IMG/VR virus record: IMGVR_UViG_3300031857_000283
Span: 1 to 51,158 of that record
Length of the DNA: 51,158 nt
Source of the DNA: a virus
Strand: one strand, 5' to 3'
In this document: in pieces, positions 1 through 51,158 of the stretch
Layout: the number at the start of each line of letters is the position of its first letter
Numbering within the stretch: the stretch's first letter is position 1
Made by a program: the position numbers and the translations under genes
Notes under the pieces: generated by a model
Database searches by the model: none
What the model was told of the DNA's origin: nothing
Seen by the model: only the letters and a program-made list of their open reading frames with translations

Positions 1-1
1 C

Positions 2-181
2 GCCCACTGCTCCGCCCTCACCTTCGCCGCGGACGGCGACGCCCAATACTGGGACGGCGACCCCGCCCACATCGCCATCCCCCTCGCCGGCCACGCCTAC
101 TTCCACAACCCCTTCGCCACCCAGCGCCTCGGCCACGCCACCTTCACGCACGCCACCCTCCCTTGGAATTTCGGTTCCTGA
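2..181 (+). CDS. C-terminal part of a small protein that begins at 51004 across the window edge
   Basis: This is an open frame from the left edge to a TGA at 179-181. It encodes 59 residues rich in Ala, His and aromatic residues. The frame joins exactly to the gene starting at 51004: the last two bases of the window plus base 1 form an ATC codon. The joined protein has 111 residues, and its sequence runs smoothly across the joint (RVK-I-AHC). I do not recognise the family. It would be the second gene of the early operon, behind the promoter region near 50.7 kb. Confidence 0.75.
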   Translation, partial: AHCSALTFAADGDAQYWDGDPAHIAIPLAGHAYFHNPFATQRLGHATFTHATLPWNFGS

Positions 182-200
182 TTCGCCCACCGCAGGTGAT

Positions 201-232
201 CCTCCTCGTCCTCCTACTCCTCCTCCTACTCG
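201..232 (+). repeat. Family D-like CTC-rich repeat
   Basis: This is a run of CTCCTC and CTCGTC units between the stop at 181 and the nonamer repeat at 241. It resembles the 34-bp family D repeat found identically at 2558-2591 and 46249-46282 but is diverged. An open frame covering 163-576 exists only because this repeat and the nonamer repeat lack stops. Confidence 0.5.
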
Positions 233-240
233 GCTGCCCC

Positions 241-298
241 GTCAATCCAGTCAATAACGTCAATCCCGTCAACAACGTCACCCCACCCCACACACGCC
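241..298 (+). repeat. Family A nonamer repeat leader, five units
   Basis: Five 9-bp units of the form GTCAAYNNN (the last is GTCACCCCA) are followed by a C-rich leader that ends at the start codon of the next gene. The 58 bases 241-298 match 4900-4957 with one difference, so a whole leader has been duplicated in front of two unrelated genes. Confidence 0.85.
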
Positions 299-301
299 CC
301 C

Positions 302-466
302 ATGAACCTCGCCCAACACGAAGCCGAACGCACCGCCCGCCGCATCCTCCAGCTCTTCATCGGCTGGCTCATCGGCACCATCGCCACCCTACTGGCCCTC
401 GACTACCTCTCCGCACCTACCGGGCAGCCCCAGACTCATCCCTCACCGCATCACACTCACCCCTAA
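302..466 (+). CDS. Small single-span membrane protein
   Basis: The frame encodes 54 residues from ATG 302 to TAA 464-466. The N terminus is charged (residues 1-16). One clear hydrophobic helix spans about residues 17-37 (LQLFIGWLIGTIATLLALDY), and the tail is rich in His and Pro. It begins directly after the nonamer leader, like most genes of this operon. Codon use matches its neighbours, with C-ending codons. The function is unknown. Small membrane proteins in early phage operons often act in superinfection exclusion or lysis control, but nothing here decides that. Confidence 0.65.
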   Translation: MNLAQHEAERTARRILQLFIGWLIGTIATLLALDYLSAPTGQPQTHPSPHHTHP

Positions 467-481
467 AACACACACACCCAC

Positions 482-601
482 ATGAGCACCCCACCACCTC
501 CCAAACCCAAGGTCCACATCGTCACCCGCGGCGTCCGACGCTTTATCGTAGTCGCGATCAACCAGGAAGCCGCTGAACGCCAATTCAACGCAATCCGCTG
601 A
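482..601 (+). CDS. Small basic protein of 39 residues
   Basis: ATG 482 to TGA 599-601 encodes 39 residues: a Pro/Lys-rich start, a beta-like stretch (VHIVTRGVRRFIVVAI) and a short helix ending NAIR. It starts 15 bases after the previous stop behind an A/C-rich leader. The alternation of hydrophobic and charged residues looks protein-like. Family and role are unknown. Confidence 0.55.
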   Translation: MSTPPPPKPKVHIVTRGVRRFIVVAINQEAAERQFNAIR

Positions 602-609
602 ACTTCACC

Positions 610-642
610 CCATCTCCCAGTCTCAAAGTCTCCCCATCTCCT
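610..642 (+). repeat. Family B TC-rich repeat as leader
   Basis: A pyrimidine-rich element built on TCTCCCAGTCTCAAAGTCTC lies directly before the ATG at 643. Close copies lie before the ATGs at 2909, 7610 and 30787. Others sit in frame inside genes at 6897-6929 and 7961-7995. Confidence 0.8.
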
Positions 643-1104
643 ATGTCCTCACCCCTCGCCCCCAATCGCCAAGCCGAGCAATCGCTGGAAGTCATGGAAG
701 TCGAACTCCCGTCCGACCTCCCCCTCGCCGCCGTCCAGTCCCCCACCGTCGCCACCCTCTGCCGCCTCGAAGGTGGCAGCGTCATCCAGGACCTGAACGA
801 CCACCTCCGCGAAGCCGTCACCGCTTCCTTTAACCTCAACAAAGGCGCGCAAGTCACCTTGACTCTCAAAATGAAGCCCGGCGGCCAAGGCCGCATGGAA
901 CTCGTCGCCAGCGTCTCCTCGAAGATCCCCAAAGAGGAACGCACCTCCACGAGCCTCTTCATGACGCCCGACGGCCAACTCCTCGCCCACGACCCCTCCC
1001 AGCGCCGCCTCGACCTCAAAGTCGTGCGTGCCCGCGAGGCCCAAACCAAAATCATCGACGTCCAAGAGGCCCCCAAACCCCGCGACGTCCTGAGCGAACA
1101 GTAA
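643..1104 (+). CDS. Conserved-type phage protein upstream of the DUF2303 gene
   Basis: The gene encodes 153 residues in an alpha/beta pattern. A helical part (about 35-70: QDLNDHLREAVTASF) is followed by strands (KGAQVTLTLKMKPG and MELVASVSSKIP) and a Ser/Thr-rich turn. There is no signal peptide or membrane segment. It is cotranscribed with the DUF2303 gene 54 bases downstream, and only a nonamer repeat lies between them. The pairing suggests the two work together in early phage DNA metabolism, but I do not recognise a named family. The start follows the family B repeat without a Shine-Dalgarno sequence. Confidence 0.8.
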   Translation: MSSPLAPNRQAEQSLEVMEVELPSDLPLAAVQSPTVATLCRLEGGSVIQDLNDHLREAVTASFNLNKGAQVTLTLKMKPGGQGRMELVASVSSKIPKEERTSTSLFMTPDGQLLAHDPSQRRLDLKVVRAREAQTKIIDVQEAPKPRDVLSEQ

Positions 1105-1115
1105 ACCCAACACCC

Positions 1116-1151
1116 GTCAACGAAGTCAATCCGGTCAACACCGTCACCCAC
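1116..1151 (+). repeat. Family A nonamer repeat, four units
   Basis: The units GTCAACGAA, GTCAATCCG, GTCAACACC and GTCACCCAC fill most of the gap between the stop at 1104 and the ATG at 1159. Confidence 0.85.
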
Positions 1152-1158
1152 CCACCTC

Positions 1159-2142
1159 ATGAAACCCGAATCCACCACCCCCATCCTCGCTAACTCCTCC
1201 GACGCCGCCGTCGCCGCCGAAGCCGCCTACCACCTCGGCCAGACCCACCAGGTCAAAGAGATCACCACCTCCGCCGGTGCCAAGATTCTCATCCTTCCGT
1301 CCGGCCACCGCGCCGCCCACCTCGATCACCTGGAGGCCGCGCCGCGCCGCTTCAGCGCTCACCTCGCCCTCTTCTCCGCCGGCGACCTCGCCCGCTACGT
1401 CGCCGAGCAGACCTGCACGAAGAAGGACCGCGAATTGCAGCCCGGAAGCGCCAAAGACCGCCCGCTCCACCACCCCGTCGTGTTCTGCGACCGCTCCACC
1501 ACCAGCATCATCGCCTACCTCGACTACCATCACGAGCACGAGGCCCGCTGGCTCGACCACACCGCGCGCGTGAACTACGTCCCCAGCCACCAGTTCACCC
1601 GCTGGGCCAAAAACAACGGCAAGCGCATGCGTCAGGAGGAGTTCGCCCTCTTCCTCGACGAGGCCAAAGGCGACATCCAGCACCCCAATGCGTCCCAGGT
1701 CGTGAGCTTCGCGGAAAACATGGAGCACTACTCCAACGTCGCCTTCAAAAGCAGCGTCCGCACCTCCTCCGGTGAAGTCAGTCTGGTGTTCAGCGATGAA
1801 AAGAACGGCGATACCAGCACGCCCATCATCGAAGAATTCACCCTCGGCCTGCCCTTCTGGCAGGGACATCGTGACCCGGATGGCCAGCCCATCCACGTCG
1901 CCGTCCGCGCCCGCCTCTTCCACCGCGCCGTCGATACCAAGGACAAAGACGGAAACCCCACCGGGTCCAAACACATCGTCTTCTGGTTCGAGCTGCGGAA
2001 TCTCGAAGAGATTGCCGACAAACTCTTCGAGGAGGAAGTCGCCAGCCTCACCAAGGACCTCGAAGGCATCGCCACCATCTACCAAGGCAAAGCCCCCGCC
2101 GCCCCCGGCCCCCAAAGCATCGACGTGGACATCGGTGCCTAA
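1159..2142 (+). CDS. DUF2303 family phage protein (YfdQ-like)
   Basis: The 327 residues match the size and layout of the DUF2303/YfdQ family found in early regions of many prophages. Visible hallmarks are the N-terminal HLGQTHQVKEI segment, VVFCDRSTTSIIAYLDYH at about 110-130, the central FTRWAKNNGKRMRQEEFALF segment at about 150-170 and LPFWQGH at about 232-238. The molecular function of the family is not established. Position next to replication and SSB genes suggests an early DNA-metabolism role. The ATG follows the nonamer repeat and a CCCACCTC leader. No membrane or signal segment is present. Confidence 0.8.
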   Translation: MKPESTTPILANSSDAAVAAEAAYHLGQTHQVKEITTSAGAKILILPSGHRAAHLDHLEAAPRRFSAHLALFSAGDLARYVAEQTCTKKDRELQPGSAKDRPLHHPVVFCDRSTTSIIAYLDYHHEHEARWLDHTARVNYVPSHQFTRWAKNNGKRMRQEEFALFLDEAKGDIQHPNASQVVSFAENMEHYSNVAFKSSVRTSSGEVSLVFSDEKNGDTSTPIIEEFTLGLPFWQGHRDPDGQPIHVAVRARLFHRAVDTKDKDGNPTGSKHIVFWFELRNLEEIADKLFEEEVASLTKDLEGIATIYQGKAPAAPGPQSIDVDIGA

Positions 2143-2154
2143 ACCCACCCGTGA

Positions 2155-2174
2155 GGCGGGCACTCCTGCCCGCC
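2155..2174 (+). repeat. Family C hairpin repeat (intergenic copy)
   Basis: The core GCGGGCACTCCTGCCCGC is extended by one G-C pair on each side. It is a perfect hairpin with a four-base loop, 13 bases after the stop at 2142. Identical cores occur in frame inside the giant gene at 34564, 35905, 45838 and 49426. No T-run follows, so it is not a typical rho-independent terminator. Confidence 0.85.
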
Positions 2175-2213
2175 TTTCCCCGCGCCGCCCGGTCGCGCAC
2201 CACCGGGCACCCC

Positions 2214-2240
2214 GTCAACACCGTCAATCAAGTCACCCCA
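2214..2240 (+). repeat. Family A nonamer repeat, three units
   Basis: The units GTCAACACC, GTCAATCAA and GTCACCCCA lie before the lipoprotein gene start at 2257. Confidence 0.85.
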
Positions 2241-2256
2241 AACCCAACCCACACCC

Positions 2257-2475
2257 ATGAAACGCACCCTCCTCCTCATCACCCTCGCCGCTCTCACGAG
2301 CCTCACGAGCTGCAAAAACCTCGACACCGCCCAGGCCGTCGCCATCGGCCAGACCGGCCTCGACCTCCTCGTCGCTAAGAAGGTCATCAAGCCGGAAGAA
2401 GCCGCCGCCGCCCAAAAGCTCGGCCAGATCCTCATCACCCCCACCCCGGAGCCCATCACGCCCTCCGGCAAATAA
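2257..2475 (+). CDS. Small lipoprotein
   Basis: The gene encodes 72 residues with a lipoprotein signal peptide: MKR, a hydrophobic stretch, then the lipobox LTSC, so Cys19 would be lipidated. The mature part is helical (about 22-60) and Ala-rich, with a Pro/Thr-rich end. It should be anchored to a membrane from the periplasmic side. Phage lipoproteins of this size are often superinfection-exclusion proteins or outer spanins. Because it sits among early genes rather than beside the amidase, exclusion or host modification is more likely, but this is inference. Confidence 0.75.
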   Translation: MKRTLLLITLAALTSLTSCKNLDTAQAVAIGQTGLDLLVAKKVIKPEEAAAAQKLGQILITPTPEPITPSGK

Positions 2476-2496
2476 TCGGGGCCTCCCGCCCCACCC

Positions 2497-2542
2497 GCAG
2501 GGCGGTGGACCCATGTCTGACCGCATCCCTCCACCGCCCTGC
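2497..2542. repeat. 13-bp perfect inverted repeat
   Basis: GCAGGGCGGTGGA at 2497-2509 is exactly complementary to 2530-2542, with a 20-base loop. It lies 22 bases after the lipoprotein stop and before a family D repeat. There is no T-run on either side, so it is not an intrinsic terminator of the usual kind. Confidence 0.75.
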
Positions 2543-2557
2543 TTCCCCCTTTCTGCA

Positions 2558-2591
2558 TCGTCCTCGTCCTCGTTCTCCTACTCGTCCTCGA
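2558..2591 (+). repeat. Family D 34-bp repeat
   Basis: These 34 bases are built of TCGTCCTCG-like units. They are identical to 46249-46282, where they are translated in frame inside the kinase domain of the giant protein. Here they are intergenic, 15 bases before the ATG at 2607. Confidence 0.85.
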
Positions 2592-2606
2592 TCCCCCACC
2601 CACCTC

Positions 2607-2870
2607 ATGAAATCCGGCCTCTCTCGCTCCCTCCTCGCCATCGCCACCGCCGCCCTTGGCATGGGCGGCACCCAGCCCGCCGCAGGTTCCCCCTCGCGCG
2701 CCTACAAACTGCGCCCACCCGTCGGTGGTGGCCTTTACAAGTCCCTGACGCTCGTCCGCGCCCTCCCCAATCCCATCAGCCAATCCCCGCTCAAAAACCA
2801 GCGCAAGGCCCGCAAAGCCCGCCGCGCCCGCTTCGCCGCCGGCGACCGCCAAGCCTTCCGCCGCGCCTAG
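2607..2870 (+). CDS. Small basic protein with a signal-like N terminus
   Basis: The ATG at 2607 is preferred over longer upstream frames because those translate the inverted repeat and the family D repeat. The 87 residues begin with a moderately hydrophobic segment (MKSGLSRSLLAIATAALGMG) that could be a signal peptide. The tail is very basic (KNQRKARKARRARF). Basic tails of this kind often bind nucleic acid, which conflicts with export, so the N-terminal segment may simply be a helix. Family unknown. Confidence 0.6.
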   Translation: MKSGLSRSLLAIATAALGMGGTQPAAGSPSRAYKLRPPVGGGLYKSLTLVRALPNPISQSPLKNQRKARKARRARFAAGDRQAFRRA

Positions 2871-2908
2871 TCTCCCCCTCTCCGAGTCTCCCCGTCTTTC
2901 CCCGCGCC
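2869..2908 (+). repeat. Family B TC-rich repeat as leader
   Basis: AGTCTCCCC-type units overlap the stop codon of the upstream gene and run to the ATG at 2909. Confidence 0.7.
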
Positions 2909-3142
2909 ATGACCGCCGAAGAACTCCTCAAAGCCGCCCAGGGATGGACGCGTCCCGGCTGCCGCACCCGCACCCGCTATGAGAAGCTCGACCCCACCAT
3001 CGAGCACCTCCTCGACGCGGACTGGCAGCCGAAGGAGATCGTCGAGCAGCTCGTCCGCCACGGAGCCCACCCCCGCGACAAAGCCCCCGCCCTCAAAGAC
3101 CACGTCTGCCGCCTCTACCGCCGCCGCAAAGCGGAGGCCTGA
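2909..3142 (+). CDS. Small helical protein, possibly DNA-binding
   Basis: The gene encodes 77 residues, basic at both ends. The middle (about 28-60) reads as consecutive helices (TIEHLLDADWQPKEIVEQLV, then APALKDHVCRLYRRRK), compatible with a helix-turn-helix fold whose recognition helix is basic. It immediately precedes the replication-protein gene (34-base gap), so a role in replication or early regulation is plausible. No named family recognised. Confidence 0.65.
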   Translation: MTAEELLKAAQGWTRPGCRTRTRYEKLDPTIEHLLDADWQPKEIVEQLVRHGAHPRDKAPALKDHVCRLYRRRKAEA

Positions 3143-3176
3143 TCCCACCCCACCTCGTTACCACACACCCGCCCCC

Positions 3177-4301
3177 ATGCCCGACACCTGGATCAAACTC
3201 CGCGACGATCTCGACACCGACCCCCGCGTCGCCTGCATGGCCACCATGCTCGCCACCACGGCCGTCACCTACGTCCTCCCCGCCGAGGTCCGCGACCTCT
3301 TCGCGACCGTCACCAAGGCCGTTACGCGTAACGCCATGCGTGACATCACCCTCGCCGGCCTCACCCGCGTCTGGAGTCACGCCTGCCGTCACACCACCGA
3401 CGGCATCTTCCGGCACGTCGATCTCAGCTACCTCGACGACCTCGCCCGCATCCCCGGTTTCGGCCTCGCCATGCAGACCGTCGGCTGGGCCGTCCACCAC
3501 CCGGAAAGCGACTCCATCATCCTCCCCAACTTCACCGAGCACAACGCCCCCGACAAGAACGGTGCACGAGCACAAACCGCCAACGCCCGCCGCCAAGCCC
3601 GCTACCGCGAAGCCCAGAAAGCCAAAGCCGCCGCCCAGGCCTCCCCACCCCCCGTCAACGACGTCAACCCGGTCAACACCGTCACCTCAGACCGTCCCGA
3701 AGTAACGTCACGCGTAACGCAACGAGAGAAGGAAAATAACGTAACCTCCTCTTTATCTTCCTCTTCCTCTATCTCTGAAGACTCTGAAAGGGAAGGGGAG
3801 TCCAGAGGGGAAACCGAGCCCGTCTCAGAGTTCGACCAACTCGAAGGCATGAAGGCCAAAATCAACGCCCTCAGCCCCCGCTGGAAAAAATTCCCCCGCT
3901 GGAACGACGCCGAGGAGCACGTCCTCCGCCCCAACCTGTCCAACCTTCTCAAGGCCGAAGAGCAGGACTTCGCCATGATCGCCTACTGGCTGCGCTGGGC
4001 CGCCAGCCCCGCCAACACCAACGCAAAGGACCCCGTCACCGTCACCGCCAGCCGCTCCGCCATCGCTGAGCGCTTCCCGGATTACCTCGAACGCGCCACG
4101 CGCCACTGGAAGCAAACCGGCTGCCCCAAACTCAACCCAGACGGCACCAAAGTCACCACCGTCACCCCCAAAGTCCCCAAACCCGAGCCCCCGCCCGTCA
4201 TCACCGCCGGCAGCGCCAACTTCACCGCCGCCCTCAAAGCCTTCGGAGCCGATCTCCCCCCCAAACCCGCCGCCGTCGCAACAAAACCCGCCGCCGCTTA
4301 A
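3177..4301 (+). CDS. Replication initiation / replisome organiser-like protein
   Basis: The 374 residues have the layout of phage replisome organisers. An N-terminal winged-helix-like region (1-130) opens with MPDTWIKLRDDLDTDPRV, the family-typical W-x-K-L start. A low-complexity linker follows (about 150-215), and then a C-terminal helical region (about 220-315, with WKKFPRWNDAEEHVL). The linker contains family A nonamer repeats read as VNDVNPVNTVT, plus a Ser-rich run. This is the only initiator candidate in the genome, and no polymerase or primase is encoded, so host machinery would be recruited. The end of the gene carries a copy of the GTCGCAACAAAACC motif. Confidence 0.65.
   Translation: MPDTWIKLRDDLDTDPRVACMATMLATTAVTYVLPAEVRDLFATVTKAVTRNAMRDITLAGLTRVWSHACRHTTDGIFRHVDLSYLDDLARIPGFGLAMQTVGWAVHHPESDSIILPNFTEHNAPDKNGARAQTANARRQARYREAQKAKAAAQASPPPVNDVNPVNTVTSDRPEVTSRVTQREKENNVTSSLSSSSSISEDSEREGESRGETEPVSEFDQLEGMKAKINALSPRWKKFPRWNDAEEHVLRPNLSNLLKAEEQDFAMIAYWLRWAASPANTNAKDPVTVTASRSAIAERFPDYLERATRHWKQTGCPKLNPDGTKVTTVTPKVPKPEPPPVITAGSANFTAALKAFGADLPPKPAAVATKPAAA
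3654..3689 (+). repeat. Family A nonamer repeat inside the replication gene
   Basis: Four in-frame units are translated as VND VNP VNT VTS in the linker of the replication protein. The spacing and sequence match the intergenic copies. Confidence 0.8.
4275..4289 (+). promoter_or_regulatory. GTCGCAACAAAACCC motif, copy in a gene end
   Basis: This copy is identical to 25681-25695 and 50765-50779. Here it lies in the last codons of the replication gene, 50-60 bases before the next start at 4338, with a nonamer repeat between. Confidence 0.5.
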
Positions 4302-4304
4302 CCC

Positions 4305-4331
4305 GTCAATCCGGTCAACACCGTCACCACA
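4305..4331 (+). repeat. Family A nonamer repeat, three units
   Basis: The units GTCAATCCG, GTCAACACC and GTCACCACA fill the gap between the stop at 4301 and the ATG at 4338. Confidence 0.85.
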
Positions 4332-4337
4332 CACCCC

Positions 4338-4916
4338 ATGCCCGCACGTCCCACCCTCGCCCACTGTCTCGCCAACTACATCTGCCCGTTCTGCTCGGAG
4401 CCCCTCGGCCGCTACCATGCCTACCACCTCCACCAGCCCGGCCAAATCCTCTCCCAGCTCGCCGACCAAGGCCCCACACACCTCGGCTGCATCGAGGCCC
4501 GCCTCGAAGAAATCGCCGTCGAGTCCGTCTCGGCGGTCACCTGCATCGCCACCGTCCGCGCCGCCGCCACCAACCCCAGCGGCCGACTCCTCACGCTGCC
4601 TCACCCCGCCAACGGAGAGCCAACCACCCACATCCACCTGTTCACGCCGGACAGCCTCCGCTTCCTCCACCTCAGCGCCTACCCCAGCCCCGGCGACGGC
4701 GTCCACACCATCACCCGCCCCGCCGCCCCCGAAGAGATCATGGCCTGGATGAAACCCGCCCTCGACGAAGCCTTCAGCAAAGCCACCAGCCAAGAAGAGC
4801 AGCGCACCATCCTCCACCAGCTCGGCCTCATCCAATCCCGCCTCCCCGCCGAAGAACGCCCCGCCTTCCGCGACTACGTCCGCGAAAACCTCAAAACCCG
4901 TCAATCCGGTCAATAA
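4338..4916 (+). CDS. Zinc-finger-like early protein
   Basis: The 192 residues contain a CPFC knuckle at Cys16 and Cys19. The later HLGC (about residue 50) and several histidines could complete a zinc site. A central beta-rich region is followed by a helical C-terminal third (about 135-190, LDEAFSKATSQEEQRTIL). The last residues KTRQSGQ and the stop are encoded by the nonamer repeat that begins at 4900, so the repeat has become part of the gene. Function unknown; position between the replication and SSB genes suggests early DNA metabolism. Confidence 0.75.
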   Translation: MPARPTLAHCLANYICPFCSEPLGRYHAYHLHQPGQILSQLADQGPTHLGCIEARLEEIAVESVSAVTCIATVRAAATNPSGRLLTLPHPANGEPTTHIHLFTPDSLRFLHLSAYPSPGDGVHTITRPAAPEEIMAWMKPALDEAFSKATSQEEQRTILHQLGLIQSRLPAEERPAFRDYVRENLKTRQSGQ

Positions 4917-4957
4917 CGTCAATCCCGTCAACAACGTCACCCCACCCCACACACGCC
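4900..4957 (+). repeat. Family A nonamer repeat leader, duplicate of 241-298
   Basis: Five units overlap the 3' end of the upstream gene and supply its QSGQ-stop. They continue as the C-rich leader of the gene at 4958. Only one of 58 bases differs from 241-298. Confidence 0.9.
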
Positions 4958-5734
4958 ATGAACCCACCCATCCGCCTCTATTCCGCCTTCCCAGGCATCG
5001 CCGCCCGCATCGACACCGAGCGCGTCATCATCGCCCGCGCCATCGCCGAACACGTCACCGTCTCGTGGGACGACCACGAGATCACCTTCTCCTGCGAAGA
5101 CGCCCCCACGCTCGAACTCCTCCAAAATCCGTCGCAGCTCCACTACCTCAACGAAGTCACCCAAGAGCACGGCTTCCAAACCCTCATCATCGAGCCCGGC
5201 TTCGTTGTCCCAGACCGTGAAGATCGCGCCGCCGCCCCCGACAATCCGCCACCCCCCGTCAACACGGTCCCTCCGGTCAATGAAGTCACCCTCGTCGGCC
5301 CAGTCACCCCCAAACAGAGCCGCCAGATGCTGAACATCTCCCAGCGCTCCAAACTGCTCACCTGGCTCGAAACAAACCGCGCGCTCGCCGAACTCGAACC
5401 CGACACCGATCTCGCTGTCACCGCCAGCGAGGCCCTCGGCTTCCCCCTCAACGCCTCCCACATCCGCACCCTCCGCACGCACCTCGGCATCGCTAAAGTC
5501 AAACCCGAGCCCCTCCCCGCCGACCTCTCCCTCGCCGATCTCCAGGCCCGCCTCGCTGCCCACGAGGAGCGCCTCGACAACCACGCCGTCCAAGCCGCCG
5601 GCATGAAAGCCACCATCGCAGCCCTCCACGACCGCCTGCGCGCCGTCATCAAGTTCCTCAATAATGGAAACATCGGCGTCAATGAAGCCTTCGCCGTCGC
5701 CGACCTCCCACCCCTCAATCAATCCGGTCAATAA
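4958..5734 (+). CDS. Early protein with repeat-encoded linker and tail
   Basis: The 258 residues form three parts. The N-terminal alpha/beta part covers 1-95. A Pro/Val linker covers about 98-118 and is encoded by nonamer repeats (VNTVPPVNEVT). The helical C-terminal part covers 120-255. Residues 125-175 (SQRSKLLTWLETN, then NASHIRTLRTHLGIAK) look like a helix-turn-helix with a basic recognition helix. Residues 188-235 (LADLQARLAAHEERLDN) look like a coiled coil. The protein again ends in QSGQ from a nonamer repeat. It could be a dimeric DNA-binding protein. Family unknown. Confidence 0.7.
   Translation: MNPPIRLYSAFPGIAARIDTERVIIARAIAEHVTVSWDDHEITFSCEDAPTLELLQNPSQLHYLNEVTQEHGFQTLIIEPGFVVPDREDRAAAPDNPPPPVNTVPPVNEVTLVGPVTPKQSRQMLNISQRSKLLTWLETNRALAELEPDTDLAVTASEALGFPLNASHIRTLRTHLGIAKVKPEPLPADLSLADLQARLAAHEERLDNHAVQAAGMKATIAALHDRLRAVIKFLNNGNIGVNEAFAVADLPPLNQSGQ
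5258..5311 (+). repeat. Family A nonamer repeat inside a gene
   Basis: Six roughly 9-bp units are translated as the VNT VPP VNE VTL VGP VTP linker of the 4958 gene. Two units are degenerate. Confidence 0.7.
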
Positions 5735-5753
5735 CGTCAATCCGGTCAACCCC
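5727..5753 (+). repeat. Family A nonamer repeat, three units
   Basis: The units GTCAATAAC, GTCAATCCG and GTCAACCCC overlap the stop codon of the upstream gene. Confidence 0.85.
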
Positions 5754-5760
5754 AAAAAAC

Positions 5761-5780
5761 GCGGTAGATCGATCTACCGC
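5761..5780. promoter_or_regulatory. Perfect 20-bp palindrome upstream of the SSB-like gene
   Basis: GCGGTAGATCGATCTACCGC is a perfect palindrome 20 bases before the ATG at 5801. It could be an operator for a dimeric regulator. As RNA it would fold with an eight-pair stem. A T-run follows it only on the minus strand, where no gene is read, so a terminator role for this operon is unlikely. Confidence 0.6.
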
Positions 5781-5800
5781 AAAATTCCCTCCATCCCCCC

Positions 5801-6136
5801 ATGCGCGACCTCAACACCCTCACCCTCACCGGCACCGTCGTCGGCAACGTCCGCACCTTTGGTGAGGACAACGCCGGCTGCGAGCTATCCCTCAGCGTGC
5901 ACGACGAGTGGCGCAACGCCGACCGCACCATCGGCGAGCGAGACGACTACATCGGCGTCGTCTGCTACGGCCCCCTCCGCGACCGCGCCCTCACCCTCCA
6001 ACCCAGCGACCGCATCATCGTGCACGGTAAACTCCGCAGCGAAGAACTCCCCAAAGCCAACGGCCGCACCGAGAAAAAAACCAAAGTCCGCGCCGACCAC
6101 ATCGAGCACCTCCGCCGCATCGCCCAAACCAAATAA
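5801..6136 (+). CDS. ssb: Single-stranded DNA-binding protein-like (OB fold)
   Basis: The 111 residues have the SSB beginning (NTLTLTGTVVGNVRTF) and the OB-fold strand pattern. These include the central I-G-V-V-C-Y-G strand at about 50-56, comparable to the conserved FFDVVAWG-type strand, and RIIVHGKLRSEE at about 69-80. It ends soon after the OB fold with no acidic C-terminal tip, so it is shorter than cellular SSBs and may not recruit host partners the usual way. It would coat single-stranded DNA during phage replication. The start follows a CCATCCCCCC leader. Confidence 0.75.
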   Translation: MRDLNTLTLTGTVVGNVRTFGEDNAGCELSLSVHDEWRNADRTIGERDDYIGVVCYGPLRDRALTLQPSDRIIVHGKLRSEELPKANGRTEKKTKVRADHIEHLRRIAQTK

Positions 6137-6140
6137 ACCC

Positions 6141-6185
6141 GTCAATCCAGTCAATCCGGTCAACACCGTCAACAAAGTCACCATG
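6141..6185 (+). repeat. Family A nonamer repeat containing a start codon
   Basis: Five units lie directly after the SSB-like gene. The last unit is GTCACCATG, so the ATG of the DHH gene is part of the repeat. Confidence 0.85.
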
Positions 6186-7199
6186 CACCTCCTCTACTAC
6201 CACACCAACTGCGCCGATGGATACGCCGCCCTCTGCATCGCCCACGCCGCCCTCCTCGCCCGCGGCATCCCCGCCGCTGAAATCGAGCCGCGCCCCATCA
6301 ATTACGGCTGGCCCAATCAAATCCCCAACGTCATCGACGACAGTCTCTTCGTGGATGACCACATCTACTACCTCGATTACACGCCGCCCGCCGTCGATCT
6401 CGCCCTCCTGCTCGCTGAACTCGCCACTTGGGACGGCACCATCAAGCTCACCCTCATCGACCACCACGAGAAAATGGCCCCCGTGCACGGCTGGCACAAA
6501 GACGAGCAAGGCCAGTGGCAAAAAGGCCCCGCGCCCTCGGGCTTCGAATCCGTCTTTGCCTTCGACGAGTCTGGGGCCTCCCTCACCTGGAAACACTTCC
6601 ACCCGGACATGCCCATGCCCGCCGCCGTCACCCTCATCGCCCGCCGCGACCTCGGCCACGCGTTCCAGGACACCAAAGACCCCGTCCAACACAGCCTCAA
6701 CAAATCAGCCCTCGCCCTGCACGCCACCCTCTTCCGCCTGCTCCCTCGCACCCTCGAAACCTGGGGCCCCATCATCCACGGCCAGACCAACCTCGATAAA
6801 GTCATCGACAACGGCCACATGCTGCGAGTGGCAGATAACGACATCATCGTCATTGCCACCGAGTCCCCCCGCTGGCTCGACTTCACCCGTCTCATCGTCT
6901 CCCCATCTCAAAGTCTCCCCATCTACAACCGCATCCCCGCCATCAACGGCCTCGGCCCTGAACTCGTCAGCGACGCCTGCCAAGCCCTCCTCCACCGCTA
7001 CCCGCTGGCCCCCTTCGCGGCCAGTTGGTGGACCGACGCCAAAACCGGCCGCATCACCTACTCCCTGCGCAGCCGCATCCAAGGCCACCCCGACGGCCAC
7101 ACCAACGTCTGCGACATCGCCAAAGCCTGCCACCCCGACGGCGGAGGTCACGCCTGCGCCGCCGGCTTCTCCTCCACCCTGCCAGTCCCCCTCGTTTAA
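6183..7199 (+). CDS. DHH-family phosphoesterase
   Basis: The 338 residues start at ATG 6183; longer upstream frames only translate the repeat. The N-terminal motif HTNCADGYAALCIA (about 6-19) is the DHH-family motif I in its H-x-x-x-D-G form. VDDHIYYLDYTPP (about 58-70) carries motif II, and TLIDHHEKM (about 93-101) is the DHH motif III. The C-terminal GGGHACAAGF (about 320-330) is the DHHA1-type Gly-rich motif, which binds substrate. Relatives hydrolyse short oligonucleotides, cyclic dinucleotides or single-stranded DNA ends. Placement directly after an SSB-like gene favours a nuclease or nanoRNase role. A family B repeat is embedded in frame (SPSQSLP, 6897-6929). Confidence 0.8.
   Translation: MHLLYYHTNCADGYAALCIAHAALLARGIPAAEIEPRPINYGWPNQIPNVIDDSLFVDDHIYYLDYTPPAVDLALLLAELATWDGTIKLTLIDHHEKMAPVHGWHKDEQGQWQKGPAPSGFESVFAFDESGASLTWKHFHPDMPMPAAVTLIARRDLGHAFQDTKDPVQHSLNKSALALHATLFRLLPRTLETWGPIIHGQTNLDKVIDNGHMLRVADNDIIVIATESPRWLDFTRLIVSPSQSLPIYNRIPAINGLGPELVSDACQALLHRYPLAPFAASWWTDAKTGRITYSLRSRIQGHPDGHTNVCDIAKACHPDGGGHACAAGFSSTLPVPLV
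6897..6929 (+). repeat. Family B repeat inside the DHH gene
   Basis: A TCTCCCCATCTCAAAGTCTC-type element is translated as VSPSQSLPI. It joins the N-terminal DHH domain region to the C-terminal part. Confidence 0.7.
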
Positions 7200-7211
7200 C
7201 CCTCTCCGCCC

Positions 7212-7247
7212 GTCAATCCAGTCAACACCGTCAATCCGGTCAACACC
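7212..7247 (+). repeat. Family A nonamer repeat, four units
   Basis: Alternating GTCAATCCR and GTCAACACC units lie between the stop at 7199 and the ATG at 7249. Confidence 0.85.
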
Positions 7248-7248
7248 C

Positions 7249-7575
7249 ATGGACACCTCGAAACTCACCGACGAATCCCTCCTCTTCCTCGCCGACCTAG
7301 TGCGGGCGAAGACGCGCCGCGCCTGCCGCTTTGAAACGCTGTGCGCAGAACGCAAATCAGGAGGACGCATCACCATCCCGCCCGGCCTGCTTGCATTGGA
7401 AGAGGCCGGTCTGGCCAACGTGCGCCGGAGCACCGTCCCGAAAAAAGGGGACGAACCCGGCTGGACCGCCCAAATCACGGACACAGGGCTACAGGTGCAA
7501 AGCCAGCTCATCGGCGCGCTGCGCGCCCTCGCCTCGATGGACGACCCCACACGCTTCCGCACCGCCGCCGTCTAG
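7249..7575 (+). CDS. Small early protein, winged-helix-like
   Basis: The gene encodes 108 residues. Predicted helices at about 5-20 and 46-56 are followed by a hairpin-like stretch and the phrase ITDTGLQVQSQLIGAL (about 80-95). That phrase recalls the wing and last helix of winged-helix proteins (T-x-x-G). A basic patch (RRSTVPKKGDEP) lies in the presumed wing. It may be a small transcription factor of the early operon. No close family recognised. Confidence 0.6.
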   Translation: MDTSKLTDESLLFLADLVRAKTRRACRFETLCAERKSGGRITIPPGLLALEEAGLANVRRSTVPKKGDEPGWTAQITDTGLQVQSQLIGALRALASMDDPTRFRTAAV

Positions 7576-7609
7576 TCTCCCAATCTCCCAGTCTCAAAGT
7601 CTCTCCAGC
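7573..7609 (+). repeat. Family B TC-rich repeat as leader
   Basis: AGTCTCCCAATCTCCCAGTC-type units overlap the stop of the upstream gene and run to the ATG at 7610. Confidence 0.8.
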
Positions 7610-8287
7610 ATGCCCACCATCTTCTCCGCCGAAGAGCGACGCCGTCACCGCTTCTGGAACCGCGCCCCAGCCGACCCCACCAAAGCCGCGCGCCAAGGCA
7701 AAGGCTCCTACTTCCGCCCCGGCCACGGCCGCGTCCTGATGCCGGACAGCTTCATGCCCTGCGGCGACCACGCCGGCAAAGTCATGCGCGCCGTCCCACT
7801 GGACTACCTGCTTTGGGCCAACGCCCAGCCATGGGCCAAACACTGGGACTCATGGCAGCCCGTCGCCGACTACATCGACCGCTTCATCATCGACGGTCCC
7901 GACACCCAAGACGCGCTCCCCGATCTCCCCACGCCCACCTTCTACCTCGGCTCCCCTCTCCCAGTCTCCCCCTCTCAAAGTCTCAAAGTCTCCTCCGTTC
8001 TCCACTGCCTCCCCGGTCACGAAGACCTCCTCCACGCCTTCGCCGTCGGCGGCCTCGGCCTGTCCCGCGACTGGTATCAGCCCGGAGCTTTGCCGCACTA
8101 CGACCTCTCCCGCTCCCGCCACGAGCACGCCCTCAGCCTCGGTGCCGTCCTCATCGAGGACAAACAGCTCATCGCCCACAAAGAAACCTGGCTGCAATTC
8201 TTCCAGACCAAACCCAAACGCACCGAAGACCCCACCCCACCCCTCCTCAAAAACCACCGCCTCGGCACCCGTCAATCCGGTCAATGA
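7610..8287 (+). CDS. DUF3820-like phage protein with extra C-terminal domain
   Basis: The gene encodes 225 residues. The stretch MPCGDHAGKVMRAVPLDYLL at about 44-63 and the following W-x-x-x-x-x-W pattern resemble DUF3820, a short family (usually under 90 residues) common in phages. A linker encoded by a family B repeat follows (SPLPVSPSQSLKVSS), then a second region (about 135-190) rich in His and Trp. The last residues GTRQSGQ come from the nonamer repeat. The 3' end overlaps the next gene by four bases, so the two are probably translationally coupled. The role is unknown. Confidence 0.65.
   Translation: MPTIFSAEERRRHRFWNRAPADPTKAARQGKGSYFRPGHGRVLMPDSFMPCGDHAGKVMRAVPLDYLLWANAQPWAKHWDSWQPVADYIDRFIIDGPDTQDALPDLPTPTFYLGSPLPVSPSQSLKVSSVLHCLPGHEDLLHAFAVGGLGLSRDWYQPGALPHYDLSRSRHEHALSLGAVLIEDKQLIAHKETWLQFFQTKPKRTEDPTPPLLKNHRLGTRQSGQ
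7961..7995 (+). repeat. Family B repeat inside a gene
   Basis: TCTCCCAGTCTCCCCCTCTC and further TCAAAG units are translated in frame as a Ser/Pro/Leu linker between the two halves of the 7610 gene product. Confidence 0.7.
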
Positions 8288-8288
8288 A
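8271..8288 (+). repeat. Family A nonamer pair carrying a stop and a start
   Basis: The units GTCAATCCG and GTCAATGAA encode the last QSGQ-type codons and TGA stop of one gene. They also contain the ATG (8284) of the next gene. Confidence 0.85.
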
Positions 8289-8982
8289 GTCAGCTTCATT
8301 ACATTGGGCGCAGATCATGGCACGCGATGAGAAGCGAAAACTGATGGTGATGCCGTCCAATAACTCCAGCGCCATCGTCCACTATTGGGCGGGCAAATAC
8401 GAAGGCCGCATAGGCTGGCTCGTCGGGCCGTCCGCGATAAAAAAAACGAAGCTCCTCTCGTGGATGCCTTTCGCTCTCGACAATGATGCCTTTGCGAGTT
8501 GGACGACCGGACGCCAGTGGGACGAGGCGGCATGGCTGGCAATGCTCGACACTGTGAAAGCGCGACGGCTATCACCTCGATGGGTGCTTGTGCCTGACGT
8601 TGTGGCAGATCGTGCAGCGACGCTGGCGAAGTGGCAGCAATACGCACCAGTCGCAGCTCGCTACGGATGGCCGCTCGCTATCGCCGTGCAAGACGGCATG
8701 ACGCCCGCCGACATCCCCAGTGATGCCGCAGTGATCTTTGTTGGCGGCACGACCGAATGGAAATGGCGTTCTCTGCCCATGTGGGCGCGGACAGGTGCCC
8801 GAGTGCATGTGGGGCGAGTGAATGAAGTCGAAAGGCTCCACATCTGCGAACGATGGCGCGTCGAATCAGTGGACGGCACCGGCTGGATGCAAGGCACCGA
8901 AAGCGGCAGACAGGCCAAAGCTCTTTGGCAATGGCTGGAAGGGGAAGCAACTCCTCCACGAGAGCTAGGAATTGTGGCATAA
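8284..8982 (+). CDS. DpdA-like (TGT superfamily) guanine transglycosylase
   Basis: The 232 residues show the hallmarks of short phage tRNA-guanine-transglycosylase-like proteins. There is LDNDAFASW at Asp66-Trp72, then WVLVPDVVAD with Pro104/Asp105/Asp109, then FVGGTTEWK with Gly154/Gly155/Lys160, then VHVGRVN at His175-Asn180, and SVDGTGW around Asp197. TGT enzymes exchange guanine for a 7-deazaguanine base through an aspartate nucleophile. DpdA relatives do this in DNA and protect it from restriction. No preQ0 synthesis genes are in the genome, so precursor would come from the host. The ATG lies in a four-base overlap with the previous gene. Codon use is less C-biased than its neighbours. 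Confidence 0.7.
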   Translation: MKSASLHWAQIMARDEKRKLMVMPSNNSSAIVHYWAGKYEGRIGWLVGPSAIKKTKLLSWMPFALDNDAFASWTTGRQWDEAAWLAMLDTVKARRLSPRWVLVPDVVADRAATLAKWQQYAPVAARYGWPLAIAVQDGMTPADIPSDAAVIFVGGTTEWKWRSLPMWARTGARVHVGRVNEVERLHICERWRVESVDGTGWMQGTESGRQAKALWQWLEGEATPPRELGIVA

Positions 8983-8983
8983 T

Positions 8984-9631
8984 TCACTCCCCCAAATCCC
9001 GCAGCATCGTCACCAAATCCCGACGCGTAAGCCCGCTCTCGACCTTCTCCTCCTTCACCCACACACGCCCGCCCTCCACGCGCCACCCGATGCGCTCGAC
9101 CCGCTTCATCCCATCGAGCCGAGCCTGCTCCACGACGAGCTGCGCCGCCCGATTCGCGAAATAGCTCTTCTGCGCCTCCTCATCGCGCACCGCCACCTCG
9201 CCCTTGTCGGACACCTTGAACACCTGCCGACGCTGATCCTCGTTCATCTCCGCCACGTCCACGAGCTTCACGTCAAACCCGCGACCCCGCCGCACGACCA
9301 CCGGCACCCGCTCGCGCAGATACCGGTCTTGCTCGTCGAGCGACAACTTCCCCAGGTAGCTCGCCGCCTTCCCGCCGATCATCACCAACTGCGGATGCAG
9401 TAGCCCCTCACCCACGCGACCGAGCTTCGCCCAGAAATCCCGCAACGAAGGATTCGTCTGCGCCACGATAGCCGCCCGAGTCTCCTCCGGCAGTCCGACC
9501 CATTTCCGCGCCGCGGAGGCCAGCCGCTCCGCCGAAAGCCGTGCATCGTTCAAAATCTCTTCAAGGACCTCGCGCTCGCGCTTCGAGATACCCTCAACTT
9601 CAACCGTCAGTGATGTGATGTGTGTGTTCAT
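8984..9631 (-). CDS. Helical protein of a leftward two-gene cassette
   Basis: The gene encodes 215 residues. The N-terminal part is strongly helical (SKREREVLEEILNDARLSAE). A middle alpha region (LPEETRAAIVAQTNPSLRDF) is followed by a basic beta segment (VPVVVRRGRG) and a helix-rich C terminus with MKRVERIGWRVEGGRVWV. It overlaps the upstream gene by four bases (ATGA) and converges with the DpdA-like gene, with only one base between stops. Placed next to attP and opposed to both neighbours, the pair sits where temperate phages keep lysogeny control or immunity genes. I do not recognise the family. Confidence 0.65.
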   Translation of the reverse strand: MNTHITSLTVEVEGISKREREVLEEILNDARLSAERLASAARKWVGLPEETRAAIVAQTNPSLRDFWAKLGRVGEGLLHPQLVMIGGKAASYLGKLSLDEQDRYLRERVPVVVRRGRGFDVKLVDVAEMNEDQRRQVFKVSDKGEVAVRDEEAQKSYFANRAAQLVVEQARLDGMKRVERIGWRVEGGRVWVKEEKVESGLTRRDLVTMLRDLGE

Positions 9632-9906
9632 GGTTTGGAAAGTTTGCCCAATGCCGCCGCCAAAGCCTGCCTCCGTGCCTCCCGCCGCTGCTCTCGCCGA
9701 GCCGCCGACCGCCGTTCGCGATTCGCCGCCGCCCAGGCCCGCAGATACGCCTCGCGGTCCAGCCGCCGCTCGTCCATTTTCTTCTCCACCTCCGCCGGCG
9801 TCCCAGACCGACGCAGCCCTACCCGGAACTCCGCATGGTAGTCCCGCATGTATTCCCGGCGCTGTTCCTCATCCGCAAAAGGCACGGCCCACAAGTGACG
9901 CAACAT
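9628..9906 (-). CDS. Small Arg-rich helical protein
   Basis: The frame is open from 9990. I chose ATG 9906, which gives 92 residues, because the residues upstream of it look unlike the rest; 9849 is another possible start. The protein is almost all helix and very basic, with EEQRREYMRDYHAEFR early and a second half dominated by RRSAARREQRREARRQ. Such sequences bind nucleic acid or fold as coiled coils. The start region contains three GCAAC/GTTGC repeats (9900-9920), which may be its operator. It is coupled to the 8984-9631 gene. Confidence 0.55.
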   Translation of the reverse strand: MLRHLWAVPFADEEQRREYMRDYHAEFRVGLRRSGTPAEVEKKMDERRLDREAYLRAWAAANRERRSAARREQRREARRQALAAALGKLSKP

Positions 9907-9920
9907 TGCAACAACGCAAC
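9900..9920. promoter_or_regulatory. Three GTTGC (GCAAC) boxes at 8-bp spacing
   Basis: GCAAC occurs at 9900, 9908 and 9916, on the left of the tRNA-derived core. Oppositely oriented CGTTGC boxes lie on the right at 10116, 10127 and 10139. They could be integrase arm-type sites or operators of the leftward cassette. CGCAACAAACCC at 9915 is also close to the GTCGCAACAAAACCC motif. Confidence 0.45.
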
Positions 9921-10010
9921 AAACCCTTTTCTTTAGGAAATTCCTTCGGACCACACCCCACAAAAAAACAGCGCGCCGCGCTGCATCCAAGTAAAATCAA
10001 GCCTTTCAGT

Positions 10011-10066
10011 GAGAAAGGTGGCTCGGGACGGAATCGAACCGCCGACACGGTATTCACGATTTTCGC
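10011..10066 (-). other. attP: attP core: 3' part of a tRNA gene
   Basis: Read on the minus strand, 10018-10045 gives the 3' part of a tRNA. It has a variable region GTGTC, a T-stem/loop GGCGG-TTCGATT-CCGTC and an acceptor strand CCGAGCC followed by ACC. No 5' half exists: the complementary GGCTCGG strand and D-arm are missing from the flanking DNA. A tRNA 3' fragment just upstream of a tyrosine integrase is the standard attP arrangement, because it restores the tRNA after integration. The isoacceptor cannot be settled from the fragment; the V-loop and T-arm resemble tRNA-Phe types. The intergenic space 9907-10199 otherwise holds the GTTGC boxes. Confidence 0.75.
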
Positions 10067-10115
10067 GACACTCCAAGATATCGGTCCCGCCAGCTTCTAC
10101 GAAGGAGAAACGCGA

Positions 10116-10152
10116 CGTTGCGCGCCCGTTGCATTTCCCGTTGCGATGTTGC
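10116..10152 (+). promoter_or_regulatory. CGTTGC direct repeats upstream of the integrase
   Basis: CGTTGC occurs at 10116, 10127 and 10139, with a further GTTGC at 10148. The 11-12-bp spacing places them on one face of the helix. They are candidate integrase arm sites or an operator. A weak promoter-like pair (TTGCGA 10141, TATCCT 10164, spacer 17) overlaps the last boxes. Confidence 0.45.
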
Positions 10153-10199
10153 TTTATTTGGAGTATCCTTCGGAGTAACTTCGGAAAATCTTTTGGACT

Positions 10200-11405
10200 A
10201 TGCCCCCCACGGCCAAAATCTACCGCAACAAAAAGACGCCCTTTTGGCAGGCGTGGTTTATGGCATGGGATGCCCAAAAGCAGGCATGGCGACCGATCAC
10301 CAAGACGACCAAAGTCACCGACCCAGCCAAAGCCCTCACCATCGCCCGGCAGTTCGAGGCGGTTGCCCAGCAAGCGGCCGGTGCGGCCCAAAGCGGTGAC
10401 CGTCTCAGCCGGGAGCACATCGCCGGCATCATCAATACCATCCTGACCATCGCCGGACTGCCCCAACACGTCGAGACACGCCAATGGGACGAATACAGCC
10501 AGGAATGGCTCGCCCTCCAAAAAGCCCGCATCGCGGCGCGGTCGCTGGAAAGCTACGAGGGACACATCCGCCTGCTCACTCGCTGGCTGGGGCCTGAGAA
10601 ATCGAGCCCGCTCAACGCCATGGACGGCGGCACCCTCCAAGACTGGTATTTCGACATGATCGACGAAGGGCGAAAGCCCGCGACTGTGAACAATGCCGTG
10701 AAGACCATCCAGTCCGTTTTTGACCGCGCTCGCGCGGAGGGCTTCTGCCCGCGGAATCCGGCGGAGCTGGTGCTCCGCCAGTATGGAGAGGCTGACATCC
10801 GAGAACCCTTCACGCAGGACGACCTCGCGAAGATCCTCGCCCACCTCCGCCGCACCGGTCAGACGGACTGGCTGACCGTCATGCTTCTCGGTATCTGCAC
10901 CGGCCAGCGCCTCCAAGACTGCGCCAGCGTCACATGGGCCGAGATCACGCCCGCCACCAAAAAGACCCCGCGAGTCTGGCACAACAAACAGGGCAAAACC
11001 GGGACGCTGGTCCACATCCCCATCATCGAGCCGCTTGAAGGGCATCTGCAGTCCCTCCAGATGCGCCCAGGAAAGCCGCTGGCCCCATCACTGGCCGGAA
11101 TACCCTCGGGAGGCAACAAAGGCCTCAGCCAGCAATTCAGCGCCATTCTGGACGCCGCCGGCGTGAAGCGTGAGAAACGCGAAAAAAAAGACGGCAGCAA
11201 AGGGCAGTCGTGGACCGACAAGACCTTCCACAGTTTCCGCCACACCGCGAACACCATGCTCGCCGAGGCCGACATCCCCTTCGAGGTCCGCAAAGCCATC
11301 ACCGGCCACAGCTCCGCCGCCGTGAACGAACGCTACACCCACCGCTCCGCTACGAGCTTGGCGGCCGTGCTGAAACGTGCTATCAATCTCCCATCGCCCC
11401 CATGA
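10200..11405 (+). CDS. int: Tyrosine integrase
   Basis: The 401 residues are typical of phage integrases. There is a basic N-terminal arm-binding region (1-60), a core-binding SAM-like domain (about 95-200) and a catalytic domain (210-390). Catalytic residues are visible: Arg237 (TGQRLQDC), His344 and Arg347 (HSFRH), His370 (TGHSS) and the nucleophile Tyr379 (NERYTH). The enzyme would recombine the adjacent tRNA-derived attP with a host tRNA gene. No excisionase was recognised. The stop overlaps the next start by four bases (ATGA), so two downstream genes are coupled to integrase expression. Confidence 0.92.
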   Translation: MPPTAKIYRNKKTPFWQAWFMAWDAQKQAWRPITKTTKVTDPAKALTIARQFEAVAQQAAGAAQSGDRLSREHIAGIINTILTIAGLPQHVETRQWDEYSQEWLALQKARIAARSLESYEGHIRLLTRWLGPEKSSPLNAMDGGTLQDWYFDMIDEGRKPATVNNAVKTIQSVFDRARAEGFCPRNPAELVLRQYGEADIREPFTQDDLAKILAHLRRTGQTDWLTVMLLGICTGQRLQDCASVTWAEITPATKKTPRVWHNKQGKTGTLVHIPIIEPLEGHLQSLQMRPGKPLAPSLAGIPSGGNKGLSQQFSAILDAAGVKREKREKKDGSKGQSWTDKTFHSFRHTANTMLAEADIPFEVRKAITGHSSAAVNERYTHRSATSLAAVLKRAINLPSPP

Positions 11406-11761
11406 CCCCATCGTGCACAACCCACTGCTTACTTGGCAAACCCACTGGTGTCATCTGCCCGGATGATGAATGTGACCTGCACACTGGGCTGAGAAAACTC
11501 CCCGAATATTTAGCCGAACGGCTCTCAGGTGTCGGCCCGACAACCATCGCCCACTTGGTTAAAGAAGGCCGTGTCACACCTTCCGAGTGTCACTCCCTGC
11601 CGCCTCGCATTCGGCGAATATTACACAACTCATGCATTCAAAGTCGAAGTGACGCAAAAATAGCCATCGCAAAAGGCCGGCTCAAACCTCAAGCCTTGCG
11701 AGGATACAGCGCCTCAGCCCACGCGAAAGTTTTAGAATGGATACACACCACAACCTCATGA
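11402..11761 (+). CDS. Small protein coupled to integrase, possible helix-hairpin-helix
   Basis: The gene encodes 119 residues. The N-terminal quarter has Cys and His residues (Cys5, Cys9, CPDDECDLH at about 19-27) that could bind a metal. The middle reads LSGVGPTTIAHLVKEGRV (about 41-58), close to a helix-hairpin-helix DNA-binding motif (G-V-G). The rest is basic and helical. The gene overlaps both neighbours by four bases. A recombination directionality factor or accessory DNA-binding protein would fit the position, but this is inference. Codon use is clearly less GC-biased than the flanking genes, suggesting later acquisition. Confidence 0.6.
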   Translation: MTPSCTTHCLLGKPTGVICPDDECDLHTGLRKLPEYLAERLSGVGPTTIAHLVKEGRVTPSECHSLPPRIRRILHNSCIQSRSDAKIAIAKGRLKPQALRGYSASAHAKVLEWIHTTTS

Positions 11762-12477
11762 AAACACACATCCGCCCCCTCGTGCTCGCCCTCGTGGCGA
11801 TACTCTCCGCCACCACCCAGGCTGCCGACACCCCGGCCGCCATCCTCGCCGACTACCGCGCCAAAGCCGAACCCGCCATCCAGAAAGTGAACGACACCCT
11901 CGAAAAGGCCGTCGTCCCCATTTTGGCCGAACTGGTGAAGTCTGGAGATACCACCGGTGCGGATAAGATCAAAGAGCAACTCAAGGCCAAGCAGGACGGC
12001 GAGCCCGTCGCCCATCCGCACGCCAAGGTCGCGGCCCTGTTCCCCCTCTACGATGCCGCCCGCGTGAAAGCAGCGTCTCCGGCTCGGACGTCCGCCATCA
12101 CCCGCATCGAGAGTCTCCTCAAAACCAGCGAGGGAAAAAAACTCGAGGTAGTAGCCGAAGCCGCAGCGGTGCGCGAAGAAATCGAAACCGGAGCACGAGC
12201 ACCTGTTGCACCCAAAATACCCATTGAATGGACCTATCACTCCACACTGGAGCAAAAAGTCGCCATGGCGGCCGTGAAGTTTCACGCAGACGGCACCTTT
12301 GAGATGAGTGGCACCCCGCCGGGAAAATGGAAGGCCAACAAAAAAGGAAACGAGATAAAAATCACGTTCGCCGACCGCTCCGAATGGACGGTCAAAATAA
12401 ATACTGATGCCGGCAATGCCAGTATCGAGCGCCCGGATATCTCCGGCGTGCGCTACCTCAAGATTGCGTCAAAATAG
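11758..12477 (+). CDS. Exported protein, candidate lysogenic-conversion gene
   Basis: The 239 residues from ATG 11758 overlap the previous stop (ATGA). An N-terminal signal peptide (MKTHIRPLVLALVAILSATT, cleavage near AQAAD) is followed by a helical region (about 30-135) with LADYRAKAEPAIQKVND. A C-terminal beta domain (about 155-238) contains AVKFHADGTFEMSGTPPGKW, a lipocalin-like strand pattern. Proteins of this layout are common among exported proteins of Verrucomicrobia-like bacteria, as far as I recall. Encoded in the integrase operon, it would be available in a lysogen. Its 3' end overlaps the convergent gene by 20 bases. Confidence 0.7.
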   Translation: MKTHIRPLVLALVAILSATTQAADTPAAILADYRAKAEPAIQKVNDTLEKAVVPILAELVKSGDTTGADKIKEQLKAKQDGEPVAHPHAKVAALFPLYDAARVKAASPARTSAITRIESLLKTSEGKKLEVVAEAAAVREEIETGARAPVAPKIPIEWTYHSTLEQKVAMAAVKFHADGTFEMSGTPPGKWKANKKGNEIKITFADRSEWTVKINTDAGNASIERPDISGVRYLKIASK

Positions 12478-13546
12478 ACACTCGCCCTGCCTCTCTTAGT
12501 TCATCTACCAACCGCCGTTCCGCCGCGCCATCGTGCTCGATAGGGGCGGCAAACTGCCCGGACAACCAGTAATGATGCCGAGATCCCACGCCATCGCGTG
12601 AAAAGTGGTCAAACCCTGCCAGAGTGACGCGTGGCACACGATGCAGCTCCAATAACCATTTCATGGTCACCAGTCCAGCCGATGGGAGCAACTTGTCCCG
12701 CTGTTCGCCAACACGATCCGTCATCGCCAAAACCTCATCTTTGACACGCTGGTAAAACGCCAGCGGCACCCGCCACAGTTCGTCGGGCTGATACCATTGC
12801 GGCGCGGATTTGGTCCCATGCAGATAAATGACGCGCGGCGGCGGGGCCTCGCGCACGCGTTGCGCATTTGCGCCGTAGCAGCTCCACAGCGTCGTTTTAC
12901 ACCCGACATGCAGCGCCAGATCATCAGACAGTTTAAAGTCGTTGAAACGCACCACATCGTCAAAAGCGTCGATCTCTGCCCCCAGATGCGAATCGATCAG
13001 CGACGGCCCATTTCCAACGAGCACGCAGGAACCTTTCACGAGCAAACGATCCGTCTGCGGACGCCATATCCTCCAAGAAGGAAATCCACCTTTGTCCGCA
13101 ATAACCTCGACTTCGAGGCCGCGGTGCCCGGCGAAGTAAGTCACAGCCTTGAACGTGTGCGGCCACTTCTCCAGGTCAAAATCGTGGCCACACAAAAAAC
13201 CACCGCGTTTCACTTTCGACCACCACAGATCCAGCGTTCGCCCATTGTCCTGCCCCGTGTGCGCATAGCCATCGACATACACGGCATCGAGACTGTCCTC
13301 TGGCGTGGTGCGCGCCACTTCCTCAAATGTTGCCCGGCAAAATTGAGCACGAGGATACCGCCTGACGCGATCCCATGCGGATTTCATCTCCTCCACATTG
13401 TGGTGGTCACTCCAGCGGTCGATCCCGATGTAATACACATCCGGTCGCCGCTGGCAGACTGCCTCGGCAAATATTCCAGCGGCCACGCCCAGCTCGACAA
13501 ACGTGCCGTCTATGGGCACCGCATCAATCAACTCGCACCGGTTCAT
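12458..13546 (-). CDS. Methyltransferase-sialyltransferase (GT29)-like fusion enzyme
   Basis: The 362 residues form two enzymes. Residues 1-165 are a class I SAM-dependent methyltransferase, with motif I FVELGVAAGIFAEAV, a DAVYVDGYAHTG strand near 90 and GGFLCGHDF near 117. Residues 170-362 resemble glycosyltransferase family 29. The L-motif-like SCVLVGNGPSLIDSHLGAEI is followed by DDVVRFN, then the S-motif-like LPSAGLVTMKWLLELHRV with VTLAGFD, and the VS-motif-like HHYW. GT29 enzymes transfer sialic acid from CMP-sugars. The gene overlaps the Ser/Pro-rich stalk gene by four bases, so the stalk is the obvious candidate acceptor. The sugar donor is unknown. Confidence 0.75.
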   Translation of the reverse strand: MNRCELIDAVPIDGTFVELGVAAGIFAEAVCQRRPDVYYIGIDRWSDHHNVEEMKSAWDRVRRYPRAQFCRATFEEVARTTPEDSLDAVYVDGYAHTGQDNGRTLDLWWSKVKRGGFLCGHDFDLEKWPHTFKAVTYFAGHRGLEVEVIADKGGFPSWRIWRPQTDRLLVKGSCVLVGNGPSLIDSHLGAEIDAFDDVVRFNDFKLSDDLALHVGCKTTLWSCYGANAQRVREAPPPRVIYLHGTKSAPQWYQPDELWRVPLAFYQRVKDEVLAMTDRVGEQRDKLLPSAGLVTMKWLLELHRVPRVTLAGFDHFSRDGVGSRHHYWLSGQFAAPIEHDGAAERRLVDELREAGRVSILTQS

Positions 13547-14040
13547 GGAGGACTCGAGGAGGGAGGGGGGGAGGATGGGGGAGTGCTAGGCGGTGGCGTC
13601 GAAGACGGCGGAACCGAAGACGAGGGCGGCACACTGGAAGACGGCGGAACCGAAGACGAGGGCGGCACACTGGAAGACGGCGGAACCGAAGAGGACGGAG
13701 GAGCGCTGGTCGAGGGCGGCGGCGTCGAAGTCGGTGGCGTCGAGGACGAGGGCGGCGGCGTCGAGGAAGGAGGCACCGAACACGATGGAGGAGGTGTCGA
13801 GGTCGGAGGCGGAGCTGATGAAGACGGAGGTGCAGACGAAGCCGGCAGCACCCCAATATCCTGAAAATACTGCGTCCACAGATTCCCCAGCATACTACCC
13901 ACCGCGGGCGGGCGCGCGGCCGTGGCGATGCGCTGCGGCTTCGAGGCGAACACGGGCACCTCCGCCGGCGGCAGAACCAAATCCCCACGCCCAGGCGTCA
14001 AAACGCCCGGCCCCGAGACGCTGGAGGTGAAGGGCTTCAT
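13543..14040 (-). CDS. Virion stalk protein with mucin-like Ser/Pro repeats
   Basis: The gene encodes 165 residues. The first 68 are ordinary sequence (MKPFTSSVSGPGVLTPGRGD and on) with a short hydrophobic-aromatic part (NLWTQYFQDIGVLP). Residues 69-165 are only Ser, Pro, Thr, Ala and Val with one Cys, dominated by SSSVPP hexapeptides. The DNA holds an exact 36-bp tandem duplication at 13601-13672. It overlaps both neighbours by four bases. Ser/Thr/Pro tracts of this kind form extended, often O-glycosylated stalks. The downstream GT29-like enzyme makes glycosylation a concrete hypothesis. The low complexity could also vary in length by slippage. Confidence 0.7.
   Translation of the reverse strand: MKPFTSSVSGPGVLTPGRGDLVLPPAEVPVFASKPQRIATAARPPAVGSMLGNLWTQYFQDIGVLPASSAPPSSSAPPPTSTPPPSCSVPPSSTPPPSSSTPPTSTPPPSTSAPPSSSVPPSSSVPPSSSVPPSSSVPPSSSVPPSSTPPPSTPPSSPPPSSSPP
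13601..13690. repeat. 36-bp tandem repeat in the stalk gene
   Basis: Two exact 36-bp copies (13601-13636, 13637-13672) are followed by half of a third. Each copy encodes two SSSVPP units on the minus strand. The wider stretch 13548-13850 is degenerate repeat of the same kind. Confidence 0.85.
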
Positions 14041-14867
14041 GTCGTTTGGACTCGGGGATCAATCGGCGGGAGGGCTTCCCAGATCTCGCGATACTGGGCC
14101 AGTCCACCCGGCACCACATCCTGCCGCAGATCCTCGACGACATACGTGGGCCAGTCGGAATGAGGCGTCGGAGGAAAATTGATCGTGCCGAAATCGCTCC
14201 CGATGGCCTTCAAATCCGTGCCGAAATCGTGGAGCACGACCTTGCTCCCGCTGGTGCCAGGCTCAGGCACCTTGACACCAGAATGCAGACAGTCGGGAAT
14301 GTAACCGCTAAAACCATCCATGGACCACCGGATGGCATCGGTGATGAGCGTCTGCGCACGACTTTGCGGCCACGGCTGGTCGGAGAGATACCGAGTAATG
14401 CGGAAATCCGTCGGAAGCTGCCCGCCTTTGCGAGCGACCATGCGGTCGTTCCACGAGTAATTGGACAACAGGTCGCCGTCAGCATCGAGCCCTGTATTTG
14501 GGATGACGCCGGCCTCAGCCCACAGCTTTTTGAGCACCATCGGCCACGGCCACATCCGCCGCTCGTGCTTCACTGGCGCAATCGGCGTTTTGCGCTGCTC
14601 GTCCGTCATCGTCGGGACGAAGAAAAATTTCCGCTCCAGCACCCCGGCCTTTTCGTGGTGGATGAGCCGGTAGTTTTGCAGCTCCGTCTGCACCGTGTGG
14701 GCGTGCACGATCCAGCGATAAGTGGCTGAGGCCATCAACGTGGCAAATGTCACCGGAGACGAGAGATTCTGGTAATCGGGCAGCGGCACATGCCGGTCCT
14801 TCTCACCTGAAACGATGTAAAAGCCGCGCGCGGTGGCGGTGAGGTCGAAGTAGTCGAAGGGGATCAT
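14037..14867 (-). CDS. Probable virion or tail protein
   Basis: The gene encodes 276 residues with a mixed alpha/beta pattern and many aromatic residues (MIPFDYFDLTATARGFYIV at the start; FFFVPTMTDEQRKTP at about 81-95). There is no signal peptide or membrane segment. I chose ATG 14867, which shares one base with the upstream TGA; a GTG at 14870 is possible. The tight overlaps on both sides show it is translated with the stalk protein and the 14867-15343 gene. It may form part of the tail tip or fibre assembly. Family not recognised. Confidence 0.7.
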   Translation of the reverse strand: MIPFDYFDLTATARGFYIVSGEKDRHVPLPDYQNLSSPVTFATLMASATYRWIVHAHTVQTELQNYRLIHHEKAGVLERKFFFVPTMTDEQRKTPIAPVKHERRMWPWPMVLKKLWAEAGVIPNTGLDADGDLLSNYSWNDRMVARKGGQLPTDFRITRYLSDQPWPQSRAQTLITDAIRWSMDGFSGYIPDCLHSGVKVPEPGTSGSKVVLHDFGTDLKAIGSDFGTINFPPTPHSDWPTYVVEDLRQDVVPGGLAQYREIWEALPPIDPRVQTT

Positions 14868-15343
14868 CACACACGAGGGTTGCGGCCCCAGCCCTCAATG
14901 GACGCCGTGCGAACGCGGAGCTTGGGGCCGTCTCCTCCGCCTTCGAGTTCTTCGGTAAAAACGTGCCAAGTGCACACTTTCAGATACTGCCGCGGAGGCG
15001 TGTGGCTTTTCTCGTCGGAGTCGGTGGCCACGAGATCACCGGTCAATGCTCCGACCGTCGCGCCTACCCCTGGAGTCAATTCAGGGTTGGTCAAACGCAG
15101 AGCCGTCACCGATGGCGCAGAAGCCAAATTCCCAGAAAGAATTCCATTTTTGCTCACCGTCACACCTGTAACGAAGTAAATGTCGCGATACGGATCTCCG
15201 GCTTCTTCTCCGCCGTCGTCGTTCCAGGCACCGTTGGCATCGACGGTGCCGATGAGAGCAGGATCAGAGCCATTCCAGGCATCGGTGAGTTTCACGTCAC
15301 CGCGCCCATTCGTGAGGTAAAGCCAGAGGGTAGAGCCAGGCAT
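14867..15343 (-). CDS. Probable virion protein
   Basis: The gene encodes 158 residues, beta-rich and acidic. It begins MPGSTLWLYLTNGRGDVKLT and contains an acidic loop (NDDGGEEAGDPYRD), followed by Thr/Val strands (IYFVTGVTVSKNGILSG). The pattern suits a small structural or fibre-associated protein. Longer frames upstream only translate the end of the hydrolase gene in another frame. The start shares one base with that gene's stop (TGATG). Family not recognised. Confidence 0.65.
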   Translation of the reverse strand: MPGSTLWLYLTNGRGDVKLTDAWNGSDPALIGTVDANGAWNDDGGEEAGDPYRDIYFVTGVTVSKNGILSGNLASAPSVTALRLTNPELTPGVGATVGALTGDLVATDSDEKSHTPPRQYLKVCTWHVFTEELEGGGDGPKLRVRTASIEGWGRNPRV

Positions 15344-15822
15344 CAGGAAACAGGAGTGAGGGGTTTGAGGGCATGGCTGAGGCCGAGCATGCCCGGGGAA
15401 ACGTTGTGCGCCTCGATGCGCGCCAAGAGATCGAGGCCCACGTGGCCGAGGGCCGCAAAAACCAACTCGCTGCAAAACCATTTCCCGTTCTCGCGCGCCG
15501 GCGTTCGGCTCACGAAACGCAGGACGGAGCGCCAGTCGTAAGGTTTGCCCCGCTCGCGCTCGCAGAACGCCAACACTTGCCGGGACAGGTCTAATGTCAG
15601 GCCCTCGACCTCGAACAAATCAATATTCGCCCAGTCTTTGCGGCTGAGATGCCGGATGCGGACCCCGGCCCCCGGGTAGCTCTCGATCACGCGCTGCCCG
15701 CAGGGCAAGAGAAAGGCCGCATGCGAATACTTCGCCCGCGACTGCCAACGCACCACCCAAGCGATGGGATCACCGCCGGAGAAAAGCGCTACACGCAGCA
15801 CGTTGGAAGGTTCAGCAGGCAT
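15343..15822 (-). CDS. Permuted NlpC/P60 (YiiX/YebB-like) cysteine hydrolase
   Basis: The 159 residues have the circularly permuted papain-like order. The catalytic histidine comes first (KYSHAAF, His34) and the cysteine late (KWFCSELV, Cys117), as in YiiX/YebB-type NlpC/P60 enzymes. These cut amide bonds in peptidoglycan or act on lipid-linked substrates. Lying inside the virion operon rather than beside the amidase, it may be a virion-borne wall or envelope hydrolase used at entry. The start at 15822 is chosen because the upstream frame translates the end of the neighbouring gene. Confidence 0.8.
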   Translation of the reverse strand: MPAEPSNVLRVALFSGGDPIAWVVRWQSRAKYSHAAFLLPCGQRVIESYPGAGVRIRHLSRKDWANIDLFEVEGLTLDLSRQVLAFCERERGKPYDWRSVLRFVSRTPARENGKWFCSELVFAALGHVGLDLLARIEAHNVSPGMLGLSHALKPLTPVS

Positions 15823-15833
15823 GAAGGGAGGGG

Positions 15834-16619
15834 TTAGCTTGCCTGAGTAAAGGTGATGCCGGCGGCCACACGGGAATGCGCGACCGCAAACCAACTGGTG
15901 CCATCGGACCAGACGGTCACCATGTCGCCTGCCACCGCCTGCCCATCGACGAAGGAAATCGTGTCGTCCGCCGTTCCCGTGTCACCGGCGGCATCGGCCG
16001 CCGTCACCTGCATGCCCTTGATGACGTTGGCCGAGCTGGTCGTCACCACGGTGTAAGAGGCCCCCGAAGGCGCAGCCGTCACGATGAAGGTAAAGCGAAG
16101 CCCCGCCTGCGGCGCTGGCAGCGTGCTCACGAATTCCGTCGAGGAATTCAAAAACAGCGTTTTCCCGCTCTCCGCCGCCGTGAGGACATTCGTGGCCGTG
16201 GTGTTTTCCGTCAGATCGATCACCGGCAGAGAGGCCACCACCCGCCACGCACTTGAGTCTGCATGCAGGACGATGGTCGCATATTGCACCGACAAAGTGG
16301 CCGTGGTCGCCCCGTCAATGGTTTCGGAGCCGTTGGCGTCAATGGTGACCGCATTCGTGGTGGAGTCGGTCTTTTTGAGGACCAGATACGGGTAACGCTT
16401 GGAGCTCACCGGCGGCAGCGAGATCGTGACCGCTGCCGAGGTGGCATTGACCAGCAGCGTGTGGTCCTCGGCCTGGACGGCGTAGGAGGCCGAGGTCACC
16501 GTGCGCGCATTCGCGTTGTAGGCGATGCCCGGACGGCTGTCCTTGATGTTCGGAGTCTGCCCGGAGGCATGAGAGGCACACAGCAAAGCTGCGGCGAGGA
16601 GGATGGCGGCGTATTTCAT
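15834..16619 (-). CDS. Fibre-like protein with a signal peptide
   Basis: The gene encodes 261 residues. The start is a clear signal peptide (MKYAAILLAAALLCASHASG). The remainder consists of about two beta-rich repeats typical of phage fibre or baseplate-type sequences. Each has a V-T-I-S-L-P-like strand (TSAAVTISLPP; EFVSTLPAPQ), a D-A-N-G-S-E-T-I-D-G-type turn and a W-R-V or W-F-A-V end. Phage structural proteins normally lack signal peptides, so the product may be exported by the infected or lysogenic cell. Alternatively, the hydrophobic start may insert in the membrane. It lies between the hydrolase and a membrane protein. Confidence 0.7.
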   Translation of the reverse strand: MKYAAILLAAALLCASHASGQTPNIKDSRPGIAYNANARTVTSASYAVQAEDHTLLVNATSAAVTISLPPVSSKRYPYLVLKKTDSTTNAVTIDANGSETIDGATTATLSVQYATIVLHADSSAWRVVASLPVIDLTENTTATNVLTAAESGKTLFLNSSTEFVSTLPAPQAGLRFTFIVTAAPSGASYTVVTTSSANVIKGMQVTAADAAGDTGTADDTISFVDGQAVAGDMVTVWSDGTSWFAVAHSRVAAGITFTQAS

Positions 16620-16650
16620 GGATGCAGGGGGGTGTGGTTTGGGGTTAAAT

Positions 16651-16917
16651 TCAGTTGGAGGCAGTCTTTGGGTGCAGTTTGGAGATTTCGTGGCGCAGTT
16701 CCTTCACCTCGGCCTTGATTTCGGCCACATTGGTGAGCAGCACCGCGTGGACCTCCACGCGGGTTGAAAGTAGCTGCACCGTGCGGTTCAGCTCGGCCAG
16801 TTGACCCGGCAGCGGCTGCACCGTCGCCCACCAGGAGCCGATGCAGGCGATTCCGAGCAATAACTGCCAAGGAGTGACTCCAAAAGCCTTCAAAGCACGC
16901 TCTGTTTTCTCACTCAT
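16651..16917 (-). CDS. Single-span membrane protein with coiled coil
   Basis: The gene encodes 88 residues. One transmembrane helix (about 16-34, WQLLLGIACIGSWWATV) is followed by a heptad-like coiled coil (about 40-80, LAELNRTVQLLSTRVEV and IKAEVKELRHEISKL). This layout fits inner-membrane spanin-type or holin-associated proteins, and also small tail-anchoring proteins. The start overlaps the previous stop (ATGA). It is the best lysis-membrane candidate in the virion operon, but the endolysin is far away at 29.5 kb, so the role is open. Confidence 0.65.
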   Translation of the reverse strand: MSEKTERALKAFGVTPWQLLLGIACIGSWWATVQPLPGQLAELNRTVQLLSTRVEVHAVLLTNVAEIKAEVKELRHEISKLHPKTASN

Positions 16918-17096
16918 GGTTTCAGGGACGCCTCCACGTCGGCAAGGGTCGGTTTGTCTGGAATCAGCTTGGGAAGCCGGACCTGTTCGATGTCCACAGC
17001 CACCGCATTGATGACGCGCGGATTGCCGGTGCGCTGGGCATCGGCATAATCTTGGCACATCTCAAGGACGGCGGCGCGGATTTCGGCAGCGATCAT
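16914..17096 (-). CDS. Small virion-operon protein
   Basis: The gene encodes 60 residues: an N-terminal helix (IAAEIRAAVLEMCQDYADAQ), then a strand-like VRLPKLIPDKPTL and a short helix. It begins five bases after the upstream stop and overlaps the membrane protein gene by four bases. No family recognised. Small chaperone or assembly proteins are usual in such places. Confidence 0.6.
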   Translation of the reverse strand: MIAAEIRAAVLEMCQDYADAQRTGNPRVINAVAVDIEQVRLPKLIPDKPTLADVEASLKP

Positions 17097-17101
17097 GGGC
17101 G

Positions 17102-17389
17102 TTATTGGGTGAGACTGTCCAGTGCAGCCTGTTTTCCGGCGAGGATGGCAGTTTGCAGCTTTTCGACATCGCCGCCCGCTGCTGCGATGATCTCATCCGC
17201 AACCGTCCGCATTTGCGCGCGGAGAGCGTCTTGCAGTTCGGCCTCAAGTCGCAGCGTTTCTTCGTCGTGCTGGAGCTGGATGAATTGCTCCAAGGTCAAC
17301 GGCTCGACACCGCTGCCAGCGTTGTATTGAGCAAGGCGGCGCTGCCACGCCGGTAGGGCGGACTCAGGGATCGAAAGAGAGACGTTCAT
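17102..17389 (-). CDS. Small helical protein, possible fibre assembly chaperone
   Basis: The gene encodes 95 residues. After a short strand (MNVSLSIPES), the rest is continuous amphipathic helix (EEQ-like repeats, LRLEAELQDALRAQMRTVAD). It follows the fibre gene by four bases. Small helical proteins directly after fibre genes are often assembly chaperones; that is inference. The ATG at 17389 is preferred to the slightly longer frame that would overlap the fibre stop. Confidence 0.6.
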   Translation of the reverse strand: MNVSLSIPESALPAWQRRLAQYNAGSGVEPLTLEQFIQLQHDEETLRLEAELQDALRAQMRTVADEIIAAAGGDVEKLQTAILAGKQAALDSLTQ

Positions 17390-17393
17390 GGGG

Positions 17394-18128
17394 TTAAACA
17401 AGGGTGAAAGTTTTGGTCACACCGCCGATGCGGATTTTGATGTCGGTGCCATCTTGCCAGATGTCACCGTTAGTCGGTGACGATGGAGCCGTTCCCGCAA
17501 CGATGCGGAAACCCGCGCGCGTGGTCGATGAGGCTGGCGTGACGAGCGTGGCCTGGCTGAGTGTCAGCGTGCCCGTGCCGCCCGTGAGAATGGCATCATT
17601 TGATCCACTGAATCCCCAGCGGACAACTCCAGTAGCGGGAACAATCATTCCTTTGTCCCACCACAAGTCAGCACTGCCGACCATCTGAGCCGAAATCGTG
17701 CCGTTGCTGGTGGTGATCGTCAGAACGTTGCCAGTCGCTGCCGAACTACCAAACAAAAACGCACCCGTGCTCGTCACGCACAGCCGACGCGAACCATTCA
17801 CCTGCGCGTCGATGAGGTTGCCCACAAAGCCGCTGGCCGCATTGACTCCGATGAAGGTGCCGGACGTGCTCCAGTTGTTCGACGTGGCTCCCGTTGGCTC
17901 AACCAACAGCGAAGGCTTTGTGCTCGTGGCGGTGCCGCCGGTGAAAACGCTGCCAGTCAATGACAGCACCGGCGTCGAGGCAGCGCCGTTGGTCGAGTTC
18001 ACCAGCGCCCCCGTCATCGTGCCTCCAGCCTTGTCGAGCTTCAACGCCAGAGCTGCCGCCAGCGCGGCATTGTCACTCGGGTTTCCGCCGAGTGAGCCAA
18101 AACTGGAGGGTTGGTTTCCAAGAGGCAT
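17394..18128 (-). CDS. Tail fibre-like protein
   Basis: The gene encodes 244 residues, rich in Gly, Ser, Thr and Ala. LKLDKAGGTMTGAL at about 30-43 is a phrase typical of phage tail fibres. Beta-helix-like repeats then follow (SLTGSVFTGG, NLIDAQVNGSRRL, FLFGSSAATGN). The C-terminal segment has the common form P-x-x-P-x-N-G-D-I-W-x-D-G-T (about 215-230) and ends KTFTLV. It probably recognises the host surface or forms a trimeric spike. Start chosen at ATG 18128; upstream residues of the open frame translate the end of the next gene. Confidence 0.75.
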   Translation of the reverse strand: MPLGNQPSSFGSLGGNPSDNAALAAALALKLDKAGGTMTGALVNSTNGAASTPVLSLTGSVFTGGTATSTKPSLLVEPTGATSNNWSTSGTFIGVNAASGFVGNLIDAQVNGSRRLCVTSTGAFLFGSSAATGNVLTITTSNGTISAQMVGSADLWWDKGMIVPATGVVRWGFSGSNDAILTGGTGTLTLSQATLVTPASSTTRAGFRIVAGTAPSSPTNGDIWQDGTDIKIRIGGVTKTFTLV

Positions 18129-18138
18129 AAAAGTCAGA

Positions 18139-18438
18139 TCACCAGGTTTTGCAGACAAAGGTTTTGCCGGTGGTGGCGCACAGCACACTCATCCGGCCCG
18201 CTGGGATCACGCCGGCAGGGCCGGGCATGTAGTAGGAAGCGCCGGCCGCGACGAGCACCCCTTTGCCCGTGGTGGCATTGGTGTCCCAATCTAGATACAT
18301 CGCTGTATCCGACTGGTTGTAAAACTCGAACCCAGCCTTCGGCTGCTGATTCGCGGTATAGACGTTTTGAGCCGTCCCACCCGTCGTGATGGAGGTGGAG
18401 CGGTCCGTCGTGGGAAGATGTTGAGTGAGTGCGGCCAT
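18139..18438 (-). CDS. Small structural protein, head or tail
   Basis: The gene encodes 99 residues with a beta-sandwich-like pattern (STSITTGGTAQNVYTANQ; EFYNQSDTAMYLDWD; VLVAAGASYYMPGPAGVIP). It sits between the connector and fibre genes with gaps of one and ten bases. Size and beta content would suit a head decoration or tail-fibre junction protein. No named family recognised. Confidence 0.65.
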   Translation of the reverse strand: MAALTQHLPTTDRSTSITTGGTAQNVYTANQQPKAGFEFYNQSDTAMYLDWDTNATTGKGVLVAAGASYYMPGPAGVIPAGRMSVLCATTGKTFVCKTW

Positions 18439-18439
18439 A

Positions 18440-19330
18440 TCAATAACCTCGTTTGGTGCGGACTTGGCCCGGCTGCGTGTGCGGGCGATTGTTGCTCAGA
18501 GCCGTGCGCAGGCCTTTCGCGTCGTTGTAGCGCATCACGGCGTCCTCCTTGGAGGCACTGCCGAGCCAAAGCTGCGAGCCGATGAGAGGCTTCTCACAGT
18601 AGGCCACGAGGTCGCCCTCCTCGGCCGCCGTGATGGGTAGCTCGGTGGTGCTGGCGAGCATGGCCGTCGTGATGGCCGTCGGCCACAGGCGACGCTGGAA
18701 ATGCAGGGAATAGACCGCGTCCGGCTGAGGCCAGAGCCGGATCAAAAACAGCGGTGCCGCGCCATTGCTGAGGCCGTTGAGCGACTCGACCCACCACCGC
18801 TCCGGGCGACCAATCTGAAAAGCCAAAGCATCATTTGCCTCCATCCACTGAGGAATGCCATGCCGCAAAATCGTGGAGCCCGTCTCCCACAGGAGCGTCA
18901 CATCGCCCTCGACGGCATCTTCAAAATAACCGCACTGCACCGCGTCATGCCGGATTTCCAGCGTCGTGGTGCCGCTGGCCCCTTCATGGTGCCGCATGAG
19001 GCTGTTCAGGCCCTGGAGGCGATTGTAGCGGGCGGCATCGTTGCCCACCACCGCTGTGCGCCCCCAGTAGGGCATCTGGTCAGGCGAGGACCACACGGGA
19101 TCAAACGTGATACCCTGCTGCGTCGCCGTCACCGTGATGGTCTTGGTCACCGCCGCAGCGATGCGCTCCGTTTTGGACTCGCCCCGGCGATGCTCCGGCA
19201 GATCGAGCACGAACTCCGCCAATCCCTTGTTTACCGCCTGCACGAGCCACCGCTGCTGCGTCGTGTCCATGTTCGCCGGAACCGTGGACAGGTTCCGGGA
19301 GCAGTCAGTGAGCAGTTGTGCGATGGTCAT
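18440..19330 (-). CDS. Probable head-tail connector / adaptor protein
   Basis: The 296 residues start at ATG 19330, MTIAQLLTDCSRNLSTVPAN. This is a helical beginning followed by a helix-rich front (about 25-45, RWLVQAVNKGLAEFV) and a beta-rich body with a run of Trp and Pro. Short-tailed phages have a connector of about this size and layout after the capsid gene. Position after the capsid and before fibres supports that role. The last part (about 262-296) is basic. No diagnostic motif allows a firmer assignment. Confidence 0.6.
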   Translation of the reverse strand: MTIAQLLTDCSRNLSTVPANMDTTQQRWLVQAVNKGLAEFVLDLPEHRRGESKTERIAAAVTKTITVTATQQGITFDPVWSSPDQMPYWGRTAVVGNDAARYNRLQGLNSLMRHHEGASGTTTLEIRHDAVQCGYFEDAVEGDVTLLWETGSTILRHGIPQWMEANDALAFQIGRPERWWVESLNGLSNGAAPLFLIRLWPQPDAVYSLHFQRRLWPTAITTAMLASTTELPITAAEEGDLVAYCEKPLIGSQLWLGSASKEDAVMRYNDAKGLRTALSNNRPHTQPGQVRTKRGY

Positions 19331-19357
19331 GGCAAGCAGGAGCAACATGGCAGGAGA

Positions 19358-20071
19358 TTACTCGGCGTCGGGTTTGGGCTTTTTGGCTTTGGGGGCCTTT
19401 TTGGCTTTGGGGGCCTCAATCTCCGGGGAGCCCGGAGCATCTTGGGCAGCTTCATCGGAAGCGGTTTTGTCGTCGGTAAGAGAGGACTCCGGCCCACTGG
19501 GGGCCGAAGCCTCTTTCTCAACCAAGGGAGAACTCGCCCCCGAGTCCTCCCCAACAAGAGAGTCGTCTGGTTTGTCCGCCTCAGCGGCGGTTTGAGAAAT
19601 AGCAGGAGCGGCCACAATCGGCCCTGGAGCGTGCTGGCGAGCCTCCTGCTCGGTGGCAAAAGGCAGCACGAGCCCGGCTTCCAGTTCCCAAAGGAGCGAC
19701 TGCCCCATGTAGCGAGCCGGATCAGCCTCGTAATCGACAAGCATGAACCCGCCGTCGATAGGCTCGACCGCCACGCGAATGGTGGGCGGGAGCGGCTTGG
19801 CCGGCTTGGCAGGTTGGGGCGGCGCGGTTTCCACCGGAACCACGTCAGCCACTTCCACCTCGACAAGGCGGACGACCGGAATCAGTCCATAGATACCCTT
19901 GGCCTGCTCGCCGAGCGTTTTGTCGGCGACCTTGTTGAATTCAGCCATAGGCAAAGGACGGCCATCGTAGGCCAGCACGTTCCCATGTTCGGGACAACGC
20001 TTGAAACCACGGATGGAAGGCACGCTGCGGGAGACGCCAGCGAAATAGATGAGGCCACGGACTTCTTTCAT
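19358..20071 (-). CDS. Protein with Lys/Ala/Pro-rich tail, downstream of the capsid gene
   Basis: The gene encodes 237 residues. Residues 1-60 carry an alpha/beta start (MKEVRGLIYFAGVSRSVPSI) with a single Cys near residue 24. A Pro/Ala/Val linker follows, then a middle domain (about 95-145, IRVAVEPIDGGFMLVDYEAD) and a low-complexity acidic tail ending in two KAKK units. Start 20071 is chosen because the longer frame reads into the capsid gene. The position between capsid and connector suggests a head-completion role. The tail could bind packaged DNA. No family recognised. Confidence 0.6.
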   Translation of the reverse strand: MKEVRGLIYFAGVSRSVPSIRGFKRCPEHGNVLAYDGRPLPMAEFNKVADKTLGEQAKGIYGLIPVVRLVEVEVADVVPVETAPPQPAKPAKPLPPTIRVAVEPIDGGFMLVDYEADPARYMGQSLLWELEAGLVLPFATEQEARQHAPGPIVAAPAISQTAAEADKPDDSLVGEDSGASSPLVEKEASAPSGPESSLTDDKTASDEAAQDAPGSPEIEAPKAKKAPKAKKPKPDAE

Positions 20072-20142
20072 AAGGGGTAGGAGAGTAAGGGAAGGAAAAA
20101 AGGATCGGTGGCGGCCGGACTTCGACCGCCACCGAGGATTCT

Positions 20143-21648
20143 TTAGGCATCGATGATGCCCGGATACATGAGGGAGTGCTTGATGACGGCCACGCCCGGC
20201 TTGTTGCCGATGCGGTCCTCGCACAGAGTCTGGCCGAAGACCGACTCGATGTAGGTGTCCATCACAAAGTCACCGTTGTGGCGCTGCTCCTGACGCTGGT
20301 TGCGCACGCTGCCGTAGCCGCGATACGCCGCCTGACGATAGAGGAACAACGTGGCACCAAGAGGCACGCCCTTGGCATTGCACAGCGTCACCAGAGAGCC
20401 AACGTCGTGCGTGACCGTGTGCTTGGTGGAGTCCCAAGTCACTTCACCGACGGTCTGGAAGCGAATACCGCTGTCCGTGGCACCCAGACGGGCACTGACG
20501 GTCAGCTTGTTGCCGTCGTTGGCGGAGCATTCGTAGATGGCCCACTTGCCGGGGTCGGTCGCCGCATTTGGCGGATTGGTGACGCGGACGTAGAACACGT
20601 TCGTGGTCGATCCATCCTCACCGAGGGCGGTCAGATCCCAGCACACCTCACTGGTCGCAGACAGGACGTCAGCCGCACGGCTGCCCTGCGCCGGACGCCA
20701 AGAATAGGCGTATTTGGGGAAGTATTTGTAATACTTCTTTTTCGTCTTGGCCGCCGAGGTGGCGTTGCCGCCGCCTTTGATGTCAAAGGTGGTGGTGCCG
20801 CCTGCGATGGCTGCACCGAGCAGCGCCTGCGGATTGAGCGGAGAACCGACGGCACCTTCGATGTCGCCACGTTTCGGCACATACTCCTTGATGACGTGAC
20901 CGTCCACAGACGCCACACCACCGGACCAGAGCAGGTTAGCCACACCGCGGTCGAAACCGTTTTGGAGATTCAGACGATACACCGGGTCGAGCTTGAGCCC
21001 GTAGGTGGCATTATCAGTGGCGAGGACGACAGCACCCCAGACCGGGTTGCCGTTCTTGTCGCGGCCCACCTTGGCAGCAGCGCCGCCCAGCGGCTTGAGG
21101 ATGGCACCACCCTTGATGATCTCATCATAGGTGAGGCCGTCGGACATGGTGATGGAATCCTGCGAACCGGCCGTGTAAAAGTGATTGGCGGAGTTCGTCT
21201 TGTGCAGGAAGGTCATCTGCATGCTGTGAGACTTGTGCTTGCCCAGCCAGCGGCCCAGCTTCCGAGGCGTGTGGCGCTTCAGCTCATTCGCCAGACCCAT
21301 GATTTCGCCGCCTCGCTTCGTGATACGAGTCGCGTGACGAATCCAGTCCACCGTGAGTTCGAACTCGCCGAGCAGATCTTCCTCGAAGTCGTCGGACTCC
21401 TCGAAAAGCTCGTCGCCCTGCTTGCCTTCGTCGCCGTAGTCAGAGGACACCTGGAACTTGATCGTGGTGCCCGCGCCGGCGGCCGTTTCGGTTTTGGTTT
21501 CAATGATGGAATCGCTTCCACCCTCCATCTGCATGAAGGGATCTTCTTCGCCTTCGTAGATGGAAATCCCCCGCGACCAAAGGACCTTGGGGTCCACCTG
21601 GGCGGAGAGCGTTGCGCCCGTGTTTGGGCTGGTAATTTCGAATGCCAT
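20143..21648 (-). CDS. Major capsid protein (N4 gp56 / DUF4043-like)
   Basis: The gene encodes 501 residues. The N-terminal half has the pattern of N4 gp56-type capsid proteins: GTTIKFQVSSDYG and GKQGDEL, then FELTVDWIRHATRITKRGG and a helix at about 115-140. The C-terminal half contains beta-rich insertions and a conserved-looking end (NGDFVMDTYIESVFGQ, VIKHSLMYPG). The gene follows the scaffold gene and is the only head-sized protein without other features, so it should form the HK97-fold shell. The ATG is preceded by CACAACAACT with no Shine-Dalgarno sequence, surprising for what should be the most expressed gene. Confidence 0.75.
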   Translation of the reverse strand: MAFEITSPNTGATLSAQVDPKVLWSRGISIYEGEEDPFMQMEGGSDSIIETKTETAAGAGTTIKFQVSSDYGDEGKQGDELFEESDDFEEDLLGEFELTVDWIRHATRITKRGGEIMGLANELKRHTPRKLGRWLGKHKSHSMQMTFLHKTNSANHFYTAGSQDSITMSDGLTYDEIIKGGAILKPLGGAAAKVGRDKNGNPVWGAVVLATDNATYGLKLDPVYRLNLQNGFDRGVANLLWSGGVASVDGHVIKEYVPKRGDIEGAVGSPLNPQALLGAAIAGGTTTFDIKGGGNATSAAKTKKKYYKYFPKYAYSWRPAQGSRAADVLSATSEVCWDLTALGEDGSTTNVFYVRVTNPPNAATDPGKWAIYECSANDGNKLTVSARLGATDSGIRFQTVGEVTWDSTKHTVTHDVGSLVTLCNAKGVPLGATLFLYRQAAYRGYGSVRNQRQEQRHNGDFVMDTYIESVFGQTLCEDRIGNKPGVAVIKHSLMYPGIIDA

Positions 21649-21687
21649 AGTTGTTGTGAGGTATGGCGGCCGTTGTCAGATAAGCCT

Positions 21688-22869
21688 TTAGCCTCCCAAG
21701 GAAGCCACGTAACTTTCGTAGTCGTGGCTCGTCTGGAGAGTGTTCGGGTTGAAATGAGTGACCGCCGGTTGCTGTGTGCCTCCAGAGGAGGCGAGGAGGG
21801 CGGCACCGACGGGGACTTGGCGCTGGACGGGCGGAGGCGTGGACTTAGGTGGAGACATGGGCGCAGCAGGAGCGGACCCCTGCGGAGCGACACCCGGCAC
21901 GATGCCAAGTTCCTTGGCGGCCAGGTTGTAGTAAAGAATCGGGCTGTTCGGCGATTGATACACCGCCTGAAGGGCGGGATCGTTCGAGGCGGCAAAGAGC
22001 TGCTGAATCTCAGCGGCTTTCTGCGAGATGGCCGAGGCTGGATCAGCCGCACCCACATGCGCAAAAAGATCATGGGCCGTGCTTTCACTGGCCGTCCAAT
22101 CACGCTCAAACGCGACCTGCGCTTCGCTTTGAGTCACCAAGGCCTCAGCTTCGGCTCTCTGGGCCTCCACCGTTGCATGGGCAATCTCGCGGTTCAGTCG
22201 GTTGATTTCGCGCAGGGCATCGCCTTGACCTTTGGGGTCAAACGCATCACCAGCCTGCTCAAACCTCACTGTCGCCGCCTCAAGGGCAGCGTTCAGATCT
22301 TCGAGCATTCCGCCAGTAGTAGGAGCCGTGGCAGCCGGAGCAGCAAGATCACCCGCCGGAGCGGATTCACCAGCGGCCGGAGCCGTTTCAAAGCCGAGGA
22401 ACTTCTTCGCCATGACCTCCGCCTCACCGGCGGTGAGTTTGCCACCCGCTGTGCGGGACTCCTTCACAAACCGCAGCGTGTGAAACAGCAACGGATCATC
22501 ACCCGTGGGCACCTTGTAGCGTTCGGGGATTTTCCCCGGCTGCAAAAGGCCCTCGCCATCATCCAGCACTGGTTTGGGCTGCTCGACGGGTTTCACCTCA
22601 GTCGAAACAGCCGCACCTTCCGGTGGGGCGTCATCGTCGGGCTCGTCGGACATGTTCTCGATCAGGCGCTCGTAGTCGCTTGCACCGATTGTCTCCAAGT
22701 CCACGCCCCCGCCCGCGCCAGGCTGCATCTCCGTCTTAGCGCCTGTGATTGTCGGATTGGGGTTGGTATTGTCAGCCACGGGAGTCGCGGCCACGGTTGG
22801 GGCTTCACCGGCAGGCATGGTCACCTTGTCGGATGCGGCGGGGGGAGTCTGGGCTTGAACCTCAGTCAT
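21688..22869 (-). CDS. Scaffold-like head assembly protein
   Basis: The 393 residues run from ATG 22869. The frame upstream to 23334 only shadows the terminase gene. The protein is acidic and Ala/Pro-rich at both ends. In the centre are GKIPERYKVPTGDDPLLF (about 112-129), a helix (about 145-155) and a long coiled coil (about 200-245, ALREINRLNREIAHATVE). Flexible termini around a coiled coil directly before the capsid gene are the signature of phage scaffold proteins. The GTCGCAACAAAACC motif lies 40 bases upstream of the start. Confidence 0.7.
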   Translation of the reverse strand: MTEVQAQTPPAASDKVTMPAGEAPTVAATPVADNTNPNPTITGAKTEMQPGAGGGVDLETIGASDYERLIENMSDEPDDDAPPEGAAVSTEVKPVEQPKPVLDDGEGLLQPGKIPERYKVPTGDDPLLFHTLRFVKESRTAGGKLTAGEAEVMAKKFLGFETAPAAGESAPAGDLAAPAATAPTTGGMLEDLNAALEAATVRFEQAGDAFDPKGQGDALREINRLNREIAHATVEAQRAEAEALVTQSEAQVAFERDWTASESTAHDLFAHVGAADPASAISQKAAEIQQLFAASNDPALQAVYQSPNSPILYYNLAAKELGIVPGVAPQGSAPAAPMSPPKSTPPPVQRQVPVGAALLASSGGTQQPAVTHFNPNTLQTSHDYESYVASLGG

Positions 22870-22908
22870 GCCCACAGCAGCGGCATCACTTCGTTTAATT
22901 GTCAATCC

Positions 22909-22922
22909 GGTTTTGTTGCGAC
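22909..22922 (-). promoter_or_regulatory. GTCGCAACAAAACC motif before the scaffold gene
   Basis: Read on the minus strand, the 14 bases match the copies before the portal gene and before the gene at 50789. The motif lies in the gap between the terminase stop and the scaffold start, followed by a single nonamer unit and an AT-rich stretch. Confidence 0.6.
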
Positions 22923-22924
22923 AC

Positions 22925-24862
22925 TCACCGCAGCCCACGCTGTGCCGCCGGTTTCTTGTCCGCTTGCGCCTGATGCTGCGGCACCCGCCCATGCGTCTGC
23001 GGTGGCCGGTAAAGCGTGGCTCCACTGAGGGTCGCCAGTCCGATGCACAGCGCCAGCACCCAGTCATCATGCTTTCCAGGGGCCGCTTCCTCGCGGCCCG
23101 ATTCGGTGCGGATGAAGAACTCAAGCTCGGCCAACACATGCAGCGCCGGGCAGTCGATGCCGCTGCCGTCCACATCCCACTCGCGTATGGCCTGCGCCAG
23201 CCGCTCGATGCACCAGCCGCGCTGGCCCTCGCCGTCCTGCCCTCGCGTAAGGAAGCCATACTTCTTCGTCGGCCGCTGGTCCTCCTTGTCGGTGGCTGCG
23301 CGCTCGCGCTCGTAAATGTGCGCTCCAAAGTCACGCAGAGCCCGGATGAAGCCCTTGTCGTAATTGACCTCCGGCACGATCAAACAGTTGCCATACCACC
23401 GCGCCAGCCGCCACGTCATATCGGCGAGCACGAGCTGATCCACTCGACAGTTGGGTTTGATGGTCGCCACGACCTTCGGCCTCACCCACGCCTGCCGCCT
23501 AGTGTCGAAGAACCCCTGCCGCAGCACGAGCACCGCCTGACAGTCCCGGTCCCCGCCTTCGGTGACTTCCTCGCCGGCGGCGAGATCCGCTGCGATGAGG
23601 TAGCGATACCCAGGTGTCGGGCTTTCCCAGACGTGATACATGGCCTCGGTGTCCTCACGGACCACCCTCGCAGCATAGGTTTTCCGATCTCTCGACGGAT
23701 TCTCCAGAATGACCCGCTTCATATGGTCCCGAGCCAGTTCGGCATCTGCGCGCAACTTCCGCAGACCGATGCGATTGAATCGACCCGGCAGAGTGCTTTT
23801 AAAGCCCGCCTCCGGTGTCGGCGGATATTCCCGGTCCCGGTTGTCAGGATCACGCTGGCACTCGTTGATGAGCACATCTCGCCAGTATTTGATTTGCTCC
23901 GGTCCCAGCCGAAAGCGCCGGATCATCTCCTGCTCCGCGCTCTTCTCCTCCTCGGAGATGGCACCGATGCCTGCCATGATGTCCGCGGCTTCCTGCTCAT
24001 CTCGGCAGGTCATCCGCGAGTCCTCAAAGACAAACCACGGCGCAAACACCTTGATCCACCCATTGCCCCGCTTGCCGCGCTTGTAGTCCTCAAAGCTCAC
24101 CGCGCCCGGGATGTTTTTATCCTTCTCACCGTTCCACTTGAGGAAAAACTCGCCGAATCCGCCTTTGACGGTCGTCTCCATGATGACCAGCGTGCCGGGC
24201 AGTTTCGGCACGCAGTTTTGCACCCCGTTGAGCACCTTGGAGGCATTCGCCACCCCTTGCTCGGCCCAGCGTGCCACTTCCGTCAGCACAGCCACCTGAT
24301 AGGTGCCAGACCGGCCAGCCTCGGGATCTCGGGCCGTTTCCCACTGCCACTCGGAGCCGTTGGAAAAGGTCGCTGAATCCGTGTTCAGCTTCTCGATGGT
24401 GTTCCCCCAGTCAAAACTGTCCCGGCTCGCGTAATGGCTGAAGATGCCCCACAGGTTTTCCACCTGCGAATACTGCCCGCCCATGAGCAGGCAGTTGGAC
24501 CGCTGACGCCGGCTCCACCAGTAGGCCAGCGCCATCGTTCCGGTCGAGCACCCCTTCTGCCGAGGCTTGTAAACGAGGAGCCTACACGGCTCGTTGTTGT
24601 CGAGGCACCACTGCGCGATCTCAAACAGCCTCTTTTGCAGCCAGTTCGCATGCAGCGCCGCGCCATCCTGACTGCGAGCCCCACGCTCGACGCCCGCCTT
24701 GTCGATGATGTGCCCCTCGGTCTCGAACCACGCTCCCGGCCGTGTCCTCACCACCAGCTGGTCAAATTCATCCGGCGGCATTCCCTCGCGCTCCGCTTGA
24801 TGCAGCGACCTCATGGTGGCCGTGCTCGTCAGGTTGTCGTGCGCGATTTGAGAGTAGGCCAT
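22925..24862 (-). CDS. terL: Terminase large subunit
   Basis: The 645 residues include the ATPase and nuclease of a DNA-packaging motor. Walker A is KPRQKGCST at about 99-107, in the PRQ-x-G-x-S-T form of terminases. Walker B is the hydrophobic strand VAVLTEVARW near 190, with Glu as catalytic carboxylate. The nuclease acidic residues are in IAADLAAGEE (about 428-437), VPEVN near 508 and the late HDDWVLAL motif near 608. It cuts and translocates DNA into the prohead. The circular map without fixed ends suggests headful packaging, but the class cannot be read from this sequence alone. Confidence 0.93.
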   Translation of the reverse strand: MAYSQIAHDNLTSTATMRSLHQAEREGMPPDEFDQLVVRTRPGAWFETEGHIIDKAGVERGARSQDGAALHANWLQKRLFEIAQWCLDNNEPCRLLVYKPRQKGCSTGTMALAYWWSRRQRSNCLLMGGQYSQVENLWGIFSHYASRDSFDWGNTIEKLNTDSATFSNGSEWQWETARDPEAGRSGTYQVAVLTEVARWAEQGVANASKVLNGVQNCVPKLPGTLVIMETTVKGGFGEFFLKWNGEKDKNIPGAVSFEDYKRGKRGNGWIKVFAPWFVFEDSRMTCRDEQEAADIMAGIGAISEEEKSAEQEMIRRFRLGPEQIKYWRDVLINECQRDPDNRDREYPPTPEAGFKSTLPGRFNRIGLRKLRADAELARDHMKRVILENPSRDRKTYAARVVREDTEAMYHVWESPTPGYRYLIAADLAAGEEVTEGGDRDCQAVLVLRQGFFDTRRQAWVRPKVVATIKPNCRVDQLVLADMTWRLARWYGNCLIVPEVNYDKGFIRALRDFGAHIYERERAATDKEDQRPTKKYGFLTRGQDGEGQRGWCIERLAQAIREWDVDGSGIDCPALHVLAELEFFIRTESGREEAAPGKHDDWVLALCIGLATLSGATLYRPPQTHGRVPQHQAQADKKPAAQRGLR

Positions 24863-24866
24863 GGCG

Positions 24867-25640
24867 TCAGGTTGCAGGTTTGACCACCGCGCCGGCCATT
24901 GCCGCCGCTTGCTTCTCGCAGTCCTGGATCATCTCCAGCATCGCCTGCCGGTATTCCGGTGAAATGAGCAGCTTCTGCCGCAGCTCCTGAATGCCCAGCA
25001 CCGGCCGCTCCGCCTTCTTTTTCTCCTTCTCCCGTGGCCGGCCTTTGATGAGTTGCGTCAGCGCATTTAAAGCAGTCGTGCGAGCACTCCAATTTGCCTT
25101 CGAACCCATTACGTTGCCATTTTTATCCGTGACTTCTTCTGTAGCAAAAACGGCATCCTCCCACAACTGAGTCAGGCGCTGGTTGGGAAAAACGTGGTCC
25201 ATCGCCTGGTCAAAATCCGCGCCCTCCGGCACCGTTGTGTAGGCCCTCCGATTCGCGGGCGGTTTCTTCTCCTCGCCACTCCCATCCTCACGCACACACG
25301 CACGCGCGTGCACCCGAGGCTTCTTGGCGGGTTTCGGCGGAGGACATAACCCCAGCGCGTCCTCGCCTCGGCTCAGTTTCTTCATCACGGCCAGCGCCTG
25401 CCCACGGTCACCTTTGACCGCAGCCCAGCGCCGGGAAGGGAAATGCACCACCCAAAACTGCCACTCCGCCAGCACAGCTTCCGGCGGTGTGTTCACCACA
25501 TCGGGCAAAGCCGTTTTGCGCAGGTCGTAAAGACGCACCTCACCCCCACCCAATGAATCCGGCACCGGCACCGCATTCATCGGCACCGGTCCAGCAGGAG
25601 GAGGAGGTTTAGAGGGCTTCGGGCTCTTCTTTTTCGCCAC
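24867..25640 (-). CDS. Probable terminase small subunit
   Basis: The gene encodes 257 residues from a GTG start at 25640. AGGA a few bases upstream is one of the very few Shine-Dalgarno-like sequences in the genome. The first 25 residues are Lys/Pro-rich. A middle alpha/beta region (EWQFWVVHFPSRRWAAVKGD) and a basic linker (KKPRVHARA) precede helical segments in the C-terminal half (RTTALNALTQLIKGRPREKE; LLISPEYRQAMLEMIQDCEK). Assignment rests on position four bases before terL, plus the basic helical content. It would bind pac-site DNA. Confidence 0.6.
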   Translation of the reverse strand: MAKKKSPKPSKPPPPAGPVPMNAVPVPDSLGGGEVRLYDLRKTALPDVVNTPPEAVLAEWQFWVVHFPSRRWAAVKGDRGQALAVMKKLSRGEDALGLCPPPKPAKKPRVHARACVREDGSGEEKKPPANRRAYTTVPEGADFDQAMDHVFPNQRLTQLWEDAVFATEEVTDKNGNVMGSKANWSARTTALNALTQLIKGRPREKEKKKAERPVLGIQELRQKLLISPEYRQAMLEMIQDCEKQAAAMAGAVVKPAT

Positions 25641-25680
25641 AGTCCTATTTGATAGGCATCATTTCGTTCCGTTGTCCACC

Positions 25681-25695
25681 GTCGCAACAAAACCC
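25681..25695 (+). promoter_or_regulatory. GTCGCAACAAAACCC motif between terminase and portal
   Basis: This is an exact copy of 50765-50779. It lies in the divergent gap, 41 bases after the terminase start and 35-49 bases before the likely portal start. No clear sigma70-type boxes accompany it. Confidence 0.6.
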
Positions 25696-25729
25696 TTGCC
25701 TCGCACCCGTTTTGATGCCGCCTTGCGAG

Positions 25730-27919
25730 ATGGTCTCTGCCCTGCCACAAGCCCAGGCTCTCGCCTCGAAGCTCCCTCCTATCACCGAGCCTGACCCGGA
25801 CAAGCCTCGCGTCCTCATCCCGTCGGCCCTGTCCAAGTCCATGACGCGAGAGCAGGAGGAGGCCCTCATCAACCACGCCAAACGCCGCCAGGAGGAACTC
25901 TCCAATGAGCTTGGCATGCGCGACTTCGATTCCCCAAACTGGCACGCCTCCGCTTTCGACTCGGACGGGGTTTTCCGCCGCCGCCACCTCGACATTCGCT
26001 TCATGGCCATGATGGCCTACGAGATGCGCTTCGACTGGCGTGCCTTCGTCATGGGCGGCATCTTTGCGGATTCAAACCTGCACATCCCCCTCACGCGGCG
26101 CATCCTCATGCAGATCATCGCCCGCATGATCAATTACTACCTCGGCAGCGATCCCTACTTCGCCGCCTACGATGTCGGCATCGAGGACAAAGACCTCGCC
26201 GACCGCCTCGATAAATGGCTACGCCACGTCCTCGACTCCGAAAACGACACCAAAACCACCCTCAGTTCCATCATCGAGCGCGTCCTCATCTGCGGAGAGT
26301 GCCCCGTGTCGCTGTTTTACCAAAAACGCGTCAGCTACTACCAATCGGAAAAAACCATCCTCATCGGCTCCGATGGCAACCCCTACCTCGGCAGCGATGG
26401 CGACGTCATCATTCAGGGGGATGACCAGTTTATTGAGGAACAGGCCCCCGCCATTGATCCCACCACTCAGCAGCCCATGCTCGGCCCAGACGGCGCACCG
26501 GTCATGCAGTCCACCGGCCGCCTCGTGCTGAAACGCGATGGCACCACACCACACCCAGGCACCGAGAACTACGAAACGCAGATCATCTGGCGCAGGACCA
26601 TCGTTGAGGAAGGCCCACAGGCCGAGGTTCTCCTGCCGCATGACTTCCTTTACCCGCTGAACTGCAAAAACCTCGACCTCGCCGATTGCACCGTCCACTT
26701 CTACGACGAGCCGCTCATCGTGCTCGTCCATCGCCTGCTCACTTTGGAGGGAGTCACCCCGGACGAAGTCATGGAGTATGTCTCCAACCTCACCCAGCGC
26801 CTTCTCCCCGTCTCAGGCACCACCTCGCAGGCTGCCGCGAACAAAAGCCGCCCGGATCTCGGCGAGGTGCTCGACAGCACCGGCAGCGATAAAAATGAGC
26901 CGCAGGTGAATTGGTCCCGTTTCTGTCTTTGGTTTGATGCCCTCGGCACCGGTAACCAAGGGAATATCCTGCTCATCATGACTCGCGACGGCACCACGCC
27001 GCTGTTCTACGACTACATCGAGAACGTCACGCCCGACAAACGCCGTCCCTACCGCTTGCCCACCATCAACCGCATCCCCGGTCGTGCTCACGGCCAAGGC
27101 CTCGCCGAGCTGTTCGAACCTATCCAGACCGCCATAGATCTCCTTTTCAATCGCTGGCAGTTTTCGCTCTCACGCTCCGGGAAGGTCATCGCGTGGCAGC
27201 CGGAAAACACCACCGAGGGCGAAAGCAAGCCCGACCTCGAAATCAACGGCGGCGAAACACTCCACCTAAAGCCCGGCAAAACCCTCGCCGAAACGTTGCA
27301 GCAGGTGGATATCTACGACACCAAAGGCCAGCCGCTCCGCGAAATGATCGAGTTCCTCATGCAGATCGCGCTCAACATGAGCGGCGTGACGAACGTAAAC
27401 GATGGCCAGGCCCTCGGGCTCGATACCACCAAGCTCGCCACCGGCGTCCGCAATCTCGAAAAATCCGGCCAGGAGCTGACCGACAAAATGGTGTCCGACC
27501 TCCGTGGCGGCATCCGCGACATCCTGAAGTCTCTCATGCTGCTCGCCGCCGCCAATCTCCAGTCCGCCAAAACCTTCCGCTTCTTTGAGGGCGATCTCGG
27601 CGTCCTGTCCAGCATCACCCCGGACGAGGTCAAAAACCTCACCCTCGACGTCGATCTCCAGCTCACCAAATACCGCGGCGAACAGGAACTCAATCAAAAC
27701 ACCCAAGCCGCCACCGCTGCCACTTCCTTCTACGATCAGCCCAACCCCGAGGTGCAGGCACGCCTCGCTCCTCTTTTCCGGCAGATCCTCAAAGCCAACG
27801 GCGTCAAAAATGCCGACAGCGTCATCGAGCCCCTCATGGCGATGCTTCCACCGACCGGCCAACCGCCCGCACCTGGAGCCGCCCCAGCCCCCACCGAGCC
27901 ACCCCAGCCCGCCATCTAA
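25730..27919 (+). CDS. Portal protein
   Basis: The gene encodes 729 residues. The frame is open from a TTG at 25649, but the first part covers the regulatory motif, so ATG 25730 or 25715 is more likely. An N-terminal helical region (about 40-60, MTREQEEALINHAKRRQEEL), a core with Arg/Leu-rich helices (about 120-150) and a long helical C-terminal half (about 465-680, RNLEKSGQELTDKMVSDL) match large portals of short-tailed phages. The tail is Pro/Ala-rich. It forms the dodecameric DNA channel. It is unusual in being transcribed away from the terminase and capsid genes. Confidence 0.8.
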   Translation: MVSALPQAQALASKLPPITEPDPDKPRVLIPSALSKSMTREQEEALINHAKRRQEELSNELGMRDFDSPNWHASAFDSDGVFRRRHLDIRFMAMMAYEMRFDWRAFVMGGIFADSNLHIPLTRRILMQIIARMINYYLGSDPYFAAYDVGIEDKDLADRLDKWLRHVLDSENDTKTTLSSIIERVLICGECPVSLFYQKRVSYYQSEKTILIGSDGNPYLGSDGDVIIQGDDQFIEEQAPAIDPTTQQPMLGPDGAPVMQSTGRLVLKRDGTTPHPGTENYETQIIWRRTIVEEGPQAEVLLPHDFLYPLNCKNLDLADCTVHFYDEPLIVLVHRLLTLEGVTPDEVMEYVSNLTQRLLPVSGTTSQAAANKSRPDLGEVLDSTGSDKNEPQVNWSRFCLWFDALGTGNQGNILLIMTRDGTTPLFYDYIENVTPDKRRPYRLPTINRIPGRAHGQGLAELFEPIQTAIDLLFNRWQFSLSRSGKVIAWQPENTTEGESKPDLEINGGETLHLKPGKTLAETLQQVDIYDTKGQPLREMIEFLMQIALNMSGVTNVNDGQALGLDTTKLATGVRNLEKSGQELTDKMVSDLRGGIRDILKSLMLLAAANLQSAKTFRFFEGDLGVLSSITPDEVKNLTLDVDLQLTKYRGEQELNQNTQAATAATSFYDQPNPEVQARLAPLFRQILKANGVKNADSVIEPLMAMLPPTGQPPAPGAAPAPTEPPQPAI

Positions 27920-28210
27920 ATGCCCACGCCCGCCCAGATCAAAGCCGCCGAGGAGCAGTCCGCCGCTGCTCAGGTTCTCCATTACATTGAATCGCTGGAG
28001 CGTTGCGAGGGTTTCCAGAAGTGGCTGGCCCCCCGCATTTTCAAAGCCTACGACGCCGCCCAAGAGGCCATCCTGACCGCCGCCAGCATGGGATTGGAAG
28101 CCTCCCAAGAAGACCTTCGCACCTTCCAGTGTTTCCACGACATAGTCACTTCCTGCCGCCGCGACAAGAAAACCGCGCTTCACAAGACCAACGCTAAACC
28201 CCAAATCTGA
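27920..28210 (+). CDS. Small helical protein after the portal gene
   Basis: The gene encodes 96 residues starting on the base after the portal stop (TAA-ATG). It is all-helical (PAQIKAAEEQSAAAQVLHYI, FQKWLAPRIFKAYDAAQEAI) with two Cys near 74 and 78. A basic end follows. Close coupling with the portal suggests a head assembly or ejection role. No family recognised. Confidence 0.65.
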   Translation: MPTPAQIKAAEEQSAAAQVLHYIESLERCEGFQKWLAPRIFKAYDAAQEAILTAASMGLEASQEDLRTFQCFHDIVTSCRRDKKTALHKTNAKPQI

Positions 28211-28215
28211 CCGCC

Positions 28216-29466
28216 ATGGCCCTCACACCTCCCTCTCAGTCCGTTTATGCCCCCGGCTCTCTCGCCGGTCGCGGCGTGCGCCAGATCCCCAGCAGCAAGC
28301 GCCGCGGCACCGCCGCCAGTGACGCCCCCATGCGCCAGGCCGTCAGCGACATGCAGCGCGGCCTCACCATGCCTCCCATGGCGCAAATGCCGCAAATGCC
28401 GCAAACCCGGCAAGACCGCATCGTCGCCGCGCGCATGGACGGCACCTTCGACTCCAAGCGCACCACCTTCAACCAGGCCAACATGGGCCGTCAGACCATG
28501 GATGAAGCCGGAAACATCACCCCCGTCACGTCCGCCGCCCCGGCACCGAGCGCACCCGCCGCCGTCAATCCGGTCCCTCCGGTCAATCCGGTCACTCCCG
28601 CCGCGCCCTCTCCTGCCACTCGCCCAAACCTTACTTTTACCATCCCCACAGGTCCAACACCCCGCCCGCCGATGGCCACGGCAGCTAATAAACCAACATC
28701 TACCGCGCCCACCCCTCCCCGTCCGACCGCCAGCTTTGAGGGCATGACCATGGAGCAGTTCAAAAGCTCTCGGCCAGCCCCAGCCGTCACCCCTACCGCC
28801 CAAGCCCCAGCCCCAGGCGGTGCCTACCGCGCCAAAAATGGCGAATGGCGCATGCCCACAACCCCGCCGGCCACCATCACCGATGCCGCCGGCCAAACCC
28901 GGCCCACGATGGCCTACGACCCCACCGGAGGCCGCAAACCGGCCGCCATGGCTCCTCCCATGCCAGCCGTAACACCTCCACCCGCCCCCGTTGCGTCACG
29001 CGTAACGCCTGCCGTAACGTCACCCGTAACACCTGCGAGCGTAACACCCGCCACAGCCGTGATGCCGACCGCTGCTAAACCTCAAGACACTCCTATGACT
29101 GGACCCGGCGCTCCAACACTGGAAAAACGCGCGCAGGCTTTGCAAGATGCTGCCCGGCTGTCTCAAGCCACGCAAGGACCTCCTCGCATGCTAAACCCCG
29201 CCCCAGCTCCAACCGCCGCCGCGCCCACCAAACTGACGCCACCTCACCTGCTTTTCACCAATCGCGCGCCGGCGGCTCCGGTTTCTGCGCCCGCCACCGC
29301 ACCCCGAGCCAGCGACTCCTACGTCTCCAATCCGGCCAATCGCTCCATCATGACCGGCCGCACACCGGTGCAGGATGCCGCCATCGCCGATGCTGCCTCC
29401 AAGAAGAAAGCTGCCCAGAGCCTCTTCCGCAAACCCTACCTCCCCAACCGCCGCCCCACCTTCTAA
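28216..29466 (+). CDS. Pro/Ala/Thr-rich virion-associated protein
   Basis: The gene encodes 416 residues, mostly low complexity. Short ordered islands include QDRIVAARMDGTFDSKRTTF (about 75-94), FEGMTMEQFKSSRP (about 174-187), AYRAKNGEWRMP (about 198-209) and a basic C terminus (KKKAAQSLFRKPYLPNRR). Nonamer repeats at 28564-28599 give VNPVPPVNPVTP. A GTAACRCC-type repeat at about 28993-29050 gives SRVTPAVTSPVTP. Flexible proteins of this kind between the portal and lysis genes are often internal or ejection proteins. I see no enzymatic motif. Confidence 0.6.
   Translation: MALTPPSQSVYAPGSLAGRGVRQIPSSKRRGTAASDAPMRQAVSDMQRGLTMPPMAQMPQMPQTRQDRIVAARMDGTFDSKRTTFNQANMGRQTMDEAGNITPVTSAAPAPSAPAAVNPVPPVNPVTPAAPSPATRPNLTFTIPTGPTPRPPMATAANKPTSTAPTPPRPTASFEGMTMEQFKSSRPAPAVTPTAQAPAPGGAYRAKNGEWRMPTTPPATITDAAGQTRPTMAYDPTGGRKPAAMAPPMPAVTPPPAPVASRVTPAVTSPVTPASVTPATAVMPTAAKPQDTPMTGPGAPTLEKRAQALQDAARLSQATQGPPRMLNPAPAPTAAAPTKLTPPHLLFTNRAPAAPVSAPATAPRASDSYVSNPANRSIMTGRTPVQDAAIADAASKKKAAQSLFRKPYLPNRRPTF
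28564..28599 (+). repeat. Family A nonamer repeat inside a gene
   Basis: Four in-frame units are translated as VNP VPP VNP VTP in the low-complexity protein. Confidence 0.8.
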
Positions 29467-29517
29467 ATCCTCGGCCGGTAAAGCCTTTCTATAAACGTTG
29501 TCACCCACCTTGCCGCC

Positions 29518-30171
29518 ATGCTCATCATCAATCCCAAGACCCACCTCCTCGAGGGCATCGCTCGCCTCCCCGCCGGCGACATCCGCACCGGAGGCAACCC
29601 CATGCCCATCCGCCGCCTGCTCGTCGTTCATTACACCGAGGGAGGAGCCGCGCGCACCAGCGCAGGTTGGTGGAATCAGTCTCAAAACCGCCGCATTGAC
29701 CTCGGTGCCCATTTTCTCATCGAGCGCGAAGGCACCATCTACCAGTGCCGCGCCACCGACCGCACCATCTCCCACGCCGGCGTCTCTCGCTGGCAAGATC
29801 CCAAGACCGACAAAGTTTACCGCAACGTGAACTCGTGTGCCCTCAGCATTGAATTGTGCAACACCGGCGACGAGTGCGACGCCATCAAAGGCGAGGAGCA
29901 GCTCAAAGGCTACGCCGGCACCCTCACAGCCCGCCACCGCAACGAAGCCGCCATCATCAAACCCCGCCGCTGGGAAAAGTTCAGCGAGGCCCAGATTACC
30001 TCGTGCATCGAACTCGCCCAGGCTCTCGTCGCTTTTTACCACCTCGACGACGTCACCGGCCACGACTGCATCGCCCCGGAGCGCAAGCGCGACCCCGGCC
30101 CCGCTTGCCCCCTCCAGCAAATCCGCGAAGCCTGCGGCTTCTCCGGCCTTCCCACCGTGCTCTGGAAATAA
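29518..30171 (+). CDS. N-acetylmuramoyl-L-alanine amidase endolysin (Amidase_2)
   Basis: The 217 residues show the zinc amidase fold. LLVVHYTEGG holds zinc ligand His38. LGAHFLIEREGTIYQC is the typical middle strand pair, SHAGVS follows, and GHDCIAPERKRDPGPACP holds the second His (182) and the D-P-G-P signature with Cys. It cleaves the bond between N-acetylmuramic acid and L-alanine in peptidoglycan. There is no signal peptide or SAR helix, so a holin or another route is needed for export. The gene is transcribed just before the giant gene. Confidence 0.88.
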   Translation: MLIINPKTHLLEGIARLPAGDIRTGGNPMPIRRLLVVHYTEGGAARTSAGWWNQSQNRRIDLGAHFLIEREGTIYQCRATDRTISHAGVSRWQDPKTDKVYRNVNSCALSIELCNTGDECDAIKGEEQLKGYAGTLTARHRNEAAIIKPRRWEKFSEAQITSCIELAQALVAFYHLDDVTGHDCIAPERKRDPGPACPLQQIREACGFSGLPTVLWK

Positions 30172-30212
30172 TCCCACCCACCCCAAACCCAACACCCACC
30201 CACACCACCACC

Positions 30213-30701
30213 ATGACCCTGAAAGCCCTCCTCTCCATCGTCGGCACCCTTGCCTCACACTTCGCGGGCAAACGCCGCTGCGGCCACACCACCTGCATGC
30301 TCAACGGCATCGCCAAAACCACCCAGCCCGCCCTCATCCTCGCCGCCAATCACAATGAAGCCGGCAATATCATGACCCAACTGCCTCTTCCCACGAAGAC
30401 GCAGACCACCGTGAAATCCTTGCTGGACCTCGCCGAGCAGCCACTGGCCCACGACGGCCCCGTCGCCCTCGACAATTCCGCCCTTGCCCACCTCCTCAGC
30501 GAAACCAACAGCCACCTCGCCCGCCACGCCCACGCCGAGTTCGCCCTGGAGTCTGTGAAAGCCACCCTCCAAGACTACCGTGGCGAAACCACCGCCGCCA
30601 CCCTCGAAACGATGCAGCACGACATCAACCGCGCCCTCAAAGCCGTCGATGATTACCAGAGCCCGGACATGGCCCCACCCACCAGTCCCTCCGGTCAATA
30701 A
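30213..30701 (+). CDS. Protein of unknown function after the amidase gene
   Basis: The gene encodes 162 residues. An N-terminal hydrophobic helix (MTLKALLSIVGTLASHFAG) is followed by a basic, Cys-containing segment (GKRRCGHTTCMLNGI) and a helical rest (about 60-150, VKSLLDLAEQPLAHDG and LESVKATLQDYRGETT). The end SPSGQ-stop is provided by a nonamer repeat. The hydrophobic start and position next to the endolysin make a lysis-related membrane role possible. There is no second hydrophobic helix and no known holin family. Confidence 0.6.
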   Translation: MTLKALLSIVGTLASHFAGKRRCGHTTCMLNGIAKTTQPALILAANHNEAGNIMTQLPLPTKTQTTVKSLLDLAEQPLAHDGPVALDNSALAHLLSETNSHLARHAHAEFALESVKATLQDYRGETTAATLETMQHDINRALKAVDDYQSPDMAPPTSPSGQ

Positions 30702-30720
30702 AGTCAATCCCGTCCGTCAG
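30685..30720 (+). repeat. Family A nonamer repeat over a gene end
   Basis: The units GTCCCTCCG, GTCAATAAA, GTCAATCCC and GTCCGTCAG supply the last codons and stop of the upstream gene. Confidence 0.75.
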
Positions 30721-30728
30721 CGCCATCG

Positions 30729-30786
30729 CCCCGCGGCCTCGTAGCGGGGACACCCCGTCTCCCAGTCCCCCAGTCTCCTCCTCTCC
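30729..30786 (+). repeat. Hairpin plus family B repeat before the giant gene
   Basis: CCCCGC at 30729 pairs with GCGGGG at 30744. A second small hairpin overlaps it (30745-30757), and a TCTCCCAGTCCCCCAGTCTC leader then reaches the ATG at 30787. No Shine-Dalgarno sequence is present before this very large gene. Confidence 0.6.
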
Positions 30787-32586
30787 ATGCCTCCCTCCCA
30801 AGACCCCTACCGCCTCGCCCAGCAGCAACAAGCAGCCGCCGCGCGCCTCGTCGCCCAGCAGGCCAAACAAACCGCCCAAGAGCAGGAAGCCGCCGCCAAA
30901 GCCGCGCGCAACGCCGAGCTATCGAGACAGGAGCTGGAATACCGGGCGCAGGGCATGATCCCCGTCACCACCGCCGACGGCAATCTCCACCCCGACCCCC
31001 TTTGGGACCAGAAGCAGGCCGAAAAAGCCGCGAAGGAGCAGGAAGCCGCCGCCAAAGCCGCGCAGCAGCAGCAGGCCGCGCAGATCTCCGACCAGTTCAC
31101 GAAAGAGGGCCGGAAGTTTTTCACCTCGAAGGTCACCGGCATGCCCGTGGCCCTCGAATCGGATGCCCAGCTTGAGCAGCAGCGGAAGGACCGCGCCGAG
31201 CAGGCCCGCAAAGCCGCCCTCGATGAGCGCCTCCGCGCCATCGAAACCGCCACCACCGACCCCGCCAAGCGCCGCCTCCCCACCAAAGCCCGCGACAACC
31301 TCGCCAAGCAGGTCAAAACCGCGAAGCAGGAGGCTCTCTTCGCTCTCCAATCCAGCCTACAGGAGCAGGCTAAAGCCACCGACAAAGCCGGCTGGTATGA
31401 CGTGGTGAACAATAACCCCACCCCCGAGGCCCTCACCGCCCAGGAACGCCTCTCCCGCCTTTCCCAGCCAGACGCCGATCTCACCGATCAAGACCTCGCC
31501 GACCTGGAGGCCAACGACGCGACAAAACCCCTCGCCGCCAAAATCCGCAACGCCAGCGCCATCCTCACAAAGGACGACGAGGCCGCCCAGTTCCACGAGC
31601 AGCAGGCCGACACTGCCTTCGATTTGAAGCTCCGCCGCGATGATCCCGCCGCATGGGCAGAGCGCCAGCGCCAGCGCCGCGCCAGCATGTCCCCGCAGGA
31701 ATTGCAGGCCGACCTTGAAGCCTCCACCGCCGATCTCGCCACGCGCTCGCAGGAGATCGACGCCGCTTTCCAGCCCGTCCAAGCCCGCCGCGCCGCTTCG
31801 CAGCAAAAGCTCGATACCCTCGCCCAGCAGGCCGCCGCGCGCCGCCAGCAGGGCCTCACCGCCGGGGAAATCGTGACGTTCACCAAGCCGGACGGCACCA
31901 CCGAGACATGGCCCGCCGATCTCGCCGCCGAATACGAGCGCCAGCAGGCCCTCGATCAGGAGGCGGAGGCCCAGGATGCCCCCTTGCTCGAAAAGCTCGC
32001 CGCGCAGCACGCCGATCTTCAGGCGGAGGCCGCCCTCCAGCAGGAGGCCGGCCAGTCTCTCCAGACCCGCCAGCGCGCGCAGCAGGATCAAGTCGCAGAG
32101 ACCCTCGAATCCGCCGCGCCCGGCATGGGCGTCGAGTATCGCACCCTCCTCGCCGATCAGGACCAGCGTGCCGAGGCCCTCCGCGCTCAGTTTCAGGGCA
32201 GGGAAGACAGCCCGGAGGCCAAGGCCGCCTTCAAGGCTCTCTCCGACGACATCGCCGCCAAAGCCTCCCTCATCGAGGGCGTCGCCCGGGACGAGGCCAA
32301 GAAGAAAACCACCGCGCTCAATTCGCTCTGGGACAAGTTCAACACCTACGCCTCCGACCGAGATCACCTTTACGATTGGACTGCCAAAGTCAGCACTGAC
32401 ACCGATCTCGCGAACCAAGCCCGCGCGAAAGCGGATGCCGCCTACGGCCAGCAAACCGGCCAGCCCGGCTATTCCTTCCGCAAAGAACTGGACGCGCAAT
32501 TCGACACCGAGGCCAAGGCCCTCGGCATCGATCCTGCCGAGGCCCGCGTTTTCATGGAGACACGCCGGCGGCTCGATTGGAGCAAA
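30787..32586 (+). other. Giant protein: N-terminal coiled-coil region
   Basis: Residues 1-600 are rich in Ala, Gln, Glu, Lys and Arg, with long helical heptads (for example EQEAAAKAARNAELSRQELE). Similar regions start many internal virion proteins. It may mediate packaging or multimerisation. Confidence 0.7.
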
Positions 32587-35500
32587 CCTCTCACCGGCGA
32601 GGCCGTCGAGGCGGCCGACTCCCTCACCGGCCCGCTTTTGCAGCGCCTCGGCATCACGGAGATGCAGGAGCCCCTCCGCACCCTCCCGGATGGCACCCTC
32701 ATCCCCAATCCGGCCCTCGGCTCAGATGAAACCGCCTTCCGCGCCGTCATCGCCAAATCCACCGGCACCGCGGAGCAGAAAAAAGCTGCCCTCGCCCTCT
32801 GGCCGGAATACCGCCGCATGTATGGCGAGACGCTCCTCGCCACCTTTGCCGATCAGACCGCTTTCGGGGAGGACTTCAACCAATGGCGCGAGGAGAACCC
32901 CATGCCCTCAGCCGATCCGGCAGAGCAGGCCCTCGCCTACGCGGACAAAATGAAGAGCCGCCCCGCTTGGCGTCGTTGGGGGGATTTGGTCGCCTCCAAT
33001 GTCACCGCAGGCTTCATGGACATCACCAGCGCCGTGCTCGGCACCGCTGGAGCTGCCTCCGGCTTGGTGTCTGATACCGTCTCCGAAGGCATTTCCTCCC
33101 TCGCCGCAGCCAATGCCGCCAATGCAGGCACCCTGGTCAATGCGCAGGGGGAATTGTCGAACACCGGCCTCGCCGGAGCCATCACCGGCACCATCGCCCG
33201 CATGGCCCCCGGTGTCGCCGCCACCCTCGCCACTGGCTCCATGGCCGGTGCCATGACCTTCGGTGCCATGCAGACCGGCGGCACGCTTTACAGCGAGGCC
33301 TACGGCCAGCTTCGCGAGCAGGGCATGAGCCACGAGGACGCATGGCGTTCCGCTGCTCCCGCCAGCGCCGCCGCTGGTGCCATGACCGCCGCGCTCACCA
33401 AGGTATTCCCCGGTGGTGCCACCGCCATCCTGCAAGATAACGCCGCCCGTCACAGTGTCCGCGCCATGATGGCTGGATTCCTCGCCAGCGGCAAATCCGT
33501 AGCCAAAGGGGCTCTCGATGAAATCCCGGAGGAACTCATCGACGAAGGCGTCTCCCAGCTCGCCCAGGCCCAGGCCGAAGGCCGCGATCCACGCTCCGCC
33601 GTGCGCGACTTCATCACCGGCCTCCCGGAGATCATCGGTGCCGCTGGCATCGTCGGGGGAGGCATGCAGGCTGTGTCTGATTACCGCGACCGCCGCCAGC
33701 AGGCCCCAAGCAGTGCTCCCAGCAACCCCGCGAACCTCCCGGAAAACGTCGCTGCCGCCGAGACAGCCATCGACTCGCTTCAACTCCCGGACGTGGACGA
33801 GGCCACCCTCGCCCGCACCCAGGACGCCGCTCGTGGCGTGCTCTACATCGCTCAAGGCACCCCGCTGACCGAGCTGGACGCGGAAACGCTCGCCGCGCTC
33901 GACATCGTCGAGGACCCGCAAAAACCCGGCACCTTCGTCAACGGCCGCATCGTGCCCGGAAAGAACGGCATCCCGGAGGTGCAGACCTTCGATGCCGGTC
34001 AAGCTCCCGTCGCCAACCCGGACGGCACCGCCGGCATGCGCCCCGTTCGCGTCCGCCTCATCGACGGCCAGCCCGTCATTTCCCAGGCCACGCTCGACAA
34101 GCTCGGCCAGATCCTCCCCGCCGTCCGCGCCGCCATTCCCCTCGATGAAAAACAACGCCTCCAGCAACTCACTCAGCCGCCCGCAGGTGGACCAGCTCCT
34201 GCCAATGCCACCCAAAGCCCGGTTCAAGTTTCTCCTGCAAATGGGCCGGACTCGGCACGAGGCGAAAGCCCTCCTGCACCAGCACAACCTGAACCACCGG
34301 TAACCGCCGGGAGTCTGGAGCCCGCCGCGCAGCAACGCGCCACCGAGCTTGCCACCCTCCTCGAAGACCGCGGCCTCACCGCCCCGCAGGCCGCCCACGC
34401 CGCCAGCAAAGTCATTGAGGCCCAGGGCATCGTCGGAGCCAGCGCTGAGGAGCAATACGCCGCCGGCATCGACGACGAGCTTTTCAAACTCGGCTGGGTG
34501 AAACCCCAGACACGCAAGAAATACGAGTTCTTCGGCCGCTCCGGCACCCCACCCACCAGTGATGCGGGCACTCCTGCCCGCACCGCCCCCGCCGACGCCA
34601 CCGACCCCTTCACCGTCACTCCGGTTACTAAGGTCACTCCGGTCACCTCCCCGCCCGCCAAAGCCACCACCGACCTCGCCGACCGCGTCGTCGTGGCCAA
34701 GCAGCGCGCCATGAAGGCCGTCCCCGTGGCCTCGCGGAAACGATTTGTAAAATTCGTCTCGCCGCTCACCACCCAGCTCGCCCGCTTCCAAAACGCTTTC
34801 CCCGGCGGCATCGTGTTCACCGATGGCCAGGCCAAGGACGACCTCAATTACACCGGCGCAGGCATTTCCGTGGCAGAGGCCACCACCGCGCCCCGGCTCG
34901 ACGTGAACCTCGCGGAACTCTTCAAGTCCGCCGATCACCTCGAAGAAAAAGACCTCGCCGCCTTCACCCGCCGCGCCGTCATGCACGAGGTCCGCCACCT
35001 CGCCGCCCTGAAGGTCATCACCCCCAGCCAGGCCCGCGCCCTCTGGAAGGACCTCACGCCCGGCCTCCAAGCCCGCGTCTATGCCTCCTACTACGCCGCC
35101 GACCTCCAAAACGCCACCGGCGGCAAACCCCTCTCCCAAAAGCAGCTCCTCACCCTCGCCCAGCAAGCCGTCAGTGGTGTCAATCCGGTCAATAAAGTCA
35201 CCCTCCCGAAAGCCGACCCCTTCCACATGGCGCACGAGTTCCTGCGCATGCTCGACGAAGACGCGGAATTCGCCGGCCAGACCAGCGAGGCCATGGATGC
35301 CTCACCGGCCCTCGGTCAGGCCATCCTCGATTTCCTCCGCAGCGTGCTCGACGAGATCAAGCGCCTCATCGCCACCGATCTCGACCAAAGCACCCGCGTC
35401 CAGCTCAAGGAATTCCAAAAGCTCGTCGAGGCCGCCCGCAAACAGATCCTCGCAGACAACCCCGCCGACCGCCTCGGCTCCACCAAAGAGGCTTCTGTAG

Positions 35501-38500
35501 CTCCCCTCACCACCGCCGCCGACACCCGCGCCAGCGTGCTTCAAGGGAGCGTGGACACTCCTGTCCGCACCGATTTCAACCCCGTGCGCGGCTCCACCGG
35601 CACCGCCTACACGGACAGCAACGATGCCATCGAGTTCCAGTGGGCCGTCGCCGACGTCAACAGCCTCAACATCTCCAACCTCGACAACGGCCGCATCAAT
35701 CCTGATTACCCGCAGGAGTTGCAGCCCCGCGACCGCACCAGCGCCGCCAGTGAGGCCCAGGTGAACGATATCGCCAAGAACTTCAACCTCGACCGCCTCA
35801 GCGCCTCCTCTTCCGTCGGCGATGGTGCCCCCATCGTCGGCCCGGATACCGTCGTCGAATCCGGCAACGGCCGTGTGATGGGTGCCCGCCGGGCACACCG
35901 TGATGCGGGCACTCCTGCCCGCAAGTATCGTGAGGCCCTCATCGCCCGCGCCGGCGAATTCGGCCTCAACGCCGAGCAAATCGAGGCCGTCCCCAATCCC
36001 GTCCTCATCCGCATCCGCACCACCGAGGTCAACCGCACCGCTTTCGTCCTCGCCGCGAACGTCTCCACCATCGCCCCGAAACGCGAGATGGAGCAGGCCA
36101 AGATCGATTCCAAGCAGATCGTGCCCGATCTCTTCGATGCCTTCGTCCCGGCTGAAGACGGGGAAATCTTCACCGCTGCCAATGCGGACTTCATCCGGGG
36201 ATTCGTCTCCGCCGTCATCCCGCCGGCCGAGCGCGGGCAGGTCATCGACGCCTCCGGGAACCTCTCCCAGTCCGGCCTCCGTCGCATTCGCAATGCCCTC
36301 TTTGTCCACGCCTACGGCACCAGCCCGGAGGCTCTCAATGCCCTCGGCCGCCTCACGGAGAGCATCGACGCCACCGATACCGCCCTCGCCCGTTCCCTGC
36401 TCGCTATGGCCCCACGCTTCGCGGAGCAGAACGCCCGCATCGCTTCTGGTGCCCTCTACCCGTTCAGCATCACGGAAAACCTCGCCCAGTCCCTCCAAAA
36501 GCTCGCCGATCTCCGCGCCCGTGGCGAAAAGGTCGAGACGTGGCTCCAGCAGGACCGCATCCCCGGCATTGGGGATGATCCCGGCCCCATCACCACCGCC
36601 CTCGTGCAGTTCCTGCACGAAAACCGCACCCGCCCCCGTCAGGTCCTCGACACCCTCGACCGCTACGCCAAAGCCCTCGATTCCGCCGGCGACCCCCGCC
36701 AGATCAGCCTCTTCGGCGACGAAAAACCCGACGCCGAAACCCTCTGGAAACTCGCCGCGAACTACAAGCAGGAACCCGCGCTCGCGATGGGGCGGAAGAA
36801 CGTCTCTGGCAATGCGGAGAAGGTGGACTTTAGCCGCGACTTGCTCGCGGCCAAAATCGACCAAGACCGCTTTGTTGGTCCGAACTGGTATTACTCGACG
36901 CTCAAGAAACTGCGCAAAGCTCTTGCCATGGGCAAGTCTATCAGCATCGAGAACCGCGACGTGTCCGATTACGGCGGCACACTAGGTGTCATCATTGACG
37001 GGGAAGAAATGCCGCTCACCCGCCGCAAGATCCCCCATCGTGACATGCACTTCCATTTTGGGGTGCAGAGACGCCAAAAGGTGGAAGAGGCACCAACAGT
37101 CAAATCCCCCACCCCAGGCTGGATGGTCGTCATGCCAGACGACTACGACATCGTCGGCTACACCCCTCGCTCCAACAATCGCTTCGAGAACCAACCGATT
37201 TATAGCAACGGCCAAACCCGGATCACCGAGGAAGAAGCCCTCGCGCAAGGAATTGCCAAGGAACGCCTTCCTTACGGTCCCGCTACCACGACCGGCACCG
37301 CCTCGGCCTACGTTGAGCGTCCCACCATCGCCCCCGCCTCCGCCCTCAAGGTTTACAAAAAGCTCACCGCCCAGCAAAAAGAGAAACCCCTCACCGCCGG
37401 CCAAAACCGCGCCCTGGAGGCCGCCGAGCGTTCCCTCGGTCAGCTCTTCCTCTTCGACGAACCCAACCGCACCCTCAAACCCGCCGAGGACCTCGTGCTA
37501 GAGCAGCAAACCGCCAGCCGCGCCACCTTCGCGGATTCCACGCCCGAGCAGCTCCGCCTGTTCATGGCGACGAAAAAAGTGCTCTACTCCAAAGCCGCCA
37601 AAGAGAAGCACCTCCGGCCCATCACTCGCCAGTTGGTCAAGCTCCGCGTGTCGGTGCAGGATGCTCTTGTCCGCGTCGTCCAGGAAACGATCATCCCCAA
37701 AATCCCGCCGCGCCTGCGGGCTCTTATGGACCAGACCGCGGCCGATTATGATGCGTGGCTCAAGCCTCGCATGGCGGCCCTAAAGCCCCAATGGGATGCC
37801 TACAAAGCCCGCTTCACGCCAGCCATCGTCGAAGGCTACAACAAAGACCTCGAAGACCTCGCCTCCGAACTGGGAGTCATGCCCATGACCCGCGTTCCCC
37901 TCAAAGGGGACCGTGGCATGGAAAAAGCCATCCTCGACGCCGCCGATGATTCCGAACGTCTCGGGACCGAAATCCAGCCTGATGTCACCAAGGTCAACGA
38001 CGTCCTTCGCGCTTCCCTCGTGGCTGCTGACGACGAAGGCGTCGCCCGCACCGTCGCCGCGCTTCGCGCCCGCTACAAGGTCGTCAAATTCAAGGACCGG
38101 TTCACCAAACCGGTGGGAGGCTACCACGATTGGAACTTCATCATCGAAGTGGCCCCCGGGTTGAACGCCGAGGTGCAGGTGCATCGCGTCGATTACCTGT
38201 TCTCCAAGGAGATCGGACCCGGCCATCTGATGTATGAGGACTGGCGTAGGCTGGACCGTCTGGTGAAATTGAACCCAGCCCCGGAAATTGCGCAGCTTTA
38301 TCGCCGCCTCTCCAAAACCATGGAGGGTTATTACACCGCCATTGGTCAGGCTTTTGCCATCTCGCGGAATTCGACCTCGTCGATGATTTCACCCTCCGTC
38401 AACACTCTGCCCGAGTCTCGCATCGGGAAGATGCCAGCAGGACCGGCGACCATCGGGACGGGAGGATCTCCATCCTTGTCCCATACAACAGGTGTTCCAT

Positions 38501-41500
38501 CCACGTCAAAAAACTCGGCGGTCGCGGGGAATGAATCAGGGATTTTCACGCCGGATAATACACCCGAAACCCCGTCAAATCAAGGCATTCGCATCACCAC
38601 CGCGAACATTGACCGTTACGCCGGTAACGTGGACGTCAGCGCCCTCCAAGGCCGTCAAAAGGACTGGCGGCAGGCCTTCGACGTCCCCGCCAAACCCCAA
38701 ATGGTGCCGCTGGCAAAGCTCGTCAGCCCCAAGAACGAACTCGAATCCCCGCGCTTCAAAGCCGGCCTCAAGCCCGACCCGCGCCAGACCGCCGCCAACT
38801 TCATCGCCCGCGCCATCGCTGGCGAGCCCGGCGTCAAGAAACGCGCCCCGCTCGACGTTTCCGCCAACCCCGACGGCACCTACACCATTCACGACGGCAA
38901 CGCCACCGCCCAGGCCCTCATGCTCGCCGGCTGGAAAGCCGTCCCCGTCAACGAGGTCAATCCCGTCACCCTCGCCAAAGCCAGCACCACCCTGTCACCC
39001 GAATATCAAGCGGCATGGGAAGACTTCACCGCAGAAGGAAGCTCGAGCTTTGACCTGTTTCCCGCTGCATGGCCGCTTTACCAGCAGCAGATCCAGAAAG
39101 AGCCGGAAGCGGCCGTTCAAAAACGCATCCTCGACGCTTACCTCCAGGCCATGAAGGCCTACGGAGCCATCACCAACACCGCCCCTCGCCCTGAAAACTT
39201 CGGCTACCTTTGGGAAGATGAAAAACCCTTCATGGAGGCCATCCGTGGCACCGTCGTCGGCGACCCCGTCGCCGGCTCTGGTAATTTCCTCGCCAAAGCC
39301 CGCACCACCCCGGACACCTCCCCCGATCTCTTCGGCTTCAACGCCGGCCTCGGCCTCGACACCCTCTTGACCCCGCGCCAAAAGGAAGCGAAGATCACCC
39401 AATCCCAGCAACTCGATCTCTTCGGAGGCACCCCCAATGATGGCTCTCCTTCAACCAGAACGCAGCCAGGTTCTCAACGCCGTGAACCGACTCGCCGCAC
39501 ATCCCGCACACCCGCACCTCCTGAGCAATCCCAAGGCCCTGAAAGCCTTTTTGGCGATCTCTTTTCCCAGCGAGATGACGGACAGCGAATCAGTGCCTCC
39601 CGACTCCCAAGAAAGCCAGGACCTCGCTACAAGCGAACTGGAAGCGGAGACGTCGGTGATGGAGTTTCTGGCCCAACTGACCAAGGAACAACGGACAAGC
39701 CTGCGGACAGCCCTCAAGGCGATCCACCCGGATTGTCTCTTGCTCCTGCCCTGATTCCGCAGCCAGCGGACCCCGCCGACCGCAACCACCGCATCACGGG
39801 CACCGGCACCGTGGCTCCCAAGGGCAACAAGGCCAAACTCGAAGCCAACTTTGCCGCCATGAAGCTCGTGCGCGAGCTGGACGCCGCCGGCCGCAACCCC
39901 ACGCCCGAGGAGAAGCAGGTCCTTGCCGCTTACACCGGATGGGGATGGATGAAGGAAGCCTTCAACACCGTTCGCGCCCGCAAATACGACGATCTCAAAC
40001 TCCGGGCGGAGCGCTACATCGCCACTAAACCACGCTGGGACAGCCGCTACTTTGCCAAATGGCAGGACTTCTATGCCGACAACGCCACCGAAGAAGACCG
40101 CCGCATCTTGTCATGGGCAGACACCTACCTCGAAACCCACGAGCGCCTCAAGACCGAGCTTTCCGAAAAGGAATTCCACGCCGCCGAGAAAAGCACGCTC
40201 AACGCCCACTTCACCACACCGTCGATCATTGACGCCATGTGGAAGGCCGTTGCCAAGCTCGGCTTCAAAGGCGGCCGCGCCATGGAGCCAGGGGGCGGTA
40301 TCGGCCACTTCATTGGCGTGCAGCCGGAGGACATCGCCAACCGCACCCAATGGGAAGCCACCGAACTCGACGACGTCACCGCCCGCATTCTCGCCCGCCT
40401 GTATCCCCAGGCACGCGTGAATTCGGCCATGTCCGCGCCCAACCGCGAAGTGTCCGGTATGGGCTTCCAAAACGCCCGCATTCCGAACAACAGCCTCGAC
40501 CTGTTCATCTCCAACGTGCCCTTCGCCAAGCAAGGCCCAGGAAAGGCCAAGTCGGAGTTCGGCCAGGATTTCAACCTGCATAACTACTTCTTCGCTCGTG
40601 CCCTTTCCAAGGTGAAACCCGGCGGCCTCATCGCTTTCATCACCACCTCCAACACGATGGAGTCCTCCCGTGCTCAACGGGACTACTTGAACAATCACGG
40701 CCAGCTCGTGGCCGCCGTGCGCCTGCCCAACAACGCCTTCAAGGAAAACGCCGGCACCGAGGTCACCACCGACATCCTCATCCTGCGGAAGCCGGACGAC
40801 TCCGACTTCGTCGGCGAACCCTGGCGCGAGCGCATCAAAGTCGGCGAAGACACCGTCACCAGCAAACGTCAGCGTGAAGGCAGCAACGCCCAGCGCATCG
40901 ACGACTGGCTCGGCTCCATTGACCCGGAATGGATTCCTGCCGACGAGGCCCTCGTGGAGCCGTTCCAGGCCTGGATGAAGGGCGGACGCCCCGCCTCCGG
41001 CCAGAAGCGCAAAGCCTTGATCGACGTCTTGAATCGCCTGCATGGCTTCAACCCGCAAAAGCTCGACTTCCGCGCCCCGATCTACGTCAACGAATACTTC
41101 GCCCGCCACCCCGAGAACGTCCTCGGCACCAATCGCCTCGTCGGCTCCATGTATGGCCCCGGCGAATACACCGTGACACCGAAGGACGAGGCCCTCGACT
41201 CCCAGCTCGGTAAGTTCGTGGACCGCCTCCCCGAGGACATCATGAGCCAGTCGGCCACCAACGACTTTGAGGCCAAAGCAGCCGAGCGTGGCGACAAGGT
41301 GGACAGCTATGTGGAGCGCGAGGGCCGCATCTACCAAGTCACCAAGGAAGGACTGGAACCCGTGGAATGGCAGGTCATGCCCGGCATGGATTCCAAAGCC
41401 AAGGCCGCCGCCGAACGCAAAACCGCCATCTTCCGCCAGTGGGCGAAGCTCCGCGATGCCGCCGTGGCACTCGTGAAACTGGAAGCCAATCCACTCGCCG

Positions 41501-44500
41501 ACGAAAGCGAGATGAAGAACGCCCGCTTAATGCTCAACCAGGTCTATGACCGCACGGTGGAGAAACACGGCGCACTCTCCAAACGCCGCAACAACAACTA
41601 CCGTTTCCTCGACGACGATCCCGAGGCCGCGCTGCTCCAAGCCCTCGAAGACGAGGAACGCAGCACCGCCAAGGACGGCAAAGTCACTTACACCTACACC
41701 AAGACGGACATCTTCCACCGCCGCCTCATTGAGCCGCAGGAAGCCCCCACCACCGCCGCCAGCCTCGAAGAGGCGGTCAGCATCTCCATGGCATGGGAGG
41801 GCACCGTTAACCCGCAATACGTCGCCGATCTTCTCGGCACCGACGCCGGCCTCGCCCGCCAGCAACTCATCGAAGGCGGTCACGTCTTTGAAGATCCCTC
41901 CTCCGGCATGCTCATGACGGCGGATGAATACCTTTCCGGCCCCGTGTCGGAGCGCCTCCGCCTCGCGCAGGAAGCCGTGAAGGATAGCCCGCAGTATGCA
42001 CGCAATGTCACCGCCCTGCGCGAGGCCCTGCCACCGCACAAGGCCATCTCGGAGGCTTCCGTCATCCTCGGCCAGCGCTGGGTGCCTGATTCCATCTACA
42101 CCGCTTTCGCCCGTTTCCTCGGCATCGAAGACGGCACCGTGGAGTTCAGCAAGGAACTAAACTCGTTCTCAGTTCGTGGCGAAGGCTCAAACGAGGAATG
42201 GAACGTCGGCAACCAGGGAGCCAAGGACATCCTCGACGCCGTCATGAACAACATGACCCTCGTTTACCGCCGCTATGTGCGGGGCGAAGGCATGCAGACC
42301 GATGAAGAACTCACCGCCACCCTGCGCGTGAAGGCCGACGAGATGCGTGACGCATTCTCCCAGTTCGTCAAGACCACCGAGGAGCAGGTCGCAGACCCCG
42401 AGTTCGAAGGCCAGACCATTCCCATCCCCGATATCGCCGAGCGTGAGTTCAACCAGAAGGTCAACGGCATCAAGCCGCCGAACTTTGTCGGCGACTGGGT
42501 GAAACTCCCCGGCCAAAGCGGCATCATCTGGCTAAAACCCTTCCGCAAAGCCGTGCTCGCCCGTCTCATCACGCAGGGACGCGGCATGATGGCCCACGGT
42601 GTCGGCAGTGGCAAAACCTACAACCAGATTGCCCTCGCGATGGAACTCCGCCGCCTCGGCAAGGCCCGCAAGCCGGTCATCGTGGTTCAAAACAGCACCA
42701 TCAACCAGTTCGCCGCCAGCTTCCGCAAAGCCTACCCGCAGGCCAAGATCCTCGTGGCGACGCCCCGCAGCTACAACGCCCAGACCCGCGCCCGCTTCAC
42801 CGCCCGCATGGCGACTGGAGACTGGGACGCCATAATCATGACGCACTCGAATGTGGACCTCATCGGCCACAGCGCGGAAACCGTCACGGCTTACTTTGCC
42901 AAGGAACTCGAAGAACTCGACGCCGCGATCATGGCCTCGGACGGTAGCGACCAGCAGAGCGACCTTCAAAAAGCCCGCGACAGCCTCATCGAGAAGCGCG
43001 ACGAGATGATGCAGGCCCTCGGCGAGCGACAGGACGACACCCTCAACTGGGAAGACATCGGCGTCGATGCCCTCATCGTGGACGAAGCCCACGCCTTCAA
43101 GAACGCCCCCGTGGTGACCAATCGCGGACGCGACATCAAGAATATCCCCTCGTCAGGTGTCGGTAGTCAGCGTGCCGTCTCCATGATGATGAAGACCCGC
43201 AGCGTGCGCGAGCGCAACGGCCAGAAAGGCGTGTTCTTTGCCACTGGGACACCTGTCAGCAACAGCATGGCGGAGGCCTTCATCATGCTCCGCTACATCG
43301 CCCCGGACCTGCTCGAAGCCAACGGCATCCGCAACTTCGACGACTTCGCCAGCCAATACGGCGACGTGGTCAGTCAGGCAGAAAGCACTTGGGACGGCAA
43401 GGTGAAAATGGTGGACCGCTTCGCCAAGTTCGTGAACGGCCAGCAGCTCATCAACCTCGTGCGCAGCGTGTTCGACGTCGCCATGGGAAACGAGTCCTTA
43501 GGTATCGACGTGCCCACCGTCAAAGGTGGCAAGCCTCGCCAAATTGTAGTGCCCGCCACTGCGGCGAATATGTCTTTCAACAACTGGATTGTTCAAAGCG
43601 TCTCGCCGTCATGGGAGCGCATCACGCGGAAGGACATCGAGGCAAACCCCAAACTGTCCGCTGTGCCGATCATGACCATGCAGGCCGGCATCGCCGCGGC
43701 GCTCGATCCGCGCCTTATCCACGATAAAGCTCCCGACGATCCCAACAGCAAGGTCAACACCGCGATTCGTGAAGTGCTCCGCATCTACAAAGCCGGCACC
43801 GAGCGCAAAACCGCCCAGGTCCTTTTCTCGGACCTCTTCAATTCCTTCAACATGGACATTCTGGAAGGATTCGCGGATCACCCCTTTGCCGACCTCGGCG
43901 AGAACTCCATCCGCAAGAATGCCAAACTACGCGACGATGGCAGCCCTCCCCGTGGCAACTTTAACCTCGGCGAAGACATCAAGGCTAAACTCATCGCCGC
44001 CGGCGTGCCCGAGCGTGAGATCATAGTCGTCACCGACCAGAAGGACGAGGCCCTCACCAACATCTTCGACAAGGTCAACGATGGCGACATCCGCATCATC
44101 ATCGGCTCCACCGGCCGCCTCGGCGTCGGCGTGAACATCCAGGAACGTCTCGCCGCCGTGCATCACCTCATGCCGCCGCGTGACTTTAAGCCGGCCATGA
44201 TGGAGCAGCGCAACGGGCGCATCATCCGACAGGGCAACCTGCACGCCGAATGGCGTGACATCGCGCTCGTCGATGTCGTGGAACGTCTCGGCAAGACCCG
44301 CTTCCCCACCAAGGACGACAAAGGCAAGGCGCTCTCGCCCTCGAAACGTGCCACCGCCGCCAAAACATGGCTGGCCGAAAACGACAAGGACGGCTCCATC
44401 AAAACCGCCGCCGACACCGCAGCCCGTGAGTTCGACATCGAGATCATCGAGTATGGCGTGGAGAAGTCCCTCGACTCCGCCGTCTATTCCATGATGGCCG

Positions 44501-47500
44501 CCAAACAGGGCATGATTGCCCAGGTGCTCACCGCCGACGCCGTTGGCAATGAGTTCGAAGACCCGAGCGACGAGATCCGCATGAACATGGCCGAGATGGC
44601 CGCCCACACCCAAGGCGACCCCGACATGATCCGCACCGTCCAGGTGGACAAGATTTTCCGCGAACTCCGCGCCGCCTACGAAGGCTTCCAGCGCATGGAC
44701 AGCGGCCGCCGCGCCGACGTGCGCCGCCTCACCCACAACATCACCACAGACACCGCCGCCCTGCCACGCATCGACAGCGAGGCCGAGCGCTACGGGAAAC
44801 TCTGGGACGCCAACGAAGGCAAACCCGTTTACACCTTTGGCGGCACCACCATCGACACCGCCGAGAAAGACGCCAAGATCACGAAGCCGCTCGACCTTTG
44901 GGTGACTGAAAACGCCCGCGAGATGGCCCTCAAAGGCCAGCAGGAGCGATCCGCCAAGTTCACCATTAATGGCCAAGACTTCAATCTCACGGTCAAAGGA
45001 GAATCTGAACCCACCGAGTTCAACGATGGCGGAGTCTATGGCTTTGTCGAAATCGCCAAAAGCGACCGCTACGCCAACTTCCAAGGCGGAGCCCGTGGCG
45101 TGTTGCAAGCGCTCCACCGTTTAACCGAGGCTACCGCCACCCGCCCCGTTGAAACCCGTGCCGAAATCGCCAAGAACAGCAAGAAACTCGCGCAGATCGA
45201 ATCCTACTTGGCGAAGGAGCAAGGCTTCCCCCGCATGGAGGAGCTTCAAGCCATCCAACGCGAGCGCCTTGAGCTGCAACAGCGCATCAATGCCCGCAAC
45301 GCCCCGGCCCCTAAACCGCCAAGCGACAACACCGTCCGCCAGGGCCTTGTCATTCCTCCGCTTACACAGGCCGACGCCGTGCTCCTCACGCCCGAGGTCA
45401 ATGCCGCCCTCGCGCAAGCTGTCATCACCGACAATAGCCTTGTGCTCCCCGAGCAACTCGACCGCAAACTCTACGAGAAGGTAAACCGCGCCCTCGAATC
45501 CGCCGGCGGAGTCTGGAGCAAACGCGACAAAGCCCATCTTTTCGCGGGCGACCCCCGCCCCTACCTCGGCCTCGCCGAGATGCCCGAGGACGCCACCCTT
45601 GCCAAAGCCTCCACCCAGGTCTATACTCCCACCTCGTATGACACCGCCGCGCCTGACCCCTTCACCGGTTTCCCCAGCCTCATCACAGGCTCCCAGCTCT
45701 CTCGGGAACAAGGACGTGCGATCAGCCATGCGCATGCCCAACGCCTACGCGCAGGCCTGTCATCACGCCCAGACAACGGGCAAGCTGGCCCCGCACTTGC
45801 AGCAAGTCGCGCAGGAACTCTCAGCGTAAAAAGTGATGCGGGCACTCCTGCCCGCAATCTGCCTCCCGTCCCCGTCCTCTCGAACTCCCAGTTCGCGAAG
45901 CTCCAAAAACTCCCCCTCATCGGTGAAGGAGCCGAGGCCAAAGTTTACGCCGACCGCACCCGCGGCGTGGTTTACAAAGTCCTCCAAGGCTACGCCCCCG
46001 TCCCCGGCGTCATCGGCTCCACCGCCCTCGGCGTCTGGCCCCAGGTGTATTACACCTCCAGCGGCAAGCTCGACTACGCCTTCGCCCCTGCCGAGCGCCC
46101 GCGCCAGCTCGCCGTCCGCCTCGCCGTCCAAACCCTCCTCGGCGGCACCCCCACCGAAATCGTCGGCATCGCCCCCGAGGGCCACATCATCCTCAAGCAG
46201 CCCTTGAGCCCCAATCCCTCCATCGGCTCCGAATCCGCGCCTCCGGCGTCGTCCTCGTCCTCGTTCTCCTACTCGTCCTCGACCGTTTTCGACGCCCGCA
46301 ACCGCGCCGGCCTCGTCGAGATCCCCAAAGCCCTCCTCGCCGATCCCAACGCGCCGCGCACCTTCCTCGCCGTCGTCGAGGGCCGCCCGTGGCTCCTCAT
46401 GGACCTGCACCCCGACAACTTCGTCGGCGACAACCAGGCCCAAGGCCGCATCAACGACGCCATCGTCGGCCAGCTCACCGCCACCCACCTCGCCAAAATC
46501 CCCGGCCTCGCCCAGCTCGTCAAAGACGCCGCCGCCCGCGCCCGCGACCTCGGCGACCGCGCCGACCGCTTGTTCATGGCGACAAAGCGTGTAGAGTCCC
46601 CCATGGCATCCGACTCCGGGGCCGCCCAATCCAACACAGAGCCTTCGCCGGGCGGTCTTTCTGAGGCGGAAGTTCTTTTCCGCCGCTTGTCGGGAAAATA
46701 CAACGAAGAAATTGATCCGCTTCCGCAAAGCGATTTTGACCCTGATCAGCTTTCCAAAACCGTTCAATTTGCGGGCCGAGAATGGGAAATTGAAATCAGC
46801 AACTGGGCATTCCGTGCATGGGACAAAGCCGATGCAGACAACAATTACACGGCGCATCTCAATAATGAACTCGAAATCATCTCCGATAATGAAGAGGGTG
46901 ATGTGCCTGAACACATTGCGGACATCTGGGAAAAAGCGCCAGAGTCATGGTGGGAAGTTCCAACAGTCGATGAAAGCGACCCCACCACATGGGCACCCGA
47001 GCAATCTTCGTATGCCGTGCAAACCAATGATGGCGAATCCGGATGGCAGGATGACATTCAAACGCTGAATCTCAAAGAAGCTGTTGCTGCCTACACATCA
47101 GAAAAAAGCGAAGACAAACGTCTGATTTTTTACACCGGTGAAACCACGCAAGGCAAAGACCGTTTTGGATTTTGGGGTGATATGCCGCAAATGGAGGTTT
47201 TGGCCCGCCCGTCATTTGTGGCAAAGTTGCTAAACGTGTTTCCTGGGATGACCCGCGAGGAAGCTCAGGACATTGCTGCATCGCGCAACGACGACAACAC
47301 GGATGCGTGGCTGGTAGCTCAAGCCTACGCCCGCCATCGCTACACCGACTACGACGACCGCCTGCGCGCCGCCCGCGAAATGGATCAAGACACCAGCGCC
47401 GAGCGGGCAAAAGCACGGTTTGAACTGCGGGACACCATTGAATCCGTCATGGATCGCTGGTCAACGCCTCCAACAAAAACCGCCACTCCAGTTTCCCAGA

Positions 47501-50500
47501 GTGACGGTTTGAATCAGATCGGTAACGATGTGACGGCTCGCCTTGCGGCGTCTGAGCCAATGCCGGAAGCTCAGAGGGTCGTTGGCACGTGGCCAACGAA
47601 AAGTGACCCATCCACCGCCAAAGTCAACCCTGAATCCTCCCGTGCCGCAGATGGCACGCTGGCGAAAGCCACCACCACCGTCACTCCGGTTTCTCTCCCC
47701 GCACGCGCCGCTACTTACGTCGGCAAGAAGCTCCTCGACACCGCCGAGGGCACCATGAACCTCACCAGTGCCGCCACGCGTGCCACTGGCCTCGAAAACC
47801 CACTCCAAAAACTCGGCTGGAACCACCTCGACCGCGCCCTCTCCGCCAAGCTCGCCGCCCTCGCTCGCTGGACCGATGGCCGCACCGGTGCTAGCCAAAC
47901 GGTGGCTAAATGGACCAACGCCACCCCGCAGAAGCTCCGCGACGCCGCCCACGCCCTGAAGCGTGAATTCTTCCCGGACTCCGTCCTGCCCCGCGAGATC
48001 CTCGCCAAGAAGCGCGAGATGGAGATCAAGACCGCCATGGGCTCCCAGAAAGCCATGGACCTCGTGCGCGCCCTCCAGGGCTCGCCAAAGTTCTCCACCC
48101 TCGCCTACCCGCCCGGTTTCGCGGAAAACCCCACCCACCGCCGCCACCTCTACGAGGCCATGACCGGCGAACGCGATCTCGCCACCCTGCCAAAAGAGTT
48201 GCAGGACCTCGCCGCGAAGCTCCGCGCCATGCTCGTCGAAATCGGCCGCGAGGCCGTGAAGCAGAACCGCATGAGCACGGACACCTTCGACAACCTCCGC
48301 ACCACCTACATGCCGCATTTCTACGAGGAGGACGTGCAGAAGGAAAAGAGCCTCTTCCAGCGCTTCCGCCTCGGCGTGCGCGACATCCTCGCCCAGCGCA
48401 CCACCGCGTGGCACATCGAGGACACCGCGCAGAAGGACAGCACCGGCCAGCCCCGCCTCGTCTCCCACACCGGGAACCAATGGCGCTTCCGCAACCAGCA
48501 GCACATGGACGCCTTCTTCGAGGACTTCATCCAGCAGCAGGCCCTCGCTGAACTCCAAAGCCGCTACGGGAAGAAATTCCGCAGCCTCACCGCCGCGGAT
48601 CTCATGACGCCCTCGAAGCTCGATCCCGAGATTCGCGGACGCCTCCAGGAGATCAAACGCACCCTCCACCAGCGTTACAAACGCCAGCGCCCCCTCACCA
48701 TCGCGGAGCAGGAAAAAGCCGGGCTCATCATGGACCCCGTCTATGCCATCGCCCGCTACGCCGCCCAGATGGCGCATGACAACAGCACCGCAGAGTTCTT
48801 CAACCACGTCGCCGCCCAGCCCGCCCTCGTCTCGGACATCGCCACCCCCGGCTTCACCGAGATCCCGGACAACCCGCGCTTTGGCCGCCTCGCCGGGAAG
48901 TTCGTCGAAAACGACGTCGCCGGCCAGCTCCTCGAACTCATCGAGACCCCCGGCATCGCCCTCAAAATCTACGACACCGTCCTCGGCTGGTGGAAGACCG
49001 GGAAAACCGTGCTCAATCCCGGCACCCACGTTCGCAACGTCCTCGGGAACCTCTTCTTCTCCCAGCTCGCCGGCAACAGCGTCTGGAACCCCGGCAACGC
49101 CACCTATTACCGCCAGGCCCTCACCGCCCTCCGCCAGGGCGGCCCCGTGCTCACCGAGGCCTACGACGCTGGCGTCCTCGGGGCCGACTTCGTCTCCGCC
49201 GAACTCCGCCAGACCCTCCGCCAGCTCCTCCCCGATCCCGCCACCATCGTGGACGACGGCAAGGCCCCGACCTTCCTCATGGGCATCGGCAAAGCCATCG
49301 GCCGCTTCATCGGCACCCCCGCCGGCAAAGCCTACAACAACATCGCCGCCCTCTACCAAGCCGAAGACGAAATCTTCAAGCTCGCCGCCTACCTCAAAGC
49401 GAAGGACATGCTGACCGAAGGGGGCGCGGGCACTCCTGCCCGCTCTGCCGCCGCTGCCAACCACGTCCGCCAATGGTTCCCCTACTTCGACAGCGGCACC
49501 TCCGGCACCCTGCGCCTCATCGGCCGCACCGCCATGCCCTTCCTCGGCTTCTACCGCGAATCGATCCGCATCTTCGGCCACGCGCTGAAGGAGCGCCCCA
49601 TCGCCCTCGCCGCCGGTCTCAGCGTGCCCTCCTTCGTCACCTTCCTCTCCGCCATGGCCCTCGGCCTCGATGACGACGACCTCGAAGAGATCCAGAAAGA
49701 CATGCGCGGGAAAGCCGGGAAGCTCCTCGGCCCCACCCCGCTCGAAGGCATGCCGCTCTTCTCCATGCTCCTGCCCGTCCGCAGCGACACCGGCCAGGTC
49801 CAGCAGTTCGACATCTCCGCCGTTCACCCCTTCGTGGATTTCCTCGGCACCCGCGTCGAGTCCGGCCCGCAGGAGGACTGGTGGCAGAAGACCCTCCGCA
49901 GCTTCGTCGCCGCCGGCCCCATCGGCAGCCTCCTCTACGCCCAGATGACCGGACGCGACACCTTCGGCGACCGCACCTTCGTCGAAGACAACATGACCGG
50001 CACCGAGAAGCTCGCCGCCCGACTCGACAACGCCGCCAAAACCCTCCTCCCGCCGCTCTTCCCCGGCGGCACCGGTTTCGAGACTCTTTCCAACGCCGGC
50101 GAGCGCTCCACCAACAAGACCCTCGAAGTCCGCAGCCCCACCCAGGCCGCCGTCCGCGTCCTCGGGGGCCTCGACGTCCGCAATGCCACCCCAGACCTCT
50201 ACCGCCTCGCCGACGACTGGCGCAAAGCCCACGGCTACGAGGTGCAGGAAGGCATGGACTACGGCAGCACCACGCCCGCCAGCCGCGCGCGGAAGGCGCT
50301 CTTTGCCCAGCTCGCCCAGGACCAGCCAAACCTCACCGCGGTGAAGAACATCCTCACCGCCCTCGACAAGATGGGCCACCCCGTCCGCACCGAGCAGGAC
50401 GTGAACAAGCTCTTGTTCTACCGCGATCCGCTGAAGCTCATCGGCGGCAACAAGTCCAAAGGCATCACCGCCCCCGACGCCCAGGCCCAATTCCGCGCCA

Positions 50501-50601
50501 GCCTCCAAGGCGAAGCCCGCGCCGCACTGGATAACGCCCTCCAAGAATACCAGCGCATCAAAGCCACCGCCCCCTCCATCCTCGCCCGCGCCCGCCAGTA
50601 A
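30787..50601 (+). CDS. Giant polyvalent protein of 6604 residues
   Basis: One uninterrupted ORF takes up almost 39 % of the genome. Domains in order: Ala/Gln-rich coiled coil (1-600); hydrophobic helices (about 732-962); HExxH zincin-like domain (His1400-His1404); DdrB/ParB-like domain (about 1595-1990, GNGR at 1693-1696); RelA/SpoT-like domain (about 2365-2520); ParB-like domain (about 2600-2725); N6-methylase (about 3005-3350); SF2 helicase (about 3900-4620); kinase (about 5035-5255); and a C-terminal large-polyvalent domain (about 5640-6604). P1 DarB shares the methylase-helicase pair and is injected with phage DNA to block restriction. By analogy this protein may be packaged and ejected. 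Intergenic-type repeats and small nested ORFs lie in its linkers, which suggests an operon fused into one gene. Confidence 0.85.
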   Translation: MPPSQDPYRLAQQQQAAAARLVAQQAKQTAQEQEAAAKAARNAELSRQELEYRAQGMIPVTTADGNLHPDPLWDQKQAEKAAKEQEAAAKAAQQQQAAQISDQFTKEGRKFFTSKVTGMPVALESDAQLEQQRKDRAEQARKAALDERLRAIETATTDPAKRRLPTKARDNLAKQVKTAKQEALFALQSSLQEQAKATDKAGWYDVVNNNPTPEALTAQERLSRLSQPDADLTDQDLADLEANDATKPLAAKIRNASAILTKDDEAAQFHEQQADTAFDLKLRRDDPAAWAERQRQRRASMSPQELQADLEASTADLATRSQEIDAAFQPVQARRAASQQKLDTLAQQAAARRQQGLTAGEIVTFTKPDGTTETWPADLAAEYERQQALDQEAEAQDAPLLEKLAAQHADLQAEAALQQEAGQSLQTRQRAQQDQVAETLESAAPGMGVEYRTLLADQDQRAEALRAQFQGREDSPEAKAAFKALSDDIAAKASLIEGVARDEAKKKTTALNSLWDKFNTYASDRDHLYDWTAKVSTDTDLANQARAKADAAYGQQTGQPGYSFRKELDAQFDTEAKALGIDPAEARVFMETRRRLDWSKPLTGEAVEAADSLTGPLLQRLGITEMQEPLRTLPDGTLIPNPALGSDETAFRAVIAKSTGTAEQKKAALALWPEYRRMYGETLLATFADQTAFGEDFNQWREENPMPSADPAEQALAYADKMKSRPAWRRWGDLVASNVTAGFMDITSAVLGTAGAASGLVSDTVSEGISSLAAANAANAGTLVNAQGELSNTGLAGAITGTIARMAPGVAATLATGSMAGAMTFGAMQTGGTLYSEAYGQLREQGMSHEDAWRSAAPASAAAGAMTAALTKVFPGGATAILQDNAARHSVRAMMAGFLASGKSVAKGALDEIPEELIDEGVSQLAQAQAEGRDPRSAVRDFITGLPEIIGAAGIVGGGMQAVSDYRDRRQQAPSSAPSNPANLPENVAAAETAIDSLQLPDVDEATLARTQDAARGVLYIAQGTPLTELDAETLAALDIVEDPQKPGTFVNGRIVPGKNGIPEVQTFDAGQAPVANPDGTAGMRPVRVRLIDGQPVISQATLDKLGQILPAVRAAIPLDEKQRLQQLTQPPAGGPAPANATQSPVQVSPANGPDSARGESPPAPAQPEPPVTAGSLEPAAQQRATELATLLEDRGLTAPQAAHAASKVIEAQGIVGASAEEQYAAGIDDELFKLGWVKPQTRKKYEFFGRSGTPPTSDAGTPARTAPADATDPFTVTPVTKVTPVTSPPAKATTDLADRVVVAKQRAMKAVPVASRKRFVKFVSPLTTQLARFQNAFPGGIVFTDGQAKDDLNYTGAGISVAEATTAPRLDVNLAELFKSADHLEEKDLAAFTRRAVMHEVRHLAALKVITPSQARALWKDLTPGLQARVYASYYAADLQNATGGKPLSQKQLLTLAQQAVSGVNPVNKVTLPKADPFHMAHEFLRMLDEDAEFAGQTSEAMDASPALGQAILDFLRSVLDEIKRLIATDLDQSTRVQLKEFQKLVEAARKQILADNPADRLGSTKEASVAPLTTAADTRASVLQGSVDTPVRTDFNPVRGSTGTAYTDSNDAIEFQWAVADVNSLNISNLDNGRINPDYPQELQPRDRTSAASEAQVNDIAKNFNLDRLSASSSVGDGAPIVGPDTVVESGNGRVMGARRAHRDAGTPARKYREALIARAGEFGLNAEQIEAVPNPVLIRIRTTEVNRTAFVLAANVSTIAPKREMEQAKIDSKQIVPDLFDAFVPAEDGEIFTAANADFIRGFVSAVIPPAERGQVIDASGNLSQSGLRRIRNALFVHAYGTSPEALNALGRLTESIDATDTALARSLLAMAPRFAEQNARIASGALYPFSITENLAQSLQKLADLRARGEKVETWLQQDRIPGIGDDPGPITTALVQFLHENRTRPRQVLDTLDRYAKALDSAGDPRQISLFGDEKPDAETLWKLAANYKQEPALAMGRKNVSGNAEKVDFSRDLLAAKIDQDRFVGPNWYYSTLKKLRKALAMGKSISIENRDVSDYGGTLGVIIDGEEMPLTRRKIPHRDMHFHFGVQRRQKVEEAPTVKSPTPGWMVVMPDDYDIVGYTPRSNNRFENQPIYSNGQTRITEEEALAQGIAKERLPYGPATTTGTASAYVERPTIAPASALKVYKKLTAQQKEKPLTAGQNRALEAAERSLGQLFLFDEPNRTLKPAEDLVLEQQTASRATFADSTPEQLRLFMATKKVLYSKAAKEKHLRPITRQLVKLRVSVQDALVRVVQETIIPKIPPRLRALMDQTAADYDAWLKPRMAALKPQWDAYKARFTPAIVEGYNKDLEDLASELGVMPMTRVPLKGDRGMEKAILDAADDSERLGTEIQPDVTKVNDVLRASLVAADDEGVARTVAALRARYKVVKFKDRFTKPVGGYHDWNFIIEVAPGLNAEVQVHRVDYLFSKEIGPGHLMYEDWRRLDRLVKLNPAPEIAQLYRRLSKTMEGYYTAIGQAFAISRNSTSSMISPSVNTLPESRIGKMPAGPATIGTGGSPSLSHTTGVPSTSKNSAVAGNESGIFTPDNTPETPSNQGIRITTANIDRYAGNVDVSALQGRQKDWRQAFDVPAKPQMVPLAKLVSPKNELESPRFKAGLKPDPRQTAANFIARAIAGEPGVKKRAPLDVSANPDGTYTIHDGNATAQALMLAGWKAVPVNEVNPVTLAKASTTLSPEYQAAWEDFTAEGSSSFDLFPAAWPLYQQQIQKEPEAAVQKRILDAYLQAMKAYGAITNTAPRPENFGYLWEDEKPFMEAIRGTVVGDPVAGSGNFLAKARTTPDTSPDLFGFNAGLGLDTLLTPRQKEAKITQSQQLDLFGGTPNDGSPSTRTQPGSQRREPTRRTSRTPAPPEQSQGPESLFGDLFSQRDDGQRISASRLPRKPGPRYKRTGSGDVGDGVSGPTDQGTTDKPADSPQGDPPGLSLAPALIPQPADPADRNHRITGTGTVAPKGNKAKLEANFAAMKLVRELDAAGRNPTPEEKQVLAAYTGWGWMKEAFNTVRARKYDDLKLRAERYIATKPRWDSRYFAKWQDFYADNATEEDRRILSWADTYLETHERLKTELSEKEFHAAEKSTLNAHFTTPSIIDAMWKAVAKLGFKGGRAMEPGGGIGHFIGVQPEDIANRTQWEATELDDVTARILARLYPQARVNSAMSAPNREVSGMGFQNARIPNNSLDLFISNVPFAKQGPGKAKSEFGQDFNLHNYFFARALSKVKPGGLIAFITTSNTMESSRAQRDYLNNHGQLVAAVRLPNNAFKENAGTEVTTDILILRKPDDSDFVGEPWRERIKVGEDTVTSKRQREGSNAQRIDDWLGSIDPEWIPADEALVEPFQAWMKGGRPASGQKRKALIDVLNRLHGFNPQKLDFRAPIYVNEYFARHPENVLGTNRLVGSMYGPGEYTVTPKDEALDSQLGKFVDRLPEDIMSQSATNDFEAKAAERGDKVDSYVEREGRIYQVTKEGLEPVEWQVMPGMDSKAKAAAERKTAIFRQWAKLRDAAVALVKLEANPLADESEMKNARLMLNQVYDRTVEKHGALSKRRNNNYRFLDDDPEAALLQALEDEERSTAKDGKVTYTYTKTDIFHRRLIEPQEAPTTAASLEEAVSISMAWEGTVNPQYVADLLGTDAGLARQQLIEGGHVFEDPSSGMLMTADEYLSGPVSERLRLAQEAVKDSPQYARNVTALREALPPHKAISEASVILGQRWVPDSIYTAFARFLGIEDGTVEFSKELNSFSVRGEGSNEEWNVGNQGAKDILDAVMNNMTLVYRRYVRGEGMQTDEELTATLRVKADEMRDAFSQFVKTTEEQVADPEFEGQTIPIPDIAEREFNQKVNGIKPPNFVGDWVKLPGQSGIIWLKPFRKAVLARLITQGRGMMAHGVGSGKTYNQIALAMELRRLGKARKPVIVVQNSTINQFAASFRKAYPQAKILVATPRSYNAQTRARFTARMATGDWDAIIMTHSNVDLIGHSAETVTAYFAKELEELDAAIMASDGSDQQSDLQKARDSLIEKRDEMMQALGERQDDTLNWEDIGVDALIVDEAHAFKNAPVVTNRGRDIKNIPSSGVGSQRAVSMMMKTRSVRERNGQKGVFFATGTPVSNSMAEAFIMLRYIAPDLLEANGIRNFDDFASQYGDVVSQAESTWDGKVKMVDRFAKFVNGQQLINLVRSVFDVAMGNESLGIDVPTVKGGKPRQIVVPATAANMSFNNWIVQSVSPSWERITRKDIEANPKLSAVPIMTMQAGIAAALDPRLIHDKAPDDPNSKVNTAIREVLRIYKAGTERKTAQVLFSDLFNSFNMDILEGFADHPFADLGENSIRKNAKLRDDGSPPRGNFNLGEDIKAKLIAAGVPEREIIVVTDQKDEALTNIFDKVNDGDIRIIIGSTGRLGVGVNIQERLAAVHHLMPPRDFKPAMMEQRNGRIIRQGNLHAEWRDIALVDVVERLGKTRFPTKDDKGKALSPSKRATAAKTWLAENDKDGSIKTAADTAAREFDIEIIEYGVEKSLDSAVYSMMAAKQGMIAQVLTADAVGNEFEDPSDEIRMNMAEMAAHTQGDPDMIRTVQVDKIFRELRAAYEGFQRMDSGRRADVRRLTHNITTDTAALPRIDSEAERYGKLWDANEGKPVYTFGGTTIDTAEKDAKITKPLDLWVTENAREMALKGQQERSAKFTINGQDFNLTVKGESEPTEFNDGGVYGFVEIAKSDRYANFQGGARGVLQALHRLTEATATRPVETRAEIAKNSKKLAQIESYLAKEQGFPRMEELQAIQRERLELQQRINARNAPAPKPPSDNTVRQGLVIPPLTQADAVLLTPEVNAALAQAVITDNSLVLPEQLDRKLYEKVNRALESAGGVWSKRDKAHLFAGDPRPYLGLAEMPEDATLAKASTQVYTPTSYDTAAPDPFTGFPSLITGSQLSREQGRAISHAHAQRLRAGLSSRPDNGQAGPALAASRAGTLSVKSDAGTPARNLPPVPVLSNSQFAKLQKLPLIGEGAEAKVYADRTRGVVYKVLQGYAPVPGVIGSTALGVWPQVYYTSSGKLDYAFAPAERPRQLAVRLAVQTLLGGTPTEIVGIAPEGHIILKQPLSPNPSIGSESAPPASSSSSFSYSSSTVFDARNRAGLVEIPKALLADPNAPRTFLAVVEGRPWLLMDLHPDNFVGDNQAQGRINDAIVGQLTATHLAKIPGLAQLVKDAAARARDLGDRADRLFMATKRVESPMASDSGAAQSNTEPSPGGLSEAEVLFRRLSGKYNEEIDPLPQSDFDPDQLSKTVQFAGREWEIEISNWAFRAWDKADADNNYTAHLNNELEIISDNEEGDVPEHIADIWEKAPESWWEVPTVDESDPTTWAPEQSSYAVQTNDGESGWQDDIQTLNLKEAVAAYTSEKSEDKRLIFYTGETTQGKDRFGFWGDMPQMEVLARPSFVAKLLNVFPGMTREEAQDIAASRNDDNTDAWLVAQAYARHRYTDYDDRLRAAREMDQDTSAERAKARFELRDTIESVMDRWSTPPTKTATPVSQSDGLNQIGNDVTARLAASEPMPEAQRVVGTWPTKSDPSTAKVNPESSRAADGTLAKATTTVTPVSLPARAATYVGKKLLDTAEGTMNLTSAATRATGLENPLQKLGWNHLDRALSAKLAALARWTDGRTGASQTVAKWTNATPQKLRDAAHALKREFFPDSVLPREILAKKREMEIKTAMGSQKAMDLVRALQGSPKFSTLAYPPGFAENPTHRRHLYEAMTGERDLATLPKELQDLAAKLRAMLVEIGREAVKQNRMSTDTFDNLRTTYMPHFYEEDVQKEKSLFQRFRLGVRDILAQRTTAWHIEDTAQKDSTGQPRLVSHTGNQWRFRNQQHMDAFFEDFIQQQALAELQSRYGKKFRSLTAADLMTPSKLDPEIRGRLQEIKRTLHQRYKRQRPLTIAEQEKAGLIMDPVYAIARYAAQMAHDNSTAEFFNHVAAQPALVSDIATPGFTEIPDNPRFGRLAGKFVENDVAGQLLELIETPGIALKIYDTVLGWWKTGKTVLNPGTHVRNVLGNLFFSQLAGNSVWNPGNATYYRQALTALRQGGPVLTEAYDAGVLGADFVSAELRQTLRQLLPDPATIVDDGKAPTFLMGIGKAIGRFIGTPAGKAYNNIAALYQAEDEIFKLAAYLKAKDMLTEGGAGTPARSAAAANHVRQWFPYFDSGTSGTLRLIGRTAMPFLGFYRESIRIFGHALKERPIALAAGLSVPSFVTFLSAMALGLDDDDLEEIQKDMRGKAGKLLGPTPLEGMPLFSMLLPVRSDTGQVQQFDISAVHPFVDFLGTRVESGPQEDWWQKTLRSFVAAGPIGSLLYAQMTGRDTFGDRTFVEDNMTGTEKLAARLDNAAKTLLPPLFPGGTGFETLSNAGERSTNKTLEVRSPTQAAVRVLGGLDVRNATPDLYRLADDWRKAHGYEVQEGMDYGSTTPASRARKALFAQLAQDQPNLTAVKNILTALDKMGHPVRTEQDVNKLLFYRDPLKLIGGNKSKGITAPDAQAQFRASLQGEARAALDNALQEYQRIKATAPSILARARQ
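32980..33670 (+). other. Giant protein: hydrophobic segment
   Basis: Residues about 732-962 hold Gly/Ala-rich hydrophobic stretches such as ITSAVLGTAGAASGLV, GAITGTIARMAPGVAATLAT and IIGAAGIVGGGM, with the helical IPEELIDEGVSQLAQAQAEG between. These could insert in the host inner membrane during DNA ejection, as phage internal core proteins do. Confidence 0.6.
34564..34581. repeat. Family C hairpin inside the giant gene, copy 1
   Basis: GCGGGCACTCCTGCCCGC is translated in frame as part of DAGTPAR, in a low-complexity linker. Confidence 0.9.
34690..35450 (+). other. Giant protein: zincin-like metallopeptidase domain
   Basis: Residues about 1302-1556. VMHEVRHLAALK contains H1400-E-V-R-H1404, the HExxH zinc-binding motif. 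A third ligand could be in HMAHEFLRMLDEDAEF further on. The domain is interrupted by a nonamer repeat at 35179-35205 (VNPVNKVTL). Confidence 0.65.
35179..35205 (+). repeat. Family A nonamer repeat inside the giant gene
   Basis: Three in-frame units are translated as VNP VNK VTL. Weaker copies occur at about 34617-34655 and 38946-38973 at other linkers. Confidence 0.8.
35551..35568. repeat. Family C hairpin variant inside the giant gene
   Basis: GTGGACACTCCTGTCCGC keeps the hairpin with compensating changes in both arms and the same CTCC loop. It is translated as VDTPVR. Compensating changes point to selection on the fold or to a related element type. Confidence 0.75.
35571..36770 (+). other. 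Giant protein: DdrB/ParB-like domain
   Basis: Residues about 1595-1995. VVESGNGRVMGARRAH carries the GNGR motif (1693-1696) of the ParB-like nuclease fold seen in P1 DdrB-type and other polyvalent proteins. A long helical region follows (SGLRRIRNALFVHAYG). A family C hairpin is inserted right after the motif (35905-35922). Confidence 0.65.
35905..35922. repeat. Family C hairpin inside the giant gene, copy 2
   Basis: GCGGGCACTCCTGCCCGC is translated as AGTPAR inside the ParB-like domain. A second palindrome (GTGCCCGCCGGGCAC, 35882-35896) lies just upstream. Confidence 0.9.
37879..38340 (+). other. Giant protein: RelA/SpoT-like nucleotidyltransferase domain
   Basis: Residues about 2365-2518. 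DVTKVNDVLRASLVA (Asp2405, Arg2408) resembles the D-x-x-R segment of RSH synthetases. YKVVKFKDRFTKPVGGYHDW resembles the kDRf..P..GY.d segment. AEVQVHR (Glu2462, Gln2464) matches the conserved E-x-Q motif, and GHLMYEDWR (His2480-Arg2487) matches the H-x-x-Y-e-x-x-R helix. It could make (p)ppGpp-like alarmones, pyrophosphorylate another nucleotide or tRNA, or be inactive. Confidence 0.6.
38346..38549 (-). CDS. Small antisense ORF within a linker of the giant gene
   Basis: The ORF encodes 67 residues from ATG to stop on the opposite strand. The sequence is protein-like: a beta-type start (AEFFDVDGTPVVWDKDGD), a Pro/Gly turn and a helix (VLTEGEIIDEVEFREMAKA). The giant frame over the same bases is Ser/Thr/Pro-rich with no pattern. 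This suggests the antisense frame was the original gene. No family recognised. Confidence 0.45.
   Translation of the reverse strand: MKIPDSFPATAEFFDVDGTPVVWDKDGDPPVPMVAGPAGIFPMRDSGRVLTEGEIIDEVEFREMAKA
38580..38960 (+). other. Giant protein: second ParB-like domain
   Basis: Residues about 2598-2725. It contains PLAKLVSPKNELESPRFKAG and IHDGNATAQALMLAGWKAVP with Asp2703 and Asn2705. This is the DGN-x-R-like motif position of ParB-fold domains, but the usual Arg is replaced by Thr/Ala, so catalysis is doubtful. Confidence 0.5.
39437..39754 (+). CDS. Small overlapping ORF in another frame within the giant gene
   Basis: The ORF encodes 105 residues; the second ATG (39440) gives 104. The sequence is helical and ordered: LLQPERSQVLNAVNRLAAHP, then PKALKAFLAISFPSEM, an acidic middle and FLAQLTKEQRTSLRTALKAI. 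The giant frame here reads as disordered Arg/Pro/Ser/Gly. It lies exactly between LDLFGG, a typical protein end in these systems, and the start of the methylase-helicase part. It looks like a former separate gene. Confidence 0.5.
   Translation: MMALLQPERSQVLNAVNRLAAHPAHPHLLSNPKALKAFLAISFPSEMTDSESVPPDSQESQDLATSELEAETSVMEFLAQLTKEQRTSLRTALKAIHPDCLLLLP
39800..40830 (+). other. Giant protein: DarB-like N6-adenine methylase domain
   Basis: Residues about 3005-3350. LNAHFTTPSIIDAMW precedes motif I MEPGGGIGHF (3166-3175). The catalytic motif appears as SNVPFA (Asn3243-Phe3246), an NPPF/Y variant with Val in place of the first Pro, as in DarB-like and related phage and plasmid proteins. FNLHNYFFARALSKVKPGG follows. 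Confidence 0.8.
42480..44640 (+). other. Giant protein: SF2 (SNF2-like) helicase domain
   Basis: Residues about 3900-4620. Walker A is GVGSGKT (Gly3938-Thr3944). DEAH motif II is VDEAHAFKN (Asp4099-His4102), and FFATGTPVSN is motif III. Motif V is GSTGRLGVGVN (about 4440-4450), and QRNGRIIRQGN (Arg4475, Arg4478) is motif VI. All key residues are present, so ATP-driven translocation is expected. Confidence 0.88.
45728..45829 (+). CDS. Short overlapping ORF in another frame within the giant gene
   Basis: The ORF encodes 33 residues beginning MRMPNAYAQACHHAQTTG and ending VAQELSA-stop. It is compact and helical, whereas the giant frame here is low complexity. The stop lies eight bases before a family C hairpin (45838), an arrangement like the intergenic one at 2142-2174. 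Weak evidence because of its length. Confidence 0.35.
   Translation: MRMPNAYAQACHHAQTTGKLAPHLQQVAQELSA
45838..45855. repeat. Family C hairpin inside the giant gene, copy 3
   Basis: GCGGGCACTCCTGCCCGC is translated as part of SDAGTPARN, between the methylase-helicase part and the kinase domain. Confidence 0.9.
45890..46545 (+). other. Giant protein: polyvalent-type Ser/Thr/Tyr kinase domain
   Basis: Residues about 5035-5255. IGEGAEAKVYAD (5045-5056) is a glycine-rich loop, and VVYKVLQ holds Lys5064. MDLHPDNFVGD (Asp5206, His5208, Asp5210, Asn5211, Asp5215) gives the catalytic loop and metal-binding Asp in the compact form seen in polyvalent kinases. The lobe between them is interrupted by the 34-bp family D repeat. 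Confidence 0.7.
46249..46282 (+). repeat. Family D 34-bp repeat inside the kinase domain
   Basis: It is identical to the intergenic copy at 2558-2591 and is translated as SSSSFSYSSST. It lengthens a loop of the kinase domain. Confidence 0.85.
46600..47640 (+). other. Giant protein: module of distinct composition
   Basis: Residues about 5272-5618 are acidic and Trp-rich (AFRAWDKADADNNYTAHLNN; WEKAPESWWEVPTVDESDP). They use many A/T-ending codons, unlike the C-ending bias on both sides. The module begins after a LFMATKRV junction and ends before LAKATTTVTP. Family unknown; it looks recently acquired. Confidence 0.55.
47690..50601 (+). other. Giant protein: C-terminal large-polyvalent domain (LPD38-like)
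   Basis: Residues about 5635-6604. The segment VLNPGTHVRNVLGNLFFSQL, the late MPFLGFYRESIRIFGHAL and the DPLKLI ending resemble the C-terminal domain shared by many very large phage proteins. Several amphipathic to hydrophobic helices are present. A family C hairpin at 49426-49443 is included in frame. Confidence 0.6.
49426..49443. repeat. Family C hairpin inside the giant gene, copy 4
   Basis: GCGGGCACTCCTGCCCGC is translated as part of GAGTPARS within the C-terminal domain. Confidence 0.9.
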
Positions 50602-50670
50602 AAGCACGTTGTTCACGCTTCAGCGTGCCTCCCCGTCAATCCGGTCAATCCCGTCAATAAAGTCACCCAC
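50602..50670 (+). repeat. Small hairpin and family A nonamers after the giant gene
   Basis: CACGCTTCAGCGTG at about 50614-50627 forms a hairpin with a two-base loop. Four nonamer units follow at 50635-50670 and lead directly into the terminator. Confidence 0.75.
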
Positions 50671-50704
50671 GCGGCCCACCCTCACCGGTGGGCCGCTTTC
50701 TTTT
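50671..50704 (+). terminator. Rho-independent terminator
   Basis: GCGGCCCACC (50671-50680) pairs perfectly with GGTGGGCCGC (50687-50696) around a six-base loop. TTTCTTTT follows. It is the only classical intrinsic terminator I found. It ends the portal-giant operon and separates it from the early operon. Confidence 0.9.
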
Positions 50705-50708
50705 CCCC

Positions 50709-50760
50709 GTTGAAATAAAAGAATATTCTCGTTGAAATAATCCCGTTCGCCCTTATATAT
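50709..50760 (+). promoter_or_regulatory. Early promoter region with tandem CGTTGAAATAA boxes
   Basis: This is the most AT-rich stretch in the genome. CGTTGAAATAA is repeated at exactly 22-bp spacing; its TTGAAA parts start at 50710 and 50732. The second TTGAAA has a TATATA 16 bases downstream (50754-50759), a good sigma70-type pair. The upstream copy could be a second -35 or an activator/repressor box two helical turns away. It would drive 50789 through the closure to 8982. Confidence 0.7.
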
Positions 50761-50764
50761 CAGT

Positions 50765-50779
50765 GTCGCAACAAAACCC
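50765..50779 (+). promoter_or_regulatory. GTCGCAACAAAACCC motif before the first early gene
   Basis: It lies five bases after the TATATA box region and nine bases before the ATG at 50789. It would therefore be in the very start of the transcript or over the start site. Identical to 25681-25695 and 4275-4289. Confidence 0.65.
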
Positions 50780-50788
50780 GCCCCCACT

Positions 50789-50977
50789 ATGAGCCGCCCC
50801 ACCAATCAAGAACGCGCCGCCCACTCCATCGAGATCGCCCGGCGCATTGCTGAAATCATCCGCTTCGCCAAAACCGGCCCGCAAAAATACGAAGCCGCTG
50901 ACAGCGTCCTCGAATCCCTCCAAGACGCCCACCGCTCCGCTGAAAACGACGCCGAGGCCGCTCTCGGTATTGGCTAA
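50789..50977 (+). CDS. Small helical early protein
   Basis: The gene encodes 62 residues, mostly helical (NQERAAHSIEIARRIAEIIR, then KYEAADSVLESLQDAHRSAE) with an acidic second half. It is the first gene behind the early promoter, a place where phages encode regulators or host-takeover proteins. No family recognised. Confidence 0.65.
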   Translation: MSRPTNQERAAHSIEIARRIAEIIRFAKTGPQKYEAADSVLESLQDAHRSAENDAEAALGIG

Positions 50978-51003
50978 ACCACAAACACAACCCGCCCCCA
51001 CTC

Positions 51004-51158
51004 ATGAACGCCCCCGACATCCACCACGTCAAGCCCGGCACCCTCATCACCTTCGTCTATGGCCCCGGCGAGTCCCCCCTCCCCGAGTTCGCCAGCCACA
51101 AAGGCCGCGCCTACGGCCTCCGCAAAAGCCGCTTCGGTGACACCCTCCGCGTCAAGAT
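51004..51158 (+). CDS. N-terminal part of a small protein that continues at base 1
   Basis: The frame is open from ATG 51004 to the window edge (51 codons plus two bases). It begins MNAPDIHHVKPGTLITFVYG, then a Gly/Pro turn and a basic part. Codon phase agrees with the open frame at 2-181, giving a 111-residue protein. Family unknown. Starts after a CCCCCACTC leader like its neighbours. Confidence 0.75.
   Translation, partial: MNAPDIHHVKPGTLITFVYGPGESPLPEFASHKGRAYGLRKSRFGDTLRVK

What the first reader, a model, noticed from the sequence alone, without database searches (positions are those of the whole stretch)
30787..50601. A 6604-residue polyvalent protein occupying over a third of the genome
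A single ORF carries at least nine recognisable modules: coiled coil, hydrophobic helices, zincin, two ParB-like domains, RelA/SpoT-like, N6-methylase, SF2 helicase, kinase and a C-terminal LPD38-like domain. Injected phage proteins with several anti-defence activities are known (P1 DarB is the model), but this number and variety on one chain is extreme. It may be an ejected multi-tool against restriction, nucleotide-based and kinase-linked defences.
Basis: partly seen in the sequence, partly recalled or inferred. Interest (0 to 1): 0.88.

Follow-up and report, generated by a model that had tools for sequence, protein, structure and literature searches.

The report
Giant phage-carried anti-defence protein
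A virus that probably infects Verrucomicrobiota bacteria encodes one unbroken 6,604-residue protein that joins a DNA-protecting enzyme pair to several other conflict enzymes; it is an unusually large member of a known class of phage 'polyvalent' proteins thought to be carried in the virus particle and delivered with its DNA.

Summary
The ORF is real: 30787..50601 (+), 6604 codons, 38.7% of a 51,158-base virus record, with coding-type GC3 along its whole length and no break. Independent viral contigs carry intact relatives of 5747, 6304, 6457, 7210 and about 7292 residues, so it is neither an artefact nor the largest. It belongs to the known class of phage polyvalent proteins: the 1,900-residue core is a DarB-type adenine methylase plus SWI2/SNF2 ATPase dyad (PHROG DarB-like, E 1.9e-271). 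Well supported: ddrB-ParB, methylase, SF2 ATPase and a RelA/SpoT synthetase whose best solved relative is the toxin Tas1. Moderate: zincin (HEVRH, degenerate in several relatives). Weak: kinase and LPD38-like C-terminus. Not supported: second ParB. The C-terminal 900 residues (46% identical) recur in a 7.3-kaa protein with different cargo, so cargo is swapped. Most likely it is packaged and ejected; the dyad shields DNA from restriction while the RelA/SpoT, ParB and kinase-like parts disturb nucleotide pools or host proteins. A homologue is proven in JC1 virions. A curious extra: four in-frame copies of a REP-like palindrome shared with a Verrucomicrobiota genome.

The parts
30787..50601 (+). 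giant polyvalent protein ORF, 6604 aa
   Evidence: coding GC3 throughout; intact homologues
30787..32286 (+). N-terminal Ala/Gln/charged region (aa 1-500), probable coiled coil, no homologue found
   Evidence: composition; no relative by phmmer
34774..35466 (+). zincin-like metallopeptidase region (aa ~1330-1560), HEVRH at aa 1400-1404 (34984-34998), downstream HEFLRM
   Evidence: alignments; first His is Glu in four of seven relatives
35620..36018 (+). ddrB-like ParB superfamily domain (aa 1612-1744); homology with relatives continues to aa ~2000
   Evidence: PF18763 E 4.1e-30; P1 DdrB 39.5% identity
37777..38586 (+). RelA/SpoT-type alarmone synthetase domain, Tas1-like (aa 2331-2600); acidic catalytic pair D2405 and E2462 invariant in six aligned sequences
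38704..38991 (+). proposed second ParB-like segment (aa 2640-2735), by eye only
   Evidence: no profile support:
39535..45306 (+). DarB-type core (aa 2917-4840); its methylase-ATPase part is conserved in nearly all relatives examined
   Evidence: PHROG 10089 E 1.9e-271; 59% identity to L010
39814..40806 (+). adenine-N6 methylase of the dyad, NVPF motif at aa 3243, preceded by LPD36-like GWG motif at aa 3051
42484..44256 (+). SWI2/SNF2 SF2 ATPase: Walker A GVGSGKT (aa 3938), DEAH (aa 4099), motif VI QRNGRIIRQ (aa 4474)
   Evidence: PF00176 E 1.1e-8; motifs
45433..45636 (+). small domain (aa 4883-4950) otherwise found in short methylase-like proteins in Verrucomicrobiota genomes (53-54% identity)
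   Evidence: ORF ends
45916..46656 (+). kinase-like domain (aa 5044-5290): GxGxEAxVY, VVYKV, KQP, DLHxxN, RIND motifs
   Evidence: weak fold support
47284..47460 (+). DUF2293-like segment (aa 5500-5558), just under the Pfam cut-off
   Evidence: PF10056 24.7 bits vs 25, E 2.5e-5
47890..50598 (+). C-terminal mostly helical region (aa 5702-6604), possibly LPD38 / virion-structural type; shared with a 7.3-kaa protein of other cargo
34559..34581 (+). REP-like palindrome copy 1 in the ORF (reads DAGTPAR)
35900..35922 (+). REP-like palindrome copy 2, inside the ddrB-ParB domain
45833..45855 (+). REP-like palindrome copy 3, just before the kinase-like domain
49421..49443 (+). REP-like palindrome copy 4, in the C-terminal region
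50671..50704 (+). terminator-like hairpin and T-run after the giant gene (last gene of its block)
   Evidence: sequence read by eye

Best explanation
It is a phage-type polyvalent protein of the DarB-like class from a tailed, probably temperate phage of Verrucomicrobiota. Proposed working: made late, loaded into the virion through its helical terminal regions, ejected with the DNA. In the new host the DarB-type methylase-ATPase dyad tracks on the incoming DNA and marks or shields it from restriction (function shown for P1 DarB, inferred here). The ddrB-ParB domain acts with it in loading or as an NTP-regulated nuclease; the RelA/SpoT domain makes (p)ppGpp or (p)ppApp and shifts or drains nucleotide pools; the kinase-like domain may phosphorylate host proteins; the zincin may cut the chain into working pieces. 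Shown here: the intact ORF, the domain homologies with catalytic residues kept (dyad, RelA/SpoT), the phage gene setting, and swapping of cargo around a conserved dyad and, in one other phage, around a conserved C-terminus. Shown elsewhere for a homologue: presence in virions. Inferred: ejection, each activity, cleavage, host.
For: ORF integrity. DarB-like PHROG E 1.9e-271 and helicase/methylase Pfam matches; catalytic motifs intact. ddrB-ParB E 4.1e-30 and 35-39.5% identity to P1 DdrB and Acinetobacter phage proteins. RelA/SpoT profile: Tas1 2.5e-11, YwaC 1.4e-6, Rel 5e-5, with both catalytic acids invariant. Phage context: integrase, replication initiator, terminase, capsid-like, portal, endolysin. 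Homologue gp69 of JC1 in CsCl-purified virions (PMC9144972); P1 DarB and DdrB in the head (PMC9024508). Class definition and domain list PMC5512222. Cargo swap: closest dyad relative L010 (59%) carries a zeta-toxin-like kinase upstream of the dyad where the window has RelA/SpoT; G413/L048 shares only the C-terminus (43-49%) and carries RadC and Kinase-PolyVal. Host: methylase relative in a Verrucomicrobiales MAG, kinase relative in a Verrucomicrobiota genome, exact 20-mer palindrome 13 times in one of 289 Verrucomicrobiota genomes.
Against: No virion proteomics or expression data for this phage. The zincin's first zinc-binding His is replaced in four of seven relatives, so self-cleavage is not a conserved need. 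Structure models of the C-terminus (pLDDT 39) and kinase (42) are too poor to confirm folds. The methylase motif is NVPF, not NPPF, although that is the common form in its IMG/VR relatives. P1 DarB is packaged through a signal in its first 30 residues (PMC9024508); no such signal could be tested here. A related prophage was not found in the genome that shares the palindrome.
Confidence: 0.75

Rival explanations
1. Mainly a structural/ejection protein: a giant internal virion protein whose helical ends build an ejection channel or core, with enzymatic cargo of secondary importance or partly decayed.
For: Large helical N- and C-terminal regions; PHROG 'virion structural protein' match in C-terminal homologues (1.8e-5); internal virion and tape-measure proteins among weak fold hits; degenerate zincin in relatives.
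Against: Catalytic motifs of the methylase, ATPase and RelA/SpoT domains are intact and conserved; the most conserved part of the protein is the enzymatic dyad, not the ends.
Confidence: 0.15
2. Expressed only inside the cell (as a lysogen or late in infection) as a weapon against competing phages or plasmids, never ejected.
For: Integrase present; PMC5512222 allows use against rival elements; RelA/SpoT toxins serve as anti-phage effectors elsewhere (PMC12691689).
Against: Position after the portal and endolysin genes; JC1 homologue is a virion protein; P1 DarB and DdrB are head proteins.
Confidence: 0.08
3. Assembly or sequencing artefact that joins separate genes.
For: Unusual length; in-frame repeats inside the ORF could in principle mark misassembly.
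Against: Uniform codon-position bias; homologous giant ORFs of 5.7-7.3 kaa in at least six independent contigs, several with the same order of zincin, ParB and dyad.
Confidence: 0.01

Closest known systems
Phage-type polyvalent proteins (Iyer et al. 2017, PMC5512222)
   Same: Disparate domains on one chain, late-gene setting, methylase-SWI2/SNF2 dyad with LPD36-type GWG motif, DdrB-ParB, zincin and RelA/SpoT domains from the published list
   Different: Upper end of the size range; Tas1-like synthetase, DarB dyad, ddrB-ParB and a divergent kinase-like domain together; kinase does not match PF18762; C-terminus does not match PF18857 directly
DarB-like giant proteins of Bcep22-like podoviruses (JC1 gp69 4515 aa, BcepMigl), Klebsiella phage LASTA, Ochrobactrum phage POI1126 (4841 aa) and Microcystis phage Mwe-JY07 (4985 aa)
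   Same: Same dyad, 28-33% identity over about 1500-1750 aa; giant single ORF with the virion genes
   Different: The window's protein is about 1,600-2,100 residues longer; flanking cargo unrelated by sequence; some of the others are annotated as lytic transglycosylase fusions, which was not found here
Phage P1 DarB (about 250 kDa) and DdrB
   Same: Methylase-ATPase dyad (DarB) and ddrB-ParB domain (DdrB, 39.5% identity) are present
   Different: P1 keeps them as separate proteins; here they are fused with further cargo
Tas1/Apk1 (p)ppApp synthetase
   Same: RelA/SpoT synthetase domain by profile, best solved relative (2.5e-11)
   Different: Delivered by a phage (inferred), not type VI secretion; no immunity partner was sought; product unknown

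Membership tests
phage-type polyvalent protein | two or more domains of unrelated biochemical activity on one chain | tested here: met
   methylase, SF2 ATPase, ddrB-ParB, RelA/SpoT by profile
phage-type polyvalent protein | encoded near virion genes of a phage or prophage | tested here: met
   portal, endolysin, terminase and capsid-like genes in the window
phage-type polyvalent protein | carried in the virion and transferred at infection | not testable with these tools
   only by homology: JC1 gp69 in virions (PMC9144972)
phage-type polyvalent protein | zincin-like peptidase for processing (common, not obligatory) | tested here: inconclusive
   HEVRH present at aa 1400, EExxH in four of seven relatives compared
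DarB-like dyad | EcoKI/TaqI-type adenine methylase fused to SWI2/SNF2 ATPase with LPD36 upstream | tested here: met
   PHROG 10089 E 1.9e-271, PF00176, Walker A/B and motif VI, N-x-P-F motif, GWG motif; the LPD36 motif's fourth residue is W rather than G/A/S
DarB-like dyad | protects ejected DNA from type I restriction | not testable with these tools
   experiment needed
DdrB-like ParB domain | match to PF18763 above cut-off | tested here: met
   104.8 bits vs 27.6
RelA/SpoT synthetase (RSH) | synthetase domain with catalytic acidic pair | tested here: met
   profile hits to Tas1, YwaC, Rel; D2405 and E2462 invariant; three of six aligned members hit PF04607, the window's own sequence does not
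Kinase-PolyVal (PF18762) | match to the family profile | tested here: not met
   no Pfam hit at E up to 10 (aa 4821-5273) or up to 1; no significant similarity to the PF18762 member of L048
LPD38 (PF18857) | match to the family profile | tested here: not met
   no hit in the window at E up to 10; one homologue of the region at 0.04
second ParB-like domain | match to a ParB-type profile or structure | tested here: not met

The most novel reading that the evidence does not exclude
A little-known clade of Verrucomicrobiota phages builds 5.7-7.3-kaa virion proteins from exchangeable cargo cassettes (RelA/SpoT, zeta-toxin-like, ADP-ribosyltransferase, RadC, kinases) around a fixed dyad or fixed C-terminus, and host-type REP palindromes and phage intergenic repeats have been taken into the reading frame as linkers, possibly acting as the recombination seams at which cassettes are swapped.
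Probability: 0.25. Interest if true: 0.65.

Novelty: new member of a known kind. Interest (0 to 1): 0.42.

Why it matters
It shows that the DarB strategy reaches giant size in phages of a bacterial phylum with few isolated phages, and that the same dyad or C-terminus is combined with different conflict enzymes in related viruses. Neither the RelA/SpoT-type nor the kinase-like segment has a tblastn match among 50,697 phage records, so both are uncharacterised candidates for enzymes that a phage delivers at entry. The in-frame REP-like palindromes are a concrete case of host-type repeats surviving inside a phage coding sequence.

Tried and rejected
Single-sequence searches for RelA/SpoT (PF04607) and LPD38 (PF18857) in the window found nothing; RelA/SpoT was rescued by a profile of relatives, LPD38 was not. 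The first kinase query (window 45427-46146) was misplaced and mostly hit a small methylase-associated domain; corrected to 45874-46686. Structure predictions of the C-terminus and kinase with 3-4 sequences gave pLDDT 39 and 42 and were used only as weak hints. A search for the C-terminus in phage records and, as a single protein, in viral contigs found nothing; it was found only through L018/L028 and G413. The RelA/SpoT alignment had no stretch conserved enough for a collection scan. Genomes sharing the palindrome hold no detectable relative of the dyad. Hidden frameshift or misassembly was considered and rejected. The second ParB was considered and dropped.

Full report
OBSERVATION. The window is a 51,158-base virus record classed as linear. 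ORF 30787..50601 + is uninterrupted, 6604 aa. Codon-position GC (0.66/0.46/0.79) holds in every 1.5-kb block, and the chance of so long a stop-free frame at this composition is about 1e-71. It takes 38.7% of the record. A terminator-like hairpin with a T-run follows at 50671-50704 (read by eye). Long antisense ORFs (for example 47461..50616 -) are the usual by-product of high GC.

SURROUNDINGS. The rest is a tailed phage, probably temperate: replication initiator (2979-4301), DHH phosphoesterase (5664-7199), integrase (10200-11405), a minus-strand block with a weak major-capsid match (20143-21648) and terminase (22925-24862), then portal (25649-27919), endolysin/amidase (29518-30171) and the giant gene.

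DOMAINS. (a) Dyad: aa 2917-4840 matches PHROG 10089 'DarB-like antirestriction' at 1.9e-271 with SNF2 and methylase Pfam matches. Walker A GVGSGKT, DEAH, motif VI QRNGRIIRQ and the methylase N-x-P-F motif are intact; NVPF (instead of NPPF) is the common form in the IMG/VR relatives. (b) ddrB-ParB: aa 1612-1744, PF18763 E 4.1e-30; 39.5% identical to P1 DdrB. (c) RelA/SpoT: aa 2331-2600. Pfam misses it, phmmer finds only Tas1 (0.0024), and a profile of six relatives finds Tas1 at 2.5e-11 and then YwaC, Rel and RelA; three of six members hit PF04607. The two catalytic acids (D2405, E2462) are invariant. (d) Zincin-like: HEVRH at aa 1400 with a downstream EFLRM; of eight proteins compared, four have HExxH and four EExxH. 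(e) Kinase-like: aa 5044-5290, shared with a 2584-aa protein in a Verrucomicrobiota genome and three viral contigs; conserved GxGxEAxVY, VVYKV, KQP, DLHxxN and RIND fit the description of the reduced kinases of polyvalent proteins of Verrucomicrobia and Bacteroidetes prophages in PMC5512222, but PF18762 does not match, and the model is poor although its best fold hits are kinases, OspG first. (f) C-terminus aa 5702-6604: helical; homologues touch PHROG 'virion structural protein' (1.8e-5) and LPD38 (0.04); the best weak fold hit is a 'large polyvalent protein associated domain' protein. (g) Extra: a small methylase-associated domain at aa 4883-4950 and a DUF2293-like stretch at aa 5500-5558 just under cut-off. 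(h) Not supported: the second ParB at aa 2640-2735.

RELATIVES AND MODULARITY. IMG/VR holds giants of 6304 (L008), 7210 (L009), 5747 (L010), 6457 (L021), about 6020 (L015 cut at its 3' end, L030) and 5662 aa (L031). L010 is 59% identical in the dyad and 25% across zincin-ParB but has no blastp similarity elsewhere, and carries a zeta-toxin-like domain (E 3.4e-18) instead. L009 carries zeta-toxin-like and ADP-ribosyltransferase domains. G413/L048 shares only the C-terminal 900 residues (43-49%) and carries RadC and Kinase-PolyVal in an open frame of 7292 aa. The chain is thus a frame with exchangeable cargo.

MECHANISM. By homology to P1 DarB, a head protein needed against type I restriction (PMC9024508, PMC5512222), and to JC1 gp69, a 4515-aa protein found in purified virions (PMC9144972), the most likely working is packaging, ejection with DNA, and protection of the DNA by the methylase-ATPase dyad. 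The RelA/SpoT domain would make an alarmone; whether ppGpp, ppApp or tRNA pyrophosphorylation cannot be told from sequence (toxic relatives do each, PMC12691689). The ParB, kinase-like and zincin parts have only class-level predictions. Ejection, cleavage and each activity are inferred.

HOST. Three hints point to Verrucomicrobiota: the only dyad relative found in the genome collection lies in a Verrucomicrobiales MAG, a kinase relative lies in a genome of the same phylum, and the palindrome below occurs 13 times in one of 289 genomes of that phylum and once in another. Other phyla were not scanned for the palindrome or the kinase, so this is suggestive, not proof.

AN UNEXPECTED FEATURE. GTGATGCGGGCACTCCTGCCCGC (hairpin, z -4.2) occurs five times, none expected by chance: once between genes (2151) and four times inside the giant ORF, same strand and same frame, reading (D)AGTPAR; one copy lies inside the ddrB-ParB domain, where homologues have about as many residues. 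The genome copies that were read carry the same GTGAT head and mostly do not lie in long frames. This resembles REP elements and, in coding use, Rickettsia palindromic elements (both from my own knowledge). A 9-base phased repeat (GTCAATCCG...) before many genes also appears in frame in the ORF.

KNOWN OR NEW. The class, the dyad and nearly all cargo types are published; the class contains larger proteins (12,242 aa, PMC5512222). This is a new, large member with a new combination, not a new kind. Size alone is not a surprise; the Tas1-like cargo, the cargo exchange within one clade and the in-frame palindromes are the parts worth following.

Noticed in passing
window 2151, 34559, 35900, 45833, 49421: REP-like palindrome GTGATGCGGGCACTCCTGCCCGC, four of five copies in frame inside the giant ORF (AGTPAR); the exact 20-mer is 13 times in one Verrucomicrobiota genome and in only three other viral contigs.
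   Followed up: partly
window 229, 1113, 2211, 4302, 4897, 5724, 6138, 7218, 8268, 28564, 30687, 50632 and in-frame at 34600, 35176, 38944: 9-base phased repeat GTCAATCCG/GTCAACACC in about 20 places, mostly between genes just before start codons; function unknown.
   Followed up: no
window 605, 2871, 6890, 7576, 7957, 30750: Pyrimidine-rich leaders (TCTCCCAGTCTCAAAGTCTCC) in front of several genes.
   Followed up: no
window 2555-2591 and 46246-46282: A 37-base stretch 97% identical between another gene region and the Ser-rich insert of the kinase-like domain, suggesting copying of a DNA snippet into the giant gene.
   Followed up: no
L048 / G413 (56,528-base viral contig): 7292-aa open frame with the same C-terminus but RadC and Kinase-PolyVal cargo; larger than the window's protein.
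   Followed up: partly
window 47284-47460: DUF2293-like stretch (E 2.5e-5, 0.3 bits under cut-off) inside the giant protein.
   Followed up: no
window 13601-13855: Tandem 36-base repeats (GAAGACGGCGGAACC...), which would code an acidic Glu/Gly-rich repeat.
   Followed up: no
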